Part shown: one piece after another, positions 1 to 64,000 of the stretch | How the letters are laid out: every line of letters begins with the position of its first letter | Numbering within the stretch: the first letter of the stretch is position 1 | Source: Pirellula sp. | GTDB taxonomy: Bacteria; Planctomycetota; Planctomycetia; Pirellulales; PNKZ01 | Assembly: GCA_013822735.1 (NCBI GenBank) | Contig: PNKZ01000011.1 | Coordinates: 62,001 to 126,000, forward strand | Length of the DNA: 64,000 nt | Reading direction: 5' to 3' | Notes under the pieces: model-generated | Databases searched by the model: none | The model's input: only the letters and a program-made list of their open reading frames with translations | What the model was told of the DNA's origin: nothing | Program-made: the position numbers and the translations under genes

Positions 1-1
1 C

Positions 2-3000
2 AGTGTCTCCGGCGGATTAATCGTCCGTTTTAACACCGCCTCGGCCACGACCTTGACCGACAACAGCGACGCCGCCGCGACCGACTTCACGACGCTCGGC
101 ATGGCGACAAATCCCCTGCTCTGGTCGAACGGCATCACGAACCGCAGCGTCAACTCGCTAACGTTCGACACCTCGGGCGGTTCGCAAACGGTGAACATGG
201 GACCGACGACCAACATCCTCACGGTCACTAGTGGCGCTATTCAATTCATCGGCGCTAACGCCGGCACGTTGACCGGCGGTCAGTTGGGCGCGGCGAACTC
301 GGAAGTGATCGTCCACCAAAACGGCGCGGGCAACTTCACGGTCGCAAGCCAAATCAGCAGCGGCACCGGCAGCCTCATCAAGCTCGGTAACGGATCCCTG
401 ACCATCGCCACGACGGCGGGCAACACCTACTCCGGCAACACCCAAATCCTCGGCGGCTCCGTCATCGCGGGCGCTGCGAACACGTTGAGCCCGAGCTCGC
501 GCGTGACGCTTGCCAACACGTCGGGAGCGGCCCTGAGCTTGAACGGGTTCAATCAAACAATCGCCGGCCTCTCGGGCGGCGGCACGACCGGCGGCAATGT
601 GATTTTGGGAGGGGGCGCCACGCTCACCGTCGGCGGCCCGAACGTGCTGACGAACATCTCGAATATCGGTAATCGCACCACGTTCGACGGCGTGATTTCC
701 GGCACGGGGAATCTCACGCTCACCGGCGGCGGCGTCCTGACGCTTACCAACAACCTCAATAGCTTCTCCGGCCAGGTGAACGTCAACGCCGGAACTTTGG
801 TGGTTAGTGACGTGGCACAACTGGGCACCGGCACATCACCGGTCGCGGTGAACGGCATCTCCAGCACGCAGGGCCTGCCGGGAGGTATGTTGGTCGTGCA
901 AGGGGGAAGTGCCGGCCTGAACTTTTCGCGCGACCTGACCGTGGGCGGCCGCGGACCGAATACCGTCGGCTTGTCGTTGCTCAACATCGGTAACAATCTC
1001 TACACCGGCAATTTGTCCTTCAACGCGAACTCGGAAACGCGCATCGGATCGGCGGCGGGTACCTTCACACTTTCCAGCGGTGGCACGTTGACGGCGTCTA
1101 ACGATCAACGCCTTTACATCACAGGCGGACCGGGCAATTTCGTATTCGACGGTTTAGTCTCCGGCGGAGTGTCCGGCACCTCGGGCATCAATAAATCGAG
1201 CCGCGGCGGGCTGGGTAACACCCTGCTCGTGACGAATGTCAACAATACCTACATCGGCGACTGGCGCAACGATTCCGGTACTACTCGTATCAGCGACGCG
1301 CGCCAACTCGGCACCGGTACCTCCGCCTCGGTGATCCGCGGTTCGGGCGGTATCTGGGAATTCCGCACGGACGCTCCCGCAGGGTTCGCCACGAAGAACG
1401 TGAGTCAGGTGGACGGCAATTTGACGATGCTGGTCGATCGCGCCGTTGGCTCCACAAGTTCGCTGATCAATCAGACGGTGACGTTCGCAAACTTCACCGA
1501 AGTCAACAATCGCACGTGGACTTTCACCGGACGAAACGGCTTCAATATCACGTTCTCGTCGTTCCTCGGAAGCGGCGCCGGCGCCAATGACGACGGCCTG
1601 ACGATCACAACCAACGGTACGACCACGTTTGGTCCCGGAAACGTCTGGTCCGAAACGGACAGTACGGCACGAACGTTCACCGTGACGGCGACGGGTGAAA
1701 CCGTGCTGCCCGGGAACATCATTGCGACGGGGGCCAGCCACGCATTCAACAAGGCAGGTTCCGGCACGCTCACGTTGGGAGCAACCGCTTCGACCTTCGC
1801 CGGTTCCGCCACGATGTCGGCGGGAACTTTAAATATTTCAACTATCGGCGCTCTCAACGCTTCGAGTACGGGGCGCGTGGTCTTCTCGGGCGGCACGCTC
1901 AACTATACCGGCACCGGCGAAACGTGGACCAACAAGGTCCTTCTCCTTAACGCGACCAATAGTATCCTGACGAACAACGGGTCGGGCGGCATCTTGCTCC
2001 CACAGAACGTCGGCAACAACGGTACGGGCGCCAAAAATCTTGTGCTCGGCGGCGCCAATAACTCGACGAACGATCTCCAGGGCCTCGTCGTCAATACGAC
2101 CGTAGGTGCAGGTGTGACGAAGTTCGACACCGGAACATGGCAGATCAGTAGCCCCGGCACGACGGCAACCACGATCGGTACTGCGAACGCTTCGTTCGGA
2201 ATCACGGCCAACGCCACGGCATCGCAAACGGTGACGACGACCAGCACGACCGGATTGGTCGTCGGCCAGCCGGTATCGGGATCCGGCATTCCGTTCGGAA
2301 CCGTAATCACTCAAATCATTAGCGGGACGCAATTCGCGATCAGCCAGTCGACGGCGGTTCCGGCGACGATCAGCCTTGGCACCGTCACCGGCGCGACTTC
2401 GGCGATCAACACTTCGGCGGTCAGCGCCGGCACTGCCGCCAATCCCACACTTACGTTTGCGAGTACGGCGAACCTCGTGGTCGGCCAGCAGGTCACCAAT
2501 CCGGCGCTAACCGGTAACTGGTATATCAGCGCCATCACCAGCGCCACGGTCGTGACTCTTGCAAGCACCACGGGCAACACGCTCACCGTGGGCGGCATTG
2601 CCAGCGGCCAGGCCATCACGCCCGCCGCAAGTCCGAACTTCGCCGGTCCGCTTACGATCACAGGCGGGACCGTGCAATTGAACCAAGTCTCGGGCAGTCC
2701 GGTTCTCAGCGGGTTGACCAACGTCGTCTTCGCAGCGGATACGATTCGCAACAACGGCTTTGCGGGCGGCACTCTCAACTACAATCCTTCCGCGGGCGGC
2801 TCACAGACGGCGGGCATTCTCTCCATCACGGCAGGCGTCGGAACGGTACAGATCACTCCGATTTCGGGCACCAATACTCTCACCTTCGGTTCGATCGTTG
2901 CGCCTTCGCAAGGCACGAGCCTGAATTTTGTAGTGCCCGCAGGCACGAACAACGTGACGCTCACGACCGCTCCGGCGATCGGCCTGCTCAACGCCCACGC

Positions 3001-6000
3001 GTACTACAATGGCGGAGACTTCGTCTACAATCCCGCCACTACGAACTCGACGCTCCGTGCGCCCCTTTACGGCACGGATGCAAACTTTGCCGCAGTGAAC
3101 ACGATGCCGGCGGCGGCCACGGTAGCTGCCGCGAACAACGTGTTTTATAATGCGAGCAGTTCTACCACAGGTGCGGCAACCCAGTTTGCGCTCAGCGTTA
3201 AACTCACCGGCGCCGCGACGACGCTCTCGCTCCTTGCCGGGCAAACCCTCACGGTTCAGAGTGCCGCAAACGGCGCTGGCGGTATTCTCGCGACCAATGG
3301 CGGCGCGGCCTTCGCCAACATTATCTCCGGCGGCGTCGGCATCACCAGCGGCGGCACGGGAGATCTCGTATTCCGTGTGGACGGCAGCGCCACGGACAGC
3401 CTGACGCTTTCGACCCCGATGACGGCGACGACAACCGGCGGCTTCACGAAGAACGGCGCGGGCATCCTGATCTTGAATGCGGTGAACCTGGAAACTGCAG
3501 CGGGCACGATCAACGTCAACGAAGGAACGCTGCAGTTGTCGGGTGCCACAACCACCTTGGGCGCGAACAACATGAATCTGACGCTTCGTCAGGGCACGAC
3601 TTTTGATCTGAACGGCGTGAACGTCAACTCCACGACGGCTTCAATCAATAGCTTGAACGGCGCCGGCCTGATCACCAATAACGCGGCGAGCGGCTCGGTC
3701 AATCTCAACGTTGGCAACAACGGCGGGGCGGGTGTGTTTTCAGGCGTGATTCAAGATGGCGCCAACGCCACGCTCTCGCTCAATAAGGCCGGGACCGGAA
3801 CGCTCACACTTACGGGCCTGAATACCTTCACCGGTCCTGTAAATATTACCGGCGGAACGATTGCCGTGACGAAATTGGCCGATATCGGCTTCGCGAGCGG
3901 GCTGGGCAAGGGAGTGGCCACGAATGACGCGACCAATGCCGCCAGCCTCGTCTTCGTGAGCGGGACGACCGGCACGATCCAATACACCGGCGCCGGCGCC
4001 AACGTATATCAGACGACGCAAACGCCGTCCATTTCGATCAATCGTTTGTTTACGATCACCGGCGGCGCTACGGGTACGATCGACTCGTCCGGCCAATTCG
4101 GCAACAACACGGCTGCCGCCAGCACGGGCAATCAGGCGACACTCATTTTCAACAATCCGGGCAATATCGTCTATGCCGGCAGCGGCACGGCGACGCTCGG
4201 GCTGGGTGGCACCTCGACGGGCGACAACGAATTCCGTCCTTTGTTGACGGATCCCAACTTTGCCGTCACGAAAACCGGCGCCGGCTTGTGGATTCTCAAG
4301 CCGACCGGCGGAAATAACACCTATGCCGGTGCGACAACCATCACGCAGGGCTCGTTACGCGCGGACGATGGTGTGGGACTGTCCGCGTCAAGCGTTCTTA
4401 CGTTCAACGGCACGGGCACAAACAACGCGGTGTTGGAAACCACGGGATTGTTTGCTCGGTCGATCGGCGGCGGGCCGGGGCAAATGCAATGGGCGGCCAA
4501 TCTGAACGGCGGTTTCGCAGCCGGCACGGACGCACTAGAAGTAACCCTCGGCGGTAGTGCGTTCTTTGGAACCGGCGGCATCGGCAACGGCACCGGTAAT
4601 TTAGTTCTCAATTCACCGACAGCATTGTCGAACGTTACGGTTTCGGCGTCTCTCAATCTCAACGGTGCCGCGCGTACCATTCAGGTCGATGACAACGGCA
4701 CGACGAATACCGATTACGCCATACTATCGGGCGCCATCAGCGGCGGCACGGGGAGCGGTTTCATCAAAACGGGCACCGGGTTGCTCTACATTACCGGCAA
4801 TAACACGTACTCGGGCAACACGGTTCTCAGCGCGGGCAATGTCGTCGTGACCTCGATCGGCGGCGGCTCGGCGACCTCCAGCGCCTTCGGCGATCAATCA
4901 GGCATTCTTGGGTTGAACGGCGGCGGTCTGTACTACGTCGGCGGCGGTGAGGTCACTTCGCGGCAGATCAGCCTCACCGCGAGTTCCACAATTGACTCGA
5001 GCGGCAGCGGCGCTTTGGTAATCACGAACTTTGTTAACGCTACGGCGGGAGCCAAGACGTTGACGTTAGACGGTTTCAGCAATGACGCCAATGAAATGCG
5101 CTCCGTTTTGGCCGACAACGGCGGCGCTTTGGGCGTGACCAAGTCCACAGGCGGCGGCACTTGGATTCTCTCCGGCGCCAACACGTACACTGGCACCACC
5201 ACCATTAACGGCGGCTATCTCGGAATTGCCGGTGCCACGACGGGAACTTTAGGAACCGCGTTGAGCACCGGTCCCATTAGCTTCAGCAACGGCGGAATCT
5301 ATGCGCTGAATCCCGGTGGCCTTACGATCAACAATACCATCAGCATGGCCAATGGAACTGTCGCCATCTTCACAGGCGTTAACTCGATCACGTTGGCGAA
5401 TACCGTCGGCAACCTCTCCGGGGCGAGCATTGGCGCTCTGGTTAATACGATCGCAAGTCCGGCGACTTTGACGATTTCCGGTAACCTCACGAACGCTGAT
5501 CTCACCGCAGCGAGGACTTTCACAATCGGAGGCACCGGCAATACGTTGATTACCGGAAACCTGACCAGTGCGAGTGCGTTTGCTCAGAGTATCGGCATCA
5601 ATACCTCCGGCACCGTCACCTTTAATGGCACAAATACGACGACCGGCGGCGGTGGAACCATTACGCAAGGATTGTTGATCGCGAACGGCAATCCGTTTAG
5701 CGGCGGCGTCGTCAACTTCATCGGCGGTGTATTGCAAGCGAACACTTCGCTGGCGATTACAACCCTCTCCTTGAACGGCAACGGTACTAACACGCCTAAC
5801 GCCGCCTTTCCGACGCTCAACGGCTCAAGCTCCGTGAGTGTCACCACGATGCAGTTGGACCAAGGGAACAACGGCAGCCCGACCCGCCTGTTCTATAACA
5901 ACCTCGGCGGTGGGGCTTTCATGACGGTCGGCGCTCTCAACCTGATAGGGGCCGGTAACGGCAACGGTACCTTGTTTCTCGCCGGCACCGGCAACACGTT

Positions 6001-9000
6001 TATCAGCGGTCCGGTCGCACACGGCGCCGGCACCGGTACGGCGGGAGCCATCACCATGGCAAGCTCCGGAAATTTGGTCCTAAGCGGTGATACCGGCTTC
6101 GGAACAACCGGCACCGGACTCACGCTCAATAGCGGTACGACGACGCTCATCGGAACCACGGGACGTCTCAGTACTGCCGGCGTCACGACTACCGTCGCTC
6201 ATGGCGCTACGCTGACTCTCGACAACAATACCAACATCGTCGCGGCGGTTTCCGGATCGGCACTTCCCGGCGTTACGGCCGGCAATCCCACCACGGCCGA
6301 CCGGCTCAACAACCGGCCGCTCGTGCTGAACGGCGCGACCTTCAACTTCATCGGCAACAGTGCAGGCTCTACCGAAGGTACGGCGGGTAATACGCTGACC
6401 TTCAACGCCGGCCAAAGCACGGTGAACATCACCAACAACGGCGGTACGACACAACTCAACTTCACGACGCTGTCGACGGCCACCGGAGCGTTCGTAAATT
6501 GGACCTCCAACGCCACGTTGGGAACGGCGACGAACCGCGTAATCTTCTCGACTGCGCCGACGCTCACTCCGGTGACGACGGGCATCTTGCCGCGCAATAC
6601 TGTGAACGGCACTGATTTCGCCACATACGGCGCCAACGGCATCGCAGCCTTCTCCAACTACAACAACGGCCTCGCCTATACAAACATCAACACGGCCGCT
6701 GCGACGGATACGCTTAAGATCGGAGCCGGCTTCGTCACAAGCGACGATATTACGACCGCGACGAAGACGGTAAATGCTTTGAATATCGTCAGCGCCGGCG
6801 TGAACATGGGACTTTCCGGCGTGACCGATGGAACATTGACGCTGACTTCCGGCGGCATCATCGCCAGCTATGCCGGCACGTCGACAGTCAGCGTTCCTCG
6901 CGTGGCGTTAGGTGCGGAAGGTGCCGTCCACATCGGTTCCGGAGCGACGCTCGATATGACCGGCTCATTCACGGGCACTACGGGACTTAACAAAAATCTT
7001 TCCGGCGCTCTTACATTCACGGCCCAGCAGTTCTACACGGGGCAAACGACGGTTAATGACGGTACGCTGAATCTCAACTTCGGCACCAATACAATTTTCC
7101 CCACGGCGCAGGGTTTTTCCGTCAACAATACCGGCGTCGTCAATCTGAACAATTCCGTGCAGTATGTCGGCACGCTCAGCGGCGGCACGCTTCCCGGCTC
7201 AGGAGGCACGATCAATCTCGGCTCGGGATTGCTTGTGACGAGCATGACCGGAAGCGCGACGTTTGCCGGCTCGATCACCGGTACGGGCGGTTTTGCCCGC
7301 ATCAACGGCAACACGCTCACTCTAGAAAGTCCGCTCGCCCACTCCGGTGCGACGGTGCTAATGGGGGGCGTTACGACCCTGCGCGACAACGCAACGTTGC
7401 TCAATACGTCCTCCATCGCGATCAACTACGGCACATTGACGATCGATAACAACGCCAACCTGCAAATCGATATTTCAAATCGCGTGAATGACGCCGCTCC
7501 CATTACGTTACGGGGCGGCACGCTGATCTTTACGGGCCGTGCGAGCACGTACTCTTCCGAGAATCTCGGTGCTTTAACTTTAGCGCAGGGTTCGAACATC
7601 GTCACGGCGTCGGCCAACGGGAACGCTACCGGACAATACGCCACTTCAGATTTGACGTTTGCAAGTTTTAGTCGAGCTGCGGGTGCCACGGTCAACTTCA
7701 CCGCCGGCGCCGGTACGCTCGGTGCCGAAGGCGCCAATCCTCGTATCCTCTTTGGATCAGGCATCGGCAATTTGAGCAACAACGCGCTCGGTGCGTGGGC
7801 GATAGTAAACAGCACCGACTATGCGGCTTACAACGTCGCCCAAGGCGCCGGGGCATTAGGCAGTGCCGGGTTCGCAGGCTACGACGTAACGTTTGCCTCC
7901 GGCAACGTCACCAACATACTAACCGCCGCGAACATCACCACGACGCTCTCCGGCCTCACGACGACTTCGATGTTACGCCTCGCGGGAGCATTTTCCAACG
8001 ACATCGCTTTCACGGCTACAGGCGACGAGCTGAACCTCGAGCAAGGCGGTTTGCTCCGCAGCAACAATAACAACGCGTCGTCGATCGGCACCGCGGCGAT
8101 TCGCGGCGTCTTAACGAGCGGGACGAGCGAGTTGGTCGTCTACAATAACGCCAATACGACCGGGGCCACGGTTATGACGATTAACTCCGTCATTCAAGGT
8201 CCTACGACACTTATTAAGTCAGGGGCCGGCGTGCTTTCGCTCACCGCACAGAACACGTACACGCTGGGCACCGTGGTGAATCAAGGGACCCTCGAACTTC
8301 GCGGTACGAATACCGGCGACGTCGTGATTCCTGCCGGCGGACTCACGATTAACGGCGGCACGCAGGGTGCGGGCGCAGCGGTGACGATGTTTGCTACCGC
8401 CGTAACAAATCCAACCGGTCAGGGGCAAATCGCCGCTTCGAACGACGTTACGCTTAACGGACGCGCGACCCTCACGCTGGTCGGTAACAATTCGCTTGCT
8501 AGTTTGACGTTCAACAACATCGGCGGGGAAGCCAATAATCCGACCGTTGCGATCGGCACGGGCGTTCTGAATCTCACCGGCAACACGCCGTTCACCGCCA
8601 CGACGAGCAATGCTGCGGGCACGAACACGGTAAGCGGTACGGGGCGCGTAACCATTTCGAATGGCGCAAACACCGTGAGCGTTGGCGCCATTGCAACCAC
8701 AGGGCAGACCTACAATACAATTGCCTCCGGGCTGACGATCGCTTCGATTATCGCCGGCGCGGGAACCAATTCGAGCATCATCAAAACCGGAGCCGGACTG
8801 TTGCAATTGGGCGCGGCGAACACATTCGCCGGAGGTTTAACGGTCAACAACGGCGGGATCATTATCGGAGCCAGTAGCTCGCCGACTCAAGGCGGTGGAG
8901 GAATTGCCGGAAGTCCGTTGGGCGTGGGTAATGTCAGCATGGCGGCTGGTACTTCGTTACTGGTGGACAATACGAGCCGATCCGTCGGAAACAACATTGG

Positions 9001-12000
9001 TTTTGCGAACGGCAGCCCGTTCTTTGATTCCACAGGCGTCGCGGTAGCGACGATGACCCTCAACGGTGCGCTATCGTTTGGCTCCGCCACTTCGATCGTT
9101 GCCTCAATTCCTAATCCGAACTTGACCGTCCAACTGCTGGGGCAGATACCCAACATCGGCTCGATTACGTCGATTACGAAGACCGGTCTCGGCACGCTGC
9201 AATTCAATTCCACGGGTTACACGGGCAATTTCAATGTCAGTCAACTTGGTGCGCCGAGTTCGATTTCCATCTTCAACGACGGCAGCATGACGGGTTTGCC
9301 GAGCACGCAATTGCTGGGCAGCATCGTCTTCGATGCAGGTATCGCTCCCGTCATTACGATCGGTCGAGCTGGCACGAGCATTCCGTATACCCAAGCCCAG
9401 AACCAGATTCTCGCACCGTCGAGTTTGAACAACTTGGCATTGGGACTGACGTTGACCAATAGTCAGGGTTACGGTCTTCAAGTCTCCGACGCCGTTACCT
9501 TGGCGTCGACTCCGTTCAGCGTCTCGGCCGCCACGACTTCCACCCTGACGCAAGGGCTATACCTCAACGGCTTGCTCTCCGGTACCGGCTTTACCAAGCT
9601 TGGTGCGGGAACTGTCGTGCTGGGGAACGCCGGCAACAATTTCACCGGTAACATCGTCGTGAGTCAGGGGGTCGTGTCGGTTGCGAGCGATGCGATGCTC
9701 GGTAATGCCGCCAATCAGGTGCAGCTCAATCCGACTACCGGAACATCGACGCTCCGCGTCACGGCGGACGTCATTACCAACCGCGTTATTCAGTTGTCGA
9801 ATACGGCTAACACACGCGCGATTGAAGTCGTCGTTGGTAGAACGTTGCAGCTCAATTCGGCATTTGACGTCAGCTTGGCCGCTGCGGCAACGTTGGCAAA
9901 AAATGACAACGGCACGCTGGCGATCAACGTCAGTAACACCGGCTGGACGGGTAACACGACGATAAACGGCGGTGCGGTAAGGCTCCTGAACGCTACGGGG
10001 CTCGGCAGCGGCACCATCATTATCTTGCCGACGACGACGGCCAGTCAGATCGGCTCCGGTGCGCTGCAATTGTCCGGGGGCATCAGCATCGGCAACAACT
10101 TTACCCTCGGCTCCGGCACGGCGACGCAGGTTACGTCCGGCATTAACTCTTTAGGCGCGATCCAATCCGTCTCGGGTAGCAACACCTTGACGGGAACGAT
10201 TACGAACACCGTTGGCGCGGTGTTTATGATCGGCGCGGATCCGGGCGCGACGCTCAACATCGCCGGCCCTGTCGTGGCGACAAATTCCGTAAGTCTGGTC
10301 GGCGGCGGCACGATCAATTTGCAATCCGCTCAGCCGGCCTATAGCGCATTCAGCGTTTTGAGCGGTACCACGGTCAATCTCACGGCCAATAGCTCAGCCG
10401 CTTTCACGCCGACAATCAACGTCCGCAACGGTGTAATGACGATTAGCGGTGCCGGCAGGACGGGAGCCACGGGTCTCGTTACGGTGAGCCAGAACGGTAC
10501 GTTGACGGTCGACGACACCGGTACGGCGACCCCGCTGCGCCTCAATAATCGTGCGCTGACCTTGGAAGGGGGCTCGTTTAACTACAAAGTGAACGCAACC
10601 GGCGCGTCATCCGAAGTCTCCTCGGGAGGGCTGTCGATTAGTTCCGGCGGCTCTACGATCAATGTCGACAATACCGTGGGCTTGCAGGGCAGTACCCTGC
10701 AATGGGGCAGCCTAACGCCGAATGCCGGCGCGTCCGTAAACCTGACCGGGGCATTCGGCACGGCCGTCAACAAAATTCTGGCGACTGGCGTCGTTCCCGT
10801 CGGCGGGGCGGTTCCCGCCACGAACGGCATCTTGCCCCGTATTACGGTCAACGGGACCGAGTTCGCCACCTATAACACGAACGGCGTCACCATCAACACG
10901 AACGGCTTTCAAGCCTTCGCCGGCTACTCCGTCCAGACCGATATTTCCAGCGCGGCATCTACGGACATCTTCAAGGCGACAAGCTCGACGACGAATAACG
11001 TCCCTTCGACACAGACTATTGCCGCGATCAACATGAACGGCGGCGGCTTCAGCATTGATGCGGTGTCGGGGGTGATTCCGACGACGTTAACCCTGAGCAC
11101 CGGGGCGATTCTCGTCAACGGTGGAGGAGTTTCGAGCCTCGACGTCCCGGTGGTCGCGCTGGCGGCCGTGGAAGGCATCGTGCACGTGGCGAGCGGCTCG
11201 ACTGCAACGTTCACGAGCGGCTTCTCGGGCACGGCCGGCTTTACCAAGACTCTAGGCGGAACGCTGAATCTTGGTCATCAGCAGTACGTCAGCGGTACGA
11301 CGACGGTAAACGGCGGTACCCTAAATCTGCAGTCGGGCGCCACGAACACCTTGCTCTTCAATAACAACTTGACCGTCAACACCGGCGGAATCGTGGACCT
11401 GAAGAACGGCGTCCAATACATCCAGAATCTCGCCAGTCAGAGTGCTGCGGCGGGGGCGACGGTTCTCGGCGGTACGGTTACAAATTCCGGCGCTCAAGCC
11501 ACGTTGGTGACGAACTCAAATTCCACATTTGGCGGCGTGATTTCCGGAACCATTTATCTCAATAAGACGGGAACCAGCGGACTCACGTTAGTCAACGCGA
11601 ATACGTATACCGGTCCGACCTTGATTACAGGGGGTACCGTCACCCTCAGCGATTCGGGAACGCTCGCGAATACCAGCGGAATCGAGATCAACTACGGCAC
11701 ATTGACACTCAATAACAATAGCCTGTTTGATAGCGGCAATCGTGTGAACGACGCCGCGGACATCACAATGCGCGGCGGCATCATCACGTACCAAGGGCGT
11801 TCGCAAACCGCCTCGTCGGAAACGCTCGGAAGTCTCACGTTGGTGGAGGGGCACAACAGCGTTAACAATACGGCGGGCGCGGGAGCCTCGCTGCAGTCTA
11901 CGGATCTGACGTTTGGCGCTCTTTCGCGCACCGTGGGCTCCATCGCAACCTTGCGTTTTAACAACTTGGGGGCTCACGGCCAGCTAGGCAGCAACGTTCG

Positions 12001-15000
12001 TACGACGTTTACATCGATTAACGGTGTGTCGACGGCGACACTTGGCGGCGGCCTTACCAACAACATCATTGGTGCTTGGGCAATCGTCGATCGTGAGTAC
12101 GCGACTTATGTTCCCGGTATGGGCATCGGCGGTTTAAACGCAGTAGGATTTCCAACCGGTTCCGGTAATACGCTGCTCAGCAATCCGCTCAGCACCGACA
12201 ATGTTCGTTTCGGCACGGCGGGCACCACGACTCTTACCGGTAACGTGACGCTCAATACGCTGACGTTTACCAGCCAGACGACGGCCACCGTACTGAATCT
12301 CGGCGGCAATACGCTAACGGCCGCCGGCGGTGGTATCTTGTTTGGCCAAGGTACGGATAACATCGATTTCTCAATCACAAACGGCACGATTACGGCCGGC
12401 GTCGCGAACAGCCCGAGTGATCTCTATCTCACACAGGCTAATTTCGGCGGCACCGCGCGCACGGTCACGATCGGCGCAGTCATCGCCAACAACGGCACCG
12501 GCGCACTGCGATTGATCAGGTCGGCCGGCGACAGCGGCGCGAGCGTAATGACGCTTAACGCCGTCAACACCTACACTGGTGGAACGGTCATCAATCAGGG
12601 AACGCTAACTGTAGGCGCAACCGGTGCGTTGGGCAGTGGCGGCATCACGGTCAACCAAGGTACTTTGTCGCAAACTGCCTTGGGGAGCATCGGCATTCAG
12701 TCGCTCACCATGAACGGCGGCTCGACGGTAACTTTGGCCAATCAGGCGAACACCATCACGGGGCTCACCATCAACAACAATGGTGGCGCCGCTCCGACGC
12801 TCACGCCGACGGGCACGTTGACGTTGACCGGCGGAATCGTCGTCACCACCTCCAACGCGGGTACGACGGCGACGATCGGCGCCGGCACGCTGGACCTGAA
12901 CGCCAATGCTTCCTATTCGATCAACGTGGGCGCCGCCATCGTCAATGGTAAGGACGTCGCGCCTTGGCAAGCCGGCCTCAACATCACGTCGCTCATTCAA
13001 AACGGTGGGATCGTGAAAAGCGGCGCCGGTATGCTGCAACTCGGCAGCACGACAAGCACCTTCGCCGGCGGCGTCACTGTTGTCCAAAACGGCGGCGGCA
13101 TTATCCTTGGTGCGGACAGTTCTCCTTCCGCCGCAGGTCCCGTCACGTTCGGCCCGCTCGGTACGGGCACGCTTACCATGGGGAGCGGCACCAGTTTGGT
13201 CGCGAGTGCAGCACGCTTGATTGCCAACGATGTCGTCTTTCTAGCGGACACCGGTACCCCCGGCATCGGCAACACGACGTTCAACGGCATCAACAATTTG
13301 ACGTTGAACGGGAATACTACGTTGCCGGCTGTTTGGAACGCCACGGTGACCGCTCCACAAATGACGGTGACGATTTCGAACGTCGTTGGTTCTACTGTCA
13401 GCGACGTCATCAACAAATCCGGGTTGGGAATTCTCACCGTCGGCGGCTATCTCGGCACGCTCCAGGTTTCCGGCGGCGTCGTGCTTACCGGCGACGGGAA
13501 TCTTCGCGGCACGGTCGAGTCATTAAGTCTCGGCGGTGGAATCGTCATCTCGGGCGATACGTCGTTGACCGTAAATCACTCCGGAGCAGCATTGCAAGCG
13601 CTCAACAAAATTCTGCAAAAGAGCACGCTGGATATTGGATCCGATACGCTCGCCGTCACTAATGCCAGCGGATACGGCCTGGAAATTACGGGAGCTACCA
13701 CGCTCTCAAACATTCCGACCATCAGCGTCGCCAACGCCACGAATTCCAATGTCGTCCAAGGGATGTATCTAAGCGGCCAAGTCACCGGCGCATTCGGAAT
13801 TATCAAGTCCGGTTCGGGAGCGTTGGTATTGTCGAATGCGACCAATAACTTCGGCGGTGCAGGACAGGCGGTCGAGATTCGCAAGGGCATTCTTTCCGTG
13901 TCGAATAACGGGGCCCTGGGAAATGCCGCCAATACCGTACTGCTAAACGTCAATGCGACGACCGGAGCCGGTTTCCGTTCGACGGGAACGTTCTCGACGG
14001 CCCGGACGTTTACGCTGAACCAGGCCCAAAACGCCTTCGAAGTCACGGCCGGCAATGTATTAACGTTGAGCACGGCGTTCTCGATTCCCGTGACGACCAA
14101 TGCGATCTTTAAGAACGACAATGGCGTGTTGGAATTGGCTGCGAGCAACACCGCGTCGAATTGGTCGAACGCAACGGCAGGCATCACCATCAATGCCGGA
14201 GCGGTGCTTCTCAGTAATAGCAATGCCGCGGGCTTGGCGACCAATAAGATCGTGGTGAACGCGGCCATCGGCGCCGCTTTGCAACTTTCGGGCAACGTAA
14301 CGATTGCCAATCCGTTAATTCTCAACAACGTCGCGAACGAAACTTCGCGCGGCGGTCTTAATAGCGGTGGGCACTTGCAGAGCGTTTCCGGCATCAACAC
14401 CTACAGCGGTTTGATCGCCACGACATTCGACGCCGAAATCGGCGCGAACGGCGGCTCGACGCTCAACATTACGGGCGGTATCGACAATACGGGCGGCCGT
14501 CAGATTACGTTCCTCGGTGCGGGCACGATCAATCTCAGCAGTACGATTCAGAACGCGGCGCCGTTCCAGGTAAATAAGTATGGTGCTGGTACGCTGAACA
14601 TCACCACGGCTCAAACCTTAACTTTTGGCGCCTCGACGGGGCTAGGACTTCAAGTCAACGCAGGTACGGTCAGCATTAGCGGAGCGGGCTCTTTGCCTTC
14701 GGCGGCCGTCGGAGGCCTAAACGTGAACCCCGGCGCAACGTTGGACGTCAACGACAGTGGTACTGTGACGCCAACCCGTCTCGGCAACTCGGCGGTGACG
14801 CTCAACGGCGGTAGCTTCACCTATACCGGCAACAGCGCGGGGTCTTCGGAAGCTTCCACCGCCGCGTTGTCTACGGCAGTGGGCGCCGCGACCATTACCT
14901 TGAACCAGACCAGCGGCGGGGCGGTCGCCGTCTCGTTTGGCACCTTCGCTCAAGGGGCGGACACGAGCTTCACCCTGACGGGATCCGGTACCAACCTGCC

Positions 15001-18000
15001 GGGCACCGCTAATAACAAGATCACCTTCACCACCGCCCCGACGACCGTGCCTGCCACCTCCGGGATTCTCGCGCGCGGTATTTACACCGCCGGGGGGGCC
15101 TTCGATTTCGTCAGTTACAACCACACGGGCGCCGCGGCCAACACGAACGGTCTGCAAGCCTTTACGAACTACAATGCCACATCGGCTACGAATATTAACT
15201 CCGCCGTTGCGGCCGACACGGTCAATGTCAACGCTGGCATGACGACGTCGAGCCTCACCGCGAGCAAGACGATCAACGCCCTGAAGATCACCGGCACCGG
15301 TCTGACCGTCGGCGGCAGCAGTCGCGTCACGATGACCCTAACCGCAGCCGGAATCGCGGTGACGGGCGGCACCAACACGATCAACGTCCCTGTTGTCGCA
15401 TTTGCAACCAACCAAGCGATCTATCACGTTAATGCCGGATCCACGCTGAATTTGAACAGTACCTTGTCCGGCACAGCCGGCATGGTAAAGGCCGACGGTG
15501 GAACGCTTGTTCTGAATGCCCCGGCCAATATTCCGGGCATCGCGAACACTACGGCCAACATCGGCATGACCGGCACCCACAACTTGCTGGGAGGCACTTT
15601 GCAACTCGGTGCCGACAACGCCATCGCGCAAAATTCGTTCTTGCGCGTCGGTCCTGGGGCGACGTTGGATATGAATGGTAAGACGCAGTTCCTTCAGGGA
15701 CTGTTCACCAGTTCGTCCGTACCGGAAACCTCGGCCGGGTCATTGGGATTGATCAATAACTCTGCAGGTGCGGCGGCCAATTTGATCACGAATCTCGACA
15801 ATACGGCACGTTCGTGGTCCGGCGCTATCAGCGGCAATATCAACTTCACTCGGTCCGGTCAAAGCACGTGGTCGGTGTATAGCAACCAGACTTATACTGG
15901 TACGACATTGATCAACGGCGGCACGACGACCTTGCGGGACGCCGGTGCGATCTCGGGGACTTCGTCCATCGATATTAATTACGCCACGCTGACTTTGGAC
16001 AACAACGTAGGACTATTGGATTCGGGTGATCGAATCAACGATACCGCGCCGATCAATCTCCGCGGCGGGTCGATCACATTCAACAGTCGCATCAATACGG
16101 CGTCGACCGAAACCCTTGGTGCAGTGACGTTGATTGAGGGATTGAGTGTGATCACCTCAAATATTCCCACGACGCTTGCCACCCAAGTGGGATCGGCGGA
16201 TTTGACGCTCACTAGTCTGAATCGTTCCACCGGCGGCGGTACGATTAACTTTACAGGGGCCATCGCCGGCGTCGGAGCGGTAACTGCGGGGCTGATCGGC
16301 AACAACGCTCGTATCCTGATTCCGACGATCAACGGCAACTCCACGGCCACGGTCGGCGGCGGCTTGAACAACGGTATCATCGGCGGCTGGGCGACGATCA
16401 ATCAGAGCGATTGGGCGACCTACATCCCGGGACTCGGCGTTGCCGCAATGGGCACGACCGGCGCCGCTCAATACTCCAACGCGACGTCGAGCGCCACCAC
16501 GCTCAATACCGCGCTAGTCACGGATAATATCAGCATCAATACCGCCGTGGGTACCATCCCGGTCACGAATGATACGACGATCAACAGTCTGCGCATGGGT
16601 AACGTCACCGCGAACACGGTTGCTATCGCCGCCGGAAAGACGTTGACGCTCAGCAGCGGCGGTCTACTGTTCTTCAGCACGGCGACGCAGACGATCGGCG
16701 CCGCCGTAAACCAGGGCAACTTGACCACGACCGGCCCGGAACTCTTCGTCTACACCCAAGGCGCCGGACCGCAAGTGATCAACAGCGTGATTACGGGCGC
16801 CGGAGTCACGTTGGTAAAGAGCGGCGGAAATGCCTTGACGATTGCTGGTGCCAATACCTACGGGGGCGGCACGACCGTCCAGCAGGGTACGTTGACGATC
16901 GCAGCTACGAGTACCATTCCTTTGGCAACAAATCCTGCTAAGGGCCTGGTCATCAACAATGCGACCGTGACGGCCGCCGCGGCCAACGTGATTAGCGCCG
17001 GAAATATCGTCACGCTCAACAGCAACGCTGCGATATTGAACTTGTTCGGCAGCAATACTCTTACCGGCGTTGTGTTCAGTGCCGTAGGTGGAACGAGCAA
17101 TCCGACGCTCAATACCTTCACGGCGACCGCCGCGGGCGGCTATGGAACGTTGACCATCGGGGCCTCCGGAATTGTCTCGACGTCGCAAAACGTGCAGAGC
17201 ATCGCCTTGATTGACGGACGCATCGATTTTGGTGCTGGCGGCAATACGGTGACGGTCGGGACGATCGACGTGAACGGAGCGACCGACGTTTCTCCGCTTC
17301 AGCGCGGACTGTTGCTCCGGGGCATCGTCGGTTCGGCCGGCGGATTTACCAAAAACGGTAGCGGAAATCTAGAGCTCGGCGCGCAGCAAATCTTCACGGG
17401 CTCGCTAAACGTGGCCGCTGGTGGATTGCGGATTGCCGTCGCCAATGCAGGCTCCCGATTTGCCAACTTGAACTTGAGCACTTCGACGTCGCGCGTAGAC
17501 CTTCTCGCCCTCACGACGACCTTCGGCTCTCTAAGCGGCAACGGCCTAATCTTCAGCAGCACCACTGCAGGTACGCTGCAAGTCGGCTTCGACAACACGG
17601 ATTCGACGTTTACCGGTACCTTCGGCCGCTACAGTGATGCGGTCGTGAATGCGGTGAACCTCACGAAGATCGGCACTGGGACGTTGAATTTGACTACCGC
17701 GCAAAGCATCACGAATGCTTCCACGGGCACTGTCACCGTCAGCGGCGGTACGCTCTCGTTCAATGGAGCCGGTGCGTGGTTTACGGGCACCACGACGCCT
17801 GTGGCCTTTGCCGAGATTTTTACCGTCAACAACGGCGGCACGTTGTTGCTGGACAACAGCCTCGCAAGCGGAGCCAACGTGAATAACCGCCTTGGTCTAA
17901 ACGCCACCGGTACTCTGAACCTTCAGGGGGGCACGCTTCGGATTAACGGCAACGGCAACGACGCCGCGGCTACGACTGAGCAAATCACCACGTTTAACGT

Positions 18001-21000
18001 CACCAACGGCGGCGGCTTCGTGACCTTGAGCGCGGACGCCGGCTCCCAGTTGAACATGACCATCACCACGTTGAGCGCGCTCAACGCCAACGGCAGTGCC
18101 GTCTTCCGCGGCATCGCCGGCACGGCGGCGGCAAATGGCAACGCGACGCTGACGATTACGACCCCGGCATTGGCGGGCGGCCAGGGGGCCGGCAACAACG
18201 GCACTACCAATATGTCCGTCCGCGGCGACATTCTGGCCGATGCCTCTGTTAGCGGTAACGGTACAGGCTTCCTCGTCAAGGACACGTCAACCAATGTCTA
18301 CCGTGCTTTGGGCAACTTCGGCGGGGGCGGCTTCGCCTCGGGTGAATACAATCTGACGCCGACTTCCTGGGCGGGCGCTCAGAACGCCGGCATCAATGCC
18401 TCTGCGCAGACGGTCATGGCTAATACCGCCTCCAACACCCTTACGGTTGGCGGCACAAGCAGCCTCGGTAGCGGTCTGAATGCGACGGCGTTCGGACTCT
18501 ATGGTCCTGGCGGCGGCTTGCTCACCGAGTCGCTCAGCAATGCGGCGGCTTTCCTTGCGCTCGATGGCAGCACAGTGAGCGTCAATGTCGGTTCGCTGAA
18601 CAATACTACGGCGGGCACTACGCTCGTGTTCCATACCGTGGGCAGCGCAGTACTGAATGTGAACAACTATTTCGGCCTGGGCAACACAGGCGGATTGATG
18701 AAGGCCGACGCCGGCACCATGAGCCTCAATAACCTCGCCCTTTTCACGGGTGGCGTGGTAGTGAATGGCGGCACGCTCAACTTGAACAGCGGCTCCGCCA
18801 ATACCCTGGCAGTGGTTCCGGGCGTCACAACTCCTACGGTCAATCTCCTGACACTGAACGGCACCTCGGCCTTGGTGGATCTGAAGGGGAATAACCAGGC
18901 GGTGGGCGCACTCGCCAGCACCAATATCCTGCCGGGCATGGGCGGCACAGTGACCAACACGGGCGCTGCGGCGACTCTGACCTCCACAGGCGGTGGCAAC
19001 TTTGGCGGCGCCATCAACGGCGCGATCGCCTTCACTCGTTCGGGCAATAACACCACCCTGCTCACGAATGTCAGCGGTTACACCGGTGCGACCACCATCC
19101 GCGGCGGCACGCTGCAGTTGCGCGATTCGGGCTCCATCCTCGGCACGAGTTCCATTTCCATTAACTACGGCACGTTGACCATCGATCAGTCGGGATTGAA
19201 TCCGTCCGGCAACCTCAACCCGACGCGCGTCTCCTCGGGAACGGCGATTACGATGCAGGGAGCGGCGATCGTCCTGACGGCCGGAGGTTCGATGGACTCG
19301 TCGCAGTCGCTGGGAACGGTTTCGCTGACCGGAGGCGCGAACATCATTCAGCCTACGATCCTGGCCAGCCAGGGCTCCAGCAACACGCTCACCATCGCCA
19401 ACCTGCAGACGACGGCGCTCGTCACGGCAGGCGGCACGCTGAACGTCAACGCGGCGGTCGGCCAGCCCGGTATTAACCAAGCGGAACTCATCCTCACGCA
19501 ACTCAACGGCGCCACGCCGACGGCGGGCGCGTACCTGGGGGCGAACATCATCGTCAACAACGGTGACTACGCCTCCTACCTCGCGGCCCAAGGCATCGGG
19601 GCGATGGGGTCCACCGGCTTCCTCGCCTACGGTGCGGCCCTCGCCAGCGCCGCGAACACGCCGACGGTTATTAATCTCAATACGGCCGCACTCGTCATCG
19701 GTGCCAACACCACGACCGGTTCGCTGAAGTTCGGCACCAATGCCACGACTGCGATGACCTTCACGGTCGGCACGGAAATTCTCAATCTCGCCTTGGGTGG
19801 CTTGCTCTCGTCAAATAATGCCAACGCCGTGAATATCGGCACCAGCACTCAGCGAGGGCGTCTGACCGCAGGCAACACGGCGACGGGCAACTTCGACCTC
19901 GTCACTTACCAACCGCAGAACACGACGACGATCGAGTCGATTATCGAGAACAACTCCGGCGGCGGCGTGGTGCGCCTCGTCAAGTCCGGCGGCGGCACCT
20001 TGACGTTGACCGCCCCGAACACCTACACGGGCGGTACTGTCGTCAATCAAGGTACGTTGAATCTCACGGCGACGACGGCCGGCAACGTGGTGATCCCTGG
20101 CAATCTAACGATCAACGGCGTCAACTCCGCCACCAACACGACGGTGACGATGAATACCAACGCCCAGCAGATCGCCACGACCTCGAACATCACCATCAAC
20201 GGCGGCGGCACGCTGACCCTCGTAGGAGCGAATACGTTAAATAGCGTCACGTTCAACAACGCCGGTGCGATGGCCAACCCGACGGTTGCCACGGCCACGC
20301 TGTTAATTCTCTCCGCAGCAAATGCCGTCACCTCGACGAATGATTCACTTTCGACAACCCCGGTGATCTCGGGTACGGCATTACAGCTTTCCAACGCAGC
20401 TCCGGTGATCACTGTGAATGCCGGACTATCGCCTAACGGACTCCAGATATCCGCACCCATTACCAGCGCAGGGGGTGTGATCACGAAGAGCGGCGCGGGC
20501 GCACTGTCGCTGAGCGGTGCCAGCACCTTCACGAACGGCTTCGACCTCAATCAGGGCACGCTCATCTTCGGCGTGGGCACGACCGGCACGGTGACGAACG
20601 GTCCGGTCGGCACGGGCACGCTGCAGATTGACAACGGCACCACGATCATGAGCGACGGCACGGTGCGCAGCATCGCCAACGCGACTTCCATCACCGGCGA
20701 TTTCACGGTTGGTGGAGTGGTCTCCGGCAACGGCGTCACCTTGACCGGTGCGATGAACCTCGGTGCCGCGGCGCGTCAGATCACCGTGAGCAGCCCGGCG
20801 GTTACGCTCAACATCAATGCATTGATGACCACCACCGTGGCATCCGCCAATGGTCTAACCAAGGCCGGTGCGGGCACCTTGACTATCGGCACCGCTCAGA
20901 CCGATGTGGCCTTCGGCGGCACCGGCACCACGGCGGGTGTGACCGTCGCCGGCGGCGTGCTGAAGAACGGCGTCGCCAATGCGATTGCCAACAGCAGCTT

Positions 21001-22747
21001 GCTGACGATCAATGCAGGCGCGGGCTACGATCTCAACGGCTTTGGTCAGGCTAGTAAGCAGATCGCAGGGGCCGGCTTTATTACGAACTCCGCGAATTCA
21101 TCGCAGACTCTCATCGTCGGCGGTACTGCGGCGACCGATACCATTACAAACTTGAACAGCACCTTCGACGGCGTTATTACAGACAACATACTGTCCCAAG
21201 CTACAAGCCGGATCGTCTTGACCAAGTCCGGTCTCGGCACGCTTACGTTGACGAACGCTAACGGCTATAGCGGCGCCACCAATATCAACAATGGTCTGCT
21301 GAGCATCGCCAACGGATCTGCCTTAGGCACGACGGCGGCGGGAACGGTGGTCGCTAACGGGGCTTCTCTCGAACTGCAAAACAACATTACTGTCGGCGCC
21401 GAAGCCCTCAGCATTGTTGGTACCGGTTCGGCGACAAATGGGGCCGTGCGAAATCTCAGCGGCAACAATTCTTATGGCGGGACCGTAACGCTTACAGGTA
21501 CCGCTACGATCCAATCCGATGCCGGATTGTTGACGTTCAACGCGCTGAACTCAATCACGGGAGCCGCGCAGAACTTGATCGCTACGGGCGCCGGCGATGT
21601 TGCAATCGGCGGCACTATTACCACAACGACCGGTTCCGTGACCAAGAACGGGGCCGGCACTTTGACGCTTTCCGGCATTAACCTCTATACCGGCAAGACG
21701 ATCATTAACGGCGGCGCAATTAGCATCTCGGATGAGGCAAATCTCGGTTCCAACCCGGCTTCCGTGACGGCTGACCAATTAACGTTGAGCGGCGGCATGC
21801 TCACTACGACCGCTACCTTGACGATCGATGATGCCAATCGCGGAATCACCGTGAGCGGCGCCGGCGGCGAAATCAATGTTGCGACCGGAACGAAGCTTAC
21901 ATACGCCAATCAACTAGCAGGCTCAGGTGCCGTGCTTACAAAATCCGGCGTAGGATCGTTCACTCTCGGAAATTCAGGAACTCATTCCTATTCTGGCGCG
22001 GTGAATGTCACCGCAGGTACGTTCAACGCAGGCAACGGTGCCACGTTAAGCGGAAACGTCGATGTTTCCGGCGGCTCGTTCAGCCCGGGTTCGAGCACGA
22101 ACGGCGATAACAATAACGGTGTGGGACAACTGACAATTAATGCACCGAGTGCTTCGAATTGGAATACAGGTTCCAATTTCGTATTCGACTTTGCCGCTAC
22201 CGACACCGACACGATTTCAAATCCCACAAATTGGGACTACCTGAAATTCACCGGCGCAGGAGGCCTGTCGCTCACGCCTGGATCGGCTTACACGATTTCG
22301 CTTCGCTCGTGGTTGGGGGCGAATTACGGCGACAACGGCTTTAATCCAAGTGCGCCGGCCACCATCGACCTCAGTACAAAGGAAACCGGCCAGAATGCAA
22401 GCTATCGTTGGCTATGGGTCGACAACGCAGGCTCGGGGACGATTTCCGGGGACAACATCACGGCCGGGACGAGCAATGGTGCATTGTCTCAGTTCACGTT
22501 CGACACGACGAACTTCTACGGATCCGGCAGCCCCTTAGTTGGCGGCGGACAGTTCTGGGTGAGCTCATTCAATAGTAAGCTTTACATTAATTACTCGTCG
22601 GTACCGGAACCCGGGAGCTTGCTATTGGTCGGACTCGCCGGACTCGGCTTTGGCGCATATCGCCGCCGCAAGCGAGGTCAGGTCGGTGCCGAAGAAGTAA
22701 TTGCCAAACCCGGCATTACCTCGGACGAAAGCGATTCAAATTCCTAG
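2..22747 (+). CDS. Giant autotransporter-associated beta-strand repeat (PATR) protein with PEP-CTERM tail, 5' partial
   Basis: The reading frame is open to the left edge of the window, so the true start lies upstream; at least 7,580 codons are visible. The protein is Gly/Thr/Asn/Ser/Ala-rich. It consists of repeated beta-strand units of the pattern K-x-G-x-G-T-L-x-L followed by N-T-Y-T/S-G-x-T-x-(I/V)-x-x-G-T-L, which is the autotransporter-associated beta strand repeat of the PATR family. I saw no cysteine by eye. Residues encoded from about 6.2 kb to 21 kb form four related megadomains. Near 2.2-2.6 kb are two copies of a 'VGQxVSGxGIPxGT' module. The end (22601-22747) is a PEP-CTERM signal: VPEPGS, a hydrophobic segment and YRRRKR. 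Such tails are processed by exosortase and imply export to the cell surface. There is no C-terminal beta-barrel, so this is not a classical type V autotransporter. A paralogous giant gene follows 630 bp downstream. The ligand or function is unknown; an adhesin or matrix scaffold is inference. Confidence 0.93.
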   Translation, partial: SVSGGLIVRFNTASATTLTDNSDAAATDFTTLGMATNPLLWSNGITNRSVNSLTFDTSGGSQTVNMGPTTNILTVTSGAIQFIGANAGTLTGGQLGAANSEVIVHQNGAGNFTVASQISSGTGSLIKLGNGSLTIATTAGNTYSGNTQILGGSVIAGAANTLSPSSRVTLANTSGAALSLNGFNQTIAGLSGGGTTGGNVILGGGATLTVGGPNVLTNISNIGNRTTFDGVISGTGNLTLTGGGVLTLTNNLNSFSGQVNVNAGTLVVSDVAQLGTGTSPVAVNGISSTQGLPGGMLVVQGGSAGLNFSRDLTVGGRGPNTVGLSLLNIGNNLYTGNLSFNANSETRIGSAAGTFTLSSGGTLTASNDQRLYITGGPGNFVFDGLVSGGVSGTSGINKSSRGGLGNTLLVTNVNNTYIGDWRNDSGTTRISDARQLGTGTSASVIRGSGGIWEFRTDAPAGFATKNVSQVDGNLTMLVDRAVGSTSSLINQTVTFANFTEVNNRTWTFTGRNGFNITFSSFLGSGAGANDDGLTITTNGTTTFGPGNVWSETDSTARTFTVTATGETVLPGNIIATGASHAFNKAGSGTLTLGATASTFAGSATMSAGTLNISTIGALNASSTGRVVFSGGTLNYTGTGETWTNKVLLLNATNSILTNNGSGGILLPQNVGNNGTGAKNLVLGGANNSTNDLQGLVVNTTVGAGVTKFDTGTWQISSPGTTATTIGTANASFGITANATASQTVTTTSTTGLVVGQPVSGSGIPFGTVITQIISGTQFAISQSTAVPATISLGTVTGATSAINTSAVSAGTAANPTLTFASTANLVVGQQVTNPALTGNWYISAITSATVVTLASTTGNTLTVGGIASGQAITPAASPNFAGPLTITGGTVQLNQVSGSPVLSGLTNVVFAADTIRNNGFAGGTLNYNPSAGGSQTAGILSITAGVGTVQITPISGTNTLTFGSIVAPSQGTSLNFVVPAGTNNVTLTTAPAIGLLNAHAYYNGGDFVYNPATTNSTLRAPLYGTDANFAAVNTMPAAATVAAANNVFYNASSSTTGAATQFALSVKLTGAATTLSLLAGQTLTVQSAANGAGGILATNGGAAFANIISGGVGITSGGTGDLVFRVDGSATDSLTLSTPMTATTTGGFTKNGAGILILNAVNLETAAGTINVNEGTLQLSGATTTLGANNMNLTLRQGTTFDLNGVNVNSTTASINSLNGAGLITNNAASGSVNLNVGNNGGAGVFSGVIQDGANATLSLNKAGTGTLTLTGLNTFTGPVNITGGTIAVTKLADIGFASGLGKGVATNDATNAASLVFVSGTTGTIQYTGAGANVYQTTQTPSISINRLFTITGGATGTIDSSGQFGNNTAAASTGNQATLIFNNPGNIVYAGSGTATLGLGGTSTGDNEFRPLLTDPNFAVTKTGAGLWILKPTGGNNTYAGATTITQGSLRADDGVGLSASSVLTFNGTGTNNAVLETTGLFARSIGGGPGQMQWAANLNGGFAAGTDALEVTLGGSAFFGTGGIGNGTGNLVLNSPTALSNVTVSASLNLNGAARTIQVDDNGTTNTDYAILSGAISGGTGSGFIKTGTGLLYITGNNTYSGNTVLSAGNVVVTSIGGGSATSSAFGDQSGILGLNGGGLYYVGGGEVTSRQISLTASSTIDSSGSGALVITNFVNATAGAKTLTLDGFSNDANEMRSVLADNGGALGVTKSTGGGTWILSGANTYTGTTTINGGYLGIAGATTGTLGTALSTGPISFSNGGIYALNPGGLTINNTISMANGTVAIFTGVNSITLANTVGNLSGASIGALVNTIASPATLTISGNLTNADLTAARTFTIGGTGNTLITGNLTSASAFAQSIGINTSGTVTFNGTNTTTGGGGTITQGLLIANGNPFSGGVVNFIGGVLQANTSLAITTLSLNGNGTNTPNAAFPTLNGSSSVSVTTMQLDQGNNGSPTRLFYNNLGGGAFMTVGALNLIGAGNGNGTLFLAGTGNTFISGPVAHGAGTGTAGAITMASSGNLVLSGDTGFGTTGTGLTLNSGTTTLIGTTGRLSTAGVTTTVAHGATLTLDNNTNIVAAVSGSALPGVTAGNPTTADRLNNRPLVLNGATFNFIGNSAGSTEGTAGNTLTFNAGQSTVNITNNGGTTQLNFTTLSTATGAFVNWTSNATLGTATNRVIFSTAPTLTPVTTGILPRNTVNGTDFATYGANGIAAFSNYNNGLAYTNINTAAATDTLKIGAGFVTSDDITTATKTVNALNIVSAGVNMGLSGVTDGTLTLTSGGIIASYAGTSTVSVPRVALGAEGAVHIGSGATLDMTGSFTGTTGLNKNLSGALTFTAQQFYTGQTTVNDGTLNLNFGTNTIFPTAQGFSVNNTGVVNLNNSVQYVGTLSGGTLPGSGGTINLGSGLLVTSMTGSATFAGSITGTGGFARINGNTLTLESPLAHSGATVLMGGVTTLRDNATLLNTSSIAINYGTLTIDNNANLQIDISNRVNDAAPITLRGGTLIFTGRASTYSSENLGALTLAQGSNIVTASANGNATGQYATSDLTFASFSRAAGATVNFTAGAGTLGAEGANPRILFGSGIGNLSNNALGAWAIVNSTDYAAYNVAQGAGALGSAGFAGYDVTFASGNVTNILTAANITTTLSGLTTTSMLRLAGAFSNDIAFTATGDELNLEQGGLLRSNNNNASSIGTAAIRGVLTSGTSELVVYNNANTTGATVMTINSVIQGPTTLIKSGAGVLSLTAQNTYTLGTVVNQGTLELRGTNTGDVVIPAGGLTINGGTQGAGAAVTMFATAVTNPTGQGQIAASNDVTLNGRATLTLVGNNSLASLTFNNIGGEANNPTVAIGTGVLNLTGNTPFTATTSNAAGTNTVSGTGRVTISNGANTVSVGAIATTGQTYNTIASGLTIASIIAGAGTNSSIIKTGAGLLQLGAANTFAGGLTVNNGGIIIGASSSPTQGGGGIAGSPLGVGNVSMAAGTSLLVDNTSRSVGNNIGFANGSPFFDSTGVAVATMTLNGALSFGSATSIVASIPNPNLTVQLLGQIPNIGSITSITKTGLGTLQFNSTGYTGNFNVSQLGAPSSISIFNDGSMTGLPSTQLLGSIVFDAGIAPVITIGRAGTSIPYTQAQNQILAPSSLNNLALGLTLTNSQGYGLQVSDAVTLASTPFSVSAATTSTLTQGLYLNGLLSGTGFTKLGAGTVVLGNAGNNFTGNIVVSQGVVSVASDAMLGNAANQVQLNPTTGTSTLRVTADVITNRVIQLSNTANTRAIEVVVGRTLQLNSAFDVSLAAAATLAKNDNGTLAINVSNTGWTGNTTINGGAVRLLNATGLGSGTIIILPTTTASQIGSGALQLSGGISIGNNFTLGSGTATQVTSGINSLGAIQSVSGSNTLTGTITNTVGAVFMIGADPGATLNIAGPVVATNSVSLVGGGTINLQSAQPAYSAFSVLSGTTVNLTANSSAAFTPTINVRNGVMTISGAGRTGATGLVTVSQNGTLTVDDTGTATPLRLNNRALTLEGGSFNYKVNATGASSEVSSGGLSISSGGSTINVDNTVGLQGSTLQWGSLTPNAGASVNLTGAFGTAVNKILATGVVPVGGAVPATNGILPRITVNGTEFATYNTNGVTINTNGFQAFAGYSVQTDISSAASTDIFKATSSTTNNVPSTQTIAAINMNGGGFSIDAVSGVIPTTLTLSTGAILVNGGGVSSLDVPVVALAAVEGIVHVASGSTATFTSGFSGTAGFTKTLGGTLNLGHQQYVSGTTTVNGGTLNLQSGATNTLLFNNNLTVNTGGIVDLKNGVQYIQNLASQSAAAGATVLGGTVTNSGAQATLVTNSNSTFGGVISGTIYLNKTGTSGLTLVNANTYTGPTLITGGTVTLSDSGTLANTSGIEINYGTLTLNNNSLFDSGNRVNDAADITMRGGIITYQGRSQTASSETLGSLTLVEGHNSVNNTAGAGASLQSTDLTFGALSRTVGSIATLRFNNLGAHGQLGSNVRTTFTSINGVSTATLGGGLTNNIIGAWAIVDREYATYVPGMGIGGLNAVGFPTGSGNTLLSNPLSTDNVRFGTAGTTTLTGNVTLNTLTFTSQTTATVLNLGGNTLTAAGGGILFGQGTDNIDFSITNGTITAGVANSPSDLYLTQANFGGTARTVTIGAVIANNGTGALRLIRSAGDSGASVMTLNAVNTYTGGTVINQGTLTVGATGALGSGGITVNQGTLSQTALGSIGIQSLTMNGGSTVTLANQANTITGLTINNNGGAAPTLTPTGTLTLTGGIVVTTSNAGTTATIGAGTLDLNANASYSINVGAAIVNGKDVAPWQAGLNITSLIQNGGIVKSGAGMLQLGSTTSTFAGGVTVVQNGGGIILGADSSPSAAGPVTFGPLGTGTLTMGSGTSLVASAARLIANDVVFLADTGTPGIGNTTFNGINNLTLNGNTTLPAVWNATVTAPQMTVTISNVVGSTVSDVINKSGLGILTVGGYLGTLQVSGGVVLTGDGNLRGTVESLSLGGGIVISGDTSLTVNHSGAALQALNKILQKSTLDIGSDTLAVTNASGYGLEITGATTLSNIPTISVANATNSNVVQGMYLSGQVTGAFGIIKSGSGALVLSNATNNFGGAGQAVEIRKGILSVSNNGALGNAANTVLLNVNATTGAGFRSTGTFSTARTFTLNQAQNAFEVTAGNVLTLSTAFSIPVTTNAIFKNDNGVLELAASNTASNWSNATAGITINAGAVLLSNSNAAGLATNKIVVNAAIGAALQLSGNVTIANPLILNNVANETSRGGLNSGGHLQSVSGINTYSGLIATTFDAEIGANGGSTLNITGGIDNTGGRQITFLGAGTINLSSTIQNAAPFQVNKYGAGTLNITTAQTLTFGASTGLGLQVNAGTVSISGAGSLPSAAVGGLNVNPGATLDVNDSGTVTPTRLGNSAVTLNGGSFTYTGNSAGSSEASTAALSTAVGAATITLNQTSGGAVAVSFGTFAQGADTSFTLTGSGTNLPGTANNKITFTTAPTTVPATSGILARGIYTAGGAFDFVSYNHTGAAANTNGLQAFTNYNATSATNINSAVAADTVNVNAGMTTSSLTASKTINALKITGTGLTVGGSSRVTMTLTAAGIAVTGGTNTINVPVVAFATNQAIYHVNAGSTLNLNSTLSGTAGMVKADGGTLVLNAPANIPGIANTTANIGMTGTHNLLGGTLQLGADNAIAQNSFLRVGPGATLDMNGKTQFLQGLFTSSSVPETSAGSLGLINNSAGAAANLITNLDNTARSWSGAISGNINFTRSGQSTWSVYSNQTYTGTTLINGGTTTLRDAGAISGTSSIDINYATLTLDNNVGLLDSGDRINDTAPINLRGGSITFNSRINTASTETLGAVTLIEGLSVITSNIPTTLATQVGSADLTLTSLNRSTGGGTINFTGAIAGVGAVTAGLIGNNARILIPTINGNSTATVGGGLNNGIIGGWATINQSDWATYIPGLGVAAMGTTGAAQYSNATSSATTLNTALVTDNISINTAVGTIPVTNDTTINSLRMGNVTANTVAIAAGKTLTLSSGGLLFFSTATQTIGAAVNQGNLTTTGPELFVYTQGAGPQVINSVITGAGVTLVKSGGNALTIAGANTYGGGTTVQQGTLTIAATSTIPLATNPAKGLVINNATVTAAAANVISAGNIVTLNSNAAILNLFGSNTLTGVVFSAVGGTSNPTLNTFTATAAGGYGTLTIGASGIVSTSQNVQSIALIDGRIDFGAGGNTVTVGTIDVNGATDVSPLQRGLLLRGIVGSAGGFTKNGSGNLELGAQQIFTGSLNVAAGGLRIAVANAGSRFANLNLSTSTSRVDLLALTTTFGSLSGNGLIFSSTTAGTLQVGFDNTDSTFTGTFGRYSDAVVNAVNLTKIGTGTLNLTTAQSITNASTGTVTVSGGTLSFNGAGAWFTGTTTPVAFAEIFTVNNGGTLLLDNSLASGANVNNRLGLNATGTLNLQGGTLRINGNGNDAAATTEQITTFNVTNGGGFVTLSADAGSQLNMTITTLSALNANGSAVFRGIAGTAAANGNATLTITTPALAGGQGAGNNGTTNMSVRGDILADASVSGNGTGFLVKDTSTNVYRALGNFGGGGFASGEYNLTPTSWAGAQNAGINASAQTVMANTASNTLTVGGTSSLGSGLNATAFGLYGPGGGLLTESLSNAAAFLALDGSTVSVNVGSLNNTTAGTTLVFHTVGSAVLNVNNYFGLGNTGGLMKADAGTMSLNNLALFTGGVVVNGGTLNLNSGSANTLAVVPGVTTPTVNLLTLNGTSALVDLKGNNQAVGALASTNILPGMGGTVTNTGAAATLTSTGGGNFGGAINGAIAFTRSGNNTTLLTNVSGYTGATTIRGGTLQLRDSGSILGTSSISINYGTLTIDQSGLNPSGNLNPTRVSSGTAITMQGAAIVLTAGGSMDSSQSLGTVSLTGGANIIQPTILASQGSSNTLTIANLQTTALVTAGGTLNVNAAVGQPGINQAELILTQLNGATPTAGAYLGANIIVNNGDYASYLAAQGIGAMGSTGFLAYGAALASAANTPTVINLNTAALVIGANTTTGSLKFGTNATTAMTFTVGTEILNLALGGLLSSNNANAVNIGTSTQRGRLTAGNTATGNFDLVTYQPQNTTTIESIIENNSGGGVVRLVKSGGGTLTLTAPNTYTGGTVVNQGTLNLTATTAGNVVIPGNLTINGVNSATNTTVTMNTNAQQIATTSNITINGGGTLTLVGANTLNSVTFNNAGAMANPTVATATLLILSAANAVTSTNDSLSTTPVISGTALQLSNAAPVITVNAGLSPNGLQISAPITSAGGVITKSGAGALSLSGASTFTNGFDLNQGTLIFGVGTTGTVTNGPVGTGTLQIDNGTTIMSDGTVRSIANATSITGDFTVGGVVSGNGVTLTGAMNLGAAARQITVSSPAVTLNINALMTTTVASANGLTKAGAGTLTIGTAQTDVAFGGTGTTAGVTVAGGVLKNGVANAIANSSLLTINAGAGYDLNGFGQASKQIAGAGFITNSANSSQTLIVGGTAATDTITNLNSTFDGVITDNILSQATSRIVLTKSGLGTLTLTNANGYSGATNINNGLLSIANGSALGTTAAGTVVANGASLELQNNITVGAEALSIVGTGSATNGAVRNLSGNNSYGGTVTLTGTATIQSDAGLLTFNALNSITGAAQNLIATGAGDVAIGGTITTTTGSVTKNGAGTLTLSGINLYTGKTIINGGAISISDEANLGSNPASVTADQLTLSGGMLTTTATLTIDDANRGITVSGAGGEINVATGTKLTYANQLAGSGAVLTKSGVGSFTLGNSGTHSYSGAVNVTAGTFNAGNGATLSGNVDVSGGSFSPGSSTNGDNNNGVGQLTINAPSASNWNTGSNFVFDFAATDTDTISNPTNWDYLKFTGAGGLSLTPGSAYTISLRSWLGANYGDNGFNPSAPATIDLSTKETGQNASYRWLWVDNAGSGTISGDNITAGTSNGALSQFTFDTTNFYGSGSPLVGGGQFWVSSFNSKLYINYSSVPEPGSLLLVGLAGLGFGAYRRRKRGQVGAEEVIAKPGITSDESDSNS
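2219..2610 (+). repeat. Two 'GxxVGQxVSGxGIPxGT' modules in the first giant protein
   Basis: About 60-residue units with the core TTGLVVGQPVSGSGIP (first copy) and TANLVVGQQVTNPALTG (second copy). Each is followed by a T-x-I-T-x-I strand and an alternating Thr/Ser/Ala strand. The same unit occurs about nine times in the second giant protein. It reads as a small all-beta spacer inserted between PATR repeats. Confidence 0.7.
6211..21000 (+). repeat. Four tandem megadomain repeats inside the first giant gene
   Basis: Ordered landmarks recur with nearly constant spacing. A 'xTLxxDxx' strand is at 6211, 10497, 14739 and 17840. A '(V)NGT(D/E)FATY'-like segment is at about 6607, 10853 and 15100 (4,246 and 4,247 bp apart). 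An 'I-N-Y-G-T-L-T' segment is at about 7424, 11688, 15972 and 19158. A 'GGGIIxGAxSSP' segment is at about 8840 and 13093. Copies 1 and 2 are about 4.25 kb (about 1,420 aa). Copies 3 and 4 are shorter (about 3.1 kb) and copy 4 is the most diverged. Short stretches remain nearly identical in DNA, for example around 7421-7440 and 11687-11706. Boundaries are approximate because I aligned by eye. Confidence 0.8.
22601..22744 (+). other. PEP-CTERM sorting signal of the first giant protein
   Basis: Encodes VPEPGSLLLVGLAGLGFGAY, then RRRKR and a short hydrophilic tail of about 23 residues. The Pro-Glu-Pro motif, single hydrophobic helix and Arg/Lys cluster are the three hallmarks of PEP-CTERM signals recognised by exosortase (EpsH/XrtA family). 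The tail after the Arg cluster is longer than the few residues usual in this family. Confidence 0.9.
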
Positions 22748-22883
22748 CGGACGACTTCGCCTGATTCTCCGCTGATCAGAGGCGGCAGTTTGGTCAGTTC
22801 TATTTGGGCTTCAGACCCATTCGCGAAATTCCGGTGGTGTTTCTGCGGCAATCGGGCGACTTATCCGATCGCCGCTGTTTAAT

Positions 22884-22907
22884 GGGCGTCGTGAGCCACG
22901 GGCGCCC
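22884..22907 (+). terminator. Candidate terminator hairpin after the first giant gene
   Basis: A two-part stem: GGGCG pairs with CGCCC and, after a small internal loop, CGTG pairs with CACG around an AGC loop. The region also contains a 12-bp perfect palindrome (22898-22909). There is no U-run, so this could be a Rho-independent-like stop without a U-tract or only an RNA 3' end structure. Confidence 0.3.
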
Positions 22908-23088
22908 GTTCCGTCGCAATCACATGGCGAACTTTCGTCCCGACTCGTAATTCGACCTTGAAAAGCTCGGAAACACGGTCGTCACGGGAAATGATTGCTT
23001 AGCATCATTCCCCCCTGAACTAACGTGTCGTGCGTTGCGTAATCATCACGAGCAACACCGCATACCCAATTGAGTTTTGCGGAATTCA

Positions 23089-23111
23089 CCGAAAAAAGCG
23101 AACCTTTTCGG
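23089..23111. promoter_or_regulatory. Inverted repeat upstream of the second giant gene
   Basis: CCGAAAA and TTTTCGG flank a 9-nt spacer, forming a perfect 7-bp stem. It lies about 40 bp upstream of the candidate -35 box at 23149, so it could be an operator. No regulator is identified. Confidence 0.25.
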
Positions 23112-23148
23112 GACGGTTCGGAACGCATTCATTATTAAAAAAACTTTC

Positions 23149-23176
23149 TTGCGATGGCGTTCGGCGGGCTTATCCT
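23149..23176 (+). promoter_or_regulatory. Candidate sigma70-type promoter of the second giant gene
   Basis: TTGCGA (-35) and TATCCT (-10) are separated by 16 bp, about 200 bp upstream of the ATG at 23378. The same TTGCGA-N16 arrangement occurs upstream of the small basic protein gene (53559-53586), which slightly strengthens both calls. Confidence 0.3.
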
Positions 23177-23377
23177 CAGAGAGTTGGGAAAGTTTGCCAA
23201 CTCATTGCTGAATTGAGACTTAGGGGCGGCGCGGCGTCGTTTTTACGTCGAATGCCTAACTCGAAACAGCGCGTTTTCGCACATGGTGATTTGTCGGATC
23301 ACGATTCACCGAACGATTCGGCAATAGCGAGTCGACGTCGGCGTCTCGTTCATTTTTATTAGGTTGGTGTTTTCTTT

Positions 23378-23866
23378 ATGCGTTTTTGCGCAACCACGCC
23401 GATCGCGCCCTCGTCATGTACGCGGCGCGCGCGTTCAAGCATTGCTATTGGGCGACTTCGATTGGTCGCGAACGTCTTCTCGCTATTAATGCTTTGCTTA
23501 ACTGCACGGGTTCGCGCGGATGGCGAGCTCCTTCACGGCGCAAACGACAGTTCACAACAAATCGCGGCCACCGAGTCGTCAACCATTGCTCAAGGCAACT
23601 TGCGGAAAGCGTCGTCGGAATTCGTAGTTGTTACGTCGCTCTTTGGCGCGGAGTTGCCGATGTTGGCGGCGCTATTACTCGTCGTCGCAACCGTTGGTGC
23701 GGGTACGCTCGCTACACGCCGTCGATCCGGTCTCACTCAAACGATCGCGCGGTTCCCAAAACAATCGGTAGCCGGTCCGGCTCGAGTTCGCGCCGTTATT
23801 CATCGCGCCATTGTGTATTTGGTCGTCGCGGCACTAGTCGCCGGAGGCGCGCCGGTTTGGGCAGCC
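23378..23866 (+). other. Long composite export leader of the second giant protein
   Basis: Residues 1-46 look like an ordinary Sec signal (Arg-rich n-region, core VANVFSLLMLCL, then TARVRA). Residues 94-116 are a hydrophobic helix followed by ATRRR. Residues 138-162 look like a second signal peptide ending APVWA|AN. Which site is cleaved cannot be decided from sequence. Confidence 0.6.
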
Positions 23867-26800
23867 AACGGCGACTCTGTGTGGAATCAACCCACCGGCG
23901 ATGGAGTTTCGACGCCGCTGTATTGGTTTGATGGATTAAATTGGCTGCCTTTAAATACGATTCCGAACGGAACGGTTGATAACGGCTTCACCGCGGATTT
24001 TTCGCGCAATCCTTTGTCGGTAGCACAGCAGACCATCACGCTCGATCAAAACGCCACGATCGGTCACTTGATCTTGGGCGACCTCAATGGCAACGGCGGC
24101 TACATATTTTCCGGCGGCACCAGCGACAACAAACTCATTTTCTCCAACGACCCTTTTAATTCGACTTCCCAACGAGGGATTTCGATCCTCAAACGCTCCG
24201 GAGGGAATGACGACATCCAAGCGGATGTCCAAATCTACGGGGCGAGCCCGGGACTAGACGTCACGGTGCTAACCGGAGGCTCGAATCTTACGCTCTCCGG
24301 TAGATTGACGGCCGGCGGAATCGGGAGCGCCGGATTGAATAAGTACGGCGGCGGCACACTTCGCATTACCAACGATCTGACAGGTACGATTGTCAGCCAA
24401 CCGATCGCGTTAGCTCAGTCCGGCAACAACCTGGGCAGCGGTTCGCGAATCAACGTATACGCCGGCACCCTTGAATCGGGAGCGTCGAATTACCAATTGT
24501 CGGACAATACCGTGTGGTCCTCGGTTTTCGGCCTGGGAGGTGCGGATGGTACGACGATCGGTCTCTACGGCGCGCAGCTGAATCTTCGTAATAACGGCAC
24601 CGTCGCTGCAACTACCACGCAGCTAATCAATTACGGCAACAACGTCGATGTCGTCCGTGACAGCGTGATCAACGTTGGTCCGGCTACGGCGAACGTCACG
24701 AACAAGACGCTCGGTCTCGGCACCGTGACGATCAACGACGGTACGCTCGTCGTGAACGGAACAAACAACTTTGCCCTGCAAATCGCAGGATTCACGGTCA
24801 ATGGTTCGGCGGCGCGTCTTTTCTCCAACCAGAATATCACGGCGCAGACGATGGGCGGTGGCGCATCGTTTAACAAGTTCGGTACGGGCACGCTGACCAT
24901 TAGCGGCTCCACCGAGTTCGCGGGCGGTATCAACATTCTGCAGGGCGTGGTATTTGCGGATAACGCAGCTGCAACGAATACGACGCGAGTCATCGTCAGC
25001 CCGGGCACGCGTCTCGATGTTTCATTCTCGGGAGCGGTGCCGGGAGTCTTCGGCAGCGACTTGTTCCTGGCCAGTTCGGTAAATTCCGCCAACACGGGTT
25101 TTGGAATTCTCAGCCTGCGCACCGCCACTTCCGGCGGCGCGCCTCCGATGCCGAACCTGTCACGCGTGCGGCTCGGCCCCTTAGGCGGCATCGTCGCACT
25201 CAACACCGGCACATATCCCGATTCGCCGTTTGACCAAAGCCTCTTGGGTAACGGTACGAACATGTACGTCACGGCAATCGGCAACACGACGCTGACATCG
25301 ACCGCGGTCGCACCGGCGGCTGCGGCGCCCCTCGGGGCCGGCTCCGATCATCGCTATCGATTGGGTGCAAATACCAACGTGACGTTAACGCTTAACGCCA
25401 CGAATCTCCTTGTCGGTAATAACGATCTTATCGTCGGCATGCCGATTCAGCGGAGCACGGGGCTGACGCTCACCAGCGGAACGTTGGCGATTGATCGCGA
25501 CAACAGCTACACGGGCGTAACAACCATCTACAACGGAGCGGTAGTTAGTATTACTGCATCCGGTACGGCGGGCGCTACGAATCCGTCGTCGATCGGTAAT
25601 CGGCTGGGGACCGGTAGCACGGTGAATATTTTCGGGACTCTTCAGACCTCTGCTACGAATTTCGGCATTTACAACGGCGGGACGGCACAACTCACGCAAA
25701 CGTTATTCAACTTGTACGGCGGAAATCTCTTTCTCGATAACACCGGCATCACAAGCTCAGGAGGAGTTGGGGGCGCCGACAATAACCTGCGTATTCAATT
25801 GACTTCGGTGCTCAATATGAGCGGCGGTACGTTCCGCTTCACCGGCAGCAGTACTTTGGCCAGTTCACAAATCTTGACGGCGGTGAACAACTACGGCCAA
25901 ACGGCTCTGGATTTACGGCGCCCCGTCGGCGGCACCACCTCGCCGACGCTGTCCATCGGCAATCTCATTCGGGGAACCGGTAGCAACAGCATCATCACGT
26001 TTTCAAACAACAACACGCTGACGTTCGGTTCCACAGGATCTGTAAATCTCTCCTACATCAATAGCGTCGCTACGGCTGCGGGTAGGTTGCCTGCCTACAT
26101 GATCAATACCACGACGAACTCCTTTTTGAGCCATGGCGGAACGGGAATTTTTGATACAGGCTATACGGCTCAGAATACGTTACCGACGGATGCAAATGCC
26201 GTCGTGAATGTTACGAACGGAAGCGCGTTGACGCTGACGACCGCCTCGTCGGAAGCCCTCGCGCTGCGAACGTCGGTGACCGGCGGACTTACGATAAACG
26301 GCACCAGTCCCCTTACCATCGTGGGCGAAGCTTCTCCTTACGACGCTTCCGCAGTCGTGGCCGGTCTGATCGTGGACACCGGTACTTTGGTCGCCAATGC
26401 CCCCGTGCAGTTCGGTGCCTCGGGCACGGCCGAAGCAGTGATTTTCAATGTCACGAACGCCACGTTCAGCAATAACGTCATCGCCAACGGGTTGACCAAA
26501 GGAGGGGCCGGTACCCTCACGCTCTCGCCGACCACGGGAACGAACTCCAACCGCGGCAACGTGGAAAAGTTATCCGGTCCCATTACGATCAACGCCGGCA
26601 CCTTGACCGTCGGTCATCAATACGCTCTCGGCGGCGGCAGCCTGACGAACCCGTATTCTTTGACAGACGTCCCCGTCGTCAATCTCTGGGGCGGCACGTA
26701 CGCACCCAATGTCGCCAATACGTATTTCCTCAGTGACGCCGTCGTCAAGGGTACGTCGATCATCGCGCCCGGCGCGGCCAACACGAAGATTCGGAACCTC

Positions 26801-29800
26801 ACCGTGCAAGGCCCGGTTGCTGCAGTCACCGGAACGGATGGCACTCCGACCAGCGCCGGCACATCGCTAACGATTAATTCCAACGCTCTCTTCGTCGGCG
26901 GCAATTTTACCGCGAGCGGTCCGACGTTGCTCAATGCGACACAGAACGTCGTCGTCGAGGGAGGGCTGACCGGATCCGGTTCGATCGACAAGTGGGGTGC
27001 GGGCACTCTCGCATTGCTTGGAAGTTCTACGACCTACTCCGGAAACATTCGGGTTTACCAAGGCGCACTGCAAGTGCAGGACGGTCGCACAACAGTTGGG
27101 ACGCCGCAACTTGGCACAGGCATGATCGACGTGATGCCGGGAGCCATTCTGCGAATCACCTCCCCTTTGGGACTGTCCGAACCCGGCGCAGCGGCGGATG
27201 GCAATCAGGCGTCCATTACGTTCACGGCGGTTGATCCAGTTTTCCAAACGGTTGGAATCGCTTCCATTACGCTGCCCGCCAGCGCGCAGGGAAAGTACTA
27301 CCACTCTACACCTAAAGTCACGATAACCGGCTTCGGTTCGACACCTGCTGAGGCAGTCGCCGACCTTGACCCTGCCACAGGTGCAATTATCGGATTTCAT
27401 ATTACGAATCCGGGCTCATATGACGCTTCGGGAGGCACGCCCGTCATTTCGATCGGTATTGAAACGCCGGGAACGTCGTTCGCTCCTGAAGGGAGCCAGT
27501 TGGCCATCCACAGCGATCGTGCGGGCCTCGGCGTGTTGAGTCTTATGTTCGGCGGCGGCGGCGCTACAATACCTCAGAATGCTCAGTTCTACGCGCACAA
27601 TGGTCTCTACGGCGGCGTAGTCGCCATCGACACGGTCGGATTTACCGCGAGTTTGAACCTCAACTCCGCGGCGATCCATAGCGAAGGCACCGGTGAAAAT
27701 CCCGCTATCTTTCTCGGCTCGACGTTGGGAGGAACGTTTCAAGGCTTCACGATCGATCCGATCGGTTCGGGGAGCCCGACTTCCGGCAATTACTACCTGG
27801 GCGGCGGCGGCGGATTGCTCAATATCAATACCTCGGCGCTTTACGGCGGAGGAAACGCGGGCGACGGCGGGTCGCTCGTTTATATCGGCGCAAACAGCAA
27901 TCTCAACGTCTTTGAGAGCCTCAATATGGCTCTTGGCGGCGGCAACATCGCCCTCAACAACGTTCAATTTCACGGTAACACTAGCATTCAAGGAGGCGGA
28001 ACGCTCACCCTCGGAATTCAAGGAGCTCTTGATTCGACGAAGTTTCAAGGTTTGCTGGGCGGATTGAATTTCAACGGCAATACGCATCCGATCTTTGCCG
28101 CGAGCAACTCGGCAATTGGTCTCGCGCTGTTGCAGCCCAGCACCTTGTTGGGGAGGGCAACCCTAAATTCGCCGCTTAATATCAAGAACGACATCTACTT
28201 CTCCGGCGATTTGGGGGTCAATACCAACAACGCCAATGACGTCATCTTCTCAGGCAACGTTTATCTCGGCACGAATCTGCAAGGCGGCTTACAAAACGGG
28301 ACCTCGCGATTTTTCAATATTGGCAATACCGGCGGCAGCGCCGGTCGCGTGTATTTCACCGGCAGTATCATGGATTCGAGATCCGACCAAGCTGGGCACG
28401 ACAATCAGCTCATCAAGCAGGGTGTCGGCGTCATGCATATGTCGGGGACCAACACCTATACGGGAAATACTCATATTCTCGCCGGCTTCATTGCCCTCAC
28501 GCACGACAACGACATTCCGAGCATCTCGACGGGGCAAGCCGTGTTCATGCAAGGGGGCGGTCTCGGCGTTTGGGAAGCGGCTCCTGCCGGCGGCACCCAT
28601 TCGACGCCATACGCCGATCGCAGTCTTTCCAACACCGTGATCATTTATCCGCAAGGCGCCGGCCCTTATGGAATCGCCAACACGCTGAACGGCTTCGGAA
28701 TTTTCGATGTCGGACAGGGCATCAAGTTTTCGCAGGTCGACGGCTCGATTAGCGGCGGAGGCACATTGCAAAAGCAAGGTCTCGGCACGCTTGTGCTGGG
28801 GGCCAATACGATCGGCGACCAGTACACGATTGCGAACGCCGTGACCGGCATGAACGTCCTCGGAGGCGTGCTGCAGTTCAATACACTCTCGGCCAGCGGC
28901 GACCAAACTCAACCGAGCGCTCAGCAGATGACCGCGGCGGGTACCACGGCCAACAATTCTCTGAACGTTACGGCAATGGCGACGACCGCGGGCCTTGCTC
29001 CGGGCATGCCCGTAAACGGTACGAACATTGCGCCGGGAACGAAAATCGCGGCGGTCACCGGCACGACAACCTTGACGCTTAGCGCTAACGCGAGTGGAAA
29101 TGCAGCGACGCTGCGCTTCGGCGGACTCGCCAATATGACGTTTCAGATTCCGAGCATTGTCACGAATGTCACTGGGGGCACGGCCGATCTTGTGACCGTG
29201 AGCGGTGGAAGCGACACCTCTGCGCTATCGATCGGCCTGCCGGTGAGCGGTACGGGTATTCCGGGGGGCGCCACGATTACTCAGATACTTAGCGCAACGC
29301 AATTCAGGATTTCGGCGAATGCCACGGTTGCCAACACCACGACAGGAACGTTCACCGCGACGGCTCTCAACGGTTCGATGTCGTTGACTTCCCCGAACGT
29401 GATCAGCCTCGGTAATATCGCGGCGCTCACCGCCAACGCACTCACCGCGGGCATGCCCATTTCAGGAGGAGCGATTCCCGCGGGCACTGTGATTCTCGGC
29501 GTCGATGCGAATGGAAACATTACGATTTCCAACAACATCACGGCAAATCAAACGAACGTGCCGCTCAATATCAACGGCATCGCCGCCAACATCGGCAACG
29601 GCGGCACATACCGTTACAACTACTCGAACACCGTTGCTTCCGCCTATTCGCGAAATACGCAAGTCAGCGGTCCTCTCGGCTTGGGAATCGACGTCACTTC
29701 CGGCAACACGTTCTTCTACGGCGGCAGCTTGCTCGCGAACGATCCCAATCCGTCGTACATGTTTCGCAAGACGGGCACGGGCACGCTGGTGACGTTGGGC

Positions 29801-32800
29801 ACGAATACGGCTTCGGCAATCGAGGTCGACGCCGGCACCTGGAAGTTCGCCGGCGCTCATCAAGGTTGGTGGGACAATGCGGCCGTCACGCTGGCGGGTG
29901 GAAAAATCCTCTTGGATGGTTCGGGCGTTGCCGGCTTCTCCACTAAGACTGCCTCGTCAATCTCGTTTAACGGCGGTGGGAGCATCGCCTGGACTGGAGA
30001 CAAAACCGTAAATGTCAACACAACCGGGCTCGTGCGGACGGCACAGGGTACGCTTATCTTGCAACTGAGCGAAACTGCGGGCGTGTTAGGCGTCTCAAAC
30101 AAATTGGTTGCCGGCAGCACGAATTTCAGCGGTGGTAACGTTACGCGCCCGGATAGCTTGAGCAGCGCCGGCATCTATTCGCCGTTCATCCTGCAGCAAG
30201 ATGCTCTCGGTGTGGGCGACTTCGTCACGGACGACGGAGCAAACGGGTTCAAGGAGTATTCCGGAAGCTACTTGACGGACATCAACGGCGTTTCCGGGCC
30301 TCTGGTCGTAGGCAATTTTTCGAGCAATATGTCGATTATCGGCGACGCGACAAGATCGCTGTTTGCATTTAAAACCACGGCCAGCATTTCGGGCGGCCAG
30401 ATCACGATCAGCAGCTTGGCGAACACGAACGGTAAGTCCGAAGTCGGCGGCATCCTCATTAACGGGAGCGCCGTGACGATTAGTTCCAATCTCTATTTCG
30501 ACAGTAGTCCTCCCGGAGTTGCCGCCACGAGCGCGAATCCCGCGGCTTCCGGGGAAGCTTTGATTTACGTTGCTCCGGGAAAAGATGGAACGTTGACGGG
30601 AAACGTGTTTGCCCGCGGCTTGACCAAGTTTGGCGACGGCACGTTGGTATTGAGCGGCACGAATCAGATTCTCGGAAATCTGACCGTTCAAGGCGGAACG
30701 CTCCAACTCGGCGCCTCCGGAAGCGGCGCAAATCGCGTTGCGCTTGCTACTCCTCAGACCTTTGCAACGCCGTTGGCGGTCAACGCCGGCGGAGTACTGG
30801 ATCTCAACGGCGTCTCGTATACCTTCGATAGTTTGGGAACAACGGGCGGCGCCGCCGGCGGCATCATTTCGAATTCCGCCACGGAACTGGGGCGTTTGAT
30901 CATCAACGGTTTCGGCAACCCGACGATCAACACGGTTCGGTCCGGCACGACGAACAGCACCACGACTGTAACCGGGCTTTCCACCTCCGACCTGTTCGTC
31001 GGCCAATCCGTTTCCGGAACCGGGATCGCTGCGGGTACCTTCATCACCGGCATTACTTCCGTAGTTTCGGGAACGAGCGTTATCAATGCGATTACTTTAA
31101 GTGCCGCCGCGACAGCTTCGGGCACCCCGGTGCTGACTTTTGGCTCGATTTATGAAGGGCGCATTACCGGGAATGTGCGTTTGGTGAAGGCCGGTCTCGG
31201 AACGATGACGTTAGGCAGTTACAACACGACCAACCCGGACGCGGGCAGCAATAGCTTTACCGGCGGCACGGAACTCCAAAGCGGCATTCTTACGATTCTC
31301 AACCCGCTTAATCTCGGGGGCGCCGATACGCCCGCGGGAGCGTCGACAAATCCGGGGAAGTTGGAACTCCTCGGCGGAACGTTGCGCGTCCGGATCAACG
31401 GCGGTAACAACAGCGGTCAGATCATCATCGGAAATCAGAACACCGCCGGCATTAACGTCGATTTGAACGCCAACTCAACAATCGACATCGGCAATGCCGG
31501 ATCAAACACCGGCAACGCGATTCAGATCGGCGACCTTCGCCTGGCTGGCGCGACGCTTTCCCTCACCGCCGCCAACAACTACTACCTGAAAGTCGCAGGT
31601 ACGACCACGATCGGCGACAAGTCGGCCAATGCTTGGACGGATCTAGTATTCAACACCAACGGACCCGGCGGCGCGATGGAATTCGCCGGCCGTTTGGTCG
31701 GCGACGGTTTGATCTACAAGCGAGACAACGGCACCGGGATCATGCGCACGCTGGTGATATCGGGAACGAACAACGGTGCGTTCGGCGGTGATAACGGCTT
31801 TCGCGGCAACATTCTCATTGCCGGCGGTGCCGTGCAAATCACCGGCAACTCCGGTGCGCCGATCGGAACCGGAACAGTCACAGTACTTCCGGGCGGTCAA
31901 CTGCGCATCGCCGGCAACAGCAGTTTGGGCCCGTCCGGTACGATGCGAATTGGTAGCCAAGTAAATTCGTGGGCGGGCGTCGGGCTCGACGGCGGCTTCA
32001 ATCCAACCTTCTTGAACAACAACTCATCGTTTGCGAGCAAGTACGGGACGCTGCTGCAAATTACAACGCCCTTTTACAATCAGATTCTCGACATGTCGAC
32101 GATCGGCGACGGCCGAGCTTTCCTTGCCGCAGGTCTCAATTTTGAAGCAGGAATCAATCCGACGCCGGGCAGTGATCCCAATGATTTTGTCCATGTACAA
32201 GGTGATCCCGGTATCCGCCCCGGCAAAGCCGACGACTTTGTTGCCGGTCAGCGCGTCTATCGCTTGACGGGCGGGACGAACGGAAACTTGGCGCTGGTCG
32301 GCGTCGACAATACCTTGCAGAACGTGTCCGGTTCGACGTTCCTGCAAATAGGTCCGATTGCCAATAATTTTCTGGCCGTCGGGTCCGTCGTTCAGGGCAC
32401 GGGCAACAGTGTGATCTTCCGTCAAGCCAACAGCTTCACAGGAGGGACGCAGATTGTTCGCGGCCTTAACGTAACTTTGGATGTCGGAGCCAATAGCACG
32501 GCCGATTTCACCAACTCGGCGTTGGGTTCCGGCTACAGATACGCTTCGGCCGGTGTCAGCGGTACGACCGTGACATTGCCCTCGGCCAATTCCGCCCTTT
32601 TCGTTGGTGCGTATGTCAGCGGCACAGGATTCGCGCCGGGCACTTATGTCAAAGCGATCAACGGCACGAACATCACACTGAGCAGTCCCTATACCGGTCC
32701 CGGAGCGACCGCCGATGTGACGATCGGCGGATCCGTCGAGGTGTACGGATCGCTGACTTTGGGTACCGGAAGCGGCACCGGTTACGGGGGAGTCGCATCA

Positions 32801-35800
32801 CTCGTCAATTCGGTGACGGGTAGAAACTACAACGAGATCGTCCTGCGACCCGGCGGACAAATCATAATTAACGACGTTGCGGGCGAAGTTCCCGGCGGGC
32901 AAGGCCGCTGGGCTGATGCCGCTCCTCTAAATCTCAACGGCGGTACGTTCGTCTTCCAGCAGGTTGCGGCTGCGGCCGTCACAAACGGCTCGCAGAGCGT
33001 CGTGTCGTACGAGAAGGTCGGAGCGTTGACCTTGAGCAAAGGAGGCGCCTTGCGCGTTGTGCGCACCGCGGGAGCCGGCCAAGCGATCCTTGAATTCGCT
33101 AGTGTTCAGCGAGCCGACGGAAACAACGGCACGAGTGCTCTCGATCGCGGCACGCTGATGATTACAAACTCGGCGGCGATCACAGGAACAGGTGCCGCCG
33201 CCACGAGCGTCCTCGGTATTATCAGTACCGCAAGTACGCTCTCTCCCACCAACTACGACCGACTGGTAATCAGCGGCGGCATTGGGTCGCTCGGCGGACT
33301 TAGCGGAAACACGTCGAGTTCTAGCCCCGTTACGAACAACGGAATCGCGCCAGTATGGATCGTCGACGCCACGTCAAACACCTACGTCACGTATAATCCG
33401 GCGAACTCGACGCTAGACGGCGATACCGGTTTTCAATCGATCGTCAGTACGACGAGCCCGGGCCTGGGGCAAGTCGGATATGCCAAGGTGCTTGCTGCGG
33501 GAACGTTGAGTGATTCGTCGACCGCCTCAGGTGACGTCGTCGACATAACCGGCGTGCAGTCGTGGACCGGCTCCGGTATCAATCTCTACGCGATGCGAGT
33601 CGCCGCAAGTATAACGGGAAATGCCGGAACAAAGATCACGTTTGCCGGCGGCGATTCGCGGTATGGCGGAATACTGTTCAACGCCGGAACTCCCGTCGTC
33701 GGCGGAGGCGCCAATACCAACGCTCCTAACAATCAAACAACGCTGGATTTCCAAGATCGTGAAGCAGTTGTTTACGTCGCAAGCAACATCACGGCGACGA
33801 TCAATTCGCAGATCACGCAAACTGCCGGCGGTCTTACCAAGTTTGGCGCCGGAGCACTTGTGTTGGCCGGAAGTAATTCGATCTTGGGCAATGTCGTCGT
33901 CAACGGCGGCACGCTGCAACTCAATAATCCCTACTCCGGAAACGGCGCTGCGAGCATTCGCGACACGGTGAACGGCCAAACGATCGTATTGAACGGTAAC
34001 GGAGCCGGAACGGGGGCGGGGCAAGCCGGTACCACGACGTTGATCATCGACAGTCTATTGGCAAATAACCAAGCCGATCGCGACTCATTGTTTAGCACTT
34101 CGGTCCTGCGCGTTTCGCGCACGATGAATAGCGCCGTCATCGCACAAGGCGATGCGGTGATTACGAACGCCAATCAGGCCGTTATGCAAAACGTCTCATC
34201 GCTCACGTTTGCCGACCTCGGAGTCCGTAGCCCCGTGTTCGTCAATTTCTCCCAAGCGGGGATCGCCGTTAAGAACACGACGACGTTGGGCGCCAACAGT
34301 AACGCCGTCAATGTGTCGTTTGGTACGAACCTGGGCATGGTCATGTTCGACGGCAAGGTGACCGGCGGTGCCGACGGGCGCTTGATCAAGACCGGCAACG
34401 GTATGCTTTTCCTCAATAATGGTACCAGCGATTTTGGAACGAGCGGTAAGGTCGGATTGGAGGTTTGGGGCAACGTACAGAACACTGCGACTAGTATCGT
34501 CGGCACGACGGCTCGTTCCGGTACGCCGTTCGGCGTGAGCGACATCAATTTGCTGCCGGGTTCGATGATCCGCTTGGCCGACGCGAGCAATATTTCGGCA
34601 CAGCGAGTTGTCGCTAATAGCGATCTCCTCGGTTTGGCAGGAGTTTCCTTCGGCTATCACAACTACAACGTCGGCAACATCGCGGGGCTTCGTCAAAGCG
34701 ACATTCTCGCCTTGCTCACTGCCGGAGCCGCCCAGGCCGGCAAGGTTCAATTCAGTTCGTCCGGCAGCTATCTCGGTGTCATCTCTCTCGACAACGGTTG
34801 GCAGTACGGCGCCTTAGATCTCCATCAAATGGAAACGTCGGCGGCGCTTGGCAACGGGAAGATTTGGCTCGGCGCATCGACGGGCTCCGGTTCGTCGCTC
34901 GGCGGTCAGGTCTACTTTGCACCCACCCTTACGCCGGCTTGGATCAACAACGCCGATCAAAGCGTCGGCGCCATTTATCGTCTCGGCGGCGGCGGAAATC
35001 AGGGGACGCTCATTCTGGGCTTCAACGCGTTCGAGAACGTGCTGAAGGATTACGGCGGCGCTAAGAGCAATGTCAGCGTGGGCGCCAACGATTTCGGCTT
35101 CAACGCGGTCTCTTACGTCAACGGCAACTTTTCCTTGACCTTGCGCACCCGAAATAGTTTTTCGGGCGACATCACGGCCCAGCGAGATTCGACTCTTAAC
35201 ATTGAGAACAGTTTTGCGTTGGGCGTTGGAAAGTTGGTCGTCAACGAAGTTTCCGACGTCACTAACCCGACCAATCCCGGCGGTTTGTTGCAAACCAGCG
35301 GCGGCATTAACATCGCGATCAATAACAACGTCGATGTATTGGGCGACCTACGCTTTAACGGTAGCAACGATTTCGTCATCCGTGGCAACGTCAATCTCGC
35401 TCCTGCCGGTGATGGTGGTACTCGCGTACTGCAAGTCGGCACGGGCGGCGCCGGTATCATGAGTATTCTCGGCGTCGTCAGTGGAGAACGCAGCAATCTG
35501 GTGAAGAGCGGGTCCGGTACGCTCGTACTCGGCGGTCAAAATACCTATTCGGGCACTACGCAGCTTGCGGGAACGGGCGGTAACCTCCTCGTCAGCCGAA
35601 GCGTGGTCGCCAACCAAGCCGGCCCCTTGGGGAAGAGCGATAGCCCCATCCTTATCACGGCCGGCGCCGCCGTAAATGCGATCGGGCTTGGCCTGAGCGG
35701 GCAGGTGACGTTTGGTCGCGACGTCACGATTCAACTTCCCGCCGGAAATCTTGGTGTTAGCATCTTTGGCAACACGAACTACACGTCGCGCTTCACCGGC

Positions 35801-38800
35801 GGTATTGCGGTCGCCGCGCCAATAACGGGCCTCAGCGAACTAGCGATCCAAGCAGTGACAAACGGGCGATTTGAAATGTTGGGCACGATCACCAGCAGCG
35901 GTTCCGCCATGCAGGTTCGCATCGGCGATACGGGGACCGCGCGCAACGGCGTCGTCTACTTCGGCTCCGGCCCCAACGGAACGTCGCTCAACAACTACCT
36001 AGGCAACACGATTCTCGACAACGCCCATATCATCGTCGGGACCGATTCACAATTCGCCGGCACCGGTGCCGGAATCGCCATTACGTCCAGTCCGTTCGGT
36101 GTGGGCAGTATTCAGTTTGCATCGTCGACCAACGGCACCGCGATTGGCGCCGACGGCGTCGATCGTGTGATCCCCAATGCGCTCGCCACTGCGGCCGTTG
36201 CCGGGAATACCACCATGATTTTTGAAGGACGCGGCAATCTGACGTTCTTGAGCACCGGAACAATCGTCAACAGTGTACCTACCGTCACACCTTGGAACAT
36301 CAACAGCGACGGCACGCTCCGTAACCGCAACTTCACGGTGACCAACACGCAGGGCGTTGCTCGTTTCGATACGAACATCACTGCCACGGGACTCAACGGC
36401 GTGAATCTGCTCAAGCAAGGGCTCGGCGTGCTTACGATCAACGGCGCAGTGACGACGGCCAATCTCAACACGGGTGACGGCAACTACGGCACCGGTTGGT
36501 TCGTCGATGCGGGCGTCTTGAGCGTCGCGTCCGACGCCGCGCTCGGCTTTAGCGGGACGACATTAATCGCTGCGGGCCAGCACGACGCCGGCGCTCCGGC
36601 CGATATTCGTATGCGGTCGACCAACGGAACGACGTTCGGAGGCACGCTCTTTGTGAACGGTACGTTCGCATCGTCGCGAAAAATCATTATGGCGACAAAC
36701 GGCGGCTCAGGTTCAACAAACGGCGTTCTTGCGGGAATCGAAGTCTCGACTGGAAACACGCTGACGCTGAATACCTCCCCTGCTCTCCAGTCAGGCTCCG
36801 TGAGCAGCGCAACGCTCGTCAAATCCGGTGCCGGTACGCTCGTGCTCAACGGCTCGACTGCGGCCACGCTCACCGGACTGACAATCGGCAGCGTTAACGG
36901 AGGCGGCGGTGTCGTGAGCACCAACGTCCTTTCCGGGGCGCCGCTCGTAGACTCTTCAACAGGTCGAGTTACGATTGGTGGCGGAACGCTGCAGCTTAAC
37001 AATATTTCAGGCGGCTCCGCTCAGAATATCGTCATTCCACGTCTTGCGTATAGCGCAGGTTCGATCCTCCAGCTTTCCGGAGGCTCGTTTGGTACGACCC
37101 TCTCGGTAAACGGCGGATCCACGGCTTTTCAGCGTCAGACTGCGGGCATGATGACGATCGTGTCGTCGTCGCTCGGTGGGCAGGAAAAGTTCCTCGTGAG
37201 CGCCTCGGTCGCGCCGGCTAACGATGTCGGCGGTAATATTCTGGCGATCCCGTCAATCGTCACGAGGACCGCTGCGAATCAAGACTTGAACTTCGTCAAA
37301 TACGACGGCACCGGTTTCGTCGCGCACACGATGACGTCCGCGAACAACTTCGCGGGCATGGATGCAACAAAGGTTGCCGACATTTCATCAGGCGGTTCGA
37401 CGACGGGCCCTGCCGTGGCGACGACGGCATATGCCTTGCGAACGAGTCAAAGCATTGCTTCCGGCGGCGGTACGCTGACGCTCGCTTCCGGAGGCCTTAT
37501 TCTCAACGGCTCGTCCGGCGTGAACGTAGGTATGCGGTTGCAATTCGGCGTCACGACGGTCGCCACGGATCCGTTCAAGGAAGCGCTCGTCTTCGTGCGT
37601 GGTGGTCAGTCGAGCTACTCCGAACTCTCCGGCGGCTTCTCCGCGCTCAATTTCACCAAGGCCGGCGCCGGAATCTTACTCATCTCCGGCACGAATAGCG
37701 CCATGGCCCCGTTGTCCGACGCCGGCCGTGCCGTAACGATCGCTTCCAATGTTGTAACCGGCGATACGCGGGATCTGACGATCGGCATGCTCGTCACGGG
37801 CGGCGGTTTCGGCGCCAATACGGTCATCACCGATATCCTGAGTGTGGGTAGCGCGGGTAGTTTCACGACGAGTTCCAGCTCCACGAGCACGAGCGGAAGC
37901 ATCACCATCTCGGGCCTTCGACGCGTCACGATTCAAGAAGGAACTCTCAGGTTTGCCAACCAAGCGGCAGTTCCCTCCACGACCAACGGAGTGTCGACGG
38001 TGGTGGTTGCAGTTAACGACGCCGGCGTATTCGACCTTTACGGGCAGAACCTCGCGATCGGTGGTTTGTCCGGAACCGGAAACATTACCAATTCTCAATC
38101 GTCGACGACTGCGGCACTTTCGGTCAACCTTGATCAGAGCCAGCTGTTGACCTTCAACGGCTCCATTAGCGGAAACCTCCAACTCATCAAGACCGGAATC
38201 GGTACGCTAACGCTCAGCTCTCCCGTAAACTCGAACGGCTCGACGTTCGCCAATACCTATTCGGGAGGAACGTTCGTCGATGCCGGCCAGATTATCGGGG
38301 CACACGTCTTTGCTCCGTCCGCTCTCGGCACTCTGGCCGTTCGAACCGTCGGCGCTTTGGGGACCGGGCTCGTAACGTTGCGCGGCGGTGCGCTTGATCT
38401 TTCGATGACAGGCACCGGCAGTACCGGCTACACGGCGAATGAGTTTATCGACGGGTTCTCGGTCGTCCAAGTGGGGCCGAACTCCGGGCTCAACATTCTG
38501 GTGAACGCCACGAATAACTTCGGCTCCACAAACACCACCAGCGCTCTTTCGTATAGCCTTGGTTCGCCGACTGCTTGGAGCAAAATCAATAATCTCACCC
38601 TGGCGGGATCGTCCCTCACTTGGCTCGGTTCGGCGACGGCGAACGTGGCCAACGTTCTTATTGCCGGTAAGTTCGACGTCACCTCCGCCTCGACGCGCGT
38701 ATTCCTCAACACGGCAGGCAACGGCGCCATTACCGGGCAAATCAGTGCCGCCGGTAAGACGCTAGTAAAGGCCGGCGCCGGAACCCTTTTCCTAACGAAC

Positions 38801-41800
38801 ACGAGCACCACCGCCCCGAACACGGTCGGCAGTTGGGAAGTCTACGCCGGTGCACTTGAATTGCGCCAGTCCGACGGCGGTTCGAGTCCGTTGGGGGGCA
38901 ATTCCGCAATTCTCTTGAACGGTGCGACGTTCAACGTCCGCTTGGAAGGCGACAATACCAATACGATGCAGATGTTGCGAACATTTGCTGCGAACACGCT
39001 CATCGTCGGTTCCCCCGTGGGTATCGGACAAGCGCCCGACATCAACGGCGACAACGGCTATATCGGTATCGGTGGAGCCACGCTGAGCACCGATCGGCTT
39101 GGCGGCGGAGCAAACAAGACCGTCGTAATGCAGGACTTGAGATTTGGCGGCCCCTTGGGATCGGCCTTGCTCACGTACAACGCCGGCAACAACTACTCTG
39201 TACAGTTCACAAAGCTGTTGATGGACGGTCGCGACGCGTACGTCACCATCAACAACACGCCGCTCACGATTGCCGGAGCGATTACTAATTCTACCTCGAG
39301 CCTCGCCTCGGGTACGCTCGTTAAGCAAGGCGGCAATTCGCTCTTTATCAACGGCGACAACTCGACGACTTTCCTTGGCGGCACGACGATCATCGGTGGA
39401 ACCGTCTTCTTCGGCAAATTCGAAGGGGTCGTCACCTCGTTGAGCGATTCGCCAAGTTCGATCGACGAAACTCCGCTCGACTCAAGTGATGACTTGCGCG
39501 CCAACTCGAATCTCGGCAAGGGAAACATCCTTGTGAATCCCGGGGCCGCCATTCAGTTCAATGGCACGTCCAACGTCGCGTCCGGCGCCGGAATCGTCGA
39601 TGTCCGAAGTAATCTGATGGGCAACTACGGCATTTTCCGAGTCGCCGCCAATGCGCCGCTGTCGGCGTTCAACTTGCGATTGGGCGGAGTCGGCGGTCCG
39701 CAAAACGGCGAGTATTTCGGCCTGGCAAACGGCGCCGGATTCAACGGCGTCGGTAAGAACAACGGCGGGGCGATCATCGCGATTAACACCGTTTACACGC
39801 AGACGATCAATCTGGCGCGTATCGGCGACGGCACCGCGTACCTCGGATCTACGACGAACGGCGTCGGTCTGCACGGCAGTTACAACGCCGCCTCGCTCGG
39901 CGCCGGCGCCGGAAATCTCTATCGACTGGGGGCAGGCAGCGCCACCCTCTACGTCGGCAGCGACATGGCCAATACCAATATTCTCTCCGGAACGGCGGGC
40001 CTGATCGTCGGCATGCCGAACAGCGGCCTCAACGTCGATACGATCAACGGCGGAAACGGCCGCGGTACCGTCGTGTTGCTAACCGCCAACAATTACACCG
40101 GCGCGACGACGGTCAATCGGGGCAGCACATTGGAGTTCCGCGGGGCGATGGCGACTTCGTCGTTCGCCAGTTGGGGCACGCTGACGGCGGCCGGGTTGGG
40201 CGGCACGTTCCTGAATACGGCGACGGGGAATACGAATCGCGTCGCAGTCACGTTGCGTCCGTCCTCGGAACTTCGCTTCGACAACGCATCAGGTCTGCTT
40301 CCCGACAACGCGGCAAACGCCCAAGGGCGTTGGGCCGACAACGCTGCGATTTCATTGGATACGTCCATCCTGCGTTTGATCGGCAATCGCGACGTCGAAG
40401 TCACGGAAACCGTCGGTGATGTCACCGTGCGCGGCGGGTCGCAAGTGATCGCCCAGCGCGACTATACCAGCCGAAAGGTTGCGCTGGTCCTGGGCGGCGG
40501 CACCGGGGCCGATCTTTCTCGCGCGACGAACGTCACCATCAACGGTTTAACGATCGCCGGCAACAACGGCATTCTCCAAATCAACCCGAATACGTCGGCG
40601 CAGCTCGGTAGCGACGAGCGTGTAATGCTGTACAGCAATCTGACTACCCTCGACCCCCTCCTTAGCCCGAACGGCATTGCCGCTCTCGGCGGCGTGACCA
40701 ACGGCATGCTCGCCCCTTGGATCGTCAACGGAACCGAAGCGCAATTCCTGACTTATACCGTCGAAAACGGCTTCATCAACGCCGGCTTCAACGCGACACG
40801 TAGTGGGTCGCTTGCCACCATCTCCGCCGTAACCGAACGCACGTTTATCAATGCCGCGGCCTCGATGGTCGCCGGATCGGGAAGTATCGCGCTCGACACT
40901 TATGCCCTCCGCGCCGATGCCAACATCACGCTCAGCGGAACGCCCGTTGCCGCCGATCGCATTCGCATTCGCAGCGGCGGCTTGCTGACCAACGGCGCCG
41001 CCACCATCGCAACGGGCATCGAAGTCGGCCCGGGAAGCGGCACTACCGAGTTCGATATTTTCAACAACAACAACCTCGTAATCGGCACTATCGGCTCGAT
41101 GGCGACCTCTCCGATTACCGGTCAGATCACCAACGCCTCGAATATCGTCAAGCAGGGAGCAGGTACGCTCTTCCTGGATGCGGCGCAGTTCGGCTTCAGC
41201 GGCAATTACATTATCAATCAAGGTGCGATGACGATTCGCAATAAAGTCGTTGCCACGGGCTCGACGCCTTCGATCAATCTCGGCGGTACGGCCACCACTG
41301 CACAGATGAATGCGGGTACCGGCGGCGTCGTGGTAATTAACAGTTTCAACAGCAGTTTGAATTTGGTGTCCGATGTCGGCGGCACCGTCGCCTCGACGTT
41401 CACGAGCACCGCCGGCGTTTCGGACATCATCGTCACGAGCACTTCGGGACTGATTGTCGGCCAACCCATCTCGGGCAATGGAATTCCCGCCGGTGCGTAT
41501 ATCGGTGCCATCAACACGACGACGCTTACCGTCGGGCTCGTGGACGTCAACGGAGTGAGTCTGAACGCGACAGTGACGCAAACTCCGGCAACCGGCAACA
41601 ATTTCGCAGCGAACGTCGGCGCGATGGTCAGCCTGACGAATGTGACGACGACTTCCGGCGCCACGAACGTTACCGTCGACAGCACGGCGGGGCTTCTCCC
41701 CGGCATGGCTCTGTACGGCTTCGGCGTCAACGGCCTGACCGTAGCGCAGATCACGAGCCCGACGACGTTTCTGTTGAGCGGGAATCCTACCGCTGCGGGT

Positions 41801-44800
41801 ACCGGTCTGCAATTGGGCGGCGTCGTCGGGCCCACCGCGTTCAATGTCGGATATGCCATCGGCGAAGGGAACCCCATGGCGGTGTTAACGGTCAATCGGG
41901 CCGCCGCGTTGAATTCGAATATCACCTCGGGCAACTTGGTGATGAACGGCGGCATCCGCTTCGGCGGTTCGACCGGCGAGCAAGGACAGACGCTGAATTT
42001 CAACAGCGGTACCAGCAACTTCAACCTTCTGGTGCGCGGCAGTTTAGATCTCGGCCCCGCTACGCTCGATAGCAAGCCGGCCTACGCCTATATCAGCACT
42101 GGCGTCAACGGTAACACGACGACGCTTCGTATCGACGGACAAGTTACCGGCGGGGCAACACTATTTAAGACCGGCGGGCAAACTCTCGACTTGAACAACG
42201 TGAATACCGGAACGCTTAATACGAACTTCGGCGGTATTCAAATCAATCAGGGCGTTCTGAACATTCGAGGCAATAGCATGGGCGTGCCCGTGACGGGCGC
42301 AACGATCGCCGCAGGTTCGCTCATTACGGTTCCGAGCACAACCGGCCTCGTCGCGGGAATGACGGTGTACGGTCCCGGAATTCCGGTGAATTCGACGATT
42401 CAGTCCGGTTCGATCACGGGCAATACTTTCACCATCAATACCACGGCGACTGCCCAAACAGGCCCTCAAACGATTTTCTTCTTCTCGCCGCTGAATACTT
42501 TTGCCAGCGGCGCTCCCAACGCCTTACTCAACCCTACTCCGGCGATTGGTTCCTCGACACCCCTTTATAACGGCGGTATTGGTTCCGGCGCTCTCACGCT
42601 CTACGGCGGCACGACCAATATCCGTCTCGATGTCGGTACAAACGACAATGTCCGTCAGAGATTCTGGGTCGGCAGCAATTCTTCCGGCAACAGCCTCATC
42701 GTCAACGGTAGCTCCACGCTGACCATCGATCGCAACACGGGCTCGTACTCCGCCAAGCATTTGGCCTTTTCCGATATGACGATCGGAAACTCGGTGTTCT
42801 CCGTCACTTCGGGGAACTATGTGTTGGAGATCAATGGAGCGACCAAACTGGTGGGGACGCCGACCATCTCGGTGACCAACTCGTTCTTGCTCAACGGCAC
42901 CGTTACCGACGGCGGTTCCCGCTCGGCCATCGTCAAGACCGGCGGCGGTGATCTTTGGATCAACAACAGTACAAGCGTCTTCGGCGGTTTGCTGCAAGGT
43001 GCTGTCGGCGCCAACGGTATCGGGATCGTCGTCAACGGCGGCCTAGTTCGGTTCGGCGACGTGAATAGTGAAGGTGGTACCGCCATGAACATGGCGACGA
43101 TACTGCGCAATAGTACGATTCGCATCAATCCAACCGGCAACATCCGCATTAGCGGTGCGGCAAATGCCATCACGTTTGCTAACGGACAGATTGAACAACT
43201 CAGCTCCGGCTCGCAGTTGTCGTTGTTCCGAATTGCCGCCGCGGCCGGAACCACGCCGACGAATCTTCAGAACTGGCTTACTTCGAATTCGAGCGGCGTG
43301 ATTTCGCTCGACGTGACGTACCCGACTAGTCTTAACTTGGCCGCAATCGGCAACGGCGCGTTTTTCCTCGGGGCCTCGGCCGGCGTCAGCTACACCGGTA
43401 CGACGCTTGGCGTTGGTGCAGGCAACCTTTATCGCCTCGGCGGCGGCACCAACACGCTCACCATGGATGCCGCATCGACGACCACAGGAGTCCTTACGGG
43501 TACGGCCGGAGTTCTCTACGGCAGTCAGGCTGCTAACGGCAACGGCACCGTACTGCTCGCAGACGTTAACAATTACAGCGGCAACACAGTCGTCAGTCGC
43601 AGTACTTCGCTGTTGTTTAATATCGCCGCCACGGGGGCGACGACTCACTCGCTGGGTAACGCCGGACAGGTCGACGTATTCGGTACGATCGAAGCTCGCA
43701 CCAATGGTAGTTTCCGCAACTTTGCGGGGACCGCCAACCAGAACACCGTCGTTTTGCATCCGGGATCGGTTCTGTTCCTAAATAACAATGTGACGACCGC
43801 GAATTACAACCGTTGGAACGACAGCACTGCGATCAATCTGGACGGCGCTCAGTTGCAGATCAATTCGTTGAGCAATTCCGCCGTCGCTACAAACCTGGAA
43901 GACGTCGGCGCGATTACCTATGGTCGTGGAGCGACAATTTCCGTTGCCAACCAGGGTACGGGAGCTGTCGGCCTTCGCACGCCGTCGTTCACGCGAACAA
44001 ACGTCGGCACGATCCAGATTCTTACCGGTGACGCCGACAACGGCTCCAACGTAGGCCTCGGACGTGGCACCATCGGCACGGCCAATGTGGATAACCTCTT
44101 CGCCGGTGCCGGTGTCGGCTTAGCAACCAACGTCACACCGAGCGGAGTCGTCAACGGCATGCTGCCGGCGTACATCATCAACGGCACCGATAGCCGCTTC
44201 GTGACCTACGGGACGAACGGCTTCGTCAACGCACCGTTCACGAAAACCGTCAGCGGCGGCGACCTGAACGCCACTCCCATTGTTTCGACGGACATCGTTG
44301 ATGTAAGTGCAGCCGCCCTGACGCTTGTTCAGGACGTCTCCTTGTACGCACTGCGAATCAATCAATCGATTAATTCCGGTGTCGGCCAATATAACACCAT
44401 AACCTTTAGCAACGGCACTACCGACGCGGATCGCGGTGGGCTAATTATTACGAACCCCTCGGATAATTCTTCGGTCACGATTGGAGCCGACCTAAAGTTC
44501 GGCACCGACGGCGATAAGGAAGGCGTCGTCTTCATCAACGCTGTGGGGACCAACCGTACGGCCACAATGTCCGGCGATATCTACGCCGGAAGCATGACCA
44601 AATTCGGCACCGGCACTTTGATCATGGCCAAAGACCAGACGGCCAATGCCCGCGGAATCGGCGCCGGCGGCTTCACCGGCAACTGGACGGTGAACCAAGG
44701 AACCTTGCAGCTCAACACGTTCGGGGCCTCAGGCACGGGCGTCATTACGTTGAACCCGAGCTCGCCGAACACCGCAGCCGGAACCACGCTGAGCCTCAAC

Positions 44801-46903
44801 GCCAATCCGGGCAGTGCGCTTAACGGTCTCTACACGATGAGTAAGGTCGTTGTCGTGGATAACGCCATCATCAACGTCAATGGCGCTGCAAACGACAGCA
44901 CCGTATCGATCGGTGACCTCGAGGTGCAAAGTTCCGATACCACGGGTCTCTCGCCCGCCCGCGCTCGCATCGTAGTTGCGAATCAACGATCGATTTTGGG
45001 CGTGAAGACGCTGTCGCTCACCGGTGCCGGAGCGTCGATCATCGACGTCAACGCCTCGGCACTCAACAACCAAATCACCTCCGGCGTTACGACCGGCGTG
45101 GCCGTTGACGGGCTCACGGGTGCGCGCGATCTGATCAAATGGGGTAACGGCGCTCTTTACGTCCGCGGCAATAACACGGGCTTCACCGGCAACGTCATCG
45201 TCGAGCAAGGGGCCTTTTCCATGACGAACGTAGACGCCCTTTCCGCCGCCGGAACGGTAACGGTGCGTCGCTACGGCGTGTTTGAGATTTTGGCGGCAGG
45301 TGTTGCAAAATTGCCGACCTACGAGGCCGGATCGATCGAACGATGGAGCGTGGAGGGGGCGCGTAGCGGCGGTTCGCTTGGCGCTCCGATTAGTTTGGGG
45401 GCCGCGACGTTGCAAGTCGCCGCCGACCAGTTCACCACGAATGCGGTCGTTAGCCTCAACGGCGGATCCATCGAAGGTTTCCTGCGCACGGACGACGTGC
45501 TGAGCGGCAACAACGGCGTGGTCTATCGCACATTGGGCTCGGGCGTCAGCATAGTTTTGGCCGGTAATTCTTTCATCGGCCAAGATCCGCTCTTCAGCGG
45601 ACCCAACGGTCTGAACAACGGCCGTTCCAGCGACATTCAAGTCGGCGGCGGATCCGCCGACGTAAACAACGCCAGCAACCTGACGGAAACTGCGCGAGGC
45701 GTCGTTCTCGAGATTAAGGGCAACATCTCGGAAAGCGGCGGTTCCTTCGGGCTGTCGAAGCAGTCGGGCGATACGGTCATCCTGTCCGGCACCAATACCT
45801 ACTCCGGCGTCACAAATATCGCCGGCGGTACGTTGGTCGCAGGATCGACCGGCGGCATCTCACCGAACAGCGTCGTGCGGATGTACGGCGCAAGCGTTTT
45901 GGACATCAGCGGAAACGACATTTCCACGCGCGGTTTGGTGAGCGCCGCCGTCACCGGCGATTTCGTAAGCTCCGCAGGCTTCGTGACCAATAGCGCCACG
46001 ACGATGAACACCCTCACGGTAAACACCTCCGCTGCGAACGCGAGCTTCGGCGGCGTTATTCAGAACAATATCGGTCTTACGAAGACGGGCGCGTTTTCCC
46101 AGACTCTTTCCGGAGCTAATACTTATAGCGGTGCGACGACGGTAACGACGGGAACTCTTACTGTTGACGGCTCGATTGCGGGATCTGGCGTGACCGTCCA
46201 GAGCGGCGGCCGCATTAACGGCGGCAACGTTACTGCGACGACGTTGGTCAGCACGCCCGGCGTGGTCGCAACGTCGATTAGCGTGCAATCTGGAGGCGTC
46301 TTCAGCACCGGATCAAATACGGCCGTTGGAACGAACAACAACGGCGTCGGTCAACTCAATGTTACCGGGGCTACGAATAACGTGACCTGGGCCGGCGGCT
46401 CAACCATGAATTTCGATTTCCTGAGCACCACCGGTACCGCCGGCACTCATTGGGATTACTTGTTAATCGACGGAAATCTCCAATTTGATACGTCGGGAAC
46501 GTTCGGAATCAACGTCGATGCTTGGCTTCCCACGAATACCGGCTACGGTCAGAATAGCTTCGCTAGCAACGGAACCTACCAATGGAAGTGGGTAACCGCC
46601 GGTGGCATCGTAGACAGTGCTAATAACCCGATTTCGGATAACTCCTACCTCTCGATGTTCAACGTGGGCGGAGGCGGAGTTTTCGCCGGCTCCGTCGCGA
46701 ATTACGCGCCCTCTGCTGGCTTTAATTTTTGGGTCAGCAAGCAAGGTCCAAGTCTCTACATGAATTACGGATTGCGCACCGTTCCGGAGCCGGGAAGCTT
46801 GACTCTGATCGGACTCGCCGCGCTCGGGCTGGCGGGCTATCGCCGCCTACGTAAAAAGCCGACGCCGCTTGACCAAATCGAGAACGTAGCGGACAAAGAA
46901 TAA
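23378..46903 (+). CDS. Giant PATR beta-strand repeat protein with PEP-CTERM tail (7,841 aa)
   Basis: A complete giant surface protein, roughly 0.75 MDa estimated from length. An in-frame TAG at 23360-23362 makes the ATG at 23378 the first possible start; no clear Shine-Dalgarno is seen. Residues 1-162 are an unusual leader with hydrophobic segments at about 29-42, 94-112 (followed by TRRR) and 145-157, ending in VWA|AN, a likely signal-peptidase site. The mature part begins with the W-rich module (NGDSVWNQ...DGLNWLP) typical of this family. Hundreds of PATR strands follow, rich in Gly/Thr/Asn/Ser, with about nine 'VGxxVSGxGIPxGT' units and at least five 'YRLGxG' modules. The last 200 residues resemble the end of the preceding giant protein and finish with VPEPGS, a hydrophobic helix and YRRLRKK. 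Surface exposure and exosortase processing follow from the family; an adhesin or matrix role is inference. I saw no cysteine after the leader. Confidence 0.93.
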   Translation: MRFCATTPIAPSSCTRRARSSIAIGRLRLVANVFSLLMLCLTARVRADGELLHGANDSSQQIAATESSTIAQGNLRKASSEFVVVTSLFGAELPMLAALLLVVATVGAGTLATRRRSGLTQTIARFPKQSVAGPARVRAVIHRAIVYLVVAALVAGGAPVWAANGDSVWNQPTGDGVSTPLYWFDGLNWLPLNTIPNGTVDNGFTADFSRNPLSVAQQTITLDQNATIGHLILGDLNGNGGYIFSGGTSDNKLIFSNDPFNSTSQRGISILKRSGGNDDIQADVQIYGASPGLDVTVLTGGSNLTLSGRLTAGGIGSAGLNKYGGGTLRITNDLTGTIVSQPIALAQSGNNLGSGSRINVYAGTLESGASNYQLSDNTVWSSVFGLGGADGTTIGLYGAQLNLRNNGTVAATTTQLINYGNNVDVVRDSVINVGPATANVTNKTLGLGTVTINDGTLVVNGTNNFALQIAGFTVNGSAARLFSNQNITAQTMGGGASFNKFGTGTLTISGSTEFAGGINILQGVVFADNAAATNTTRVIVSPGTRLDVSFSGAVPGVFGSDLFLASSVNSANTGFGILSLRTATSGGAPPMPNLSRVRLGPLGGIVALNTGTYPDSPFDQSLLGNGTNMYVTAIGNTTLTSTAVAPAAAAPLGAGSDHRYRLGANTNVTLTLNATNLLVGNNDLIVGMPIQRSTGLTLTSGTLAIDRDNSYTGVTTIYNGAVVSITASGTAGATNPSSIGNRLGTGSTVNIFGTLQTSATNFGIYNGGTAQLTQTLFNLYGGNLFLDNTGITSSGGVGGADNNLRIQLTSVLNMSGGTFRFTGSSTLASSQILTAVNNYGQTALDLRRPVGGTTSPTLSIGNLIRGTGSNSIITFSNNNTLTFGSTGSVNLSYINSVATAAGRLPAYMINTTTNSFLSHGGTGIFDTGYTAQNTLPTDANAVVNVTNGSALTLTTASSEALALRTSVTGGLTINGTSPLTIVGEASPYDASAVVAGLIVDTGTLVANAPVQFGASGTAEAVIFNVTNATFSNNVIANGLTKGGAGTLTLSPTTGTNSNRGNVEKLSGPITINAGTLTVGHQYALGGGSLTNPYSLTDVPVVNLWGGTYAPNVANTYFLSDAVVKGTSIIAPGAANTKIRNLTVQGPVAAVTGTDGTPTSAGTSLTINSNALFVGGNFTASGPTLLNATQNVVVEGGLTGSGSIDKWGAGTLALLGSSTTYSGNIRVYQGALQVQDGRTTVGTPQLGTGMIDVMPGAILRITSPLGLSEPGAAADGNQASITFTAVDPVFQTVGIASITLPASAQGKYYHSTPKVTITGFGSTPAEAVADLDPATGAIIGFHITNPGSYDASGGTPVISIGIETPGTSFAPEGSQLAIHSDRAGLGVLSLMFGGGGATIPQNAQFYAHNGLYGGVVAIDTVGFTASLNLNSAAIHSEGTGENPAIFLGSTLGGTFQGFTIDPIGSGSPTSGNYYLGGGGGLLNINTSALYGGGNAGDGGSLVYIGANSNLNVFESLNMALGGGNIALNNVQFHGNTSIQGGGTLTLGIQGALDSTKFQGLLGGLNFNGNTHPIFAASNSAIGLALLQPSTLLGRATLNSPLNIKNDIYFSGDLGVNTNNANDVIFSGNVYLGTNLQGGLQNGTSRFFNIGNTGGSAGRVYFTGSIMDSRSDQAGHDNQLIKQGVGVMHMSGTNTYTGNTHILAGFIALTHDNDIPSISTGQAVFMQGGGLGVWEAAPAGGTHSTPYADRSLSNTVIIYPQGAGPYGIANTLNGFGIFDVGQGIKFSQVDGSISGGGTLQKQGLGTLVLGANTIGDQYTIANAVTGMNVLGGVLQFNTLSASGDQTQPSAQQMTAAGTTANNSLNVTAMATTAGLAPGMPVNGTNIAPGTKIAAVTGTTTLTLSANASGNAATLRFGGLANMTFQIPSIVTNVTGGTADLVTVSGGSDTSALSIGLPVSGTGIPGGATITQILSATQFRISANATVANTTTGTFTATALNGSMSLTSPNVISLGNIAALTANALTAGMPISGGAIPAGTVILGVDANGNITISNNITANQTNVPLNINGIAANIGNGGTYRYNYSNTVASAYSRNTQVSGPLGLGIDVTSGNTFFYGGSLLANDPNPSYMFRKTGTGTLVTLGTNTASAIEVDAGTWKFAGAHQGWWDNAAVTLAGGKILLDGSGVAGFSTKTASSISFNGGGSIAWTGDKTVNVNTTGLVRTAQGTLILQLSETAGVLGVSNKLVAGSTNFSGGNVTRPDSLSSAGIYSPFILQQDALGVGDFVTDDGANGFKEYSGSYLTDINGVSGPLVVGNFSSNMSIIGDATRSLFAFKTTASISGGQITISSLANTNGKSEVGGILINGSAVTISSNLYFDSSPPGVAATSANPAASGEALIYVAPGKDGTLTGNVFARGLTKFGDGTLVLSGTNQILGNLTVQGGTLQLGASGSGANRVALATPQTFATPLAVNAGGVLDLNGVSYTFDSLGTTGGAAGGIISNSATELGRLIINGFGNPTINTVRSGTTNSTTTVTGLSTSDLFVGQSVSGTGIAAGTFITGITSVVSGTSVINAITLSAAATASGTPVLTFGSIYEGRITGNVRLVKAGLGTMTLGSYNTTNPDAGSNSFTGGTELQSGILTILNPLNLGGADTPAGASTNPGKLELLGGTLRVRINGGNNSGQIIIGNQNTAGINVDLNANSTIDIGNAGSNTGNAIQIGDLRLAGATLSLTAANNYYLKVAGTTTIGDKSANAWTDLVFNTNGPGGAMEFAGRLVGDGLIYKRDNGTGIMRTLVISGTNNGAFGGDNGFRGNILIAGGAVQITGNSGAPIGTGTVTVLPGGQLRIAGNSSLGPSGTMRIGSQVNSWAGVGLDGGFNPTFLNNNSSFASKYGTLLQITTPFYNQILDMSTIGDGRAFLAAGLNFEAGINPTPGSDPNDFVHVQGDPGIRPGKADDFVAGQRVYRLTGGTNGNLALVGVDNTLQNVSGSTFLQIGPIANNFLAVGSVVQGTGNSVIFRQANSFTGGTQIVRGLNVTLDVGANSTADFTNSALGSGYRYASAGVSGTTVTLPSANSALFVGAYVSGTGFAPGTYVKAINGTNITLSSPYTGPGATADVTIGGSVEVYGSLTLGTGSGTGYGGVASLVNSVTGRNYNEIVLRPGGQIIINDVAGEVPGGQGRWADAAPLNLNGGTFVFQQVAAAAVTNGSQSVVSYEKVGALTLSKGGALRVVRTAGAGQAILEFASVQRADGNNGTSALDRGTLMITNSAAITGTGAAATSVLGIISTASTLSPTNYDRLVISGGIGSLGGLSGNTSSSSPVTNNGIAPVWIVDATSNTYVTYNPANSTLDGDTGFQSIVSTTSPGLGQVGYAKVLAAGTLSDSSTASGDVVDITGVQSWTGSGINLYAMRVAASITGNAGTKITFAGGDSRYGGILFNAGTPVVGGGANTNAPNNQTTLDFQDREAVVYVASNITATINSQITQTAGGLTKFGAGALVLAGSNSILGNVVVNGGTLQLNNPYSGNGAASIRDTVNGQTIVLNGNGAGTGAGQAGTTTLIIDSLLANNQADRDSLFSTSVLRVSRTMNSAVIAQGDAVITNANQAVMQNVSSLTFADLGVRSPVFVNFSQAGIAVKNTTTLGANSNAVNVSFGTNLGMVMFDGKVTGGADGRLIKTGNGMLFLNNGTSDFGTSGKVGLEVWGNVQNTATSIVGTTARSGTPFGVSDINLLPGSMIRLADASNISAQRVVANSDLLGLAGVSFGYHNYNVGNIAGLRQSDILALLTAGAAQAGKVQFSSSGSYLGVISLDNGWQYGALDLHQMETSAALGNGKIWLGASTGSGSSLGGQVYFAPTLTPAWINNADQSVGAIYRLGGGGNQGTLILGFNAFENVLKDYGGAKSNVSVGANDFGFNAVSYVNGNFSLTLRTRNSFSGDITAQRDSTLNIENSFALGVGKLVVNEVSDVTNPTNPGGLLQTSGGINIAINNNVDVLGDLRFNGSNDFVIRGNVNLAPAGDGGTRVLQVGTGGAGIMSILGVVSGERSNLVKSGSGTLVLGGQNTYSGTTQLAGTGGNLLVSRSVVANQAGPLGKSDSPILITAGAAVNAIGLGLSGQVTFGRDVTIQLPAGNLGVSIFGNTNYTSRFTGGIAVAAPITGLSELAIQAVTNGRFEMLGTITSSGSAMQVRIGDTGTARNGVVYFGSGPNGTSLNNYLGNTILDNAHIIVGTDSQFAGTGAGIAITSSPFGVGSIQFASSTNGTAIGADGVDRVIPNALATAAVAGNTTMIFEGRGNLTFLSTGTIVNSVPTVTPWNINSDGTLRNRNFTVTNTQGVARFDTNITATGLNGVNLLKQGLGVLTINGAVTTANLNTGDGNYGTGWFVDAGVLSVASDAALGFSGTTLIAAGQHDAGAPADIRMRSTNGTTFGGTLFVNGTFASSRKIIMATNGGSGSTNGVLAGIEVSTGNTLTLNTSPALQSGSVSSATLVKSGAGTLVLNGSTAATLTGLTIGSVNGGGGVVSTNVLSGAPLVDSSTGRVTIGGGTLQLNNISGGSAQNIVIPRLAYSAGSILQLSGGSFGTTLSVNGGSTAFQRQTAGMMTIVSSSLGGQEKFLVSASVAPANDVGGNILAIPSIVTRTAANQDLNFVKYDGTGFVAHTMTSANNFAGMDATKVADISSGGSTTGPAVATTAYALRTSQSIASGGGTLTLASGGLILNGSSGVNVGMRLQFGVTTVATDPFKEALVFVRGGQSSYSELSGGFSALNFTKAGAGILLISGTNSAMAPLSDAGRAVTIASNVVTGDTRDLTIGMLVTGGGFGANTVITDILSVGSAGSFTTSSSSTSTSGSITISGLRRVTIQEGTLRFANQAAVPSTTNGVSTVVVAVNDAGVFDLYGQNLAIGGLSGTGNITNSQSSTTAALSVNLDQSQLLTFNGSISGNLQLIKTGIGTLTLSSPVNSNGSTFANTYSGGTFVDAGQIIGAHVFAPSALGTLAVRTVGALGTGLVTLRGGALDLSMTGTGSTGYTANEFIDGFSVVQVGPNSGLNILVNATNNFGSTNTTSALSYSLGSPTAWSKINNLTLAGSSLTWLGSATANVANVLIAGKFDVTSASTRVFLNTAGNGAITGQISAAGKTLVKAGAGTLFLTNTSTTAPNTVGSWEVYAGALELRQSDGGSSPLGGNSAILLNGATFNVRLEGDNTNTMQMLRTFAANTLIVGSPVGIGQAPDINGDNGYIGIGGATLSTDRLGGGANKTVVMQDLRFGGPLGSALLTYNAGNNYSVQFTKLLMDGRDAYVTINNTPLTIAGAITNSTSSLASGTLVKQGGNSLFINGDNSTTFLGGTTIIGGTVFFGKFEGVVTSLSDSPSSIDETPLDSSDDLRANSNLGKGNILVNPGAAIQFNGTSNVASGAGIVDVRSNLMGNYGIFRVAANAPLSAFNLRLGGVGGPQNGEYFGLANGAGFNGVGKNNGGAIIAINTVYTQTINLARIGDGTAYLGSTTNGVGLHGSYNAASLGAGAGNLYRLGAGSATLYVGSDMANTNILSGTAGLIVGMPNSGLNVDTINGGNGRGTVVLLTANNYTGATTVNRGSTLEFRGAMATSSFASWGTLTAAGLGGTFLNTATGNTNRVAVTLRPSSELRFDNASGLLPDNAANAQGRWADNAAISLDTSILRLIGNRDVEVTETVGDVTVRGGSQVIAQRDYTSRKVALVLGGGTGADLSRATNVTINGLTIAGNNGILQINPNTSAQLGSDERVMLYSNLTTLDPLLSPNGIAALGGVTNGMLAPWIVNGTEAQFLTYTVENGFINAGFNATRSGSLATISAVTERTFINAAASMVAGSGSIALDTYALRADANITLSGTPVAADRIRIRSGGLLTNGAATIATGIEVGPGSGTTEFDIFNNNNLVIGTIGSMATSPITGQITNASNIVKQGAGTLFLDAAQFGFSGNYIINQGAMTIRNKVVATGSTPSINLGGTATTAQMNAGTGGVVVINSFNSSLNLVSDVGGTVASTFTSTAGVSDIIVTSTSGLIVGQPISGNGIPAGAYIGAINTTTLTVGLVDVNGVSLNATVTQTPATGNNFAANVGAMVSLTNVTTTSGATNVTVDSTAGLLPGMALYGFGVNGLTVAQITSPTTFLLSGNPTAAGTGLQLGGVVGPTAFNVGYAIGEGNPMAVLTVNRAAALNSNITSGNLVMNGGIRFGGSTGEQGQTLNFNSGTSNFNLLVRGSLDLGPATLDSKPAYAYISTGVNGNTTTLRIDGQVTGGATLFKTGGQTLDLNNVNTGTLNTNFGGIQINQGVLNIRGNSMGVPVTGATIAAGSLITVPSTTGLVAGMTVYGPGIPVNSTIQSGSITGNTFTINTTATAQTGPQTIFFFSPLNTFASGAPNALLNPTPAIGSSTPLYNGGIGSGALTLYGGTTNIRLDVGTNDNVRQRFWVGSNSSGNSLIVNGSSTLTIDRNTGSYSAKHLAFSDMTIGNSVFSVTSGNYVLEINGATKLVGTPTISVTNSFLLNGTVTDGGSRSAIVKTGGGDLWINNSTSVFGGLLQGAVGANGIGIVVNGGLVRFGDVNSEGGTAMNMATILRNSTIRINPTGNIRISGAANAITFANGQIEQLSSGSQLSLFRIAAAAGTTPTNLQNWLTSNSSGVISLDVTYPTSLNLAAIGNGAFFLGASAGVSYTGTTLGVGAGNLYRLGGGTNTLTMDAASTTTGVLTGTAGVLYGSQAANGNGTVLLADVNNYSGNTVVSRSTSLLFNIAATGATTHSLGNAGQVDVFGTIEARTNGSFRNFAGTANQNTVVLHPGSVLFLNNNVTTANYNRWNDSTAINLDGAQLQINSLSNSAVATNLEDVGAITYGRGATISVANQGTGAVGLRTPSFTRTNVGTIQILTGDADNGSNVGLGRGTIGTANVDNLFAGAGVGLATNVTPSGVVNGMLPAYIINGTDSRFVTYGTNGFVNAPFTKTVSGGDLNATPIVSTDIVDVSAAALTLVQDVSLYALRINQSINSGVGQYNTITFSNGTTDADRGGLIITNPSDNSSVTIGADLKFGTDGDKEGVVFINAVGTNRTATMSGDIYAGSMTKFGTGTLIMAKDQTANARGIGAGGFTGNWTVNQGTLQLNTFGASGTGVITLNPSSPNTAAGTTLSLNANPGSALNGLYTMSKVVVVDNAIINVNGAANDSTVSIGDLEVQSSDTTGLSPARARIVVANQRSILGVKTLSLTGAGASIIDVNASALNNQITSGVTTGVAVDGLTGARDLIKWGNGALYVRGNNTGFTGNVIVEQGAFSMTNVDALSAAGTVTVRRYGVFEILAAGVAKLPTYEAGSIERWSVEGARSGGSLGAPISLGAATLQVAADQFTTNAVVSLNGGSIEGFLRTDDVLSGNNGVVYRTLGSGVSIVLAGNSFIGQDPLFSGPNGLNNGRSSDIQVGGGSADVNNASNLTETARGVVLEIKGNISESGGSFGLSKQSGDTVILSGTNTYSGVTNIAGGTLVAGSTGGISPNSVVRMYGASVLDISGNDISTRGLVSAAVTGDFVSSAGFVTNSATTMNTLTVNTSAANASFGGVIQNNIGLTKTGAFSQTLSGANTYSGATTVTTGTLTVDGSIAGSGVTVQSGGRINGGNVTATTLVSTPGVVATSISVQSGGVFSTGSNTAVGTNNNGVGQLNVTGATNNVTWAGGSTMNFDFLSTTGTAGTHWDYLLIDGNLQFDTSGTFGINVDAWLPTNTGYGQNSFASNGTYQWKWVTAGGIVDSANNPISDNSYLSMFNVGGGGVFAGSVANYAPSAGFNFWVSKQGPSLYMNYGLRTVPEPGSLTLIGLAALGLAGYRRLRKKPTPLDQIENVADKE
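25180..25530 (+). repeat. 'YRLG' module, copy 1 of at least 5 in the second giant protein
   Basis: Pattern: a short G-x-(V/I)-(A/S)-L segment, an LGNG-type strand, then the YRLG turn, a T-L-x-L strand, a V-G-M-P strand and a closing NSYTGxTxI PATR unit. The YRLG codons lie near 25354. Later copies are near 32254, 34973, 39919 and 43428. Confidence 0.6.
28939..29578 (+). repeat. Three adjacent 'GIPxGT' modules in the second giant protein
   Basis: Three consecutive units of about 60 residues with the cores LAPGMPVNGTNIAPGT, LSIGLPVSGTGIPGGA and LTAGMPISGGAIPAGT. Each is followed by an I-x-x-(V/I) strand and a T/S-rich strand. This is the densest cluster of the module in the window. Confidence 0.7.
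30949..31146 (+). repeat. 'GIPxGT' module in the second giant protein
   Basis: Core DLFVGQSVSGTGIAAGTFIT followed by an Ile-rich strand and a 'LSAAATASGTPVLTFG' ending. It matches the other copies in length and order. Confidence 0.65.
32040..32480 (+). repeat. 'YRLG' module, copy 2
   Basis: Contains LDMSTIGDGRAFLAAG followed by VYRLTGGTNGNLALVG and closes with a NSFTGGTQIV PATR unit. The order of elements matches the other copies. Confidence 0.6.
32548..32733 (+). repeat. 'GIPxGT' module in the second giant protein
   Basis: Core ALFVGAYVSGTGFAPGTYVK followed by INGTNITLS and a closing T-I-G-G. It directly precedes a PATR block. Confidence 0.65.
34730..35190 (+). repeat. 'YRLG' module, copy 3
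   Basis: Contains GVISLDNGWQYGALDL, GNGKIWLGAS and IYRLGGGGNQGTLILG, followed by a NSFSGDIT strand. The element order matches copies 4 and 5 closely. Confidence 0.6.
37729..37918 (+). repeat. Diverged 'GIPxGT' module in the second giant protein
   Basis: Core DLTIGMLVTGGGFGANTVIT, followed by a run of serine and threonine codons (about 37861-37890) in place of the usual T/A strand. Confidence 0.55.
39760..40150 (+). repeat. 'YRLG' module, copy 4
   Basis: Contains INLARIGDGTAYLGS, GAGAGNLYRLGAGSATLYVG, a GTAGLIVGMP strand and a NNYTGATTVNRGSTLEF unit. It is the closest relative of copy 5. Confidence 0.65.
41401..41823 (+). repeat. Two adjacent 'GIPxGT' modules in the second giant protein
   Basis: Cores GLIVGQPISGNGIPAGAYIG and GLLPGMALYGFGVNGLT, each followed by a strand of the type TTLTVG or TTFLLS. 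The second is a degenerate copy. Confidence 0.65.
42295..42482 (+). repeat. 'GIPxGT' module in the second giant protein
   Basis: Core GLVAGMTVYGPGIPVNSTI followed by ITGNTFTINTTATA and an aromatic end (IFFF). This is the last copy before the C-terminus. Confidence 0.65.
43290..43630 (+). repeat. 'YRLG' module, copy 5
   Basis: Contains LNLAAIGNGAFFLGAS, GVGAGNLYRLGGGTNTLTM, GTAGVLYG and a NNYSGNTVVSRSTSLLF unit, in the same order as copy 4 about 3.5 kb upstream. Confidence 0.65.
46781..46900 (+). other. PEP-CTERM sorting signal of the second giant protein
   Basis: Encodes VPEPGSLTLIGLAALGLAGY then RRLRKK and a short acidic tail. It aligns closely with the tail of the preceding giant protein, as does the roughly 200-residue domain before it (shared NNNGVGQL and NWDYL/HWDYL segments). 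Confidence 0.92.
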
Positions 46904-46904
46904 A

Positions 46905-46927
46905 GACGAACCCGGACGTCGTTCGTC
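46905..46927 (+). terminator. Hairpin directly after the second giant gene
   Basis: GACGAAC and GTTCGTC form a perfect 7-bp stem around a 9-nt loop, beginning 2 bp after the stop codon. No U-run follows, so it may stabilise the mRNA 3' end or attenuate read-through into the next gene. Confidence 0.3.
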
Positions 46928-46990
46928 GAAGTGATTGCGTCCGCCGCGGCTGCCGGCCCGTTATCGGCCGCTTGGCACTCGATTCTTGGT

Positions 46991-46994
46991 GAGG
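46991..46994 (+). promoter_or_regulatory. Ribosome-binding site deciding the start of the TPR lipoprotein
   Basis: GAGG within GGTGAGG lies 5 nt before GTG at 47000. The frame is open about 70 bp further upstream, but only the GTG (or TTG at 47003) has this site and gives a normal lipoprotein signal. Confidence 0.55.
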
Positions 46995-46999
46995 TGTTC

Positions 47000-47953
47000 G
47001 TGTTGAATGGGTGGCTGAAATTTTCGCGTCGGAATACGTCCGATCGTCGGCGTTGTCGGATTGCCGTAGTTCTTGGTTGCGTTGCGTTGTTGCAACTCGC
47101 CGGTTGCAAGGAAGAAACGCGACCCGTCAATCGTAAGGCCGTTCAAGGCCAAGTATTGGCGGAACATCCCGGCACCGTCGCCGGTTCGTCGGAAATCGTA
47201 ATTGCTCCGACGATCATTGAACCGGAGCATCTCACGCCCGATGTGCTCGGCACGAGCGCAGGGGTGCTGTCGTCAAATACTCGCGATGCAAAAGAATGGG
47301 AGCGCGCCGGAGCAGCCTCCGCGGGTTTCTCGGCGCTAGCGGGCGGCATCAGCTTCGCTTCCGCTGCGATACCCGCGAAGGGCAAGCAACTTTCGCCTCT
47401 GGAAAAAAGCCTTCAGGCCGGATTGGAATACCTTAACGCCGGAAATTTTTCCGAAGCGGCCGGCAAATTTGAAGCGGCACAAGTCACGGATCCGCGCGAC
47501 TATCGCGGGTTCTTTTTCGAGGCGGTTTGTCGCGCGCAGCTTGAAGATCTAGCTCGTGCGGGCGCATCGATGGATCGGGCGATTGCATTGGCTCCCCGGG
47601 AAATCGAGCTCTATGTGCATCGCGGGAATCTCATGCTTCGCAAGAAAGATTACGGAGGAGCCGTCGACGACTTCTCGCACGTGGTGACGCTTGAGCCCAA
47701 GAACGTGCCGGCCTTGTTGAATCGAGCGGTAGCGAATTTCCATCGCCGTCGCCCGAAAGATGTGATCGCGGATGCGACCTCGGTTATTGAGATTCGCAAG
47801 GATATCCCCGACGCGTTCTTGCTTCGAGCACTGGGGAACATCATGACCGGAGAGCCGGCCCGAGCGCGGCGTGACTACGATGCGGCCGTGGGCGCGGGGC
47901 TTTCCAAGCAGGCGATCGACACTTGGCGCCCCGTTTTCTACCGCGAGGGATGA
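47000..47953 (+). CDS. TPR-repeat lipoprotein
   Basis: A 317-aa protein starting at GTG 47000. Residues 9-36 are Arg-rich, then hydrophobic, ending in the lipobox LAGC (Cys36), so it is predicted to be a lipid-anchored envelope protein. A low-complexity linker (about 40-140) leads to TPR repeats over roughly residues 145-310, visible as alternating A/G/Y helices such as GLEYLNAGNFSEAAGKFEAA and AIALAPREIELYVHRGNLML. TPRs mediate protein-protein contacts; no enzyme motif is visible. It lies 96 bp after the stop of the second giant gene on the same strand, so it may be co-transcribed and help handle or anchor that protein, which is inference. The next gene is convergent. Substrate and partner are unknown. 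Confidence 0.85.
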   Translation: MLNGWLKFSRRNTSDRRRCRIAVVLGCVALLQLAGCKEETRPVNRKAVQGQVLAEHPGTVAGSSEIVIAPTIIEPEHLTPDVLGTSAGVLSSNTRDAKEWERAGAASAGFSALAGGISFASAAIPAKGKQLSPLEKSLQAGLEYLNAGNFSEAAGKFEAAQVTDPRDYRGFFFEAVCRAQLEDLARAGASMDRAIALAPREIELYVHRGNLMLRKKDYGGAVDDFSHVVTLEPKNVPALLNRAVANFHRRRPKDVIADATSVIEIRKDIPDAFLLRALGNIMTGEPARARRDYDAAVGAGLSKQAIDTWRPVFYREG

Positions 47954-48044
47954 CAACGTGCTCGGCAATCCGAGGCGGTGTTGCCGCGGTGCGCAGCGAC
48001 GTGGTTGCGGCCTAGAACCTATAAGTACGAACGGTAAATGACGC

Positions 48045-48080
48045 CGCCCGGAGATCGCGCTGCAGTGCGATCTCCGGGCG
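48045..48080. terminator. Strong bidirectional hairpin between convergent genes
   Basis: A 14-bp perfect inverted repeat (CGCCCGGAGATCGC and its complement), extended by two more pairs (one G-U) around a TGCA tetraloop. It sits 92 bp after the TPR lipoprotein stop and 42 bp after the export gene stop (read on -), as expected for a shared terminator. No clear U-run on either side. Confidence 0.6.
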
Positions 48081-48122
48081 ATAGTCTTCGTCGTGCGACT
48101 GCCGGACGATTCCGGTTCGCCG

Positions 48123-49427
48123 CTACTGGATGCGGTTGATAAAGTACTGGAAGCTGATGCTGCCGAGAATCATGTTGGCGAGGACTTCTGCGGGCGTGTA
48201 TTGCAGCATCACGTAGTCGCCGGGCTGAATCAAGATGCGTTGTGACGGATCGACAAACGCCCGATCCAGGCTGATCTTGATGGGGATGGTGGAGCCGTTG
48301 GGAAGTCTACGAAGCACCACGATTTGGGTCGGAGGTAGGGCGCTGCGGCCCGAATTGCCGCCGATGCCGCCGCCGCCGCCGCCTGATAACGATCCCTGAG
48401 TAAAGCCGGACGACACGGAACCGCCCGCCAGCGAGATTGCCGCCAGCACGTCTAAGTCGTAATCGCGCGGCAATGGGATTTCGCGACCTTGCAGAACGCC
48501 GCCCGTGTAAAACACTTCTCGCTCACGCGTCTCGATAAAGACGATATCGCCGGTATTGAGGATGATGTCGTCTTCAGTGAGTTGCGTTAAGGGGCGATTC
48601 GGTTCGGCGCGCATCGGAATGCGTATGACGTTCGGGTTCTTGCGAACAAGATCTTCGGAGCCGTTGTAAGGCCCGAAGTTCACCATTTCCTGAATGATCC
48701 CGTCGCGTGATTGTGCGTCGGCGAACGTGCCGCGTAGGATCAAGACTTCGTTCTTGGCATCCAAGCCGGGCAAACCGCCGGTCGCTGCGAGCGCGTGCAT
48801 CACATCGTTTTCGTAGGCGCTCAAGTCAACCGTGAATGCATTCCCGCGCTTCGACGGGCCGGCGATGAGAATTCCCTGCTGTGCGCTTTGCTGCGATCCC
48901 AAGTCTTCGCGTACCACGACGATCTGGTACGTCCGCTTGCGCATGAGCGTGACGAGAATACGATCGCGTCCCGGCACCAAAATGCCTTCACGGAGATAGG
49001 TGTCTCGAATCTCTTTCTCAGCCTGCGACAACGTCATGCCGCTAATCTTGACGGGCGTAATGAGCGGCAGCGCCAACGTGCCGTCTTCGCGGATCGGAAT
49101 CGGATAGCCCAACGCAGGCGGAAGCTTGCTATCGACCGGGAAGTGTACTTCCGGAGGAAGCTCTTCGCTGCCGAGCACGCCTTGAATGTAGATACCCAAG
49201 ACGTCACGGGGGCCGAGTTGATAAACGGCCGGAGGGTCTTGCCGCAGCCGAATCAAATTGATGGGCTGCCGGCTAGCTCGCTCCTCGCCGAGCATCCACT
49301 TCGGTAGCCGGTTCGCCGGAACGCCGTTTAGCGCCAGCGACGAGCATCCGCTCAACGTAACTCCGCAAAGCACGGCGAAGAGAATCGCCGTCACGCTGTA
49401 TTGCCGAGTGATTGTCATGACTTCCAT
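48123..49427 (-). CDS. Wza-like polysaccharide export lipoprotein (PES/SLBB domains)
   Basis: A 434-aa outer-membrane-type lipoprotein. A signal with lipobox LSGC (Cys28) is followed by the polysaccharide export domain: YQLGPRDVLGIYIQGVLG at about 70-88, then a 'IPIREDGTLALPLI' strand and 'VKISGMTLSQAEKEI' at about 128-142. An 'RILVTLMRKRTYQIVVV' segment follows, then SLBB-type domains carrying DLSAYENDVMHALAATGGLPG and GDIVFIETREREVFYTGGVL. The end is a hydrophobic segment (ILGSISFQYFINRIQ) that may be the C-terminal membrane helix typical of Wza. The family forms oligomeric channels that pass exopolysaccharide through the outer membrane. Start may be ATG 49427 or ATG 49418; the latter has GGAAG just upstream. 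It lies 57 bp downstream of another lipoprotein gene, probably one operon. No polymerase, Wzc or glycosyltransferase is present nearby. Confidence 0.9.
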   Translation of the reverse strand: MEVMTITRQYSVTAILFAVLCGVTLSGCSSLALNGVPANRLPKWMLGEERASRQPINLIRLRQDPPAVYQLGPRDVLGIYIQGVLGSEELPPEVHFPVDSKLPPALGYPIPIREDGTLALPLITPVKISGMTLSQAEKEIRDTYLREGILVPGRDRILVTLMRKRTYQIVVVREDLGSQQSAQQGILIAGPSKRGNAFTVDLSAYENDVMHALAATGGLPGLDAKNEVLILRGTFADAQSRDGIIQEMVNFGPYNGSEDLVRKNPNVIRIPMRAEPNRPLTQLTEDDIILNTGDIVFIETREREVFYTGGVLQGREIPLPRDYDLDVLAAISLAGGSVSSGFTQGSLSGGGGGGIGGNSGRSALPPTQIVVLRRLPNGSTIPIKISLDRAFVDPSQRILIQPGDYVMLQYTPAEVLANMILGSISFQYFINRIQ

Positions 49428-49484
49428 TCCCCCAACGTTCTTGATCTCAATCTCGTCTGATGTTCCGATGTCTCGCGGCCGTCT

Positions 49485-50330
49485 TTACGGCGTAGCGTTG
49501 AGCGAGTCTCCAAACAGCGCGGCCTGTGCGACCGGCGCTTCGGACGTTTGCGTTTCGAATTGCGTCTGCTTCCCCCCGATCGGATCTCGCAACACCGGTT
49601 GCGGCGCGGCCGGCTTGGCCTCGTTCGTCGGCGCGGTCACCGGAGCACCCGACGTCGTTGCCTTCCCGGTCGTCGGCGCATCAGGAATCGCCGGCAGTTC
49701 GGTCGTCTTGCCCGGGAGGGCGGGAACGACGGGCGGCGGCGGAAGCGTATTGCCCGGCGGCATCGGTACCGTCAACGGCATCGGTTCGACGGCGTTGGGA
49801 AGTTCGGGCTGCGGTTGCAGCGGCACGACCGGAGCGACGCTGCTGTGCGGAATCGGAGGCAAAGGTTCACCTTCGATCATGGCCGGATTGAGCCCCGGCA
49901 CTTCATTCAGCGGACGATCGGTCGAGGCTTGTTGTCCCGGCGCCCACGATGTCGGGATCTGGTTATAAAGCGCGAGGCCGTCGCGTTCCGCGGCCATGGC
50001 TCCATCTTGATAACCGCGGAACCATGCGCCGATATACGCGGTTCCTTCCGGCGTTTGATAACGCGTGCCCCAGTAATAATTGGGCGGAAAGAGCGGGATC
50101 GCGCCGTTGCTGCCGGAAGCGACGTCGTAATAACCTTGTTCAAAACCGCGACCAAGATGTTCGCGAACCTTATGAGGGACACCTTGTCGCCAGTAGTCCC
50201 AACGCGCTTGTTTCCAGGCCCCCGCAGCGGCTTTGTGATTGCGCGCTGAAATGGAGAGATCTTGAAACTCCGCGCAGCCGCAAGCCAAGAGTGTTGCTGC
50301 AAGGGCCAGCCCGAATGCGGTGCGAAACAT
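49485..50330 (-). CDS. Planctomycete-type proline-rich lipoprotein of unknown function
   Basis: A 281-aa protein. ATG 50330 is chosen because GGAG lies 5 nt upstream and a compact signal follows (MFRTAFGLALAATLLACGC; Cys17 or Cys19 is the lipidation site). Residues about 20-130 form a conserved-looking aromatic domain: W-x-x-x-R-x-D-Y-W, HLGRGFEQGYYDVASG, PPNYYWGTRYQTPEG and AWFRGYQDGAMAAERDG. From about 150 on it is Pro/Ala/Thr-rich and low in complexity. I recognise the 'GRGFxxGYxDVASG...PxxYW' pattern from hypothetical planctomycete proteins; its function is not known. It is the first gene of a probable two-gene operon with the Wza-like exporter, which suggests a cell-envelope or polysaccharide role. 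Confidence 0.82.
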   Translation of the reverse strand: MFRTAFGLALAATLLACGCAEFQDLSISARNHKAAAGAWKQARWDYWRQGVPHKVREHLGRGFEQGYYDVASGSNGAIPLFPPNYYWGTRYQTPEGTAYIGAWFRGYQDGAMAAERDGLALYNQIPTSWAPGQQASTDRPLNEVPGLNPAMIEGEPLPPIPHSSVAPVVPLQPQPELPNAVEPMPLTVPMPPGNTLPPPPVVPALPGKTTELPAIPDAPTTGKATTSGAPVTAPTNEAKPAAPQPVLRDPIGGKQTQFETQTSEAPVAQAALFGDSLNATP

Positions 50331-50335
50331 AAGTA

Positions 50336-50339
50336 CTCC
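50336..50339 (-). promoter_or_regulatory. Ribosome-binding site of the lipoprotein operon
   Basis: On the - strand GGAG lies 5 nt before ATG 50330. This decides for the internal ATG over the longer frame starting at 50357. Confidence 0.6.
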
Positions 50340-50362
50340 GTCCGAAAATCCGGTCATTCACT

Positions 50363-50385
50363 GCGCGGATAAACAATCTCCGCGC
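50363..50385. promoter_or_regulatory. Inverted repeat upstream of the lipoprotein/export operon
   Basis: GCGCGGA and TCCGCGC form a perfect 7-bp stem with a 9-nt AT-rich spacer, 33 bp upstream of the start codon. It could be an operator or a 5' leader hairpin. Confidence 0.3.
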
Positions 50386-50688
50386 TCGGATGCGGTTCCG
50401 TTACGTACTCTCTTCGGACGGTGACGATCGGTTCGATTATTCCGTTTATGAGGAACTTGCAAATTCTTCCGCGTGTGCGGTTCGCGTCAAAGGATTCGGC
50501 TGCGGTAGTAAGTGGTGCTCTTAACCACGCCGTGTTCCGCCGCGAATTGCCGGCAGCCGGCATCGGCTTTGACGATTTTTCCGAATGTGCGGCGGAAGAA
50601 ACTGATTGAGTTGGAGGATTATTCCGAAGATAAGCAATAAGCCGAGCTAAACGGGTCGGCCACGCTTCGTTTGAAGTCAGTGCTAGCT

Positions 50689-50693
50689 GGGAG
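50689..50693 (+). promoter_or_regulatory. Ribosome-binding site of the 911-aa TPR protein
   Basis: GGGAG lies 7 nt before GTG 50701; the upstream in-frame TTG at 50671 has no such site. Confidence 0.6.
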
Positions 50694-50700
50694 AATCGCG

Positions 50701-53436
50701 GTGAGCCGTAATTCGAATAAACGCCTGCTGTGGACCGGTTTCGTCCTGGCGATGCTCGGCATGATGCCGATGGCGCCGTGTCCGGCGTTTGCCGGCTTAG
50801 CTGCGCTCGACGCTTTTCATGTCGGCCGTTATCACCTGGCCAACGGTCAGCGGGAGCAGGCGTTGGAATCGTTCAACGACGCCTTACGCCTTAATCCGCA
50901 GTTTGTCCAAGCGTACGTCGCTCGCGGTAAGCTCTATGCCGAACTGGGGCAGCACGAAAGCGCCCTCGTCGATCTCAATTTCGCGTTGCGACTCCAACCC
51001 ACTCACGCCGAGGCTTTTGCCTATCGAGGCTACGCGCTGCTTTCCTTGGGGCAGGCCCAGAAGGCCCTGCCGGATCTTGAGATGGCGCTGCGAATTGATC
51101 CTTCTTACGCTCGCGTTCACTTCTTACGCGGCCAAGCGATGCAAATGCTGGGCGACGAACAGGCGGCCGGCGTCAGTATCGCCATGGCGCGACGACTCGA
51201 CCCCACTTTGGATGTTTCACAAGTCATCACGGCGAGTGCCGACGGATCCTTGGCAGACGTTGGAGTTCAGTTGGCGGGCGGCGGTTCCGGCCCGCAACGA
51301 ACGCCCGTCATGAGCGAGTTGATGCCCGTACAACTTGAGTCGAAGCCGTTTGAGCCCCGGTCGCTAGGACGACTCGTGCCGTTTCAGCAACATCCCAATC
51401 TCGCCGATGTCGCTCCTCCGGCCATGTCGCGCGGCTCTGTATTGGCGCCCGCGCTGGCGCACGCGAACATTCGCGAGCAACTTATTCCGCGAAAGCATGC
51501 GGCGAATCGTCCCCGTCCGCTAACTCCGCCGCAAACGGCTTCGGCCGCACCGAAGCTGCCTGACATTACCTCGAAAGTGCCGCTCGACGCGTCGCACGAG
51601 CCGTTGGACCTCGAGCTCTCGGCCAAGCCCATCAGTAAGGTGCCGAACGAAATCAGTGCCGATGCAAAGGTCGCCGACGCGAAACAGACCGACAAAGTCG
51701 CTCTGGAGCCGAAAGCGAAGCTGCAGGACGAGATTGCTCTGAGCATGCCGGACGTCTCCAAGCCGGCTCCTGCGGTTACGGTGAAAGCGATCCCGCAGAC
51801 GGAAGCGACCGAGAAGTTGCCCGCTCCGTTGCCGACGAAGACGACGGAAGCTCCCGTCGCCAAGACAGAACCCAAGACGGAGCCTGCGGAGGAATCGGCT
51901 ATTGCGTCGTCGGAACGAAAAGATCGCCATATTCCGGCATTTGGTCCGCAGATATTCGTCGTTCCGGCCGACGGCGCTGCCGCCGATTCTCGCCAGGCCG
52001 CCGAAGAGCTAGCCGCCAATCTCCCTGCGAGCGCGATTCTCCGCGGTGCGCCGACGGGCGGCCTGATGCTGCCTGAAAAGCCCTCGTCGATCGAAAGTGA
52101 TCGACGATTGCAGGCGGCCGTCGAAGCCGCCCGGCTTAGCGCGGCGTCTGACGATGCGATGGCGATCGTTGAAGATACCGGCGACGTCGAAGAACCTGCG
52201 GTCGCACAAAACGAACCGACGGCCGAACAGTTGGAGCAATCCAAAGCTGCCTATCGCCGCGGCACGCAGCTGGAAGCGGAAGGCAAGACGGCCGAAGCTT
52301 TGGCCGCATATCAAGAAGCCGTTAAGCTGAATCCGAACGACGCCGAGGCCTACTGCCGTCGCGGGCATCTCCTCATGGAAGGCCTGCGAACGGCGGAAGC
52401 ACTGGCCGCGTTCGAGAAAGTCATCGCCGTGGCGCCAGGTCTGTCGAGCGGCTATTTCGGGCGAGCACACGTTCGTTATGTGACGGAACAATATCTCGAA
52501 GCTGTTTACGATTACTCGATCGCCCTTCGGTTCGATGACCAGCATGCCCAAGCGTTTATCGAACGCGGGCATTGCTACGACCTCTTGGGGCGGGTCGCCG
52601 AAGCCAAGGCGGATCGCCGCGCCGCACTCGATCTGGATCCGAGCCTCGCCAAGACGGGTCCGAAGTACGCGATGGGCACGAAAGCCGATGCAATCCCTAC
52701 GGCAGTCATGCCGGGCGCCACGGCCTTTGCCGGCGACATCGAATCGGTCGTGCCCACGACGGCTTCCGACACTTCGTCCAAGCTTGGAAATCAGGCGATT
52801 GCCACCGACGTTGGGGCGAATAAAGAGGTGCACCAGCCGAAGCCGGGCGAATCGGCCTTCGAAAACCTCTTCAACAACGCGAAGCCGCCGGTGGCCGACG
52901 CGCCAGAGGGTGTGTCGACGAGCCCCGACGCTGCGACAAAGATTAGTCCCAACGCAAAAGAGTCCGCGGCCGAAGCCGAGCTCAAGCGATTGAGCGCTGA
53001 GATCTCGGAGTTCCCCGGCGACAAGGATCGCTACTTCCGTCGAGCCCGCGCCTACTGCACGCTGGGCCAGTTGCAAGCGGCATTGGACGATCTCAACACC
53101 TGTCTGCGTTTTGATGCAGCCCATCTTGAAGCAATCAAGCTGCGTGCGGAAGTGCATGCCAAATTGCACAATAGCGCCGCGGCGGCCGCCGACCTTACTA
53201 CCGCGCTCCAGCAATCGCCGGACGACGTGACACTGCTGCTGAATCGCGCAACCTCGTTGGCGGAAAACGGCGACGTCCGCGCCGCGCTCGCCGACCTCGA
53301 TCGGGCCGTCGCACTCGACCCCCGGAATCGTGCGGCTTATCTTGAGCGAAGCCGCATCCACGCCGAACGCGGCGCGTTTACCGAAGCCCAAGCCGATCGC
53401 GATCAAGCGGTTCGTCTCGGCTCTGAGTCGAAGTAA
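50701..53436 (+). CDS. Exported protein with three separate TPR blocks
   Basis: A 911-aa protein starting at GTG 50701. Residues 1-32 are a Sec signal peptide (Arg/Lys, hydrophobic core LLWTGFVLAMLGMM, likely cleavage after AFA). TPR block 1 spans about residues 36-165 (helix pairs such as ALESFNDALRLNPQFVQAYV). TPR block 2 spans about 513-650 (AEALAAYQEAVKLNPNDAEA). Block 3 spans about 758-908 and contains at least three repeats. The blocks are joined by long Ala/Lys/Pro/Glu-rich linkers without visible domains. TPRs bind proteins or peptides, so it may be a periplasmic scaffold. It is divergent from the lipoprotein/Wza operon and may serve the same envelope system, which is inference. No catalytic motif is visible. 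Confidence 0.87.
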   Translation: MSRNSNKRLLWTGFVLAMLGMMPMAPCPAFAGLAALDAFHVGRYHLANGQREQALESFNDALRLNPQFVQAYVARGKLYAELGQHESALVDLNFALRLQPTHAEAFAYRGYALLSLGQAQKALPDLEMALRIDPSYARVHFLRGQAMQMLGDEQAAGVSIAMARRLDPTLDVSQVITASADGSLADVGVQLAGGGSGPQRTPVMSELMPVQLESKPFEPRSLGRLVPFQQHPNLADVAPPAMSRGSVLAPALAHANIREQLIPRKHAANRPRPLTPPQTASAAPKLPDITSKVPLDASHEPLDLELSAKPISKVPNEISADAKVADAKQTDKVALEPKAKLQDEIALSMPDVSKPAPAVTVKAIPQTEATEKLPAPLPTKTTEAPVAKTEPKTEPAEESAIASSERKDRHIPAFGPQIFVVPADGAAADSRQAAEELAANLPASAILRGAPTGGLMLPEKPSSIESDRRLQAAVEAARLSAASDDAMAIVEDTGDVEEPAVAQNEPTAEQLEQSKAAYRRGTQLEAEGKTAEALAAYQEAVKLNPNDAEAYCRRGHLLMEGLRTAEALAAFEKVIAVAPGLSSGYFGRAHVRYVTEQYLEAVYDYSIALRFDDQHAQAFIERGHCYDLLGRVAEAKADRRAALDLDPSLAKTGPKYAMGTKADAIPTAVMPGATAFAGDIESVVPTTASDTSSKLGNQAIATDVGANKEVHQPKPGESAFENLFNNAKPPVADAPEGVSTSPDAATKISPNAKESAAEAELKRLSAEISEFPGDKDRYFRRARAYCTLGQLQAALDDLNTCLRFDAAHLEAIKLRAEVHAKLHNSAAAAADLTTALQQSPDDVTLLLNRATSLAENGDVRAALADLDRAVALDPRNRAAYLERSRIHAERGAFTEAQADRDQAVRLGSESK

Positions 53437-53558
53437 CTCGGCGAACGCAGGCGACATGGGGCTATCTCAGGCCCGTACCGGCGGCGCTCCACTGCCAAAG
53501 GTTCGCCGTTGCACCGAGATTTAGGCGAATTCAGTCGAAATCGCGGCCGGCGACACCT

Positions 53559-53586
53559 TTGCGACCGGTGGCTCGGTTGCTAATCT
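53559..53586 (+). promoter_or_regulatory. Sigma70-type promoter of the small basic protein gene
   Basis: TTGCGA, a 16-bp spacer and TAATCT, preceded by TGC (extended -10). A transcript would start near 53593, leaving a leader of about 40 nt before ATG 53634. Confidence 0.5.
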
Positions 53587-53619
53587 AGAGGATTCGATAG
53601 GTTTCCCGATTCTTGTTTG

Positions 53620-53624
53620 AGGAG
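53620..53624 (+). promoter_or_regulatory. Strong ribosome-binding site of the 32-aa gene
   Basis: AGGAG within GAGGAG lies 9 nt before ATG 53634. It is among the best Shine-Dalgarno sequences in the window and supports translation of this very short frame. Confidence 0.65.
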
Positions 53625-53633
53625 TAGGTAGTC

Positions 53634-53732
53634 ATGACGAAGCCCCACCGCGGCTTGAAGAAAGCCAATCACGGTTCCCGCCCCGCCAACGCCAAGGCTC
53701 GCCGCGCCAAGCGTCGTGTCGTCCGCACTTAA
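53634..53732 (+). CDS. 32-aa extremely basic protein, probably RNA- or ribosome-associated
   Basis: A short frame of 32 codons beginning MTKPHRGLKKANHGSRPANA and continuing with alternating Lys/Arg/Ala to the end RVVRT. By count it has 7 Arg, 5 Lys, 2 His and no acidic residue. It has its own extended -10 promoter and a strong ribosome-binding site, and the frame ends cleanly in TAA. Length and composition resemble small ribosomal proteins such as bL34 or bL36, but the sequence is not one I can assign, and it lacks the Cys/His pattern of bL36. Binding to rRNA or another nucleic acid is inference from charge. Next come a FabZ-like gene and trmB on the same strand, 161 bp further on, past a hairpin. 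Confidence 0.72.
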   Translation: MTKPHRGLKKANHGSRPANAKARRAKRRVVRT

Positions 53733-53803
53733 TTGCGGCGCGTAGTCGGGAGTGGAAAGTCGAACCACTTCGGCGACGAGTCGCGTCGTCGAACTAACGG
53801 CGA

Positions 53804-53822
53804 AAAGGAACGCCGTTCCTTT
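53804..53822 (+). terminator. Hairpin between the small basic gene and the FabZ-like gene
   Basis: AAAGGAAC and GTTCCTTT form a perfect 8-bp stem with a GCC loop, 72 bp after the stop codon. The 3' arm ends in TTT but no longer U-run follows, so it may be a weak terminator or attenuator that lets some transcription continue downstream. Confidence 0.35.
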
Positions 53823-53893
53823 GCAACGGGAGCCCCGGGCGGAGATTGCCGTGAGGGCTCGTCCGATCCGGATCGAATCGAAGGTTTCTCGCC

Positions 53894-54409
53894 ATGGCTA
53901 AGTCGAAAGAACTCCTCCTCGAGTTCCACGAATTTGATCCGAATCACGTCGTTGCCGATATAGAAGCGATCCGTCGCTGTAATCCGCAACGTTATGAAAT
54001 GGAGCAGCTCACGGCGGTTTGCTTCGAAGATTCCGAGCGCCATATCACGGTCGGCTACAAAGACCTTGCCCAAGACGAGTTTTGGGTCCGCGGACACATG
54101 CCCGGCATGCCGCTGCTGCCGGGCGTCATCATGTGTGAAGTTGCCGCGCAGCTATGCAGCTTTTACTCGCAACGCCACGGGCTCCACGGCGAAAACGCGA
54201 TCCTCGGTTTCGGCGGCATGAACGATATCCGCTTCCGCGGCGTCGTGCGCCCCGGCGATCGGCTTCTGGTCGTGTCGAAGCTGATTCGCGTGCGTAAAGG
54301 CGTCATGGTCACGAGCCAGTTTCAAGCGTTTGTCGGCCAGACCTTGGTCGGCGAAGGCGAAATTGTCGGCGTTGCCTTGCCGAAGGATGCTGCAACGCGC
54401 AGCAACTAA
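53894..54409 (+). CDS. FabZ-like 3-hydroxyacyl-ACP dehydratase (hot-dog fold)
   Basis: A 171-aa protein. The signature GHMPGMPLLPGVIMCEVAAQ (residues 67-86) matches the FabA/FabZ motif H-x-P-x-x-P-x-x-P-G followed by E-x-x-A-Q, with catalytic His68 and Glu82 both present. A later GFGGMNDIRFRGVVRPGDRL segment (about 105-124) is the typical R-F-x-x-x-V-x-P-G-D strand. The family dehydrates (3R)-hydroxyacyl-ACP to trans-2-enoyl-ACP in type II fatty acid synthesis in the cytoplasm. FabZ is usually about 145-150 aa; the extra residues are at the N-terminus. Met at HMP replaces the usual Phe. It could be the main FabZ or a paralogue used for another acyl chain. It is followed 18 bp later by trmB, probably the same transcript. 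Confidence 0.85.
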   Translation: MAKSKELLLEFHEFDPNHVVADIEAIRRCNPQRYEMEQLTAVCFEDSERHITVGYKDLAQDEFWVRGHMPGMPLLPGVIMCEVAAQLCSFYSQRHGLHGENAILGFGGMNDIRFRGVVRPGDRLLVVSKLIRVRKGVMVTSQFQAFVGQTLVGEGEIVGVALPKDAATRSN

Positions 54410-54427
54410 CGGACTTGGAATTGCAAT

Positions 54428-55072
54428 ATGGCCCGCCGCGCGCTGCGTAAGCTCAATCCGACGATCGATCTCGCACGGCATCTGTACACGCTGGAGCAAC
54501 TCTCCGCGCCGCTTGATTGCGCGACTCTGTTCGGTCGTGACGCTCCGCTCGAAGTCGAGATGGGGAGCGGCAAGGGGCTTTTTATCTCCAGCGCCGCTGC
54601 GGCGCGGCCCGGTCATAACTTTCTCGGTGTGGAGATCGCCCGGAAGTACGCGGCGCACTGCGCCGCTCGTCTCATACGAGCCGGCCTGACGAATGCCGCC
54701 ATGGTTGCAGGCGACGGACTACGGTTGTTTCGCGAGTTCTTACCGACATCGGGCGTCGATGCGGTGCATGTCTACTTCCCCGATCCCTGGTGGAAGGCCC
54801 GGCATCGCAAACGTCGAGTTCTTAACGAAGCCTTTCTGGTCGACGTCGTCCGCGTGTTGAAGCCGGGCGGCATTTTGCACTTCTGGACCGATGTTGAGGA
54901 ATACTTCCTCTCGTCGCTGGAACTGATTGCCCAGGTTTCGCAACTCGAAGGCCCGCTGCCGGTGCCCGAGCATACGCCGGAGCACGACCTCGACTATCGC
55001 ACTCACTTCGAGCGGCGCAAGCGCAAGGACAATCTGCCGATCTATCGGAGCGAGTTCCGTCGCCGCGATTGA
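54428..55072 (+). CDS. trmB: tRNA (guanine-N7-)-methyltransferase
   Basis: A 214-aa protein that would transfer a methyl group from S-adenosylmethionine to N7 of G46 in the tRNA variable loop. The SAM-binding motif is LEVEMGSGKGLF (41-52), with an acidic residue in FLGVEIARK (65-73). The substrate signature is VYFPDPWWKARHRKRR (115-130), matching FPDPWPKKRHxKRR. Then come LKPGGILHFWTDVEEY (144-159) and the C-terminal THFERR, corresponding to the family's T-x-F-E-R-R. Length fits the family. The start ATG 54428 lies 18 bp after the FabZ-like gene. The extra basic stretch RRKRKDN near the end is unusual but consistent with RNA binding. Confidence 0.93.
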   Translation: MARRALRKLNPTIDLARHLYTLEQLSAPLDCATLFGRDAPLEVEMGSGKGLFISSAAAARPGHNFLGVEIARKYAAHCAARLIRAGLTNAAMVAGDGLRLFREFLPTSGVDAVHVYFPDPWWKARHRKRRVLNEAFLVDVVRVLKPGGILHFWTDVEEYFLSSLELIAQVSQLEGPLPVPEHTPEHDLDYRTHFERRKRKDNLPIYRSEFRRRD

Positions 55073-55145
55073 TTCCGTTGCGCCATTTCGGGTAAATCGT
55101 TGCCTCGGGCGTGAGCCGCCTACTAAGATAGGGGGCGTCCCACCT

Positions 55146-55149
55146 GGAG
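55146..55149 (+). promoter_or_regulatory. Ribosome-binding site of the PSCyt1/DUF1549 gene
   Basis: GGAG lies 8 nt before ATG 55158. The frame is open another 230 bp upstream into trmB, but only this ATG gives a ribosome-binding site and an N-terminal signal peptide. Confidence 0.65.
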
Positions 55150-55157
55150 CCCGACGC

Positions 55158-58100
55158 ATGCCCCCCCTGCTCCGTTTCTGCACCGCCATTGTTGTAGCCA
55201 TTTGCATCGTGTCGTTTGCTGCGCCTCCCGCCCGCGCCGCAATACCGTTGGGATACAACGCCGACGTTCGCGGGATTCTCTCCGACAAGTGCTTCCGCTG
55301 TCACGGGCCTGATTCCGCGGCGCGCCAGGGGGACTTGCGCTTAGATCAACGTGCCGACGCCGTGGCCGATCGTGGCGGGACCTCGGCTATCGTTCCCGGC
55401 GACCCGAAGCGGAGCGAGGCGTATTTAAGAATCGTCTCTCAGGAGGCGGGCGAGCGCATGCCGCCGGATGATTCCGGGCTTTCGCTATCGGAGAAAGAAC
55501 GCGAATTGATTCGGCAATGGATCGCGGAGGGCGCGAATTATGAATCGCATTGGTCGTTCGTCCCGCCGGTTCGACCGGAACTTCCGAAGCCTGTCGGCGG
55601 AGCGGCTGCCGCGCATCCCATCGATCGATTCATCGACGAGCGCCTGGCAAAATTAGGCGTTTCGGCGAATCCGGAAGCCGATCCCGCCGTGCTTTGTCGC
55701 AGGCTGCATCTCGACCTCACCGGGCTGCCGCCGACGATCGCGGAGGTGGAACAATTTCTCGCCGCATATGCATCGACCAAGTCGGCGGCAGCACGCGAAA
55801 AGGCATATGTCGATCTCGTTGATCGGTTACTTGCGTCGCCGCGCTACGCCGAACAAATGGCGTCCCCTTGGCTCGATGCCGCTCGCTACGCCGATACCAA
55901 CGGTTACCAAACCGACGGACCGCGTCGGATGTGGCGTTGGCGCGACTGGGTTATTGACGCGTTTCGACGAAATCAGCCGTTCGACGAGTTCACGGTCGAG
56001 CAGCTTGCCGGCGATTTGCTTCCGCAGCCGACGCTTGAGCAGCAGATCGCCACCGGCTTTCATCGCAATCATCGGATGAACGCCGAAGGGGGCATCATTC
56101 CCGAAGAGTATCTGGCCGAATATGTCGCCGATCGCGTGGAGACGACAGGAACGGTTTGGCTCGGGCTGACCATCGGTTGTGCGCGTTGTCACGACCATAA
56201 ATACGATCCGATCACGCAGCGCGAGTTTTATCAGCTTTTCGATTTCTTCAACCGCGTTCCCGAGCCCGGCAAGGCGCTGCGCGACGACAACTCGCCGCCG
56301 ACGATCTTGGCGCCGACCGACGAGCAGCAGGTTCCACTGGCAAAGCTCGAACAAGAAGTTGAGCAAGCACGAAAAGTGTGGGTTGCCGCCCAGCCGGAAG
56401 TGGAACGCAGTGTGGCGGTATGGGCGGCGCAGGCCACGCGCGACCCGGCGCGATGGACGATCACCGATGGTTTGACGCTCCGAATCCCCTTCGATGAAAC
56501 TCTGCCTTCGATCAAGGAATGGAAGCCGATTGACAACGGCGGCGGTCGTCCGAGTTACGCTCCCGGACCGTTTACGTTGGCGCTCCAACTCGACGGTCGC
56601 GGTTCGTTCGAGTTCGACCACGTTCCGAAGTTTGATAGCGAGGCCACGTTTTCGGCCGCCGTATGGCTCCGTCCGCCGGCAAAGGCAAACGCCACCGTTT
56701 ACGCGGCCATGGATGATGCGATGTCGCAAAACGGGATTGAGTTGCGCTTGGTCGACGGGCGGCCGCAGGTCGTACTCTCGGGGCGCATCCTCGACGACGT
56801 TGTTCGCGTAGAAGCGGAATCGCCGCTGCCCGCCGACTTGTGGAGCCATGTTGCTTGGACGTACGACGGCACGCGCGATGCCGCCGGCGTGCACTTTTTT
56901 ATAGACGGTCGGCCGGTAAAGACGCGCGTGGTGACCGATACGCTCAGCAACAAGTTCAAGACGACGCGGCCGCTGGTCGTCGGTGCGGGAGGAACTTCGA
57001 GCAACTACCAAGGTCGCATTGCCGATCTCCGGTTCTACGATCGAGCGCTTTCCGCAGATGAAGCGGCGATTGTTTATTGCGATCTCTCGATCCGAGCGAT
57101 GGCGCAAGAGTACGGACGCAGTATCGACCCTGCCGTCGGCATCAAGCTGCGAGAGTATTTTCTGCGGTTCGCGGCCCCCGAAGGGATGCGACGGAAACGC
57201 GACGCCGAAGCGCTCGCGGAAGAGGCGATCCGAAAGTTGCGGCGCGAATTGCCCACGACGATGGTTATGCGCGACGTGCCCGGTTTGCGAACGACGCATG
57301 TGCTGACACGCGGCGAATACGACAAGCCGGGCGAAGCGGTTAAAGCCGGCATTCCCGCAGCATTTGGGCTTCCGCTTCCGAGCCAAGTGCCGCCGAATCG
57401 CCTCGCGTTGGCTCGTTGGTTGGTCGATCGTCGGCATCCTCTTACGGCCCGGGTTGCCGTCAATCGATTTTGGCAGCAGTTGTTCGGCGTCGGCTTGGTC
57501 AAGACGGTTGACGACTTCGGCGTACAAGGGGAATGGCCGATCTATCACGAACTACTCGATTGGTTGGCCGTCGAATTTATGGAGGCCGGCGACGGCTGGG
57601 ACGTCAAACACCTAGTCAAACAGATCGTCACGAGTGCCGCCTATCGACGATCGTCACAAATTCAAGGGGACGCGGGGGTGCGCGATCCGGAGAACCGATT
57701 GCTGGCCCGTGGCGCCAGGTTCCGGCTTTCCGCCGAAGCTGTCCGCGACTCGGCGCTGGCCGTCTCCGGATTGTTGACGGAGCGCATCGGTGGGCCGTCG
57801 ATCAAGCCGTATCAACCTGCCGGACTCTGGGAAGAACTCGCGACGGGGGTCGTGAAGTACGAACAAGACCATGGCGAGGATCTCTATCGCCGCAGTTTGT
57901 ATATCTACCGCAAACGAACGGTGTCGGTGCCGATGCTTTCTACCTTCGATGCGGCGGCGCGCGAAACTTGCGTGGTGCGCCAATCGCGAACCAATACGCC
58001 GCTGCAGTCGTTGAATCTTTTGAATGATGTGACGTTCGTCGAAGCCTCGCGTGCGCTTGGGGCCCGGATGATGCGAGAATCGTCGAGCGATCCTGCGGTC

Positions 58101-58343
58101 CGAATCGCGCACGGGTTTCAGCTGGTGACGGCCCGAGGTCCGACGCCGGACGAACTACGCGTGCTCGTCGCCGGTTTCGAGCGTCGCTTTGCCCAATACC
58201 AGGCAGATCCCGCGTCCGCTGTGAAGCTGGTGGCGATCGGAGAAAGCCCGGTCGACAAATCGCTCGACGTCGTCTTGTGGGCCGTCTACACGACCGTCGG
58301 CAATGTGTTGCTCAATCTCGATGAGTTCGTCACCCGCGAGTAA
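55158..58343 (+). CDS. Exported PSCyt1-DUF1549-LamG-DUF1553 protein (planctomycete cytochrome-like)
   Basis: A 1,061-aa protein starting at ATG 55158. Residues 1-28 are a Sec signal (core [15 protein letters not shown], cleavage after ARA). The PSCyt1 c-type heme motif CFRCH (Cys45, Cys48, His49) follows, with RMPP further on as a possible Met ligand. DUF1549 spans about 150-370 and carries a second Cxx[14 protein letters not shown] (341-345). A laminin-G/concanavalin-like domain lies at about 478-638 ([54 protein letters not shown]). DUF1553 fills the C-terminus ([44 protein letters not shown]). These proteins are abundant and lineage-specific in Planctomycetota. A role in periplasmic polysaccharide breakdown or redox chemistry is proposed but unproven. 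The DUF1501 gene starts at or next to its stop codon, the usual partner arrangement. Confidence 0.93.
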
Positions 58344-58350
58344 CCAAACG

Positions 58351-59814
58351 ATGCACGATTGCTCATCTCAGCTCCATCCGCCGAACGCGCCGCGTTTTGC
58401 ACGTCGTCAGTTTCTGGCCGGCGCCGGGCTCGGGTTGGGGCTCACGGCGCTCGGTTCGCTCTTCGCCGACGAGAACTCCGATGCGCCGATGCTCAGCTTG
58501 CCGACTGAGTTGCCGAAGCCGGCGGCCAAGGCCAAGCGGGTCATTTACTTGTTTCAGTCCGGTGCTCCTTCGCAGTTGGAGTTGTTCGATCCGAAACCGG
58601 AACTGCGCAAGCGCCACGGCGACGATCTACCGGACTCCGTGCGTCAAGGACAACGCCTCACCACGATGACCTCGGGTCAGACGAAGTTTCCGATCGTTGC
58701 GAACCCTTACCGATTCGCGCAGCATGGCTCCGGCGGCACCTGGATCAGCGAGTTGCTGCCGCACACGGCAAGCATGGCCGATGAGTTGTGCTTGGTGCGG
58801 ACGCTGCATACGGAAGCCATTAACCACGATCCGGCCATTACGTTTCTCACCACCGGCGCTCAGCTTGCCGGACGTCCCAGTCTCGGCGCTTGGCTTTCCT
58901 ACGGGCTCGGTAGCGAGAATCGCGATCTGCCGGCCTTCATCGCGATGATCTCGCGCGGCACCGGTCGCCCGAACGATCAACCGCTTTACGACCGTCTGTG
59001 GGGAAGCGGCTTTTTGCCGTCGCGCCATCAGGGAGTGAAGTTTCGCAGCCAGGGGGATCCGGTCCTCTATCTTTCGAACCCGCCGGGCATCGATCGCTCG
59101 CTGCGTCGCGATACGCTCGACGATCTCGCGGCGCTCAATCGCTTGCACGACAAGGCGGTTCGCGACGCCGAAATTGAAACGCGGATCGCTCAATACGAGT
59201 TGGCCTTTCGTATGCAGGCGGCCGTGCCTGAGTTGGCAAACTTGTCCGACGAGCCGCGACATGTGCTGGAGATGTACGGTCCCGACGTCCAGCGACCCGG
59301 CTCGTTTGCAGCAAATTGCCTCCTTGCACGTCGGCTTTCGGAACGGGGCGTGCGATTCGTTCAACTGTTCCACATGGGCTGGGATCAGCATACGAACTTG
59401 CCCAAGCAACTGCCGCTGCAGTGCCGCGATGTCGACCAAGCGTCGGCCGCGCTCTTGCGCGATCTCAAACAACGGGGACTTTTGGACGAAACGCTGGTCG
59501 TGTGGGGGGGCGAGTTCGGCCGCACCGTCTATTGCCAAGGTACGCTCACTTCAACGAACTTCGGCCGCGATCATCATCCGCGTTGCTTCAGCATGTGGAT
59601 GGCCGGCGGCGGTGTGCGCGGCGGCATGACGTACGGCGAGACCGACGACTTCTCCTACAACATCACGCGCGATCCCGTCCACGTGCACGACCTCAACGCC
59701 ACCCTGCTTCATTTGCTTGGCATCGACCACAAACGGCTGACTTATAAGTTTCAAGGCCGACATTTCCGGCTGACGGACGTGCACGGCGAGGTCGTGCGCG
59801 GGCTCTTGAGTTAG
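58351..59814 (+). CDS. Tat-exported DUF1501 protein
   Basis: A 487-aa protein. The N-terminus has a twin-arginine signal ([20 protein letters not shown]), so it is exported folded. The DUF1501 core shows [31 protein letters not shown], an N-H-D-P-A-I-T-F segment and near the end WGGEFGRT (about 385-392) and FGRDHHP, motifs shared with the alkaline-phosphatase/sulfatase-like superfamily. It may be a periplasmic hydrolase; the substrate is unknown. ATG 58351 gives the most compact Tat signal; ATG 58321, overlapping the previous gene's end, is an alternative. Only 7 bp separate it from the upstream gene, so the two are almost certainly co-transcribed. The pair is characteristic of planctomycetes. 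Confidence 0.92.
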
Positions 59815-59853
59815 CTTCGTCGGTCGTCGCCGCCACGCATGGTTTACACCGCG

Positions 59854-60660
59854 CTATTCACGATCTCCCGGCGCGGGGATGCCGAGAAAGAAGTTCGCCT
59901 GGAGTTCTGCGCGGCTCACGACGTTGAAGTGCTTGTGAAGTTGCTTAACGTAGTCGTTCACCGTGTGCTGGCTGATTTGCATGCGCTCGGCGATACTCTT
60001 GTGGCTGTGGCCCGCCAATACAAACACCAGCGTTTGTCGCTCGCGCGGCGAAAGTCGCAACGTCGTCGCGCGTACGGCTTCGTTGACTCCATAGCTGTGG
60101 AGCCATGAAATGCCGTGGTATACCGCGTGAACAAGTTGCTTTTCACGCTCGCCGAACGCCGGTCGTCCCAAGCGGCGATGCAGCCCCAAGTTGCTTGAGA
60201 AGTTGTGATCGAGCGGGTGCATGCAAAGCAGCAGTGAATCGAAGCCGGTTTTATGCCAAATATTCGTGAGGCGCTCTTCGTGTCGCGGCGGAAAGACTTC
60301 TCCGGCGCCGAGAGTTGCCTGCCTTCCTGCGAGCATCATCTCGTAGACGCCCGCGAGACCGTCGCGGCCGAACTCGATCGAGGTGAGCACTGCGTAAACG
60401 CGTCCTTGCTCCTCGGGCGATTGCCAGCCGCCGTCGATGACGCAGGTCGTCATGAAATCGCCGGGCAGATCATGATTGATCACGGTCGTCGACCAAATAT
60501 AGACGTCGGCGTCCACGAGTTTCGCCAGTCCGGCGACGAACTTACGCTTCCGCTCCGGCATTGCGAGGTCATCTACCGGATTTGAAACCTCGTCGAGCAA
60601 TTCAACGACACGCTTTAGGTCGCGATAATCGAGGTTCGAAAACTGTTCCGATTGATGCAT
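59854..60660 (-). CDS. LuxR-type transcriptional regulator
   Basis: A 268-aa protein starting at ATG 60660; a longer frame from GTG 60729 lacks support. Residues about 1-190 form a sensor-like region with no family I can name; it contains RKRKFVAGLAKLVDADVYIW and RLTNIWHKTGFDSLLLCMHP and could be GAF-like. The C-terminus (203-250) is a LuxR/FixJ helix-turn-helix: LSPRERQTLVFVLAGHSHKS, IAERMQISQHTVNDYVKQLH and KHFNVVSRAEL. These residues (L-S-P-R-E, the glycine before the first helix, I-A, S-x-x-T-V, H-x-x-x-x-x-K/H-x-x-V) match the family. No receiver domain is present. A 14-bp palindrome (60741-60754) lies 80 bp upstream and could be its own binding site. Target genes are unknown. Confidence 0.88.
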   Translation of the reverse strand: MHQSEQFSNLDYRDLKRVVELLDEVSNPVDDLAMPERKRKFVAGLAKLVDADVYIWSTTVINHDLPGDFMTTCVIDGGWQSPEEQGRVYAVLTSIEFGRDGLAGVYEMMLAGRQATLGAGEVFPPRHEERLTNIWHKTGFDSLLLCMHPLDHNFSSNLGLHRRLGRPAFGEREKQLVHAVYHGISWLHSYGVNEAVRATTLRLSPRERQTLVFVLAGHSHKSIAERMQISQHTVNDYVKQLHKHFNVVSRAELQANFFLGIPAPGDRE

Positions 60661-60740
60661 AGTTCGCAAGCTGGGGGTGCTACCGGCTGATTTGGGGGGG
60701 TGAATTCGTTCCCTAGCTATAACGTCCACGGCGGGTCGGC

Positions 60741-60754
60741 GTCTAGCGCTAGAC
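60741..60754. promoter_or_regulatory. 14-bp perfect palindrome upstream of the luxR-type gene
   Basis: GTCTAGCGCTAGAC reads the same on both strands. On the - strand a TATAGC hexamer (60721-60716) could be a -10 box, which would put the palindrome centre about 39-42 bp before transcription start, where LuxR-type activators often bind. This geometry is inference. Confidence 0.35.
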
Positions 60755-60817
60755 CATAAAACACTTGGAATTTCCGGGGAGCCGCAAAGTCGAGCGCGAC
60801 TCTATCGACGCGACGCG

Positions 60818-61498
60818 TCAGGGCTTCGCGACGGGCGCCTTGGCCGTCAACAAGTCTGCATGCACGACTGCCACGTCCCCCATGTAGTGTGCAATCCGGA
60901 GTCGTTTTGCTTCGAGTATCTCGCGTCGGGCGTCGTCGGGTTTGCCGAGCACTTCGTAATAGAGCCCGAGGTACAATCGTGCGTAGAAAAGTCGCGCGTC
61001 GCGCACTGAATCGTCGGGCTGATCCGCGGTGCACGCTGCGACGACGTCCGCCGGCGTCGCAGCGCCGCGATAGAGCGCGTAGATCTGCATCATCGGAATG
61101 CGCCCGTCGTTCTTAATCGGCAGCATCTGTTTACGCGCCTGCTCCAGGCCGACTGCCGGGTCGCGAACTTGGCAGAGAAAGCGCCAGACGGCGTTTTCCA
61201 CGTCGTTGTCGTCGACGGTCTGGTAACCTTCGAATTGCTTGGCGCCGTCGACGTAACGACCGGCGTAGTACAGCGAAATTCCGCGCTTCCAGTGCCAGCG
61301 AGCGCGCCGCGGTTCGAGGCGAATCTCCTCGTCAAACGCCGCTACCGAATCCGCAAACCGTCCGGTGCGGAACATTCGGCTTCCCAATTCTTCCTGAGCG
61401 TCGGGAGTCGTCGCCTTCGGGTCGGCGGCTAGGGACGACAGGCCGACGGCCATGATGCAGGCCGCGGTAAGCCCAATCGGAGGCCAATGAAAATTCAT
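60818..61498 (-). CDS. Exported TPR protein
   Basis: A 226-aa protein starting at ATG 61498. Residues 1-25 are a signal peptide (core IGLTAACIMAVGLSSLA, cleavage before ADP). TPR-like helices follow: ELGSRMFRTGRFADSVAAF, EEIRLEPRRARWHWKRGISL, YYAGRYVDGAKQFEGYQ and ARLYLGLYYEVLGKPDDARR. Between them is a conserved-looking stretch DVENAVWRFLCQVRDPAVG and PMMQIYALYRGAATP. No enzyme motif is seen. It probably acts in the periplasm or on the outer face of the cytoplasmic membrane as a protein-binding scaffold; the partner is unknown. It lies on the same strand upstream of the luxR-type gene, with a 157-bp gap. Confidence 0.83.
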   Translation of the reverse strand: MNFHWPPIGLTAACIMAVGLSSLAADPKATTPDAQEELGSRMFRTGRFADSVAAFDEEIRLEPRRARWHWKRGISLYYAGRYVDGAKQFEGYQTVDDNDVENAVWRFLCQVRDPAVGLEQARKQMLPIKNDGRIPMMQIYALYRGAATPADVVAACTADQPDDSVRDARLFYARLYLGLYYEVLGKPDDARREILEAKRLRIAHYMGDVAVVHADLLTAKAPVAKP

Positions 61499-61632
61499 CA
61501 CGGAGTTACCTGCGTCGGGAGTTGAGATGGGATGAGAATCGTTGTTTACGTACGGTGCATTCGCAAGATCGGGAAAACTCATGCGCGGGAGTGCTCGATT
61601 CGCGCATTCTGACGCGCCCAACAAACATTTTC

Positions 61633-61893
61633 GTGCGCGGTGCTTCCATTACGCGACGCCGCGATGTGCGAGGCCGACGCAAGAATGCGCACTTCGTCGC
61701 GCCTCGCGAAGGAGATGCCGCCCCGTTGTCGGTAAATAGCAATGGTCGTCCAGCGCGAAATCGACGTAAGTACCCGAACCGTCCAACGTCCCGTGCGCAC
61801 TACGTCCATGGCGTTGTGCGCCCCCTTGTTGGTAAGCGCTCCGACGCGCACTTCGGGGCGGCTGTTGTGCGCATTGCAGTGAATTAGTGCGCA
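61633..61893. repeat. Cluster of GTGCGC(A/C) motifs
   Basis: Occurrences: GTGCGC at 61633, 61793 (full palindrome GTGCGCAC), 61816, 61867 and 61887; the reverse orientation GCGCAC at 61687 and 61846, both extended to GCGCACTTCG. The last two direct copies are exactly 20 bp apart. Confidence 0.55.
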
Positions 61894-62057
61894 AGACTTA
61901 CGTCGATGCCGCGACGCGCGGCCGGGGCTCTGATGCGCCGCCGTTGAGCGGGCCGCACTTTGATTTTGGAAAGCGCTAGAATGCATTGGATATTTGCCGG
62001 AACGGCGGCATTTCAAGTCATGTGGGACTAAGAGTCACGCCGCATTATCCCAGACCC

Positions 62058-62090
62058 GCCGGCCCAAAATCCAGTAAACTTTTGGCCGGC
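62058..62090. promoter_or_regulatory. Bulged 11-bp-stem hairpin
   Basis: GCCGGCC-(C)-AAAA pairs with TTTTGGCCGGC around a 10-nt loop; one C is unpaired. It resembles a terminator stem but has no U-run on either strand. Confidence 0.45.
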
Positions 62091-62179
62091 TCGATGGTGT
62101 CTCACGCACCGACCTCGTGGTCCAAAAGTTCCCTTGACGACGATCGTTCGAGCGCCCGCCGGCACCGAGCTCGGCCGCA

Positions 62180-62206
62180 GTGTCGAACAACCGCGGTGTC
62201 GAACAA
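62180..62206. repeat. 11-bp direct repeat upstream of the Gfo/Idh/MocA gene
   Basis: GTGTCGAACAA occurs twice with starts 16 bp apart, separated by a short spacer containing CCGCG. It could be a pair of regulator half-sites. Confidence 0.4.
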
Positions 62207-62295
62207 GAGGATCAACATTGCGGCGGAATGATATTTAATCACCGCGGCTATTCCTGCCGATTCGGCGTGATTAGACTACCCGACGAGGTGCATGC

Positions 62296-62323
62296 CGTCC
62301 GAAGGCATGCGTACCTTCGGACG
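62296..62323 (+). promoter_or_regulatory. Perfect 10-bp-stem hairpin in the leader of the Gfo/Idh/MocA gene
   Basis: CGTCCGAAGG and CCTTCGGACG flank an 8-nt loop, 60 bp before the start codon. No U-run follows; a 5' UTR structure or operator is possible. Confidence 0.45.
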
Positions 62324-62371
62324 CTTGGCGTCTGCTCTCCTCCCGCCTCATCCGCTTCCGCATCACCTCTC

Positions 62372-62375
62372 GGAG
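62372..62375 (+). promoter_or_regulatory. Ribosome-binding site of the Gfo/Idh/MocA gene
   Basis: GGAG lies 8 nt before ATG 62384 and decides for this start over the 204-bp longer open frame. Confidence 0.65.
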
Positions 62376-62383
62376 TTTACCGC

Positions 62384-63400
62384 ATGCTCTCTTGCCGTAC
62401 GAACGTATTCGCGATGTCGCTCGTTGCCGCGCTCGCGGCGGGCGCCGTCGCCGCCGAGCCGATGAAGGTTGGAATCATCGGCTTGGATACTTCGCATGTC
62501 ACCGCGTTCACCGGCGCAATCAATAAGGCGAAGGGCGATAGCCCGTTGGCCAGGTTGCGCGTCGTCGCGGCCTTTCCCGGCGGATCGCCCGACATCTCGG
62601 CGAGCAGTTCGCGCGTGGAAGGCTTTACGAAGGCGCTGCGCGATCAAGGGGTCGAGATCGTCGACTCGATCGACGCGCTCTTGCCGAAGGTCGATGCGAT
62701 CTTGTTGGAGAGCGTCGACGGGCGACCGCACTTGGCTCAGGCCACGGCCGTGTTCGAAGCCAATCGCAAGAGCGACAAGAAGAAGCCGCTGTTCATCGAT
62801 AAGCCGATCGCCGCATCGTTGGCCGACACGTTGGCGATTTTCCGGCTCGCCAAGGAAACCGGCACCCCCTGCTTTTCGACTTCGTCGTTGCGGTTCTATC
62901 CCGGCATCGCCGCCGTGCATGCGGAAGGAAAGTATGGCGACGTCATCGGCTGTGTCGCCTTCGGTCCTTGCTCGCTCGAGGAGCATCACCCCGACCTGTT
63001 TTGGTACGGCATTCACGGCGTCGAAATCTTGTTCACCATTATGGGGCCCGGCTGTGAATCGGTGACGTGCACTGCGACCGACGATACGCACGTCGTGACG
63101 GGCGTCTGGAAAGGAGGCCGCGTCGGCACGTTTCGCGGCATCCGCAGCGGCAAATCAGGCTACGGCGCCATGGTATTCGGCACTAAAGCCGCCGGCCCGA
63201 CGGAAGATCGTCCCGGCGGCGGTTACGGTCCGATGCTCGTCGAGATCGCGAAGTTCTTCAAGTCGGGCACGCCGCCGGTCGATCCGGAACTGACGACGGA
63301 ACTCGTCGCTTTCATGGAGGCGGCCGACGAGAGCAAGCGCCGGAACGGCGCCAGCGTGAAGATTGCCGAAGTCGTTGAGAAGGCGACGAGCGCGAAGTAG
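62384..63400 (+). CDS. Exported Gfo/Idh/MocA-family oxidoreductase
   Basis: A 338-aa protein starting at ATG 62384. Residues 1-24 are a Sec signal (VFAMSLVAALAAGAVAA). The Rossmann fold begins KVGIIGLDTSHVTAFTGAIN (about 27-46). Here G-x-x-G-L is followed by D-T-S-H instead of the usual second glycine-rich turn, a variant I associate with planctomycete members. DAILLESVDGRPHLAQA (about 106-122) and KPLFIDKPIAAS carry the family's (E/D)-K-P Lys. The C-terminal sheet has FWYGIHGVEILFTIMGPG, whose His is the likely catalytic residue. The family uses NAD(P) to oxidise or reduce sugars and cyclitols. Export is unusual for an NAD enzyme, but exported members are common in Planctomycetota, where some carry a tightly bound cofactor. 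The substrate cannot be assigned. Confidence 0.87.
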   Translation: MLSCRTNVFAMSLVAALAAGAVAAEPMKVGIIGLDTSHVTAFTGAINKAKGDSPLARLRVVAAFPGGSPDISASSSRVEGFTKALRDQGVEIVDSIDALLPKVDAILLESVDGRPHLAQATAVFEANRKSDKKKPLFIDKPIAASLADTLAIFRLAKETGTPCFSTSSLRFYPGIAAVHAEGKYGDVIGCVAFGPCSLEEHHPDLFWYGIHGVEILFTIMGPGCESVTCTATDDTHVVTGVWKGGRVGTFRGIRSGKSGYGAMVFGTKAAGPTEDRPGGGYGPMLVEIAKFFKSGTPPVDPELTTELVAFMEAADESKRRNGASVKIAEVVEKATSAK

Positions 63401-63431
63401 TCGCAGTCGGCGATGTGAACGTAAAATCGCG

Positions 63432-63857
63432 CTAGCCGGCGCGAGCAATGCGTCGTTCTAAACGACGCAGCGCGGCTGCGAGGATTTCCCGCTGTTCGCA
63501 TTTTCCGAGCGTCTCGAGTGCTTCCTCGGCGGGAAGCCAGCGCCGCTCGCGCCAGGCTGCTTCTTTCCAAGTACGTCGGCTTTGCACGACGAGCATCGAG
63601 AAGCAAACGATCCGTCGCGTTGTGCCGAGCTTCTTCCGCTCGTACGAGCCGAGTGAGTCGCCGACGATGCGGCCGCACAGCCCTGCTTCTTCCCATGCTT
63701 CCTTGAGCGCGGCTTCCGTTTCCGTCTCACCCGGCTCAATGTAGCCCTTGGGGAAGACCCATTGCCGTTTGCGAAGCGAAGTCACCAAGCAAATTTCCAG
63801 CCGACCGTGGCTGACGCGGTAAGGAATCGCGAGGGCTTGATGGAAGTTGCTAGACAT
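63432..63857 (-). CDS. NUDIX hydrolase
   Basis: A 141-aa cytoplasmic protein that would cleave a nucleoside diphosphate linked to another moiety. The Nudix box is at residues 38-60: G38, E44, then KEAWEEAGL (52-60). It fits G-x5-E-x7-R-E-U-x-E-E-x-G-U except that Lys52 replaces the usual Arg; the metal-binding Glu residues 53, 56 and 57 are present. WVFPKGYIEPGE just before and within the box resembles the diadenosine/diphosphoinositol polyphosphate branch, but the substrate cannot be set from sequence. It is convergent with the Gfo/Idh/MocA gene, 31 bp between stops. Length fits single-domain family members. Confidence 0.9.
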   Translation of the reverse strand: MSSNFHQALAIPYRVSHGRLEICLVTSLRKRQWVFPKGYIEPGETETEAALKEAWEEAGLCGRIVGDSLGSYERKKLGTTRRIVCFSMLVVQSRRTWKEAAWRERRWLPAEEALETLGKCEQREILAAALRRLERRIARAG

Positions 63858-63876
63858 GGACGACGGCCGATTCCTT

Positions 63877-63891
63877 GGGGGATATAACCCC
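63877..63891. promoter_or_regulatory. Short inverted repeat at the NUDIX promoter region
   Basis: GGGG and CCCC flank GATATAA, about 20 bp upstream of ATG 63857. On the - strand TTATAT within it could be a -10 box, but no good -35 lies at the right distance. Confidence 0.2.
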
Positions 63892-63975
63892 TTTTATCCA
63901 CTCGATGACGACAATTTCAGCGGGCACCTACCATTGCGGCAAAGTGATTTCGTCTGCTGCAAATCTCGCATCTTT

Positions 63976-64000
63976 ATCAACTATAGTTGATTGTTTTTTT
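63976..64000 (+). terminator. Palindrome followed by a T-run at the window edge
   Basis: ATCAACTATAGTTGAT is a 16-bp perfect palindrome, which can fold as a 6-bp stem with a TATA loop. It is followed by TGTTTTTTT. On the + strand this resembles an intrinsic terminator with an AT-rich stem, but no + strand gene ends nearby. The feature may belong to an element continuing outside the window, or be an operator for a gene there. Confidence 0.4.

Follow-up and report, generated by a model that had tools for sequence, protein, structure and literature searches.

In the Pirellula genome analyzed here, three giant beta-repeat proteins encoded in tandem are probably the substrates of an exosortase U (XrtU)/PEP-CTERM sorting system that its position links to an exopolysaccharide (EPS) cluster of the Wza/Wzc type. 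We base this reading on which genes are present and how they are ordered, on exosortase motifs that are intact, on the PEP-CTERM tails, a predicted beta-helix fold, and the lack of an autotransporter barrel, and on the linkage of Wza to XrtU and Wzc in relatives. Judged from sequence, the region as a whole resembles a single, very large plan for a cell coat of protein and sugar. The gene set itself (PMC1569441), the giant genes of planctomycetes (PMC5177795), and the phenotype of an exosortase mutant elsewhere (PMC12188702) were already known; the all-PATR set of large substrates, their tandem arrangement beside the exosortase, and their double-signal N-terminus are new.

Three giant genes and their neighbors

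The window is a stretch of 64,000 nucleotides, bases 62,001 to 126,000 of a 200-kb contig (C11), from a genome of 6.88 Mb in 38 contigs that is 99% complete (G000). We compared it with two congeners (G003 and G002) and a sister genus (G005), among other planctomycetes. The gene order of the locus is glycosyltransferases, WecA, and Wzc (divergent), then XrtU, TPR600, TPR582, giants A, B, and C, a TPR lipoprotein, Wza, Lip290, and TPR921. The giants, all on the plus strand, are 12,557 aa (A), 8,901 aa (B), and 7,841 aa (C) long, with spacers of 728 bp (A to B) and 630 bp (B to C) and 88 kb of coding sequence in total. Giant A (C11:19640-57313, 37.7 kb) lies wholly upstream of the window. Giant B (C11:58042-84747) begins 3,958 nt before the window, which holds its C-terminal 7,581 aa (2 to 22747), and it contains a super-repeat of approximately 1,100 to 1,400 aa in four copies. 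Giant C (23378 to 46903) has relatives in G003 (contig C404) and G005 (contig C4). The earlier note had described two giants of at least 22.7 and 23.5 kb; both are real, but the first is cut by the window edge and measures 26.7 kb in full, and the third, larger giant lies upstream.

Pfam scans matched PATR (PF12951) in every long piece of all three giants, and each ends in a PEP motif, a hydrophobic helix, and a basic end that match PF07589 over the cutoff. In the window, these tails are VPEPGSLLLVGLAGLGFGAYRRRKR in giant B (22598 to 22666, plus strand) and VPEPGSLTLIGLAALGLAGYRRLRKK in giant C (46778 to 46846, plus strand). The only other Pfam domain was a single, sub-threshold PA14 match in giant A. 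The giants are rich in Gly, Thr, Asn, and Ala, low in charge (Lys and Glu each approximately 1%), and nearly free of Cys. Between giant C and its congener ortholog, substitution rates at codon positions 1, 2, and 3 are 0.355, 0.261, and 0.548 over 3,836 codons, and the third-position excess is the mark of a selected protein. Together with 7,841 open codons at 58 to 60% GC and the PATR and PEP-CTERM matches, these rates indicate that the giant open reading frames did not arise by chance. A search for a promoter motif common to the upstream regions of ten giants, sigma-54 type included, gave no clear signal (1 of 10, versus 4 of 58 controls).

Four genes follow giant C. The first encodes a TPR lipoprotein (340-aa ORF, 46931 to 47953, plus strand, lipobox LAGC), whose G003 ortholog adjoins the giant C ortholog. 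The second encodes a Wza-like polysaccharide export lipoprotein (48123 to 49427, minus strand) with a Poly_export domain (PF02563, 45.5 bits over a cutoff of 28) and LSGC near its N-terminus. The third, directly upstream of Wza, encodes Lip290 (49485 to 50357, minus strand), a small lipoprotein with a conserved helical core and a Pro-rich tail. The fourth, divergent from the Lip290-Wza pair, encodes TPR921 (50671 to 53436, plus strand), which has TPR repeats and a signal peptide-like N-terminus and is kept across the family. Because the Wza-like and Lip290 genes are on the strand opposite the giants and the TPR genes, the gene set is not one operon. Both giants of the window, their VPEPGS tails, and these four genes had been reported earlier, and open reading frames and Pfam place all of them as reported; the TPR scaffold given as 911 aa is there too, although its frame is 921 aa from the first start. 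PADLOC gave no match.

Exosortase U and an apparently split polysaccharide cluster

Searching the genome by protein family gave a single exosortase, encoded on contig C11, 4.9 kb before giant A (PF09721, 123 to 125 bits). Its exosortase U C-terminal domain (NF033780) scores 119.8 bits against a cutoff of 40, which assigns it to type U, and it carries C215-x-G, N257-xx-R, and H281-xxx-G, corresponding to the three invariant EpsH motifs Cys-x-Gly, Asn-xx-Arg, and His-xxx-Gly (PMC1569441). The earlier note had held that a genome with no exosortase would refute a coat system here, and that refutation fails, with an enzyme with intact Cys, Arg, and His motifs on the same contig. Two other identities were rejected: exosortase A (TIGR03109, 82.8 of the 208 bits required) and, for the TPR proteins, PrsT (TIGR02917, 42 to 83 of 312 bits). 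Among the open-access papers searched, we found none with exosortase U in the present sense and none linking PEP-CTERM and “giant protein.”

The XrtU gene overlaps the gene of a 600-aa TPR membrane protein, TPR600, which is followed by TPR582 and then giant A. Of 34 further XrtU loci in planctomycetes, 23 have TPR600 next to XrtU (counted from gene maps), and TPR600 is likely an exosortase U partner. The overlapping pair lies at L004:12923-16485 and recurs in relatives. Divergent from XrtU are genes for Wzc, a WecA-type transferase, two glycosyltransferases, three polytopic proteins, and an ABC-2 membrane protein; Wzc, WecA, and the two glycosyltransferases are within 8 kb of the exosortase.

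The named relatives matched by the Wza protein of the window are planctomycete metagenome genomes and isolates, and Wza orthologs are 55 to 89% identical. Among 79 planctomycete Wza loci picked by Wza similarity, Lip290 is encoded directly upstream of Wza in 64. Lip290 itself has no Pfam or NCBIfam match, and its predicted structure had no Foldseek match with E < 1, although a known fold is still possible. In two distant planctomycetes, Lip-Wza, XrtU-TPR600, and Wzc lie within 9 to 12 kb: one locus (L033) combines Lip290-Wza, a short PEP-CTERM-like protein, TPR600, XrtU, and Wzc, and the other (L128) combines TPR600-XrtU-WecA-Wzc with Wza-Lip. A third locus (L047) has two glycosyltransferases (GT_b, GT_a), Lip, Wza, Wzc, and WecA in one run. 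In G005 and G006, the proteins encoded after Wza resemble an exosortase-associated O-glycosylation ligase weakly, below the cutoff. Since the pieces stand together in other planctomycetes, the export genes of the window probably belong with the exosortase and EPS genes, with the giants between them. Read this way, the Wza pair and the upstream genes look like one known type of PEP-CTERM/EPS cluster split by approximately 88 kb of giants. The genomic tie among giant PEP-CTERM proteins, an exosortase, and a polysaccharide export and synthesis cluster that the earlier note proposed is supported, both by the shared contig and by Wza standing with the exosortase/Wzc set in L033, L128, and L152.

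The earlier note was aware of no system of this composition already described, but the set is that of the PEP-CTERM/EpsH and EPS system described by Haft 2006 (PMC1569441). Both have PEP-TM-basic tails, a Cys/Arg/His exosortase, EPS synthesis and export genes, and TPR proteins nearby. Here, in contrast, the exosortase is of type U rather than A, every PF07589 substrate (14 of 14) is a PATR protein of up to 12.6k aa, and three giants with double-signal N-termini stand in tandem next to the exosortase. The Wza-like protein resembles other Poly_export proteins in being a lipoprotein with PF02563 and differs from them in its pairing with Lip290.

The predicted substrate set and its conservation

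All 14 PF07589 matches in the genome are in PATR frames; measured from stop to stop, these range from 1,174 to 12,608 aa, and together they take up 211 kb (3.1% of the genome). A PATR protein of 4,269 aa whose tail carries VPEPGG (L125:8383-21192; C20:18383-31192) is absent from these matches and is probably a fifteenth substrate. Elsewhere in the genome (L119-L121; C1:278846-316474), two PATR giants of 5,048 and 7,325 aa are encoded in convergent orientation, with about 505 bp between their tails. Large PEP-CTERM frames also occur in relatives, with 10,147 aa in G003, at least 11,903 aa in G002, and about 10,142 to 10,144 aa in G005; in other families of the order, none exceeds 2,553 aa among the matches listed.

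The order TPR921-Lip290-Wza-TPR lipoprotein-giant C is the same in G003 as in our genome, and among the genomes compared only these two have giants beside the Wza and TPR genes. G002 has the TPR921-Lip-Wza-TPR set without a giant there, and its giant directly follows TPR582/XrtU instead. In G005, the relative of giant C is away from both Wza and XrtU. The earlier expectation that giants are kept near the export and TPR genes therefore holds in G003 and not in G002 or G005. Because the synteny is present in one congener and missing in another and in the sister genus, it is recent; the giants are a family trait set in a recently formed neighborhood. This patchy conservation counts against the XrtU and EPS reading, as do the strand of Wza and Lip290 opposite the giants, the lack of a giant after TPR582 in G001 (where the Wza contig stops before the relevant place), and the lack of a PATR giant at most XrtU loci elsewhere.

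Some of these observations would fit two independent neighboring systems, with the giants as ordinary XrtU-sorted adhesins scattered genome-wide and the export genes serving a separate polysaccharide. Eleven of the 14 PF07589 proteins lie outside the locus, with unrelated genes adjoining those whose flanks were read, and in G005 the giant, XrtU, and Wza are on three contigs. Given the 9- to 12-kb clusters in L033 and L128 and the published link between EPS and PEP-CTERM (PMC1569441), we regard such independence as unlikely.

Several side observations concern relatives. Two truncated G002 giants at contig ends (L111-L113 and L021; 11,903 and 3,307 aa) might belong to a single gene, which would then encode at least 15,210 aa. 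G003 has a short PATR/PEP-CTERM gene (1,014 aa; L012:8280-11324) between TPR268 and TrmB homologs. Another genome (G121) has two XrtU loci (L130, L136); at each, a giant of different build accompanies a short PEP-CTERM protein, and one of these giants has Ig-like and lamin-tail domains.

Predicted fold, proposed pathway, and double-signal N-termini

We modeled a 520-aa super-repeat copy of giant B (6902 to 8461, plus strand) with AlphaFold2, using 13 homologs from the same and related genomes. The model (pLDDT 85, pTM 0.88) is an all-beta chain of about 50 strands. Its best structural neighbors by VIA-align are EspP (Z 18.3 over 245 residues of the passenger at 3.9 Å) and EspC (Z 18.7, but with an rmsd of 18.5); Z values of 12 to 14 link it to many beta-helix proteins, mainly through model residues 1 to 327. 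Foldseek gave no match with E < 0.001, and the beta-helix assignment rests on VIA-align Z together with DSSP. The giants are therefore predicted to fold as a beta-helix like that of autotransporter passengers, and each would be an estimated 120 to 190 nm long if approximately three strands per 0.48-nm turn hold throughout. Like EspP and EspC, they combine PATR repeats with a predicted beta-helix, and they differ in being roughly 8 to 12 times longer.

A low-charge, Gly/Thr/Asn-rich, nearly Cys-free beta-repeat would also suit structural proteins of an S-layer-like, stalk, or holdfast kind that have nothing to do with polysaccharide, and planctomycetes commonly carry giant surface genes (PMC5177795, Kohn 2016). 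With exosortase and EPS genes adjoining the giants and no S-layer domain in Pfam scans of the three, we think this role quite improbable. That the giants are type Va autotransporter adhesins carrying themselves through the outer membrane is highly improbable despite their PATR repeats and structural likeness to EspP and EspC, since the Pfam scans found no C-terminal beta-barrel in any of the three and a PEP-CTERM tail occupies the C-terminus.

Under the preferred reading, XrtU sorting coupled to EPS, each giant would be exported via Sec by its N-terminal signal or signals and fold outside the cytoplasm as a long beta-helix, while the C-terminal PEP-CTERM helix would keep hold in the inner membrane. 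XrtU would then cut at the PEP motif and pass the giant on, probably to a glycan-lipid or to exopolysaccharide. WecA, the glycosyltransferases, and Wzc would make the polymer, which would exit through Wza, with the TPR proteins and Lip290 helping, and the giants would end as fibers or a network tying polysaccharide to the cell. We infer this function of the whole locus from its genes. Experimental work elsewhere shows that EPS is kept on cells with the help of exosortase and PEP-CTERM proteins (PMC12188702, PMC9850573), and an exosortase mutant lost adhesion to its own polysaccharide and biofilm formation (PMC12188702).

The giants share with those of Kohn 2016 a surface-type character and the presence of several genes over 20 kb in one genome, and differ in their tie to an exosortase/EPS locus; giant A, at 37,674 bp, is slightly larger than the biggest gene of Fuerstia (36,239 bp, PMC5177795). 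In planctomycetes, which are rich in giant genes, the locus allows such proteins to be placed in a concrete pathway of one exosortase, a set of large beta-repeat substrates, and an adjoining polysaccharide machine. G005 has one exosortase and a PEP-CTERM giant as its sole PF07589 match and, provided that a relative is in culture, would allow a clean test of one enzyme on one substrate.

By hydropathy, giants A, B, and C share an N-terminal layout of signal, linker, membrane helix, Arg-rich loop, and second signal ahead of the repeats; the G002 giant beside XrtU and the G005 giant have it too. The modules belong to giants A (C11:19640) and B (C11:58042), span 23378 to 23863 of the window in giant C, and in the two relatives lie in L021:2-9922 (minus strand) and from L108:7968 on. 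In giant C, the first signal-like segment is at residues 22 to 40, the membrane helix at 88 to 106, and the second signal at 144 to 162. A further seven PATR giants in our genome have a single signal. BLAST among the N-terminal modules found no significant similarity, and layout alone is common to them. Tentatively, the locus giants may be a distinct class with two successive export signals, either anchored at both ends in the membrane, as a chain of 7,800 to 12,600 residues, until they are released, or yielding a small membrane protein plus a giant from each gene. In such a class, which we consider possible but doubtful, the first signal would lead into an Ala/Pro-rich stretch outside the cytoplasm; a membrane helix and a cytoplasmic Arg-rich loop would come next, then a second signal just before the beta-helix, with the PEP-CTERM helix at the far end.

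Follow-up and report, generated by a model that had tools for sequence, protein, structure and literature searches.

The available text of PMC5876184 describes the ribosomal protein bL37 as confined to actinobacteria, and that of PMC10618245 states that it has so far been found only in mycobacterial ribosomes. The M. smegmatis protein fills a pocket formed by H39, H40, the H41/H42 joint, H72 and H89 (PMC5876184), and C. acnes bL37 also touches the tip of the 5S rRNA (PMC10085706). Both studies proposed that bL37 affects or stabilises the surroundings of H89, close to the peptidyl-transferase centre (PMC5876184, PMC10085706). With regard to its origin, bL37 has been proposed to have split from a long uL30 (PMC10618245). 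Two further occupants of the bL37 pocket have been described, namely the N-terminal extension of Borrelia uL30 (PMC10618245), whereas planctomycetes have no detectable uL30, and the Coxiella protein CLaSP, which according to the available text has no substantial sequence identity with bL37 (PMC13392368); we liken both to bL37 from their published descriptions. Our literature search found no paper on bL37 in planctomycetes and no planctomycete ribosome structure or proteomics. Here, we describe a planctomycete bL37 gene that is ordinary in itself and of some interest with regard to the evolution of bL37.

A 32-codon gene encoding planctomycete bL37

The gene lies in a window of 64,000 nucleotides of Pirellula sp. 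DNA, by which we mean the whole stretch analysed, between the gene for a 921-aa TPR protein and genes for a FabA/FabZ-like dehydratase and then TrmB, which both follow downstream on the same strand. The gene, its core and these two neighbours are located as follows:

53634..53732, + strand: bL37 gene, 32 aa, ATG to TAA; NF047429 match, conserved frame
53661..53684, + strand: codons 10-17, KANHGSRP, conserved core common to mycobacterial bL37 and mL102 (conservation among 49 peptides, PDB chain alignments)
53894..54409, + strand: FabA/FabZ-like dehydratase, 171 aa; PF07977 at 71.5 bits, above cut-off, but below the fabZ equivalog cut-off
54428..55072, + strand: trmB, tRNA (guanosine(46)-N7)-methyltransferase; TIGR00091 at 131.2 bits, cut-off 112.65

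The product of the open reading frame is MTKPHRGLKKANHGSRPANAKARRAKRRVVRT, which contains seven arginine and five lysine residues and neither aspartate nor glutamate, and the frame is closed by a TAA codon ending at 53732. The preliminary description, made from the sequence alone, had reported 32 residues with 12 Lys/Arg and no acidic residue, a clean stop and a position ahead of fabZ-like and trmB genes, all of which is borne out by the open reading frame and by the PF07977 and TIGR00091 matches above cut-off. No signal peptide is apparent on reading the protein by eye.

Over its full length (positions 1-32 of 32), the protein matches the NCBIfam model NF047429 ('ribo_Plancto_bL37, 50S ribosomal protein bL37'), an equivalog model of length 32, with 60 bits against a cut-off of 40. 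We found no difference between the protein and this family, of which it is a plain member, and the model also matches all 49 distinct planctomycete peptides that we collected. The preliminary description had thus rightly sensed the make-up of a ribosomal peptide, while its statement that no known small ribosomal protein matches does not hold, as the peptide is already catalogued as planctomycete bL37. Its remark that most automatic annotation drops such genes is probably outdated for the NCBI pipeline, which uses the NCBIfam library. Neither Pfam (E <= 1), including the Ribosomal_L30 domain PF00327, nor PHROGs provided a family for the peptide, and a tblastn search of a plasmid collection gave no match. 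As regards bS22 (AURKAIP1/COX24-like), which these searches would reveal if the libraries contain a model of that family, NCBIfam returned only NF047429 and Pfam nothing at E <= 1. The former orphan peptide can now be named, assigned to a family and given a probable place in the ribosome.

Conservation and purifying selection

bL37 was found in 51 of 57 related genomes, the window's own included, and in all 16 genomes of the window's class within a wider phylum sample. The own genome holds one good match; a second, weak one (L002; E 0.127, with an internal stop) was regarded as a chance hit and excluded from every count, which leaves 49 distinct peptides from 56 loci. A profile search of the six genomes lacking bL37 also gave no match at E <= 0.01. 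In five of these, the neighbouring FabZ-like gene is missing too (at E <= 1e-20), and in the sixth the contig ends 58 bases past the FabZ-like match, short of the expected place of bL37, so that the six misses reflect gaps in the assemblies and none of them is evidence of loss. The FabZ-like gene lies downstream of bL37 in 28 of 30 order-level loci and within reach in none of the 26 more distant ones. TrmB is encoded within reach in 13 of the 30 order-level loci, each of which holds at most 1.5 kb of downstream sequence.

Short frames can be open by chance, and here the opposite strand is partly open too, with a 62-aa ORF at 53580-53768. Across the 30 order-level loci, the bL37 frame is never interrupted by a stop codon, whereas the other five frames contain stops in 3 to 24 of the loci, and pN/pS, pooled over the loci, is 0.229 for the coding frame compared to 0.451-1.997 for the others. 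This frame test rules out the opposite-strand ORF and the alternative frames. Comparisons with three congeners revealed 17, 20 and 23 nucleotide differences, which lead to only 4, 3 and 4 amino-acid changes, respectively, and so few changes were reached in none of 20,000 random placements for any of the pairs. Sequence conservation sets in with the ATG and does not continue past the stop codon. The 53634-53732 ORF is a real gene, its frame, and only this frame, is under purifying selection, and the probability of a chance ORF is negligible. Two findings named in the preliminary description as speaking against a gene, a frame not conserved in related genomes and a lack of codon-level selection, are contradicted by these counts.

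Residues N12, G14, R16 and P17 are invariant among the 49 distinct peptides, and K9, K10, A11 and H13 are present in at least 90% of them, although this conservation of the core is partly circular as the peptides were gathered by searches that favour it.

Relation to actinobacterial bL37

With actinobacterial bL37 (NF047428; M. smegmatis UniProt A0QTP4 according to PMC5876184; M. tuberculosis chain 7kgb_v), the planctomycete peptides have in common the KANHGxRP core (KANHGKRP in the mycobacterial chains), a strongly basic composition and a very short length. The mycobacterial bL37 model NF047428 matches 35 of the 49 distinct peptides at E <= 1; the window protein itself has no match at this threshold, and one planctomycete relative scores 16.5 bits, the cut-off of the model being 30 bits. 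Searching the PDB with a profile of the 49 peptides, we found the mycobacterial bL37 chains 7kgb_v (E 0.0081), 5o60_3 (E 0.32) and 6dzi_3 (E 0.63), in a list that also contains unrelated phospholipase chains at E 0.5-1.6. The alignments of 7kgb and 5o60 to the profile run through KANHGKRP, and a chain named only 'peptide' (7sfr_v, E 0.019) has an identical core. The sequence of the window protein alone found no bL37 chain at E <= 10; its only hits were the mitoribosomal protein mL102 (E 0.041) and a WASP chain, which is unrelated. When preselected mycobacterial segments were compared with composition-matched shuffles, the M. tuberculosis segment scored 25.6 bits against 17.8 bits for the best shuffle, and for neither this nor the M. 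smegmatis segment did any of 5000 shuffles reach the score. The link to actinobacterial bL37 needs a profile and rests mostly on about eight residues.

The two forms differ in their layout. Actinobacterial bL37 has 24 residues compared to 32 in the planctomycete form, and residues 6-17 of one planctomycete relative align to positions 11-22 of the 24 positions of the mycobacterial model, which places about five more residues before the core and two after it in the mycobacterial protein, versus 15 after it here. Mycobacterial bL37 has an N-terminal helix and carries the core at its C-terminal end. In the planctomycete protein, a short arm lies N-terminal to the core, and a basic tail of 15 residues follows RP. 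In a model of the isolated chain, residues 20-30 form a helix (mean pLDDT 74.9, pTM 0.31). This predicted basic helix would extend past the end of the 24-residue actinobacterial protein.

One might suppose that the planctomycete peptide is ribosomal but acquired a short RNA-binding motif by convergence, and that it binds elsewhere or by a different geometry. The weak pairwise similarity to actinobacterial bL37 outside the core would fit with this, as would the order of elements, an N-terminal helix followed by a loop in the actinobacterial protein (PMC5876184) and a longer modelled helix after the loop here. In addition, a dissimilar Coxiella peptide lies in the same cleft (PMC13392368), suggesting that independent origins of small peptides are possible at this site. 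Set against this, KANHG and RP occur at equal spacing, the window protein agrees with the mycobacterial chains at seven of the eight core residues, and the protein name chosen by NCBI's curators is the same for NF047428 and NF047429. We consider convergence unlikely.

Proposed role in the 50S subunit

We propose that the product of the gene is very probably a small structural component of the 50S subunit, planctomycete bL37, whose KKANHGxRP core occupies a 23S rRNA pocket and braces H89. We infer by homology that the protein binds the ribosome, lies in this pocket and braces H89, assigning it the actinobacterial seat because the core is shared. The core would sit beneath the tip of the 5S rRNA, in the pocket made up of H39, H40, the H41/H42 junction, H72 and H89, where the basic side chains would neutralise the packed phosphates. 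Bound in this way, bL37 would brace H89, the helix leading into the peptidyl-transferase centre. The predicted C-terminal helix would then have to reach rRNA or protein that is untouched by actinobacterial bL37.

A basic composition is also what a non-ribosomal nucleic-acid-binding or antimicrobial peptide would have, and C. acnes bL37 inhibits the growth of staphylococci in disc assays (PMC10085706). The authors of that study located bL37 inside the ribosome, and the peptide described here carries the conserved bL37 core, has no apparent signal peptide, gives a single good match in its genome and is conserved across the order, all of which makes a non-ribosomal function very unlikely.

Distribution in the phylum and absence of detectable uL30

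In a profile search of 246 genomes of the phylum, 74 gave a match at E <= 0.01 and 64, as counted by hand, at E < 1e-5, all 16 genomes of the window's class being among the latter. As the remaining 172 genomes are without a match at E <= 0.01, bL37 is not universal in the phylum. The NF047429 model matches 103 of the 246 genomes at E <= 0.1 but only 20 above its cut-off, suggesting that many of the weaker matches are due to chance or divergent. Among the best 80 of 292 matches in a wider contig scan, we recognised no title as that of a non-planctomycete organism.

uL30 (PF00327) was not detected in the window's own genome at E <= 1, and none of the 246 phylum genomes has a match above cut-off compared to 13 of 14 controls, among them the actinobacterium Corynebacterium glutamicum, which, unlike the planctomycetes, keeps uL30. 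Planctomycetes therefore carry bL37 without detectable uL30. The available text of PMC3353972 does not name planctomycetes among the losses of L30. These results place bL37 in the sampled members of a planctomycete class and also outside it, in genomes where uL30 was not detected. One point beyond the catalogue entry is the basic C-terminal tail of planctomycete bL37, which the mycobacterial protein lacks, in a phylum without uL30 above cut-off. Two possible correlates of bL37 were discarded: uL30 is uninformative within the phylum as it is missing throughout, and the length of the 5S rRNA, judged by eye, overlaps between the bearers inspected (about 108-110 bases) and genomes without a match (about 105-116 bases).

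Mitoribosomal mL102 and mL184

The profile finds its best PDB match in mL102, a protein of the Tetrahymena mitoribosome (6z1p_AQ, E 3.3e-8), and a 26-aa mL102 segment matches NF047429 with an E value of 1.7e-5 and 25.1 bits, below the cut-off of 40. In mL102, KKANHGARP is followed by a basic C-terminal segment, a layout as in planctomycetes, and judged by these alignments the bL37 core occurs in this protein, which likewise goes beyond the catalogue entry. mL102 is a mitochondrial protein of 109 aa from a ribosome without 5S rRNA, and the passages available on it do not relate it to bL37. Two Toxoplasma proteins (PDB entries 9g6k and 9i05, assigned to this species in the available texts) were also found, mL184 with an E value of 0.09 and mL102 with 4.9 using the profile, and 0.012 and 0.19, respectively, using the Tetrahymena segment as query; the margin of the Toxoplasma segment over shuffles is thin (20.4 versus 19.8 bits). 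Possibly, the alveolate mL102/mL184 proteins (6z1p_AQ, 9g6k_UI, 9i05_AH) are unrecognised homologues of bL37. The C-terminus of Tetrahymena mL102 is reported, in the available text, to run along H89 towards the A site, a position that would be compatible with the bL37 pocket. A literature search, with most subscription journals outside its scope, found no paper linking mL102 or mL184 to bL37.

We tentatively consider, as a possibility that we would not favour at present, that bL37 is old rather than an actinobacterial invention and that its planctomycete form, with the basic C-terminal tail, has a common origin and a common layout with alveolate mL102 and T. gondii mL184. An ancestral bL37 would then have existed near the bacterial root or been passed to the mitochondrial lineage, and in planctomycetes, without uL30, the extra tail might partly fill the niche of uL30 or reach along H89 to the A site. 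If true, this would contradict the proposal, as given in the available text of PMC10618245, that bL37 split from uL30; mL102 would need renaming, and a single ancient peptide would have come to occupy the pocket beside the peptidyl-transferase centre in several lineages. The further interest of the finding is modest and evolutionary.

Expression signals and other frames in the window

Two putative expression signals precede the gene:

53559..53586, + strand: putative promoter, TTGCGA (53559-53564), 16-nt spacer ending in TGC, TAATCT (53581-53586); spacing and TGN kept in congeners
53619..53624, + strand: ribosome-binding site GAGGAG, 9 nt before the ATG, read from the sequence

The GAGGAG site noted in the preliminary description is present, and 45 of 56 homologous loci carry a Shine-Dalgarno-like tetramer ahead of the start codon, compared to 1039 of 5600 random positions. 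The extended -10 promoter, which had also been noted, fared less clearly. As read by eye from the alignment, TTGCGA, the 16-nt spacer ending in TGN and TANNNT lie at unchanged distances in three of the four congeneric genomes, counting that of the window, while the fourth (G003) differs; a scan with a generic sigma-70 consensus found no promoter. The pattern occurs once in the window against 0.02 expected occurrences, having been derived from the site itself. As its elements keep their spacing in three of the four congeners, an extended -10 promoter at 53559-53586 is plausible but unproven.

NCBIfam and Pfam matches revealed no ribosomal-protein gene adjoining bL37. Opposite the TPR gene lies a 482-aa open frame (52009-53457, - strand), which is probably a shadow ORF due to the GC-rich composition of the coding sequence. 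A 1138-aa frame (54927-58343, + strand) has its first listed start inside trmB and only a weak cytochrome-type match; its true start probably lies downstream of 55072. Further upstream, a 7841-aa ORF (23378-46903, + strand) was scanned in two pieces, each of which gave matches to PF12951, the autotransporter-type PATR repeat.
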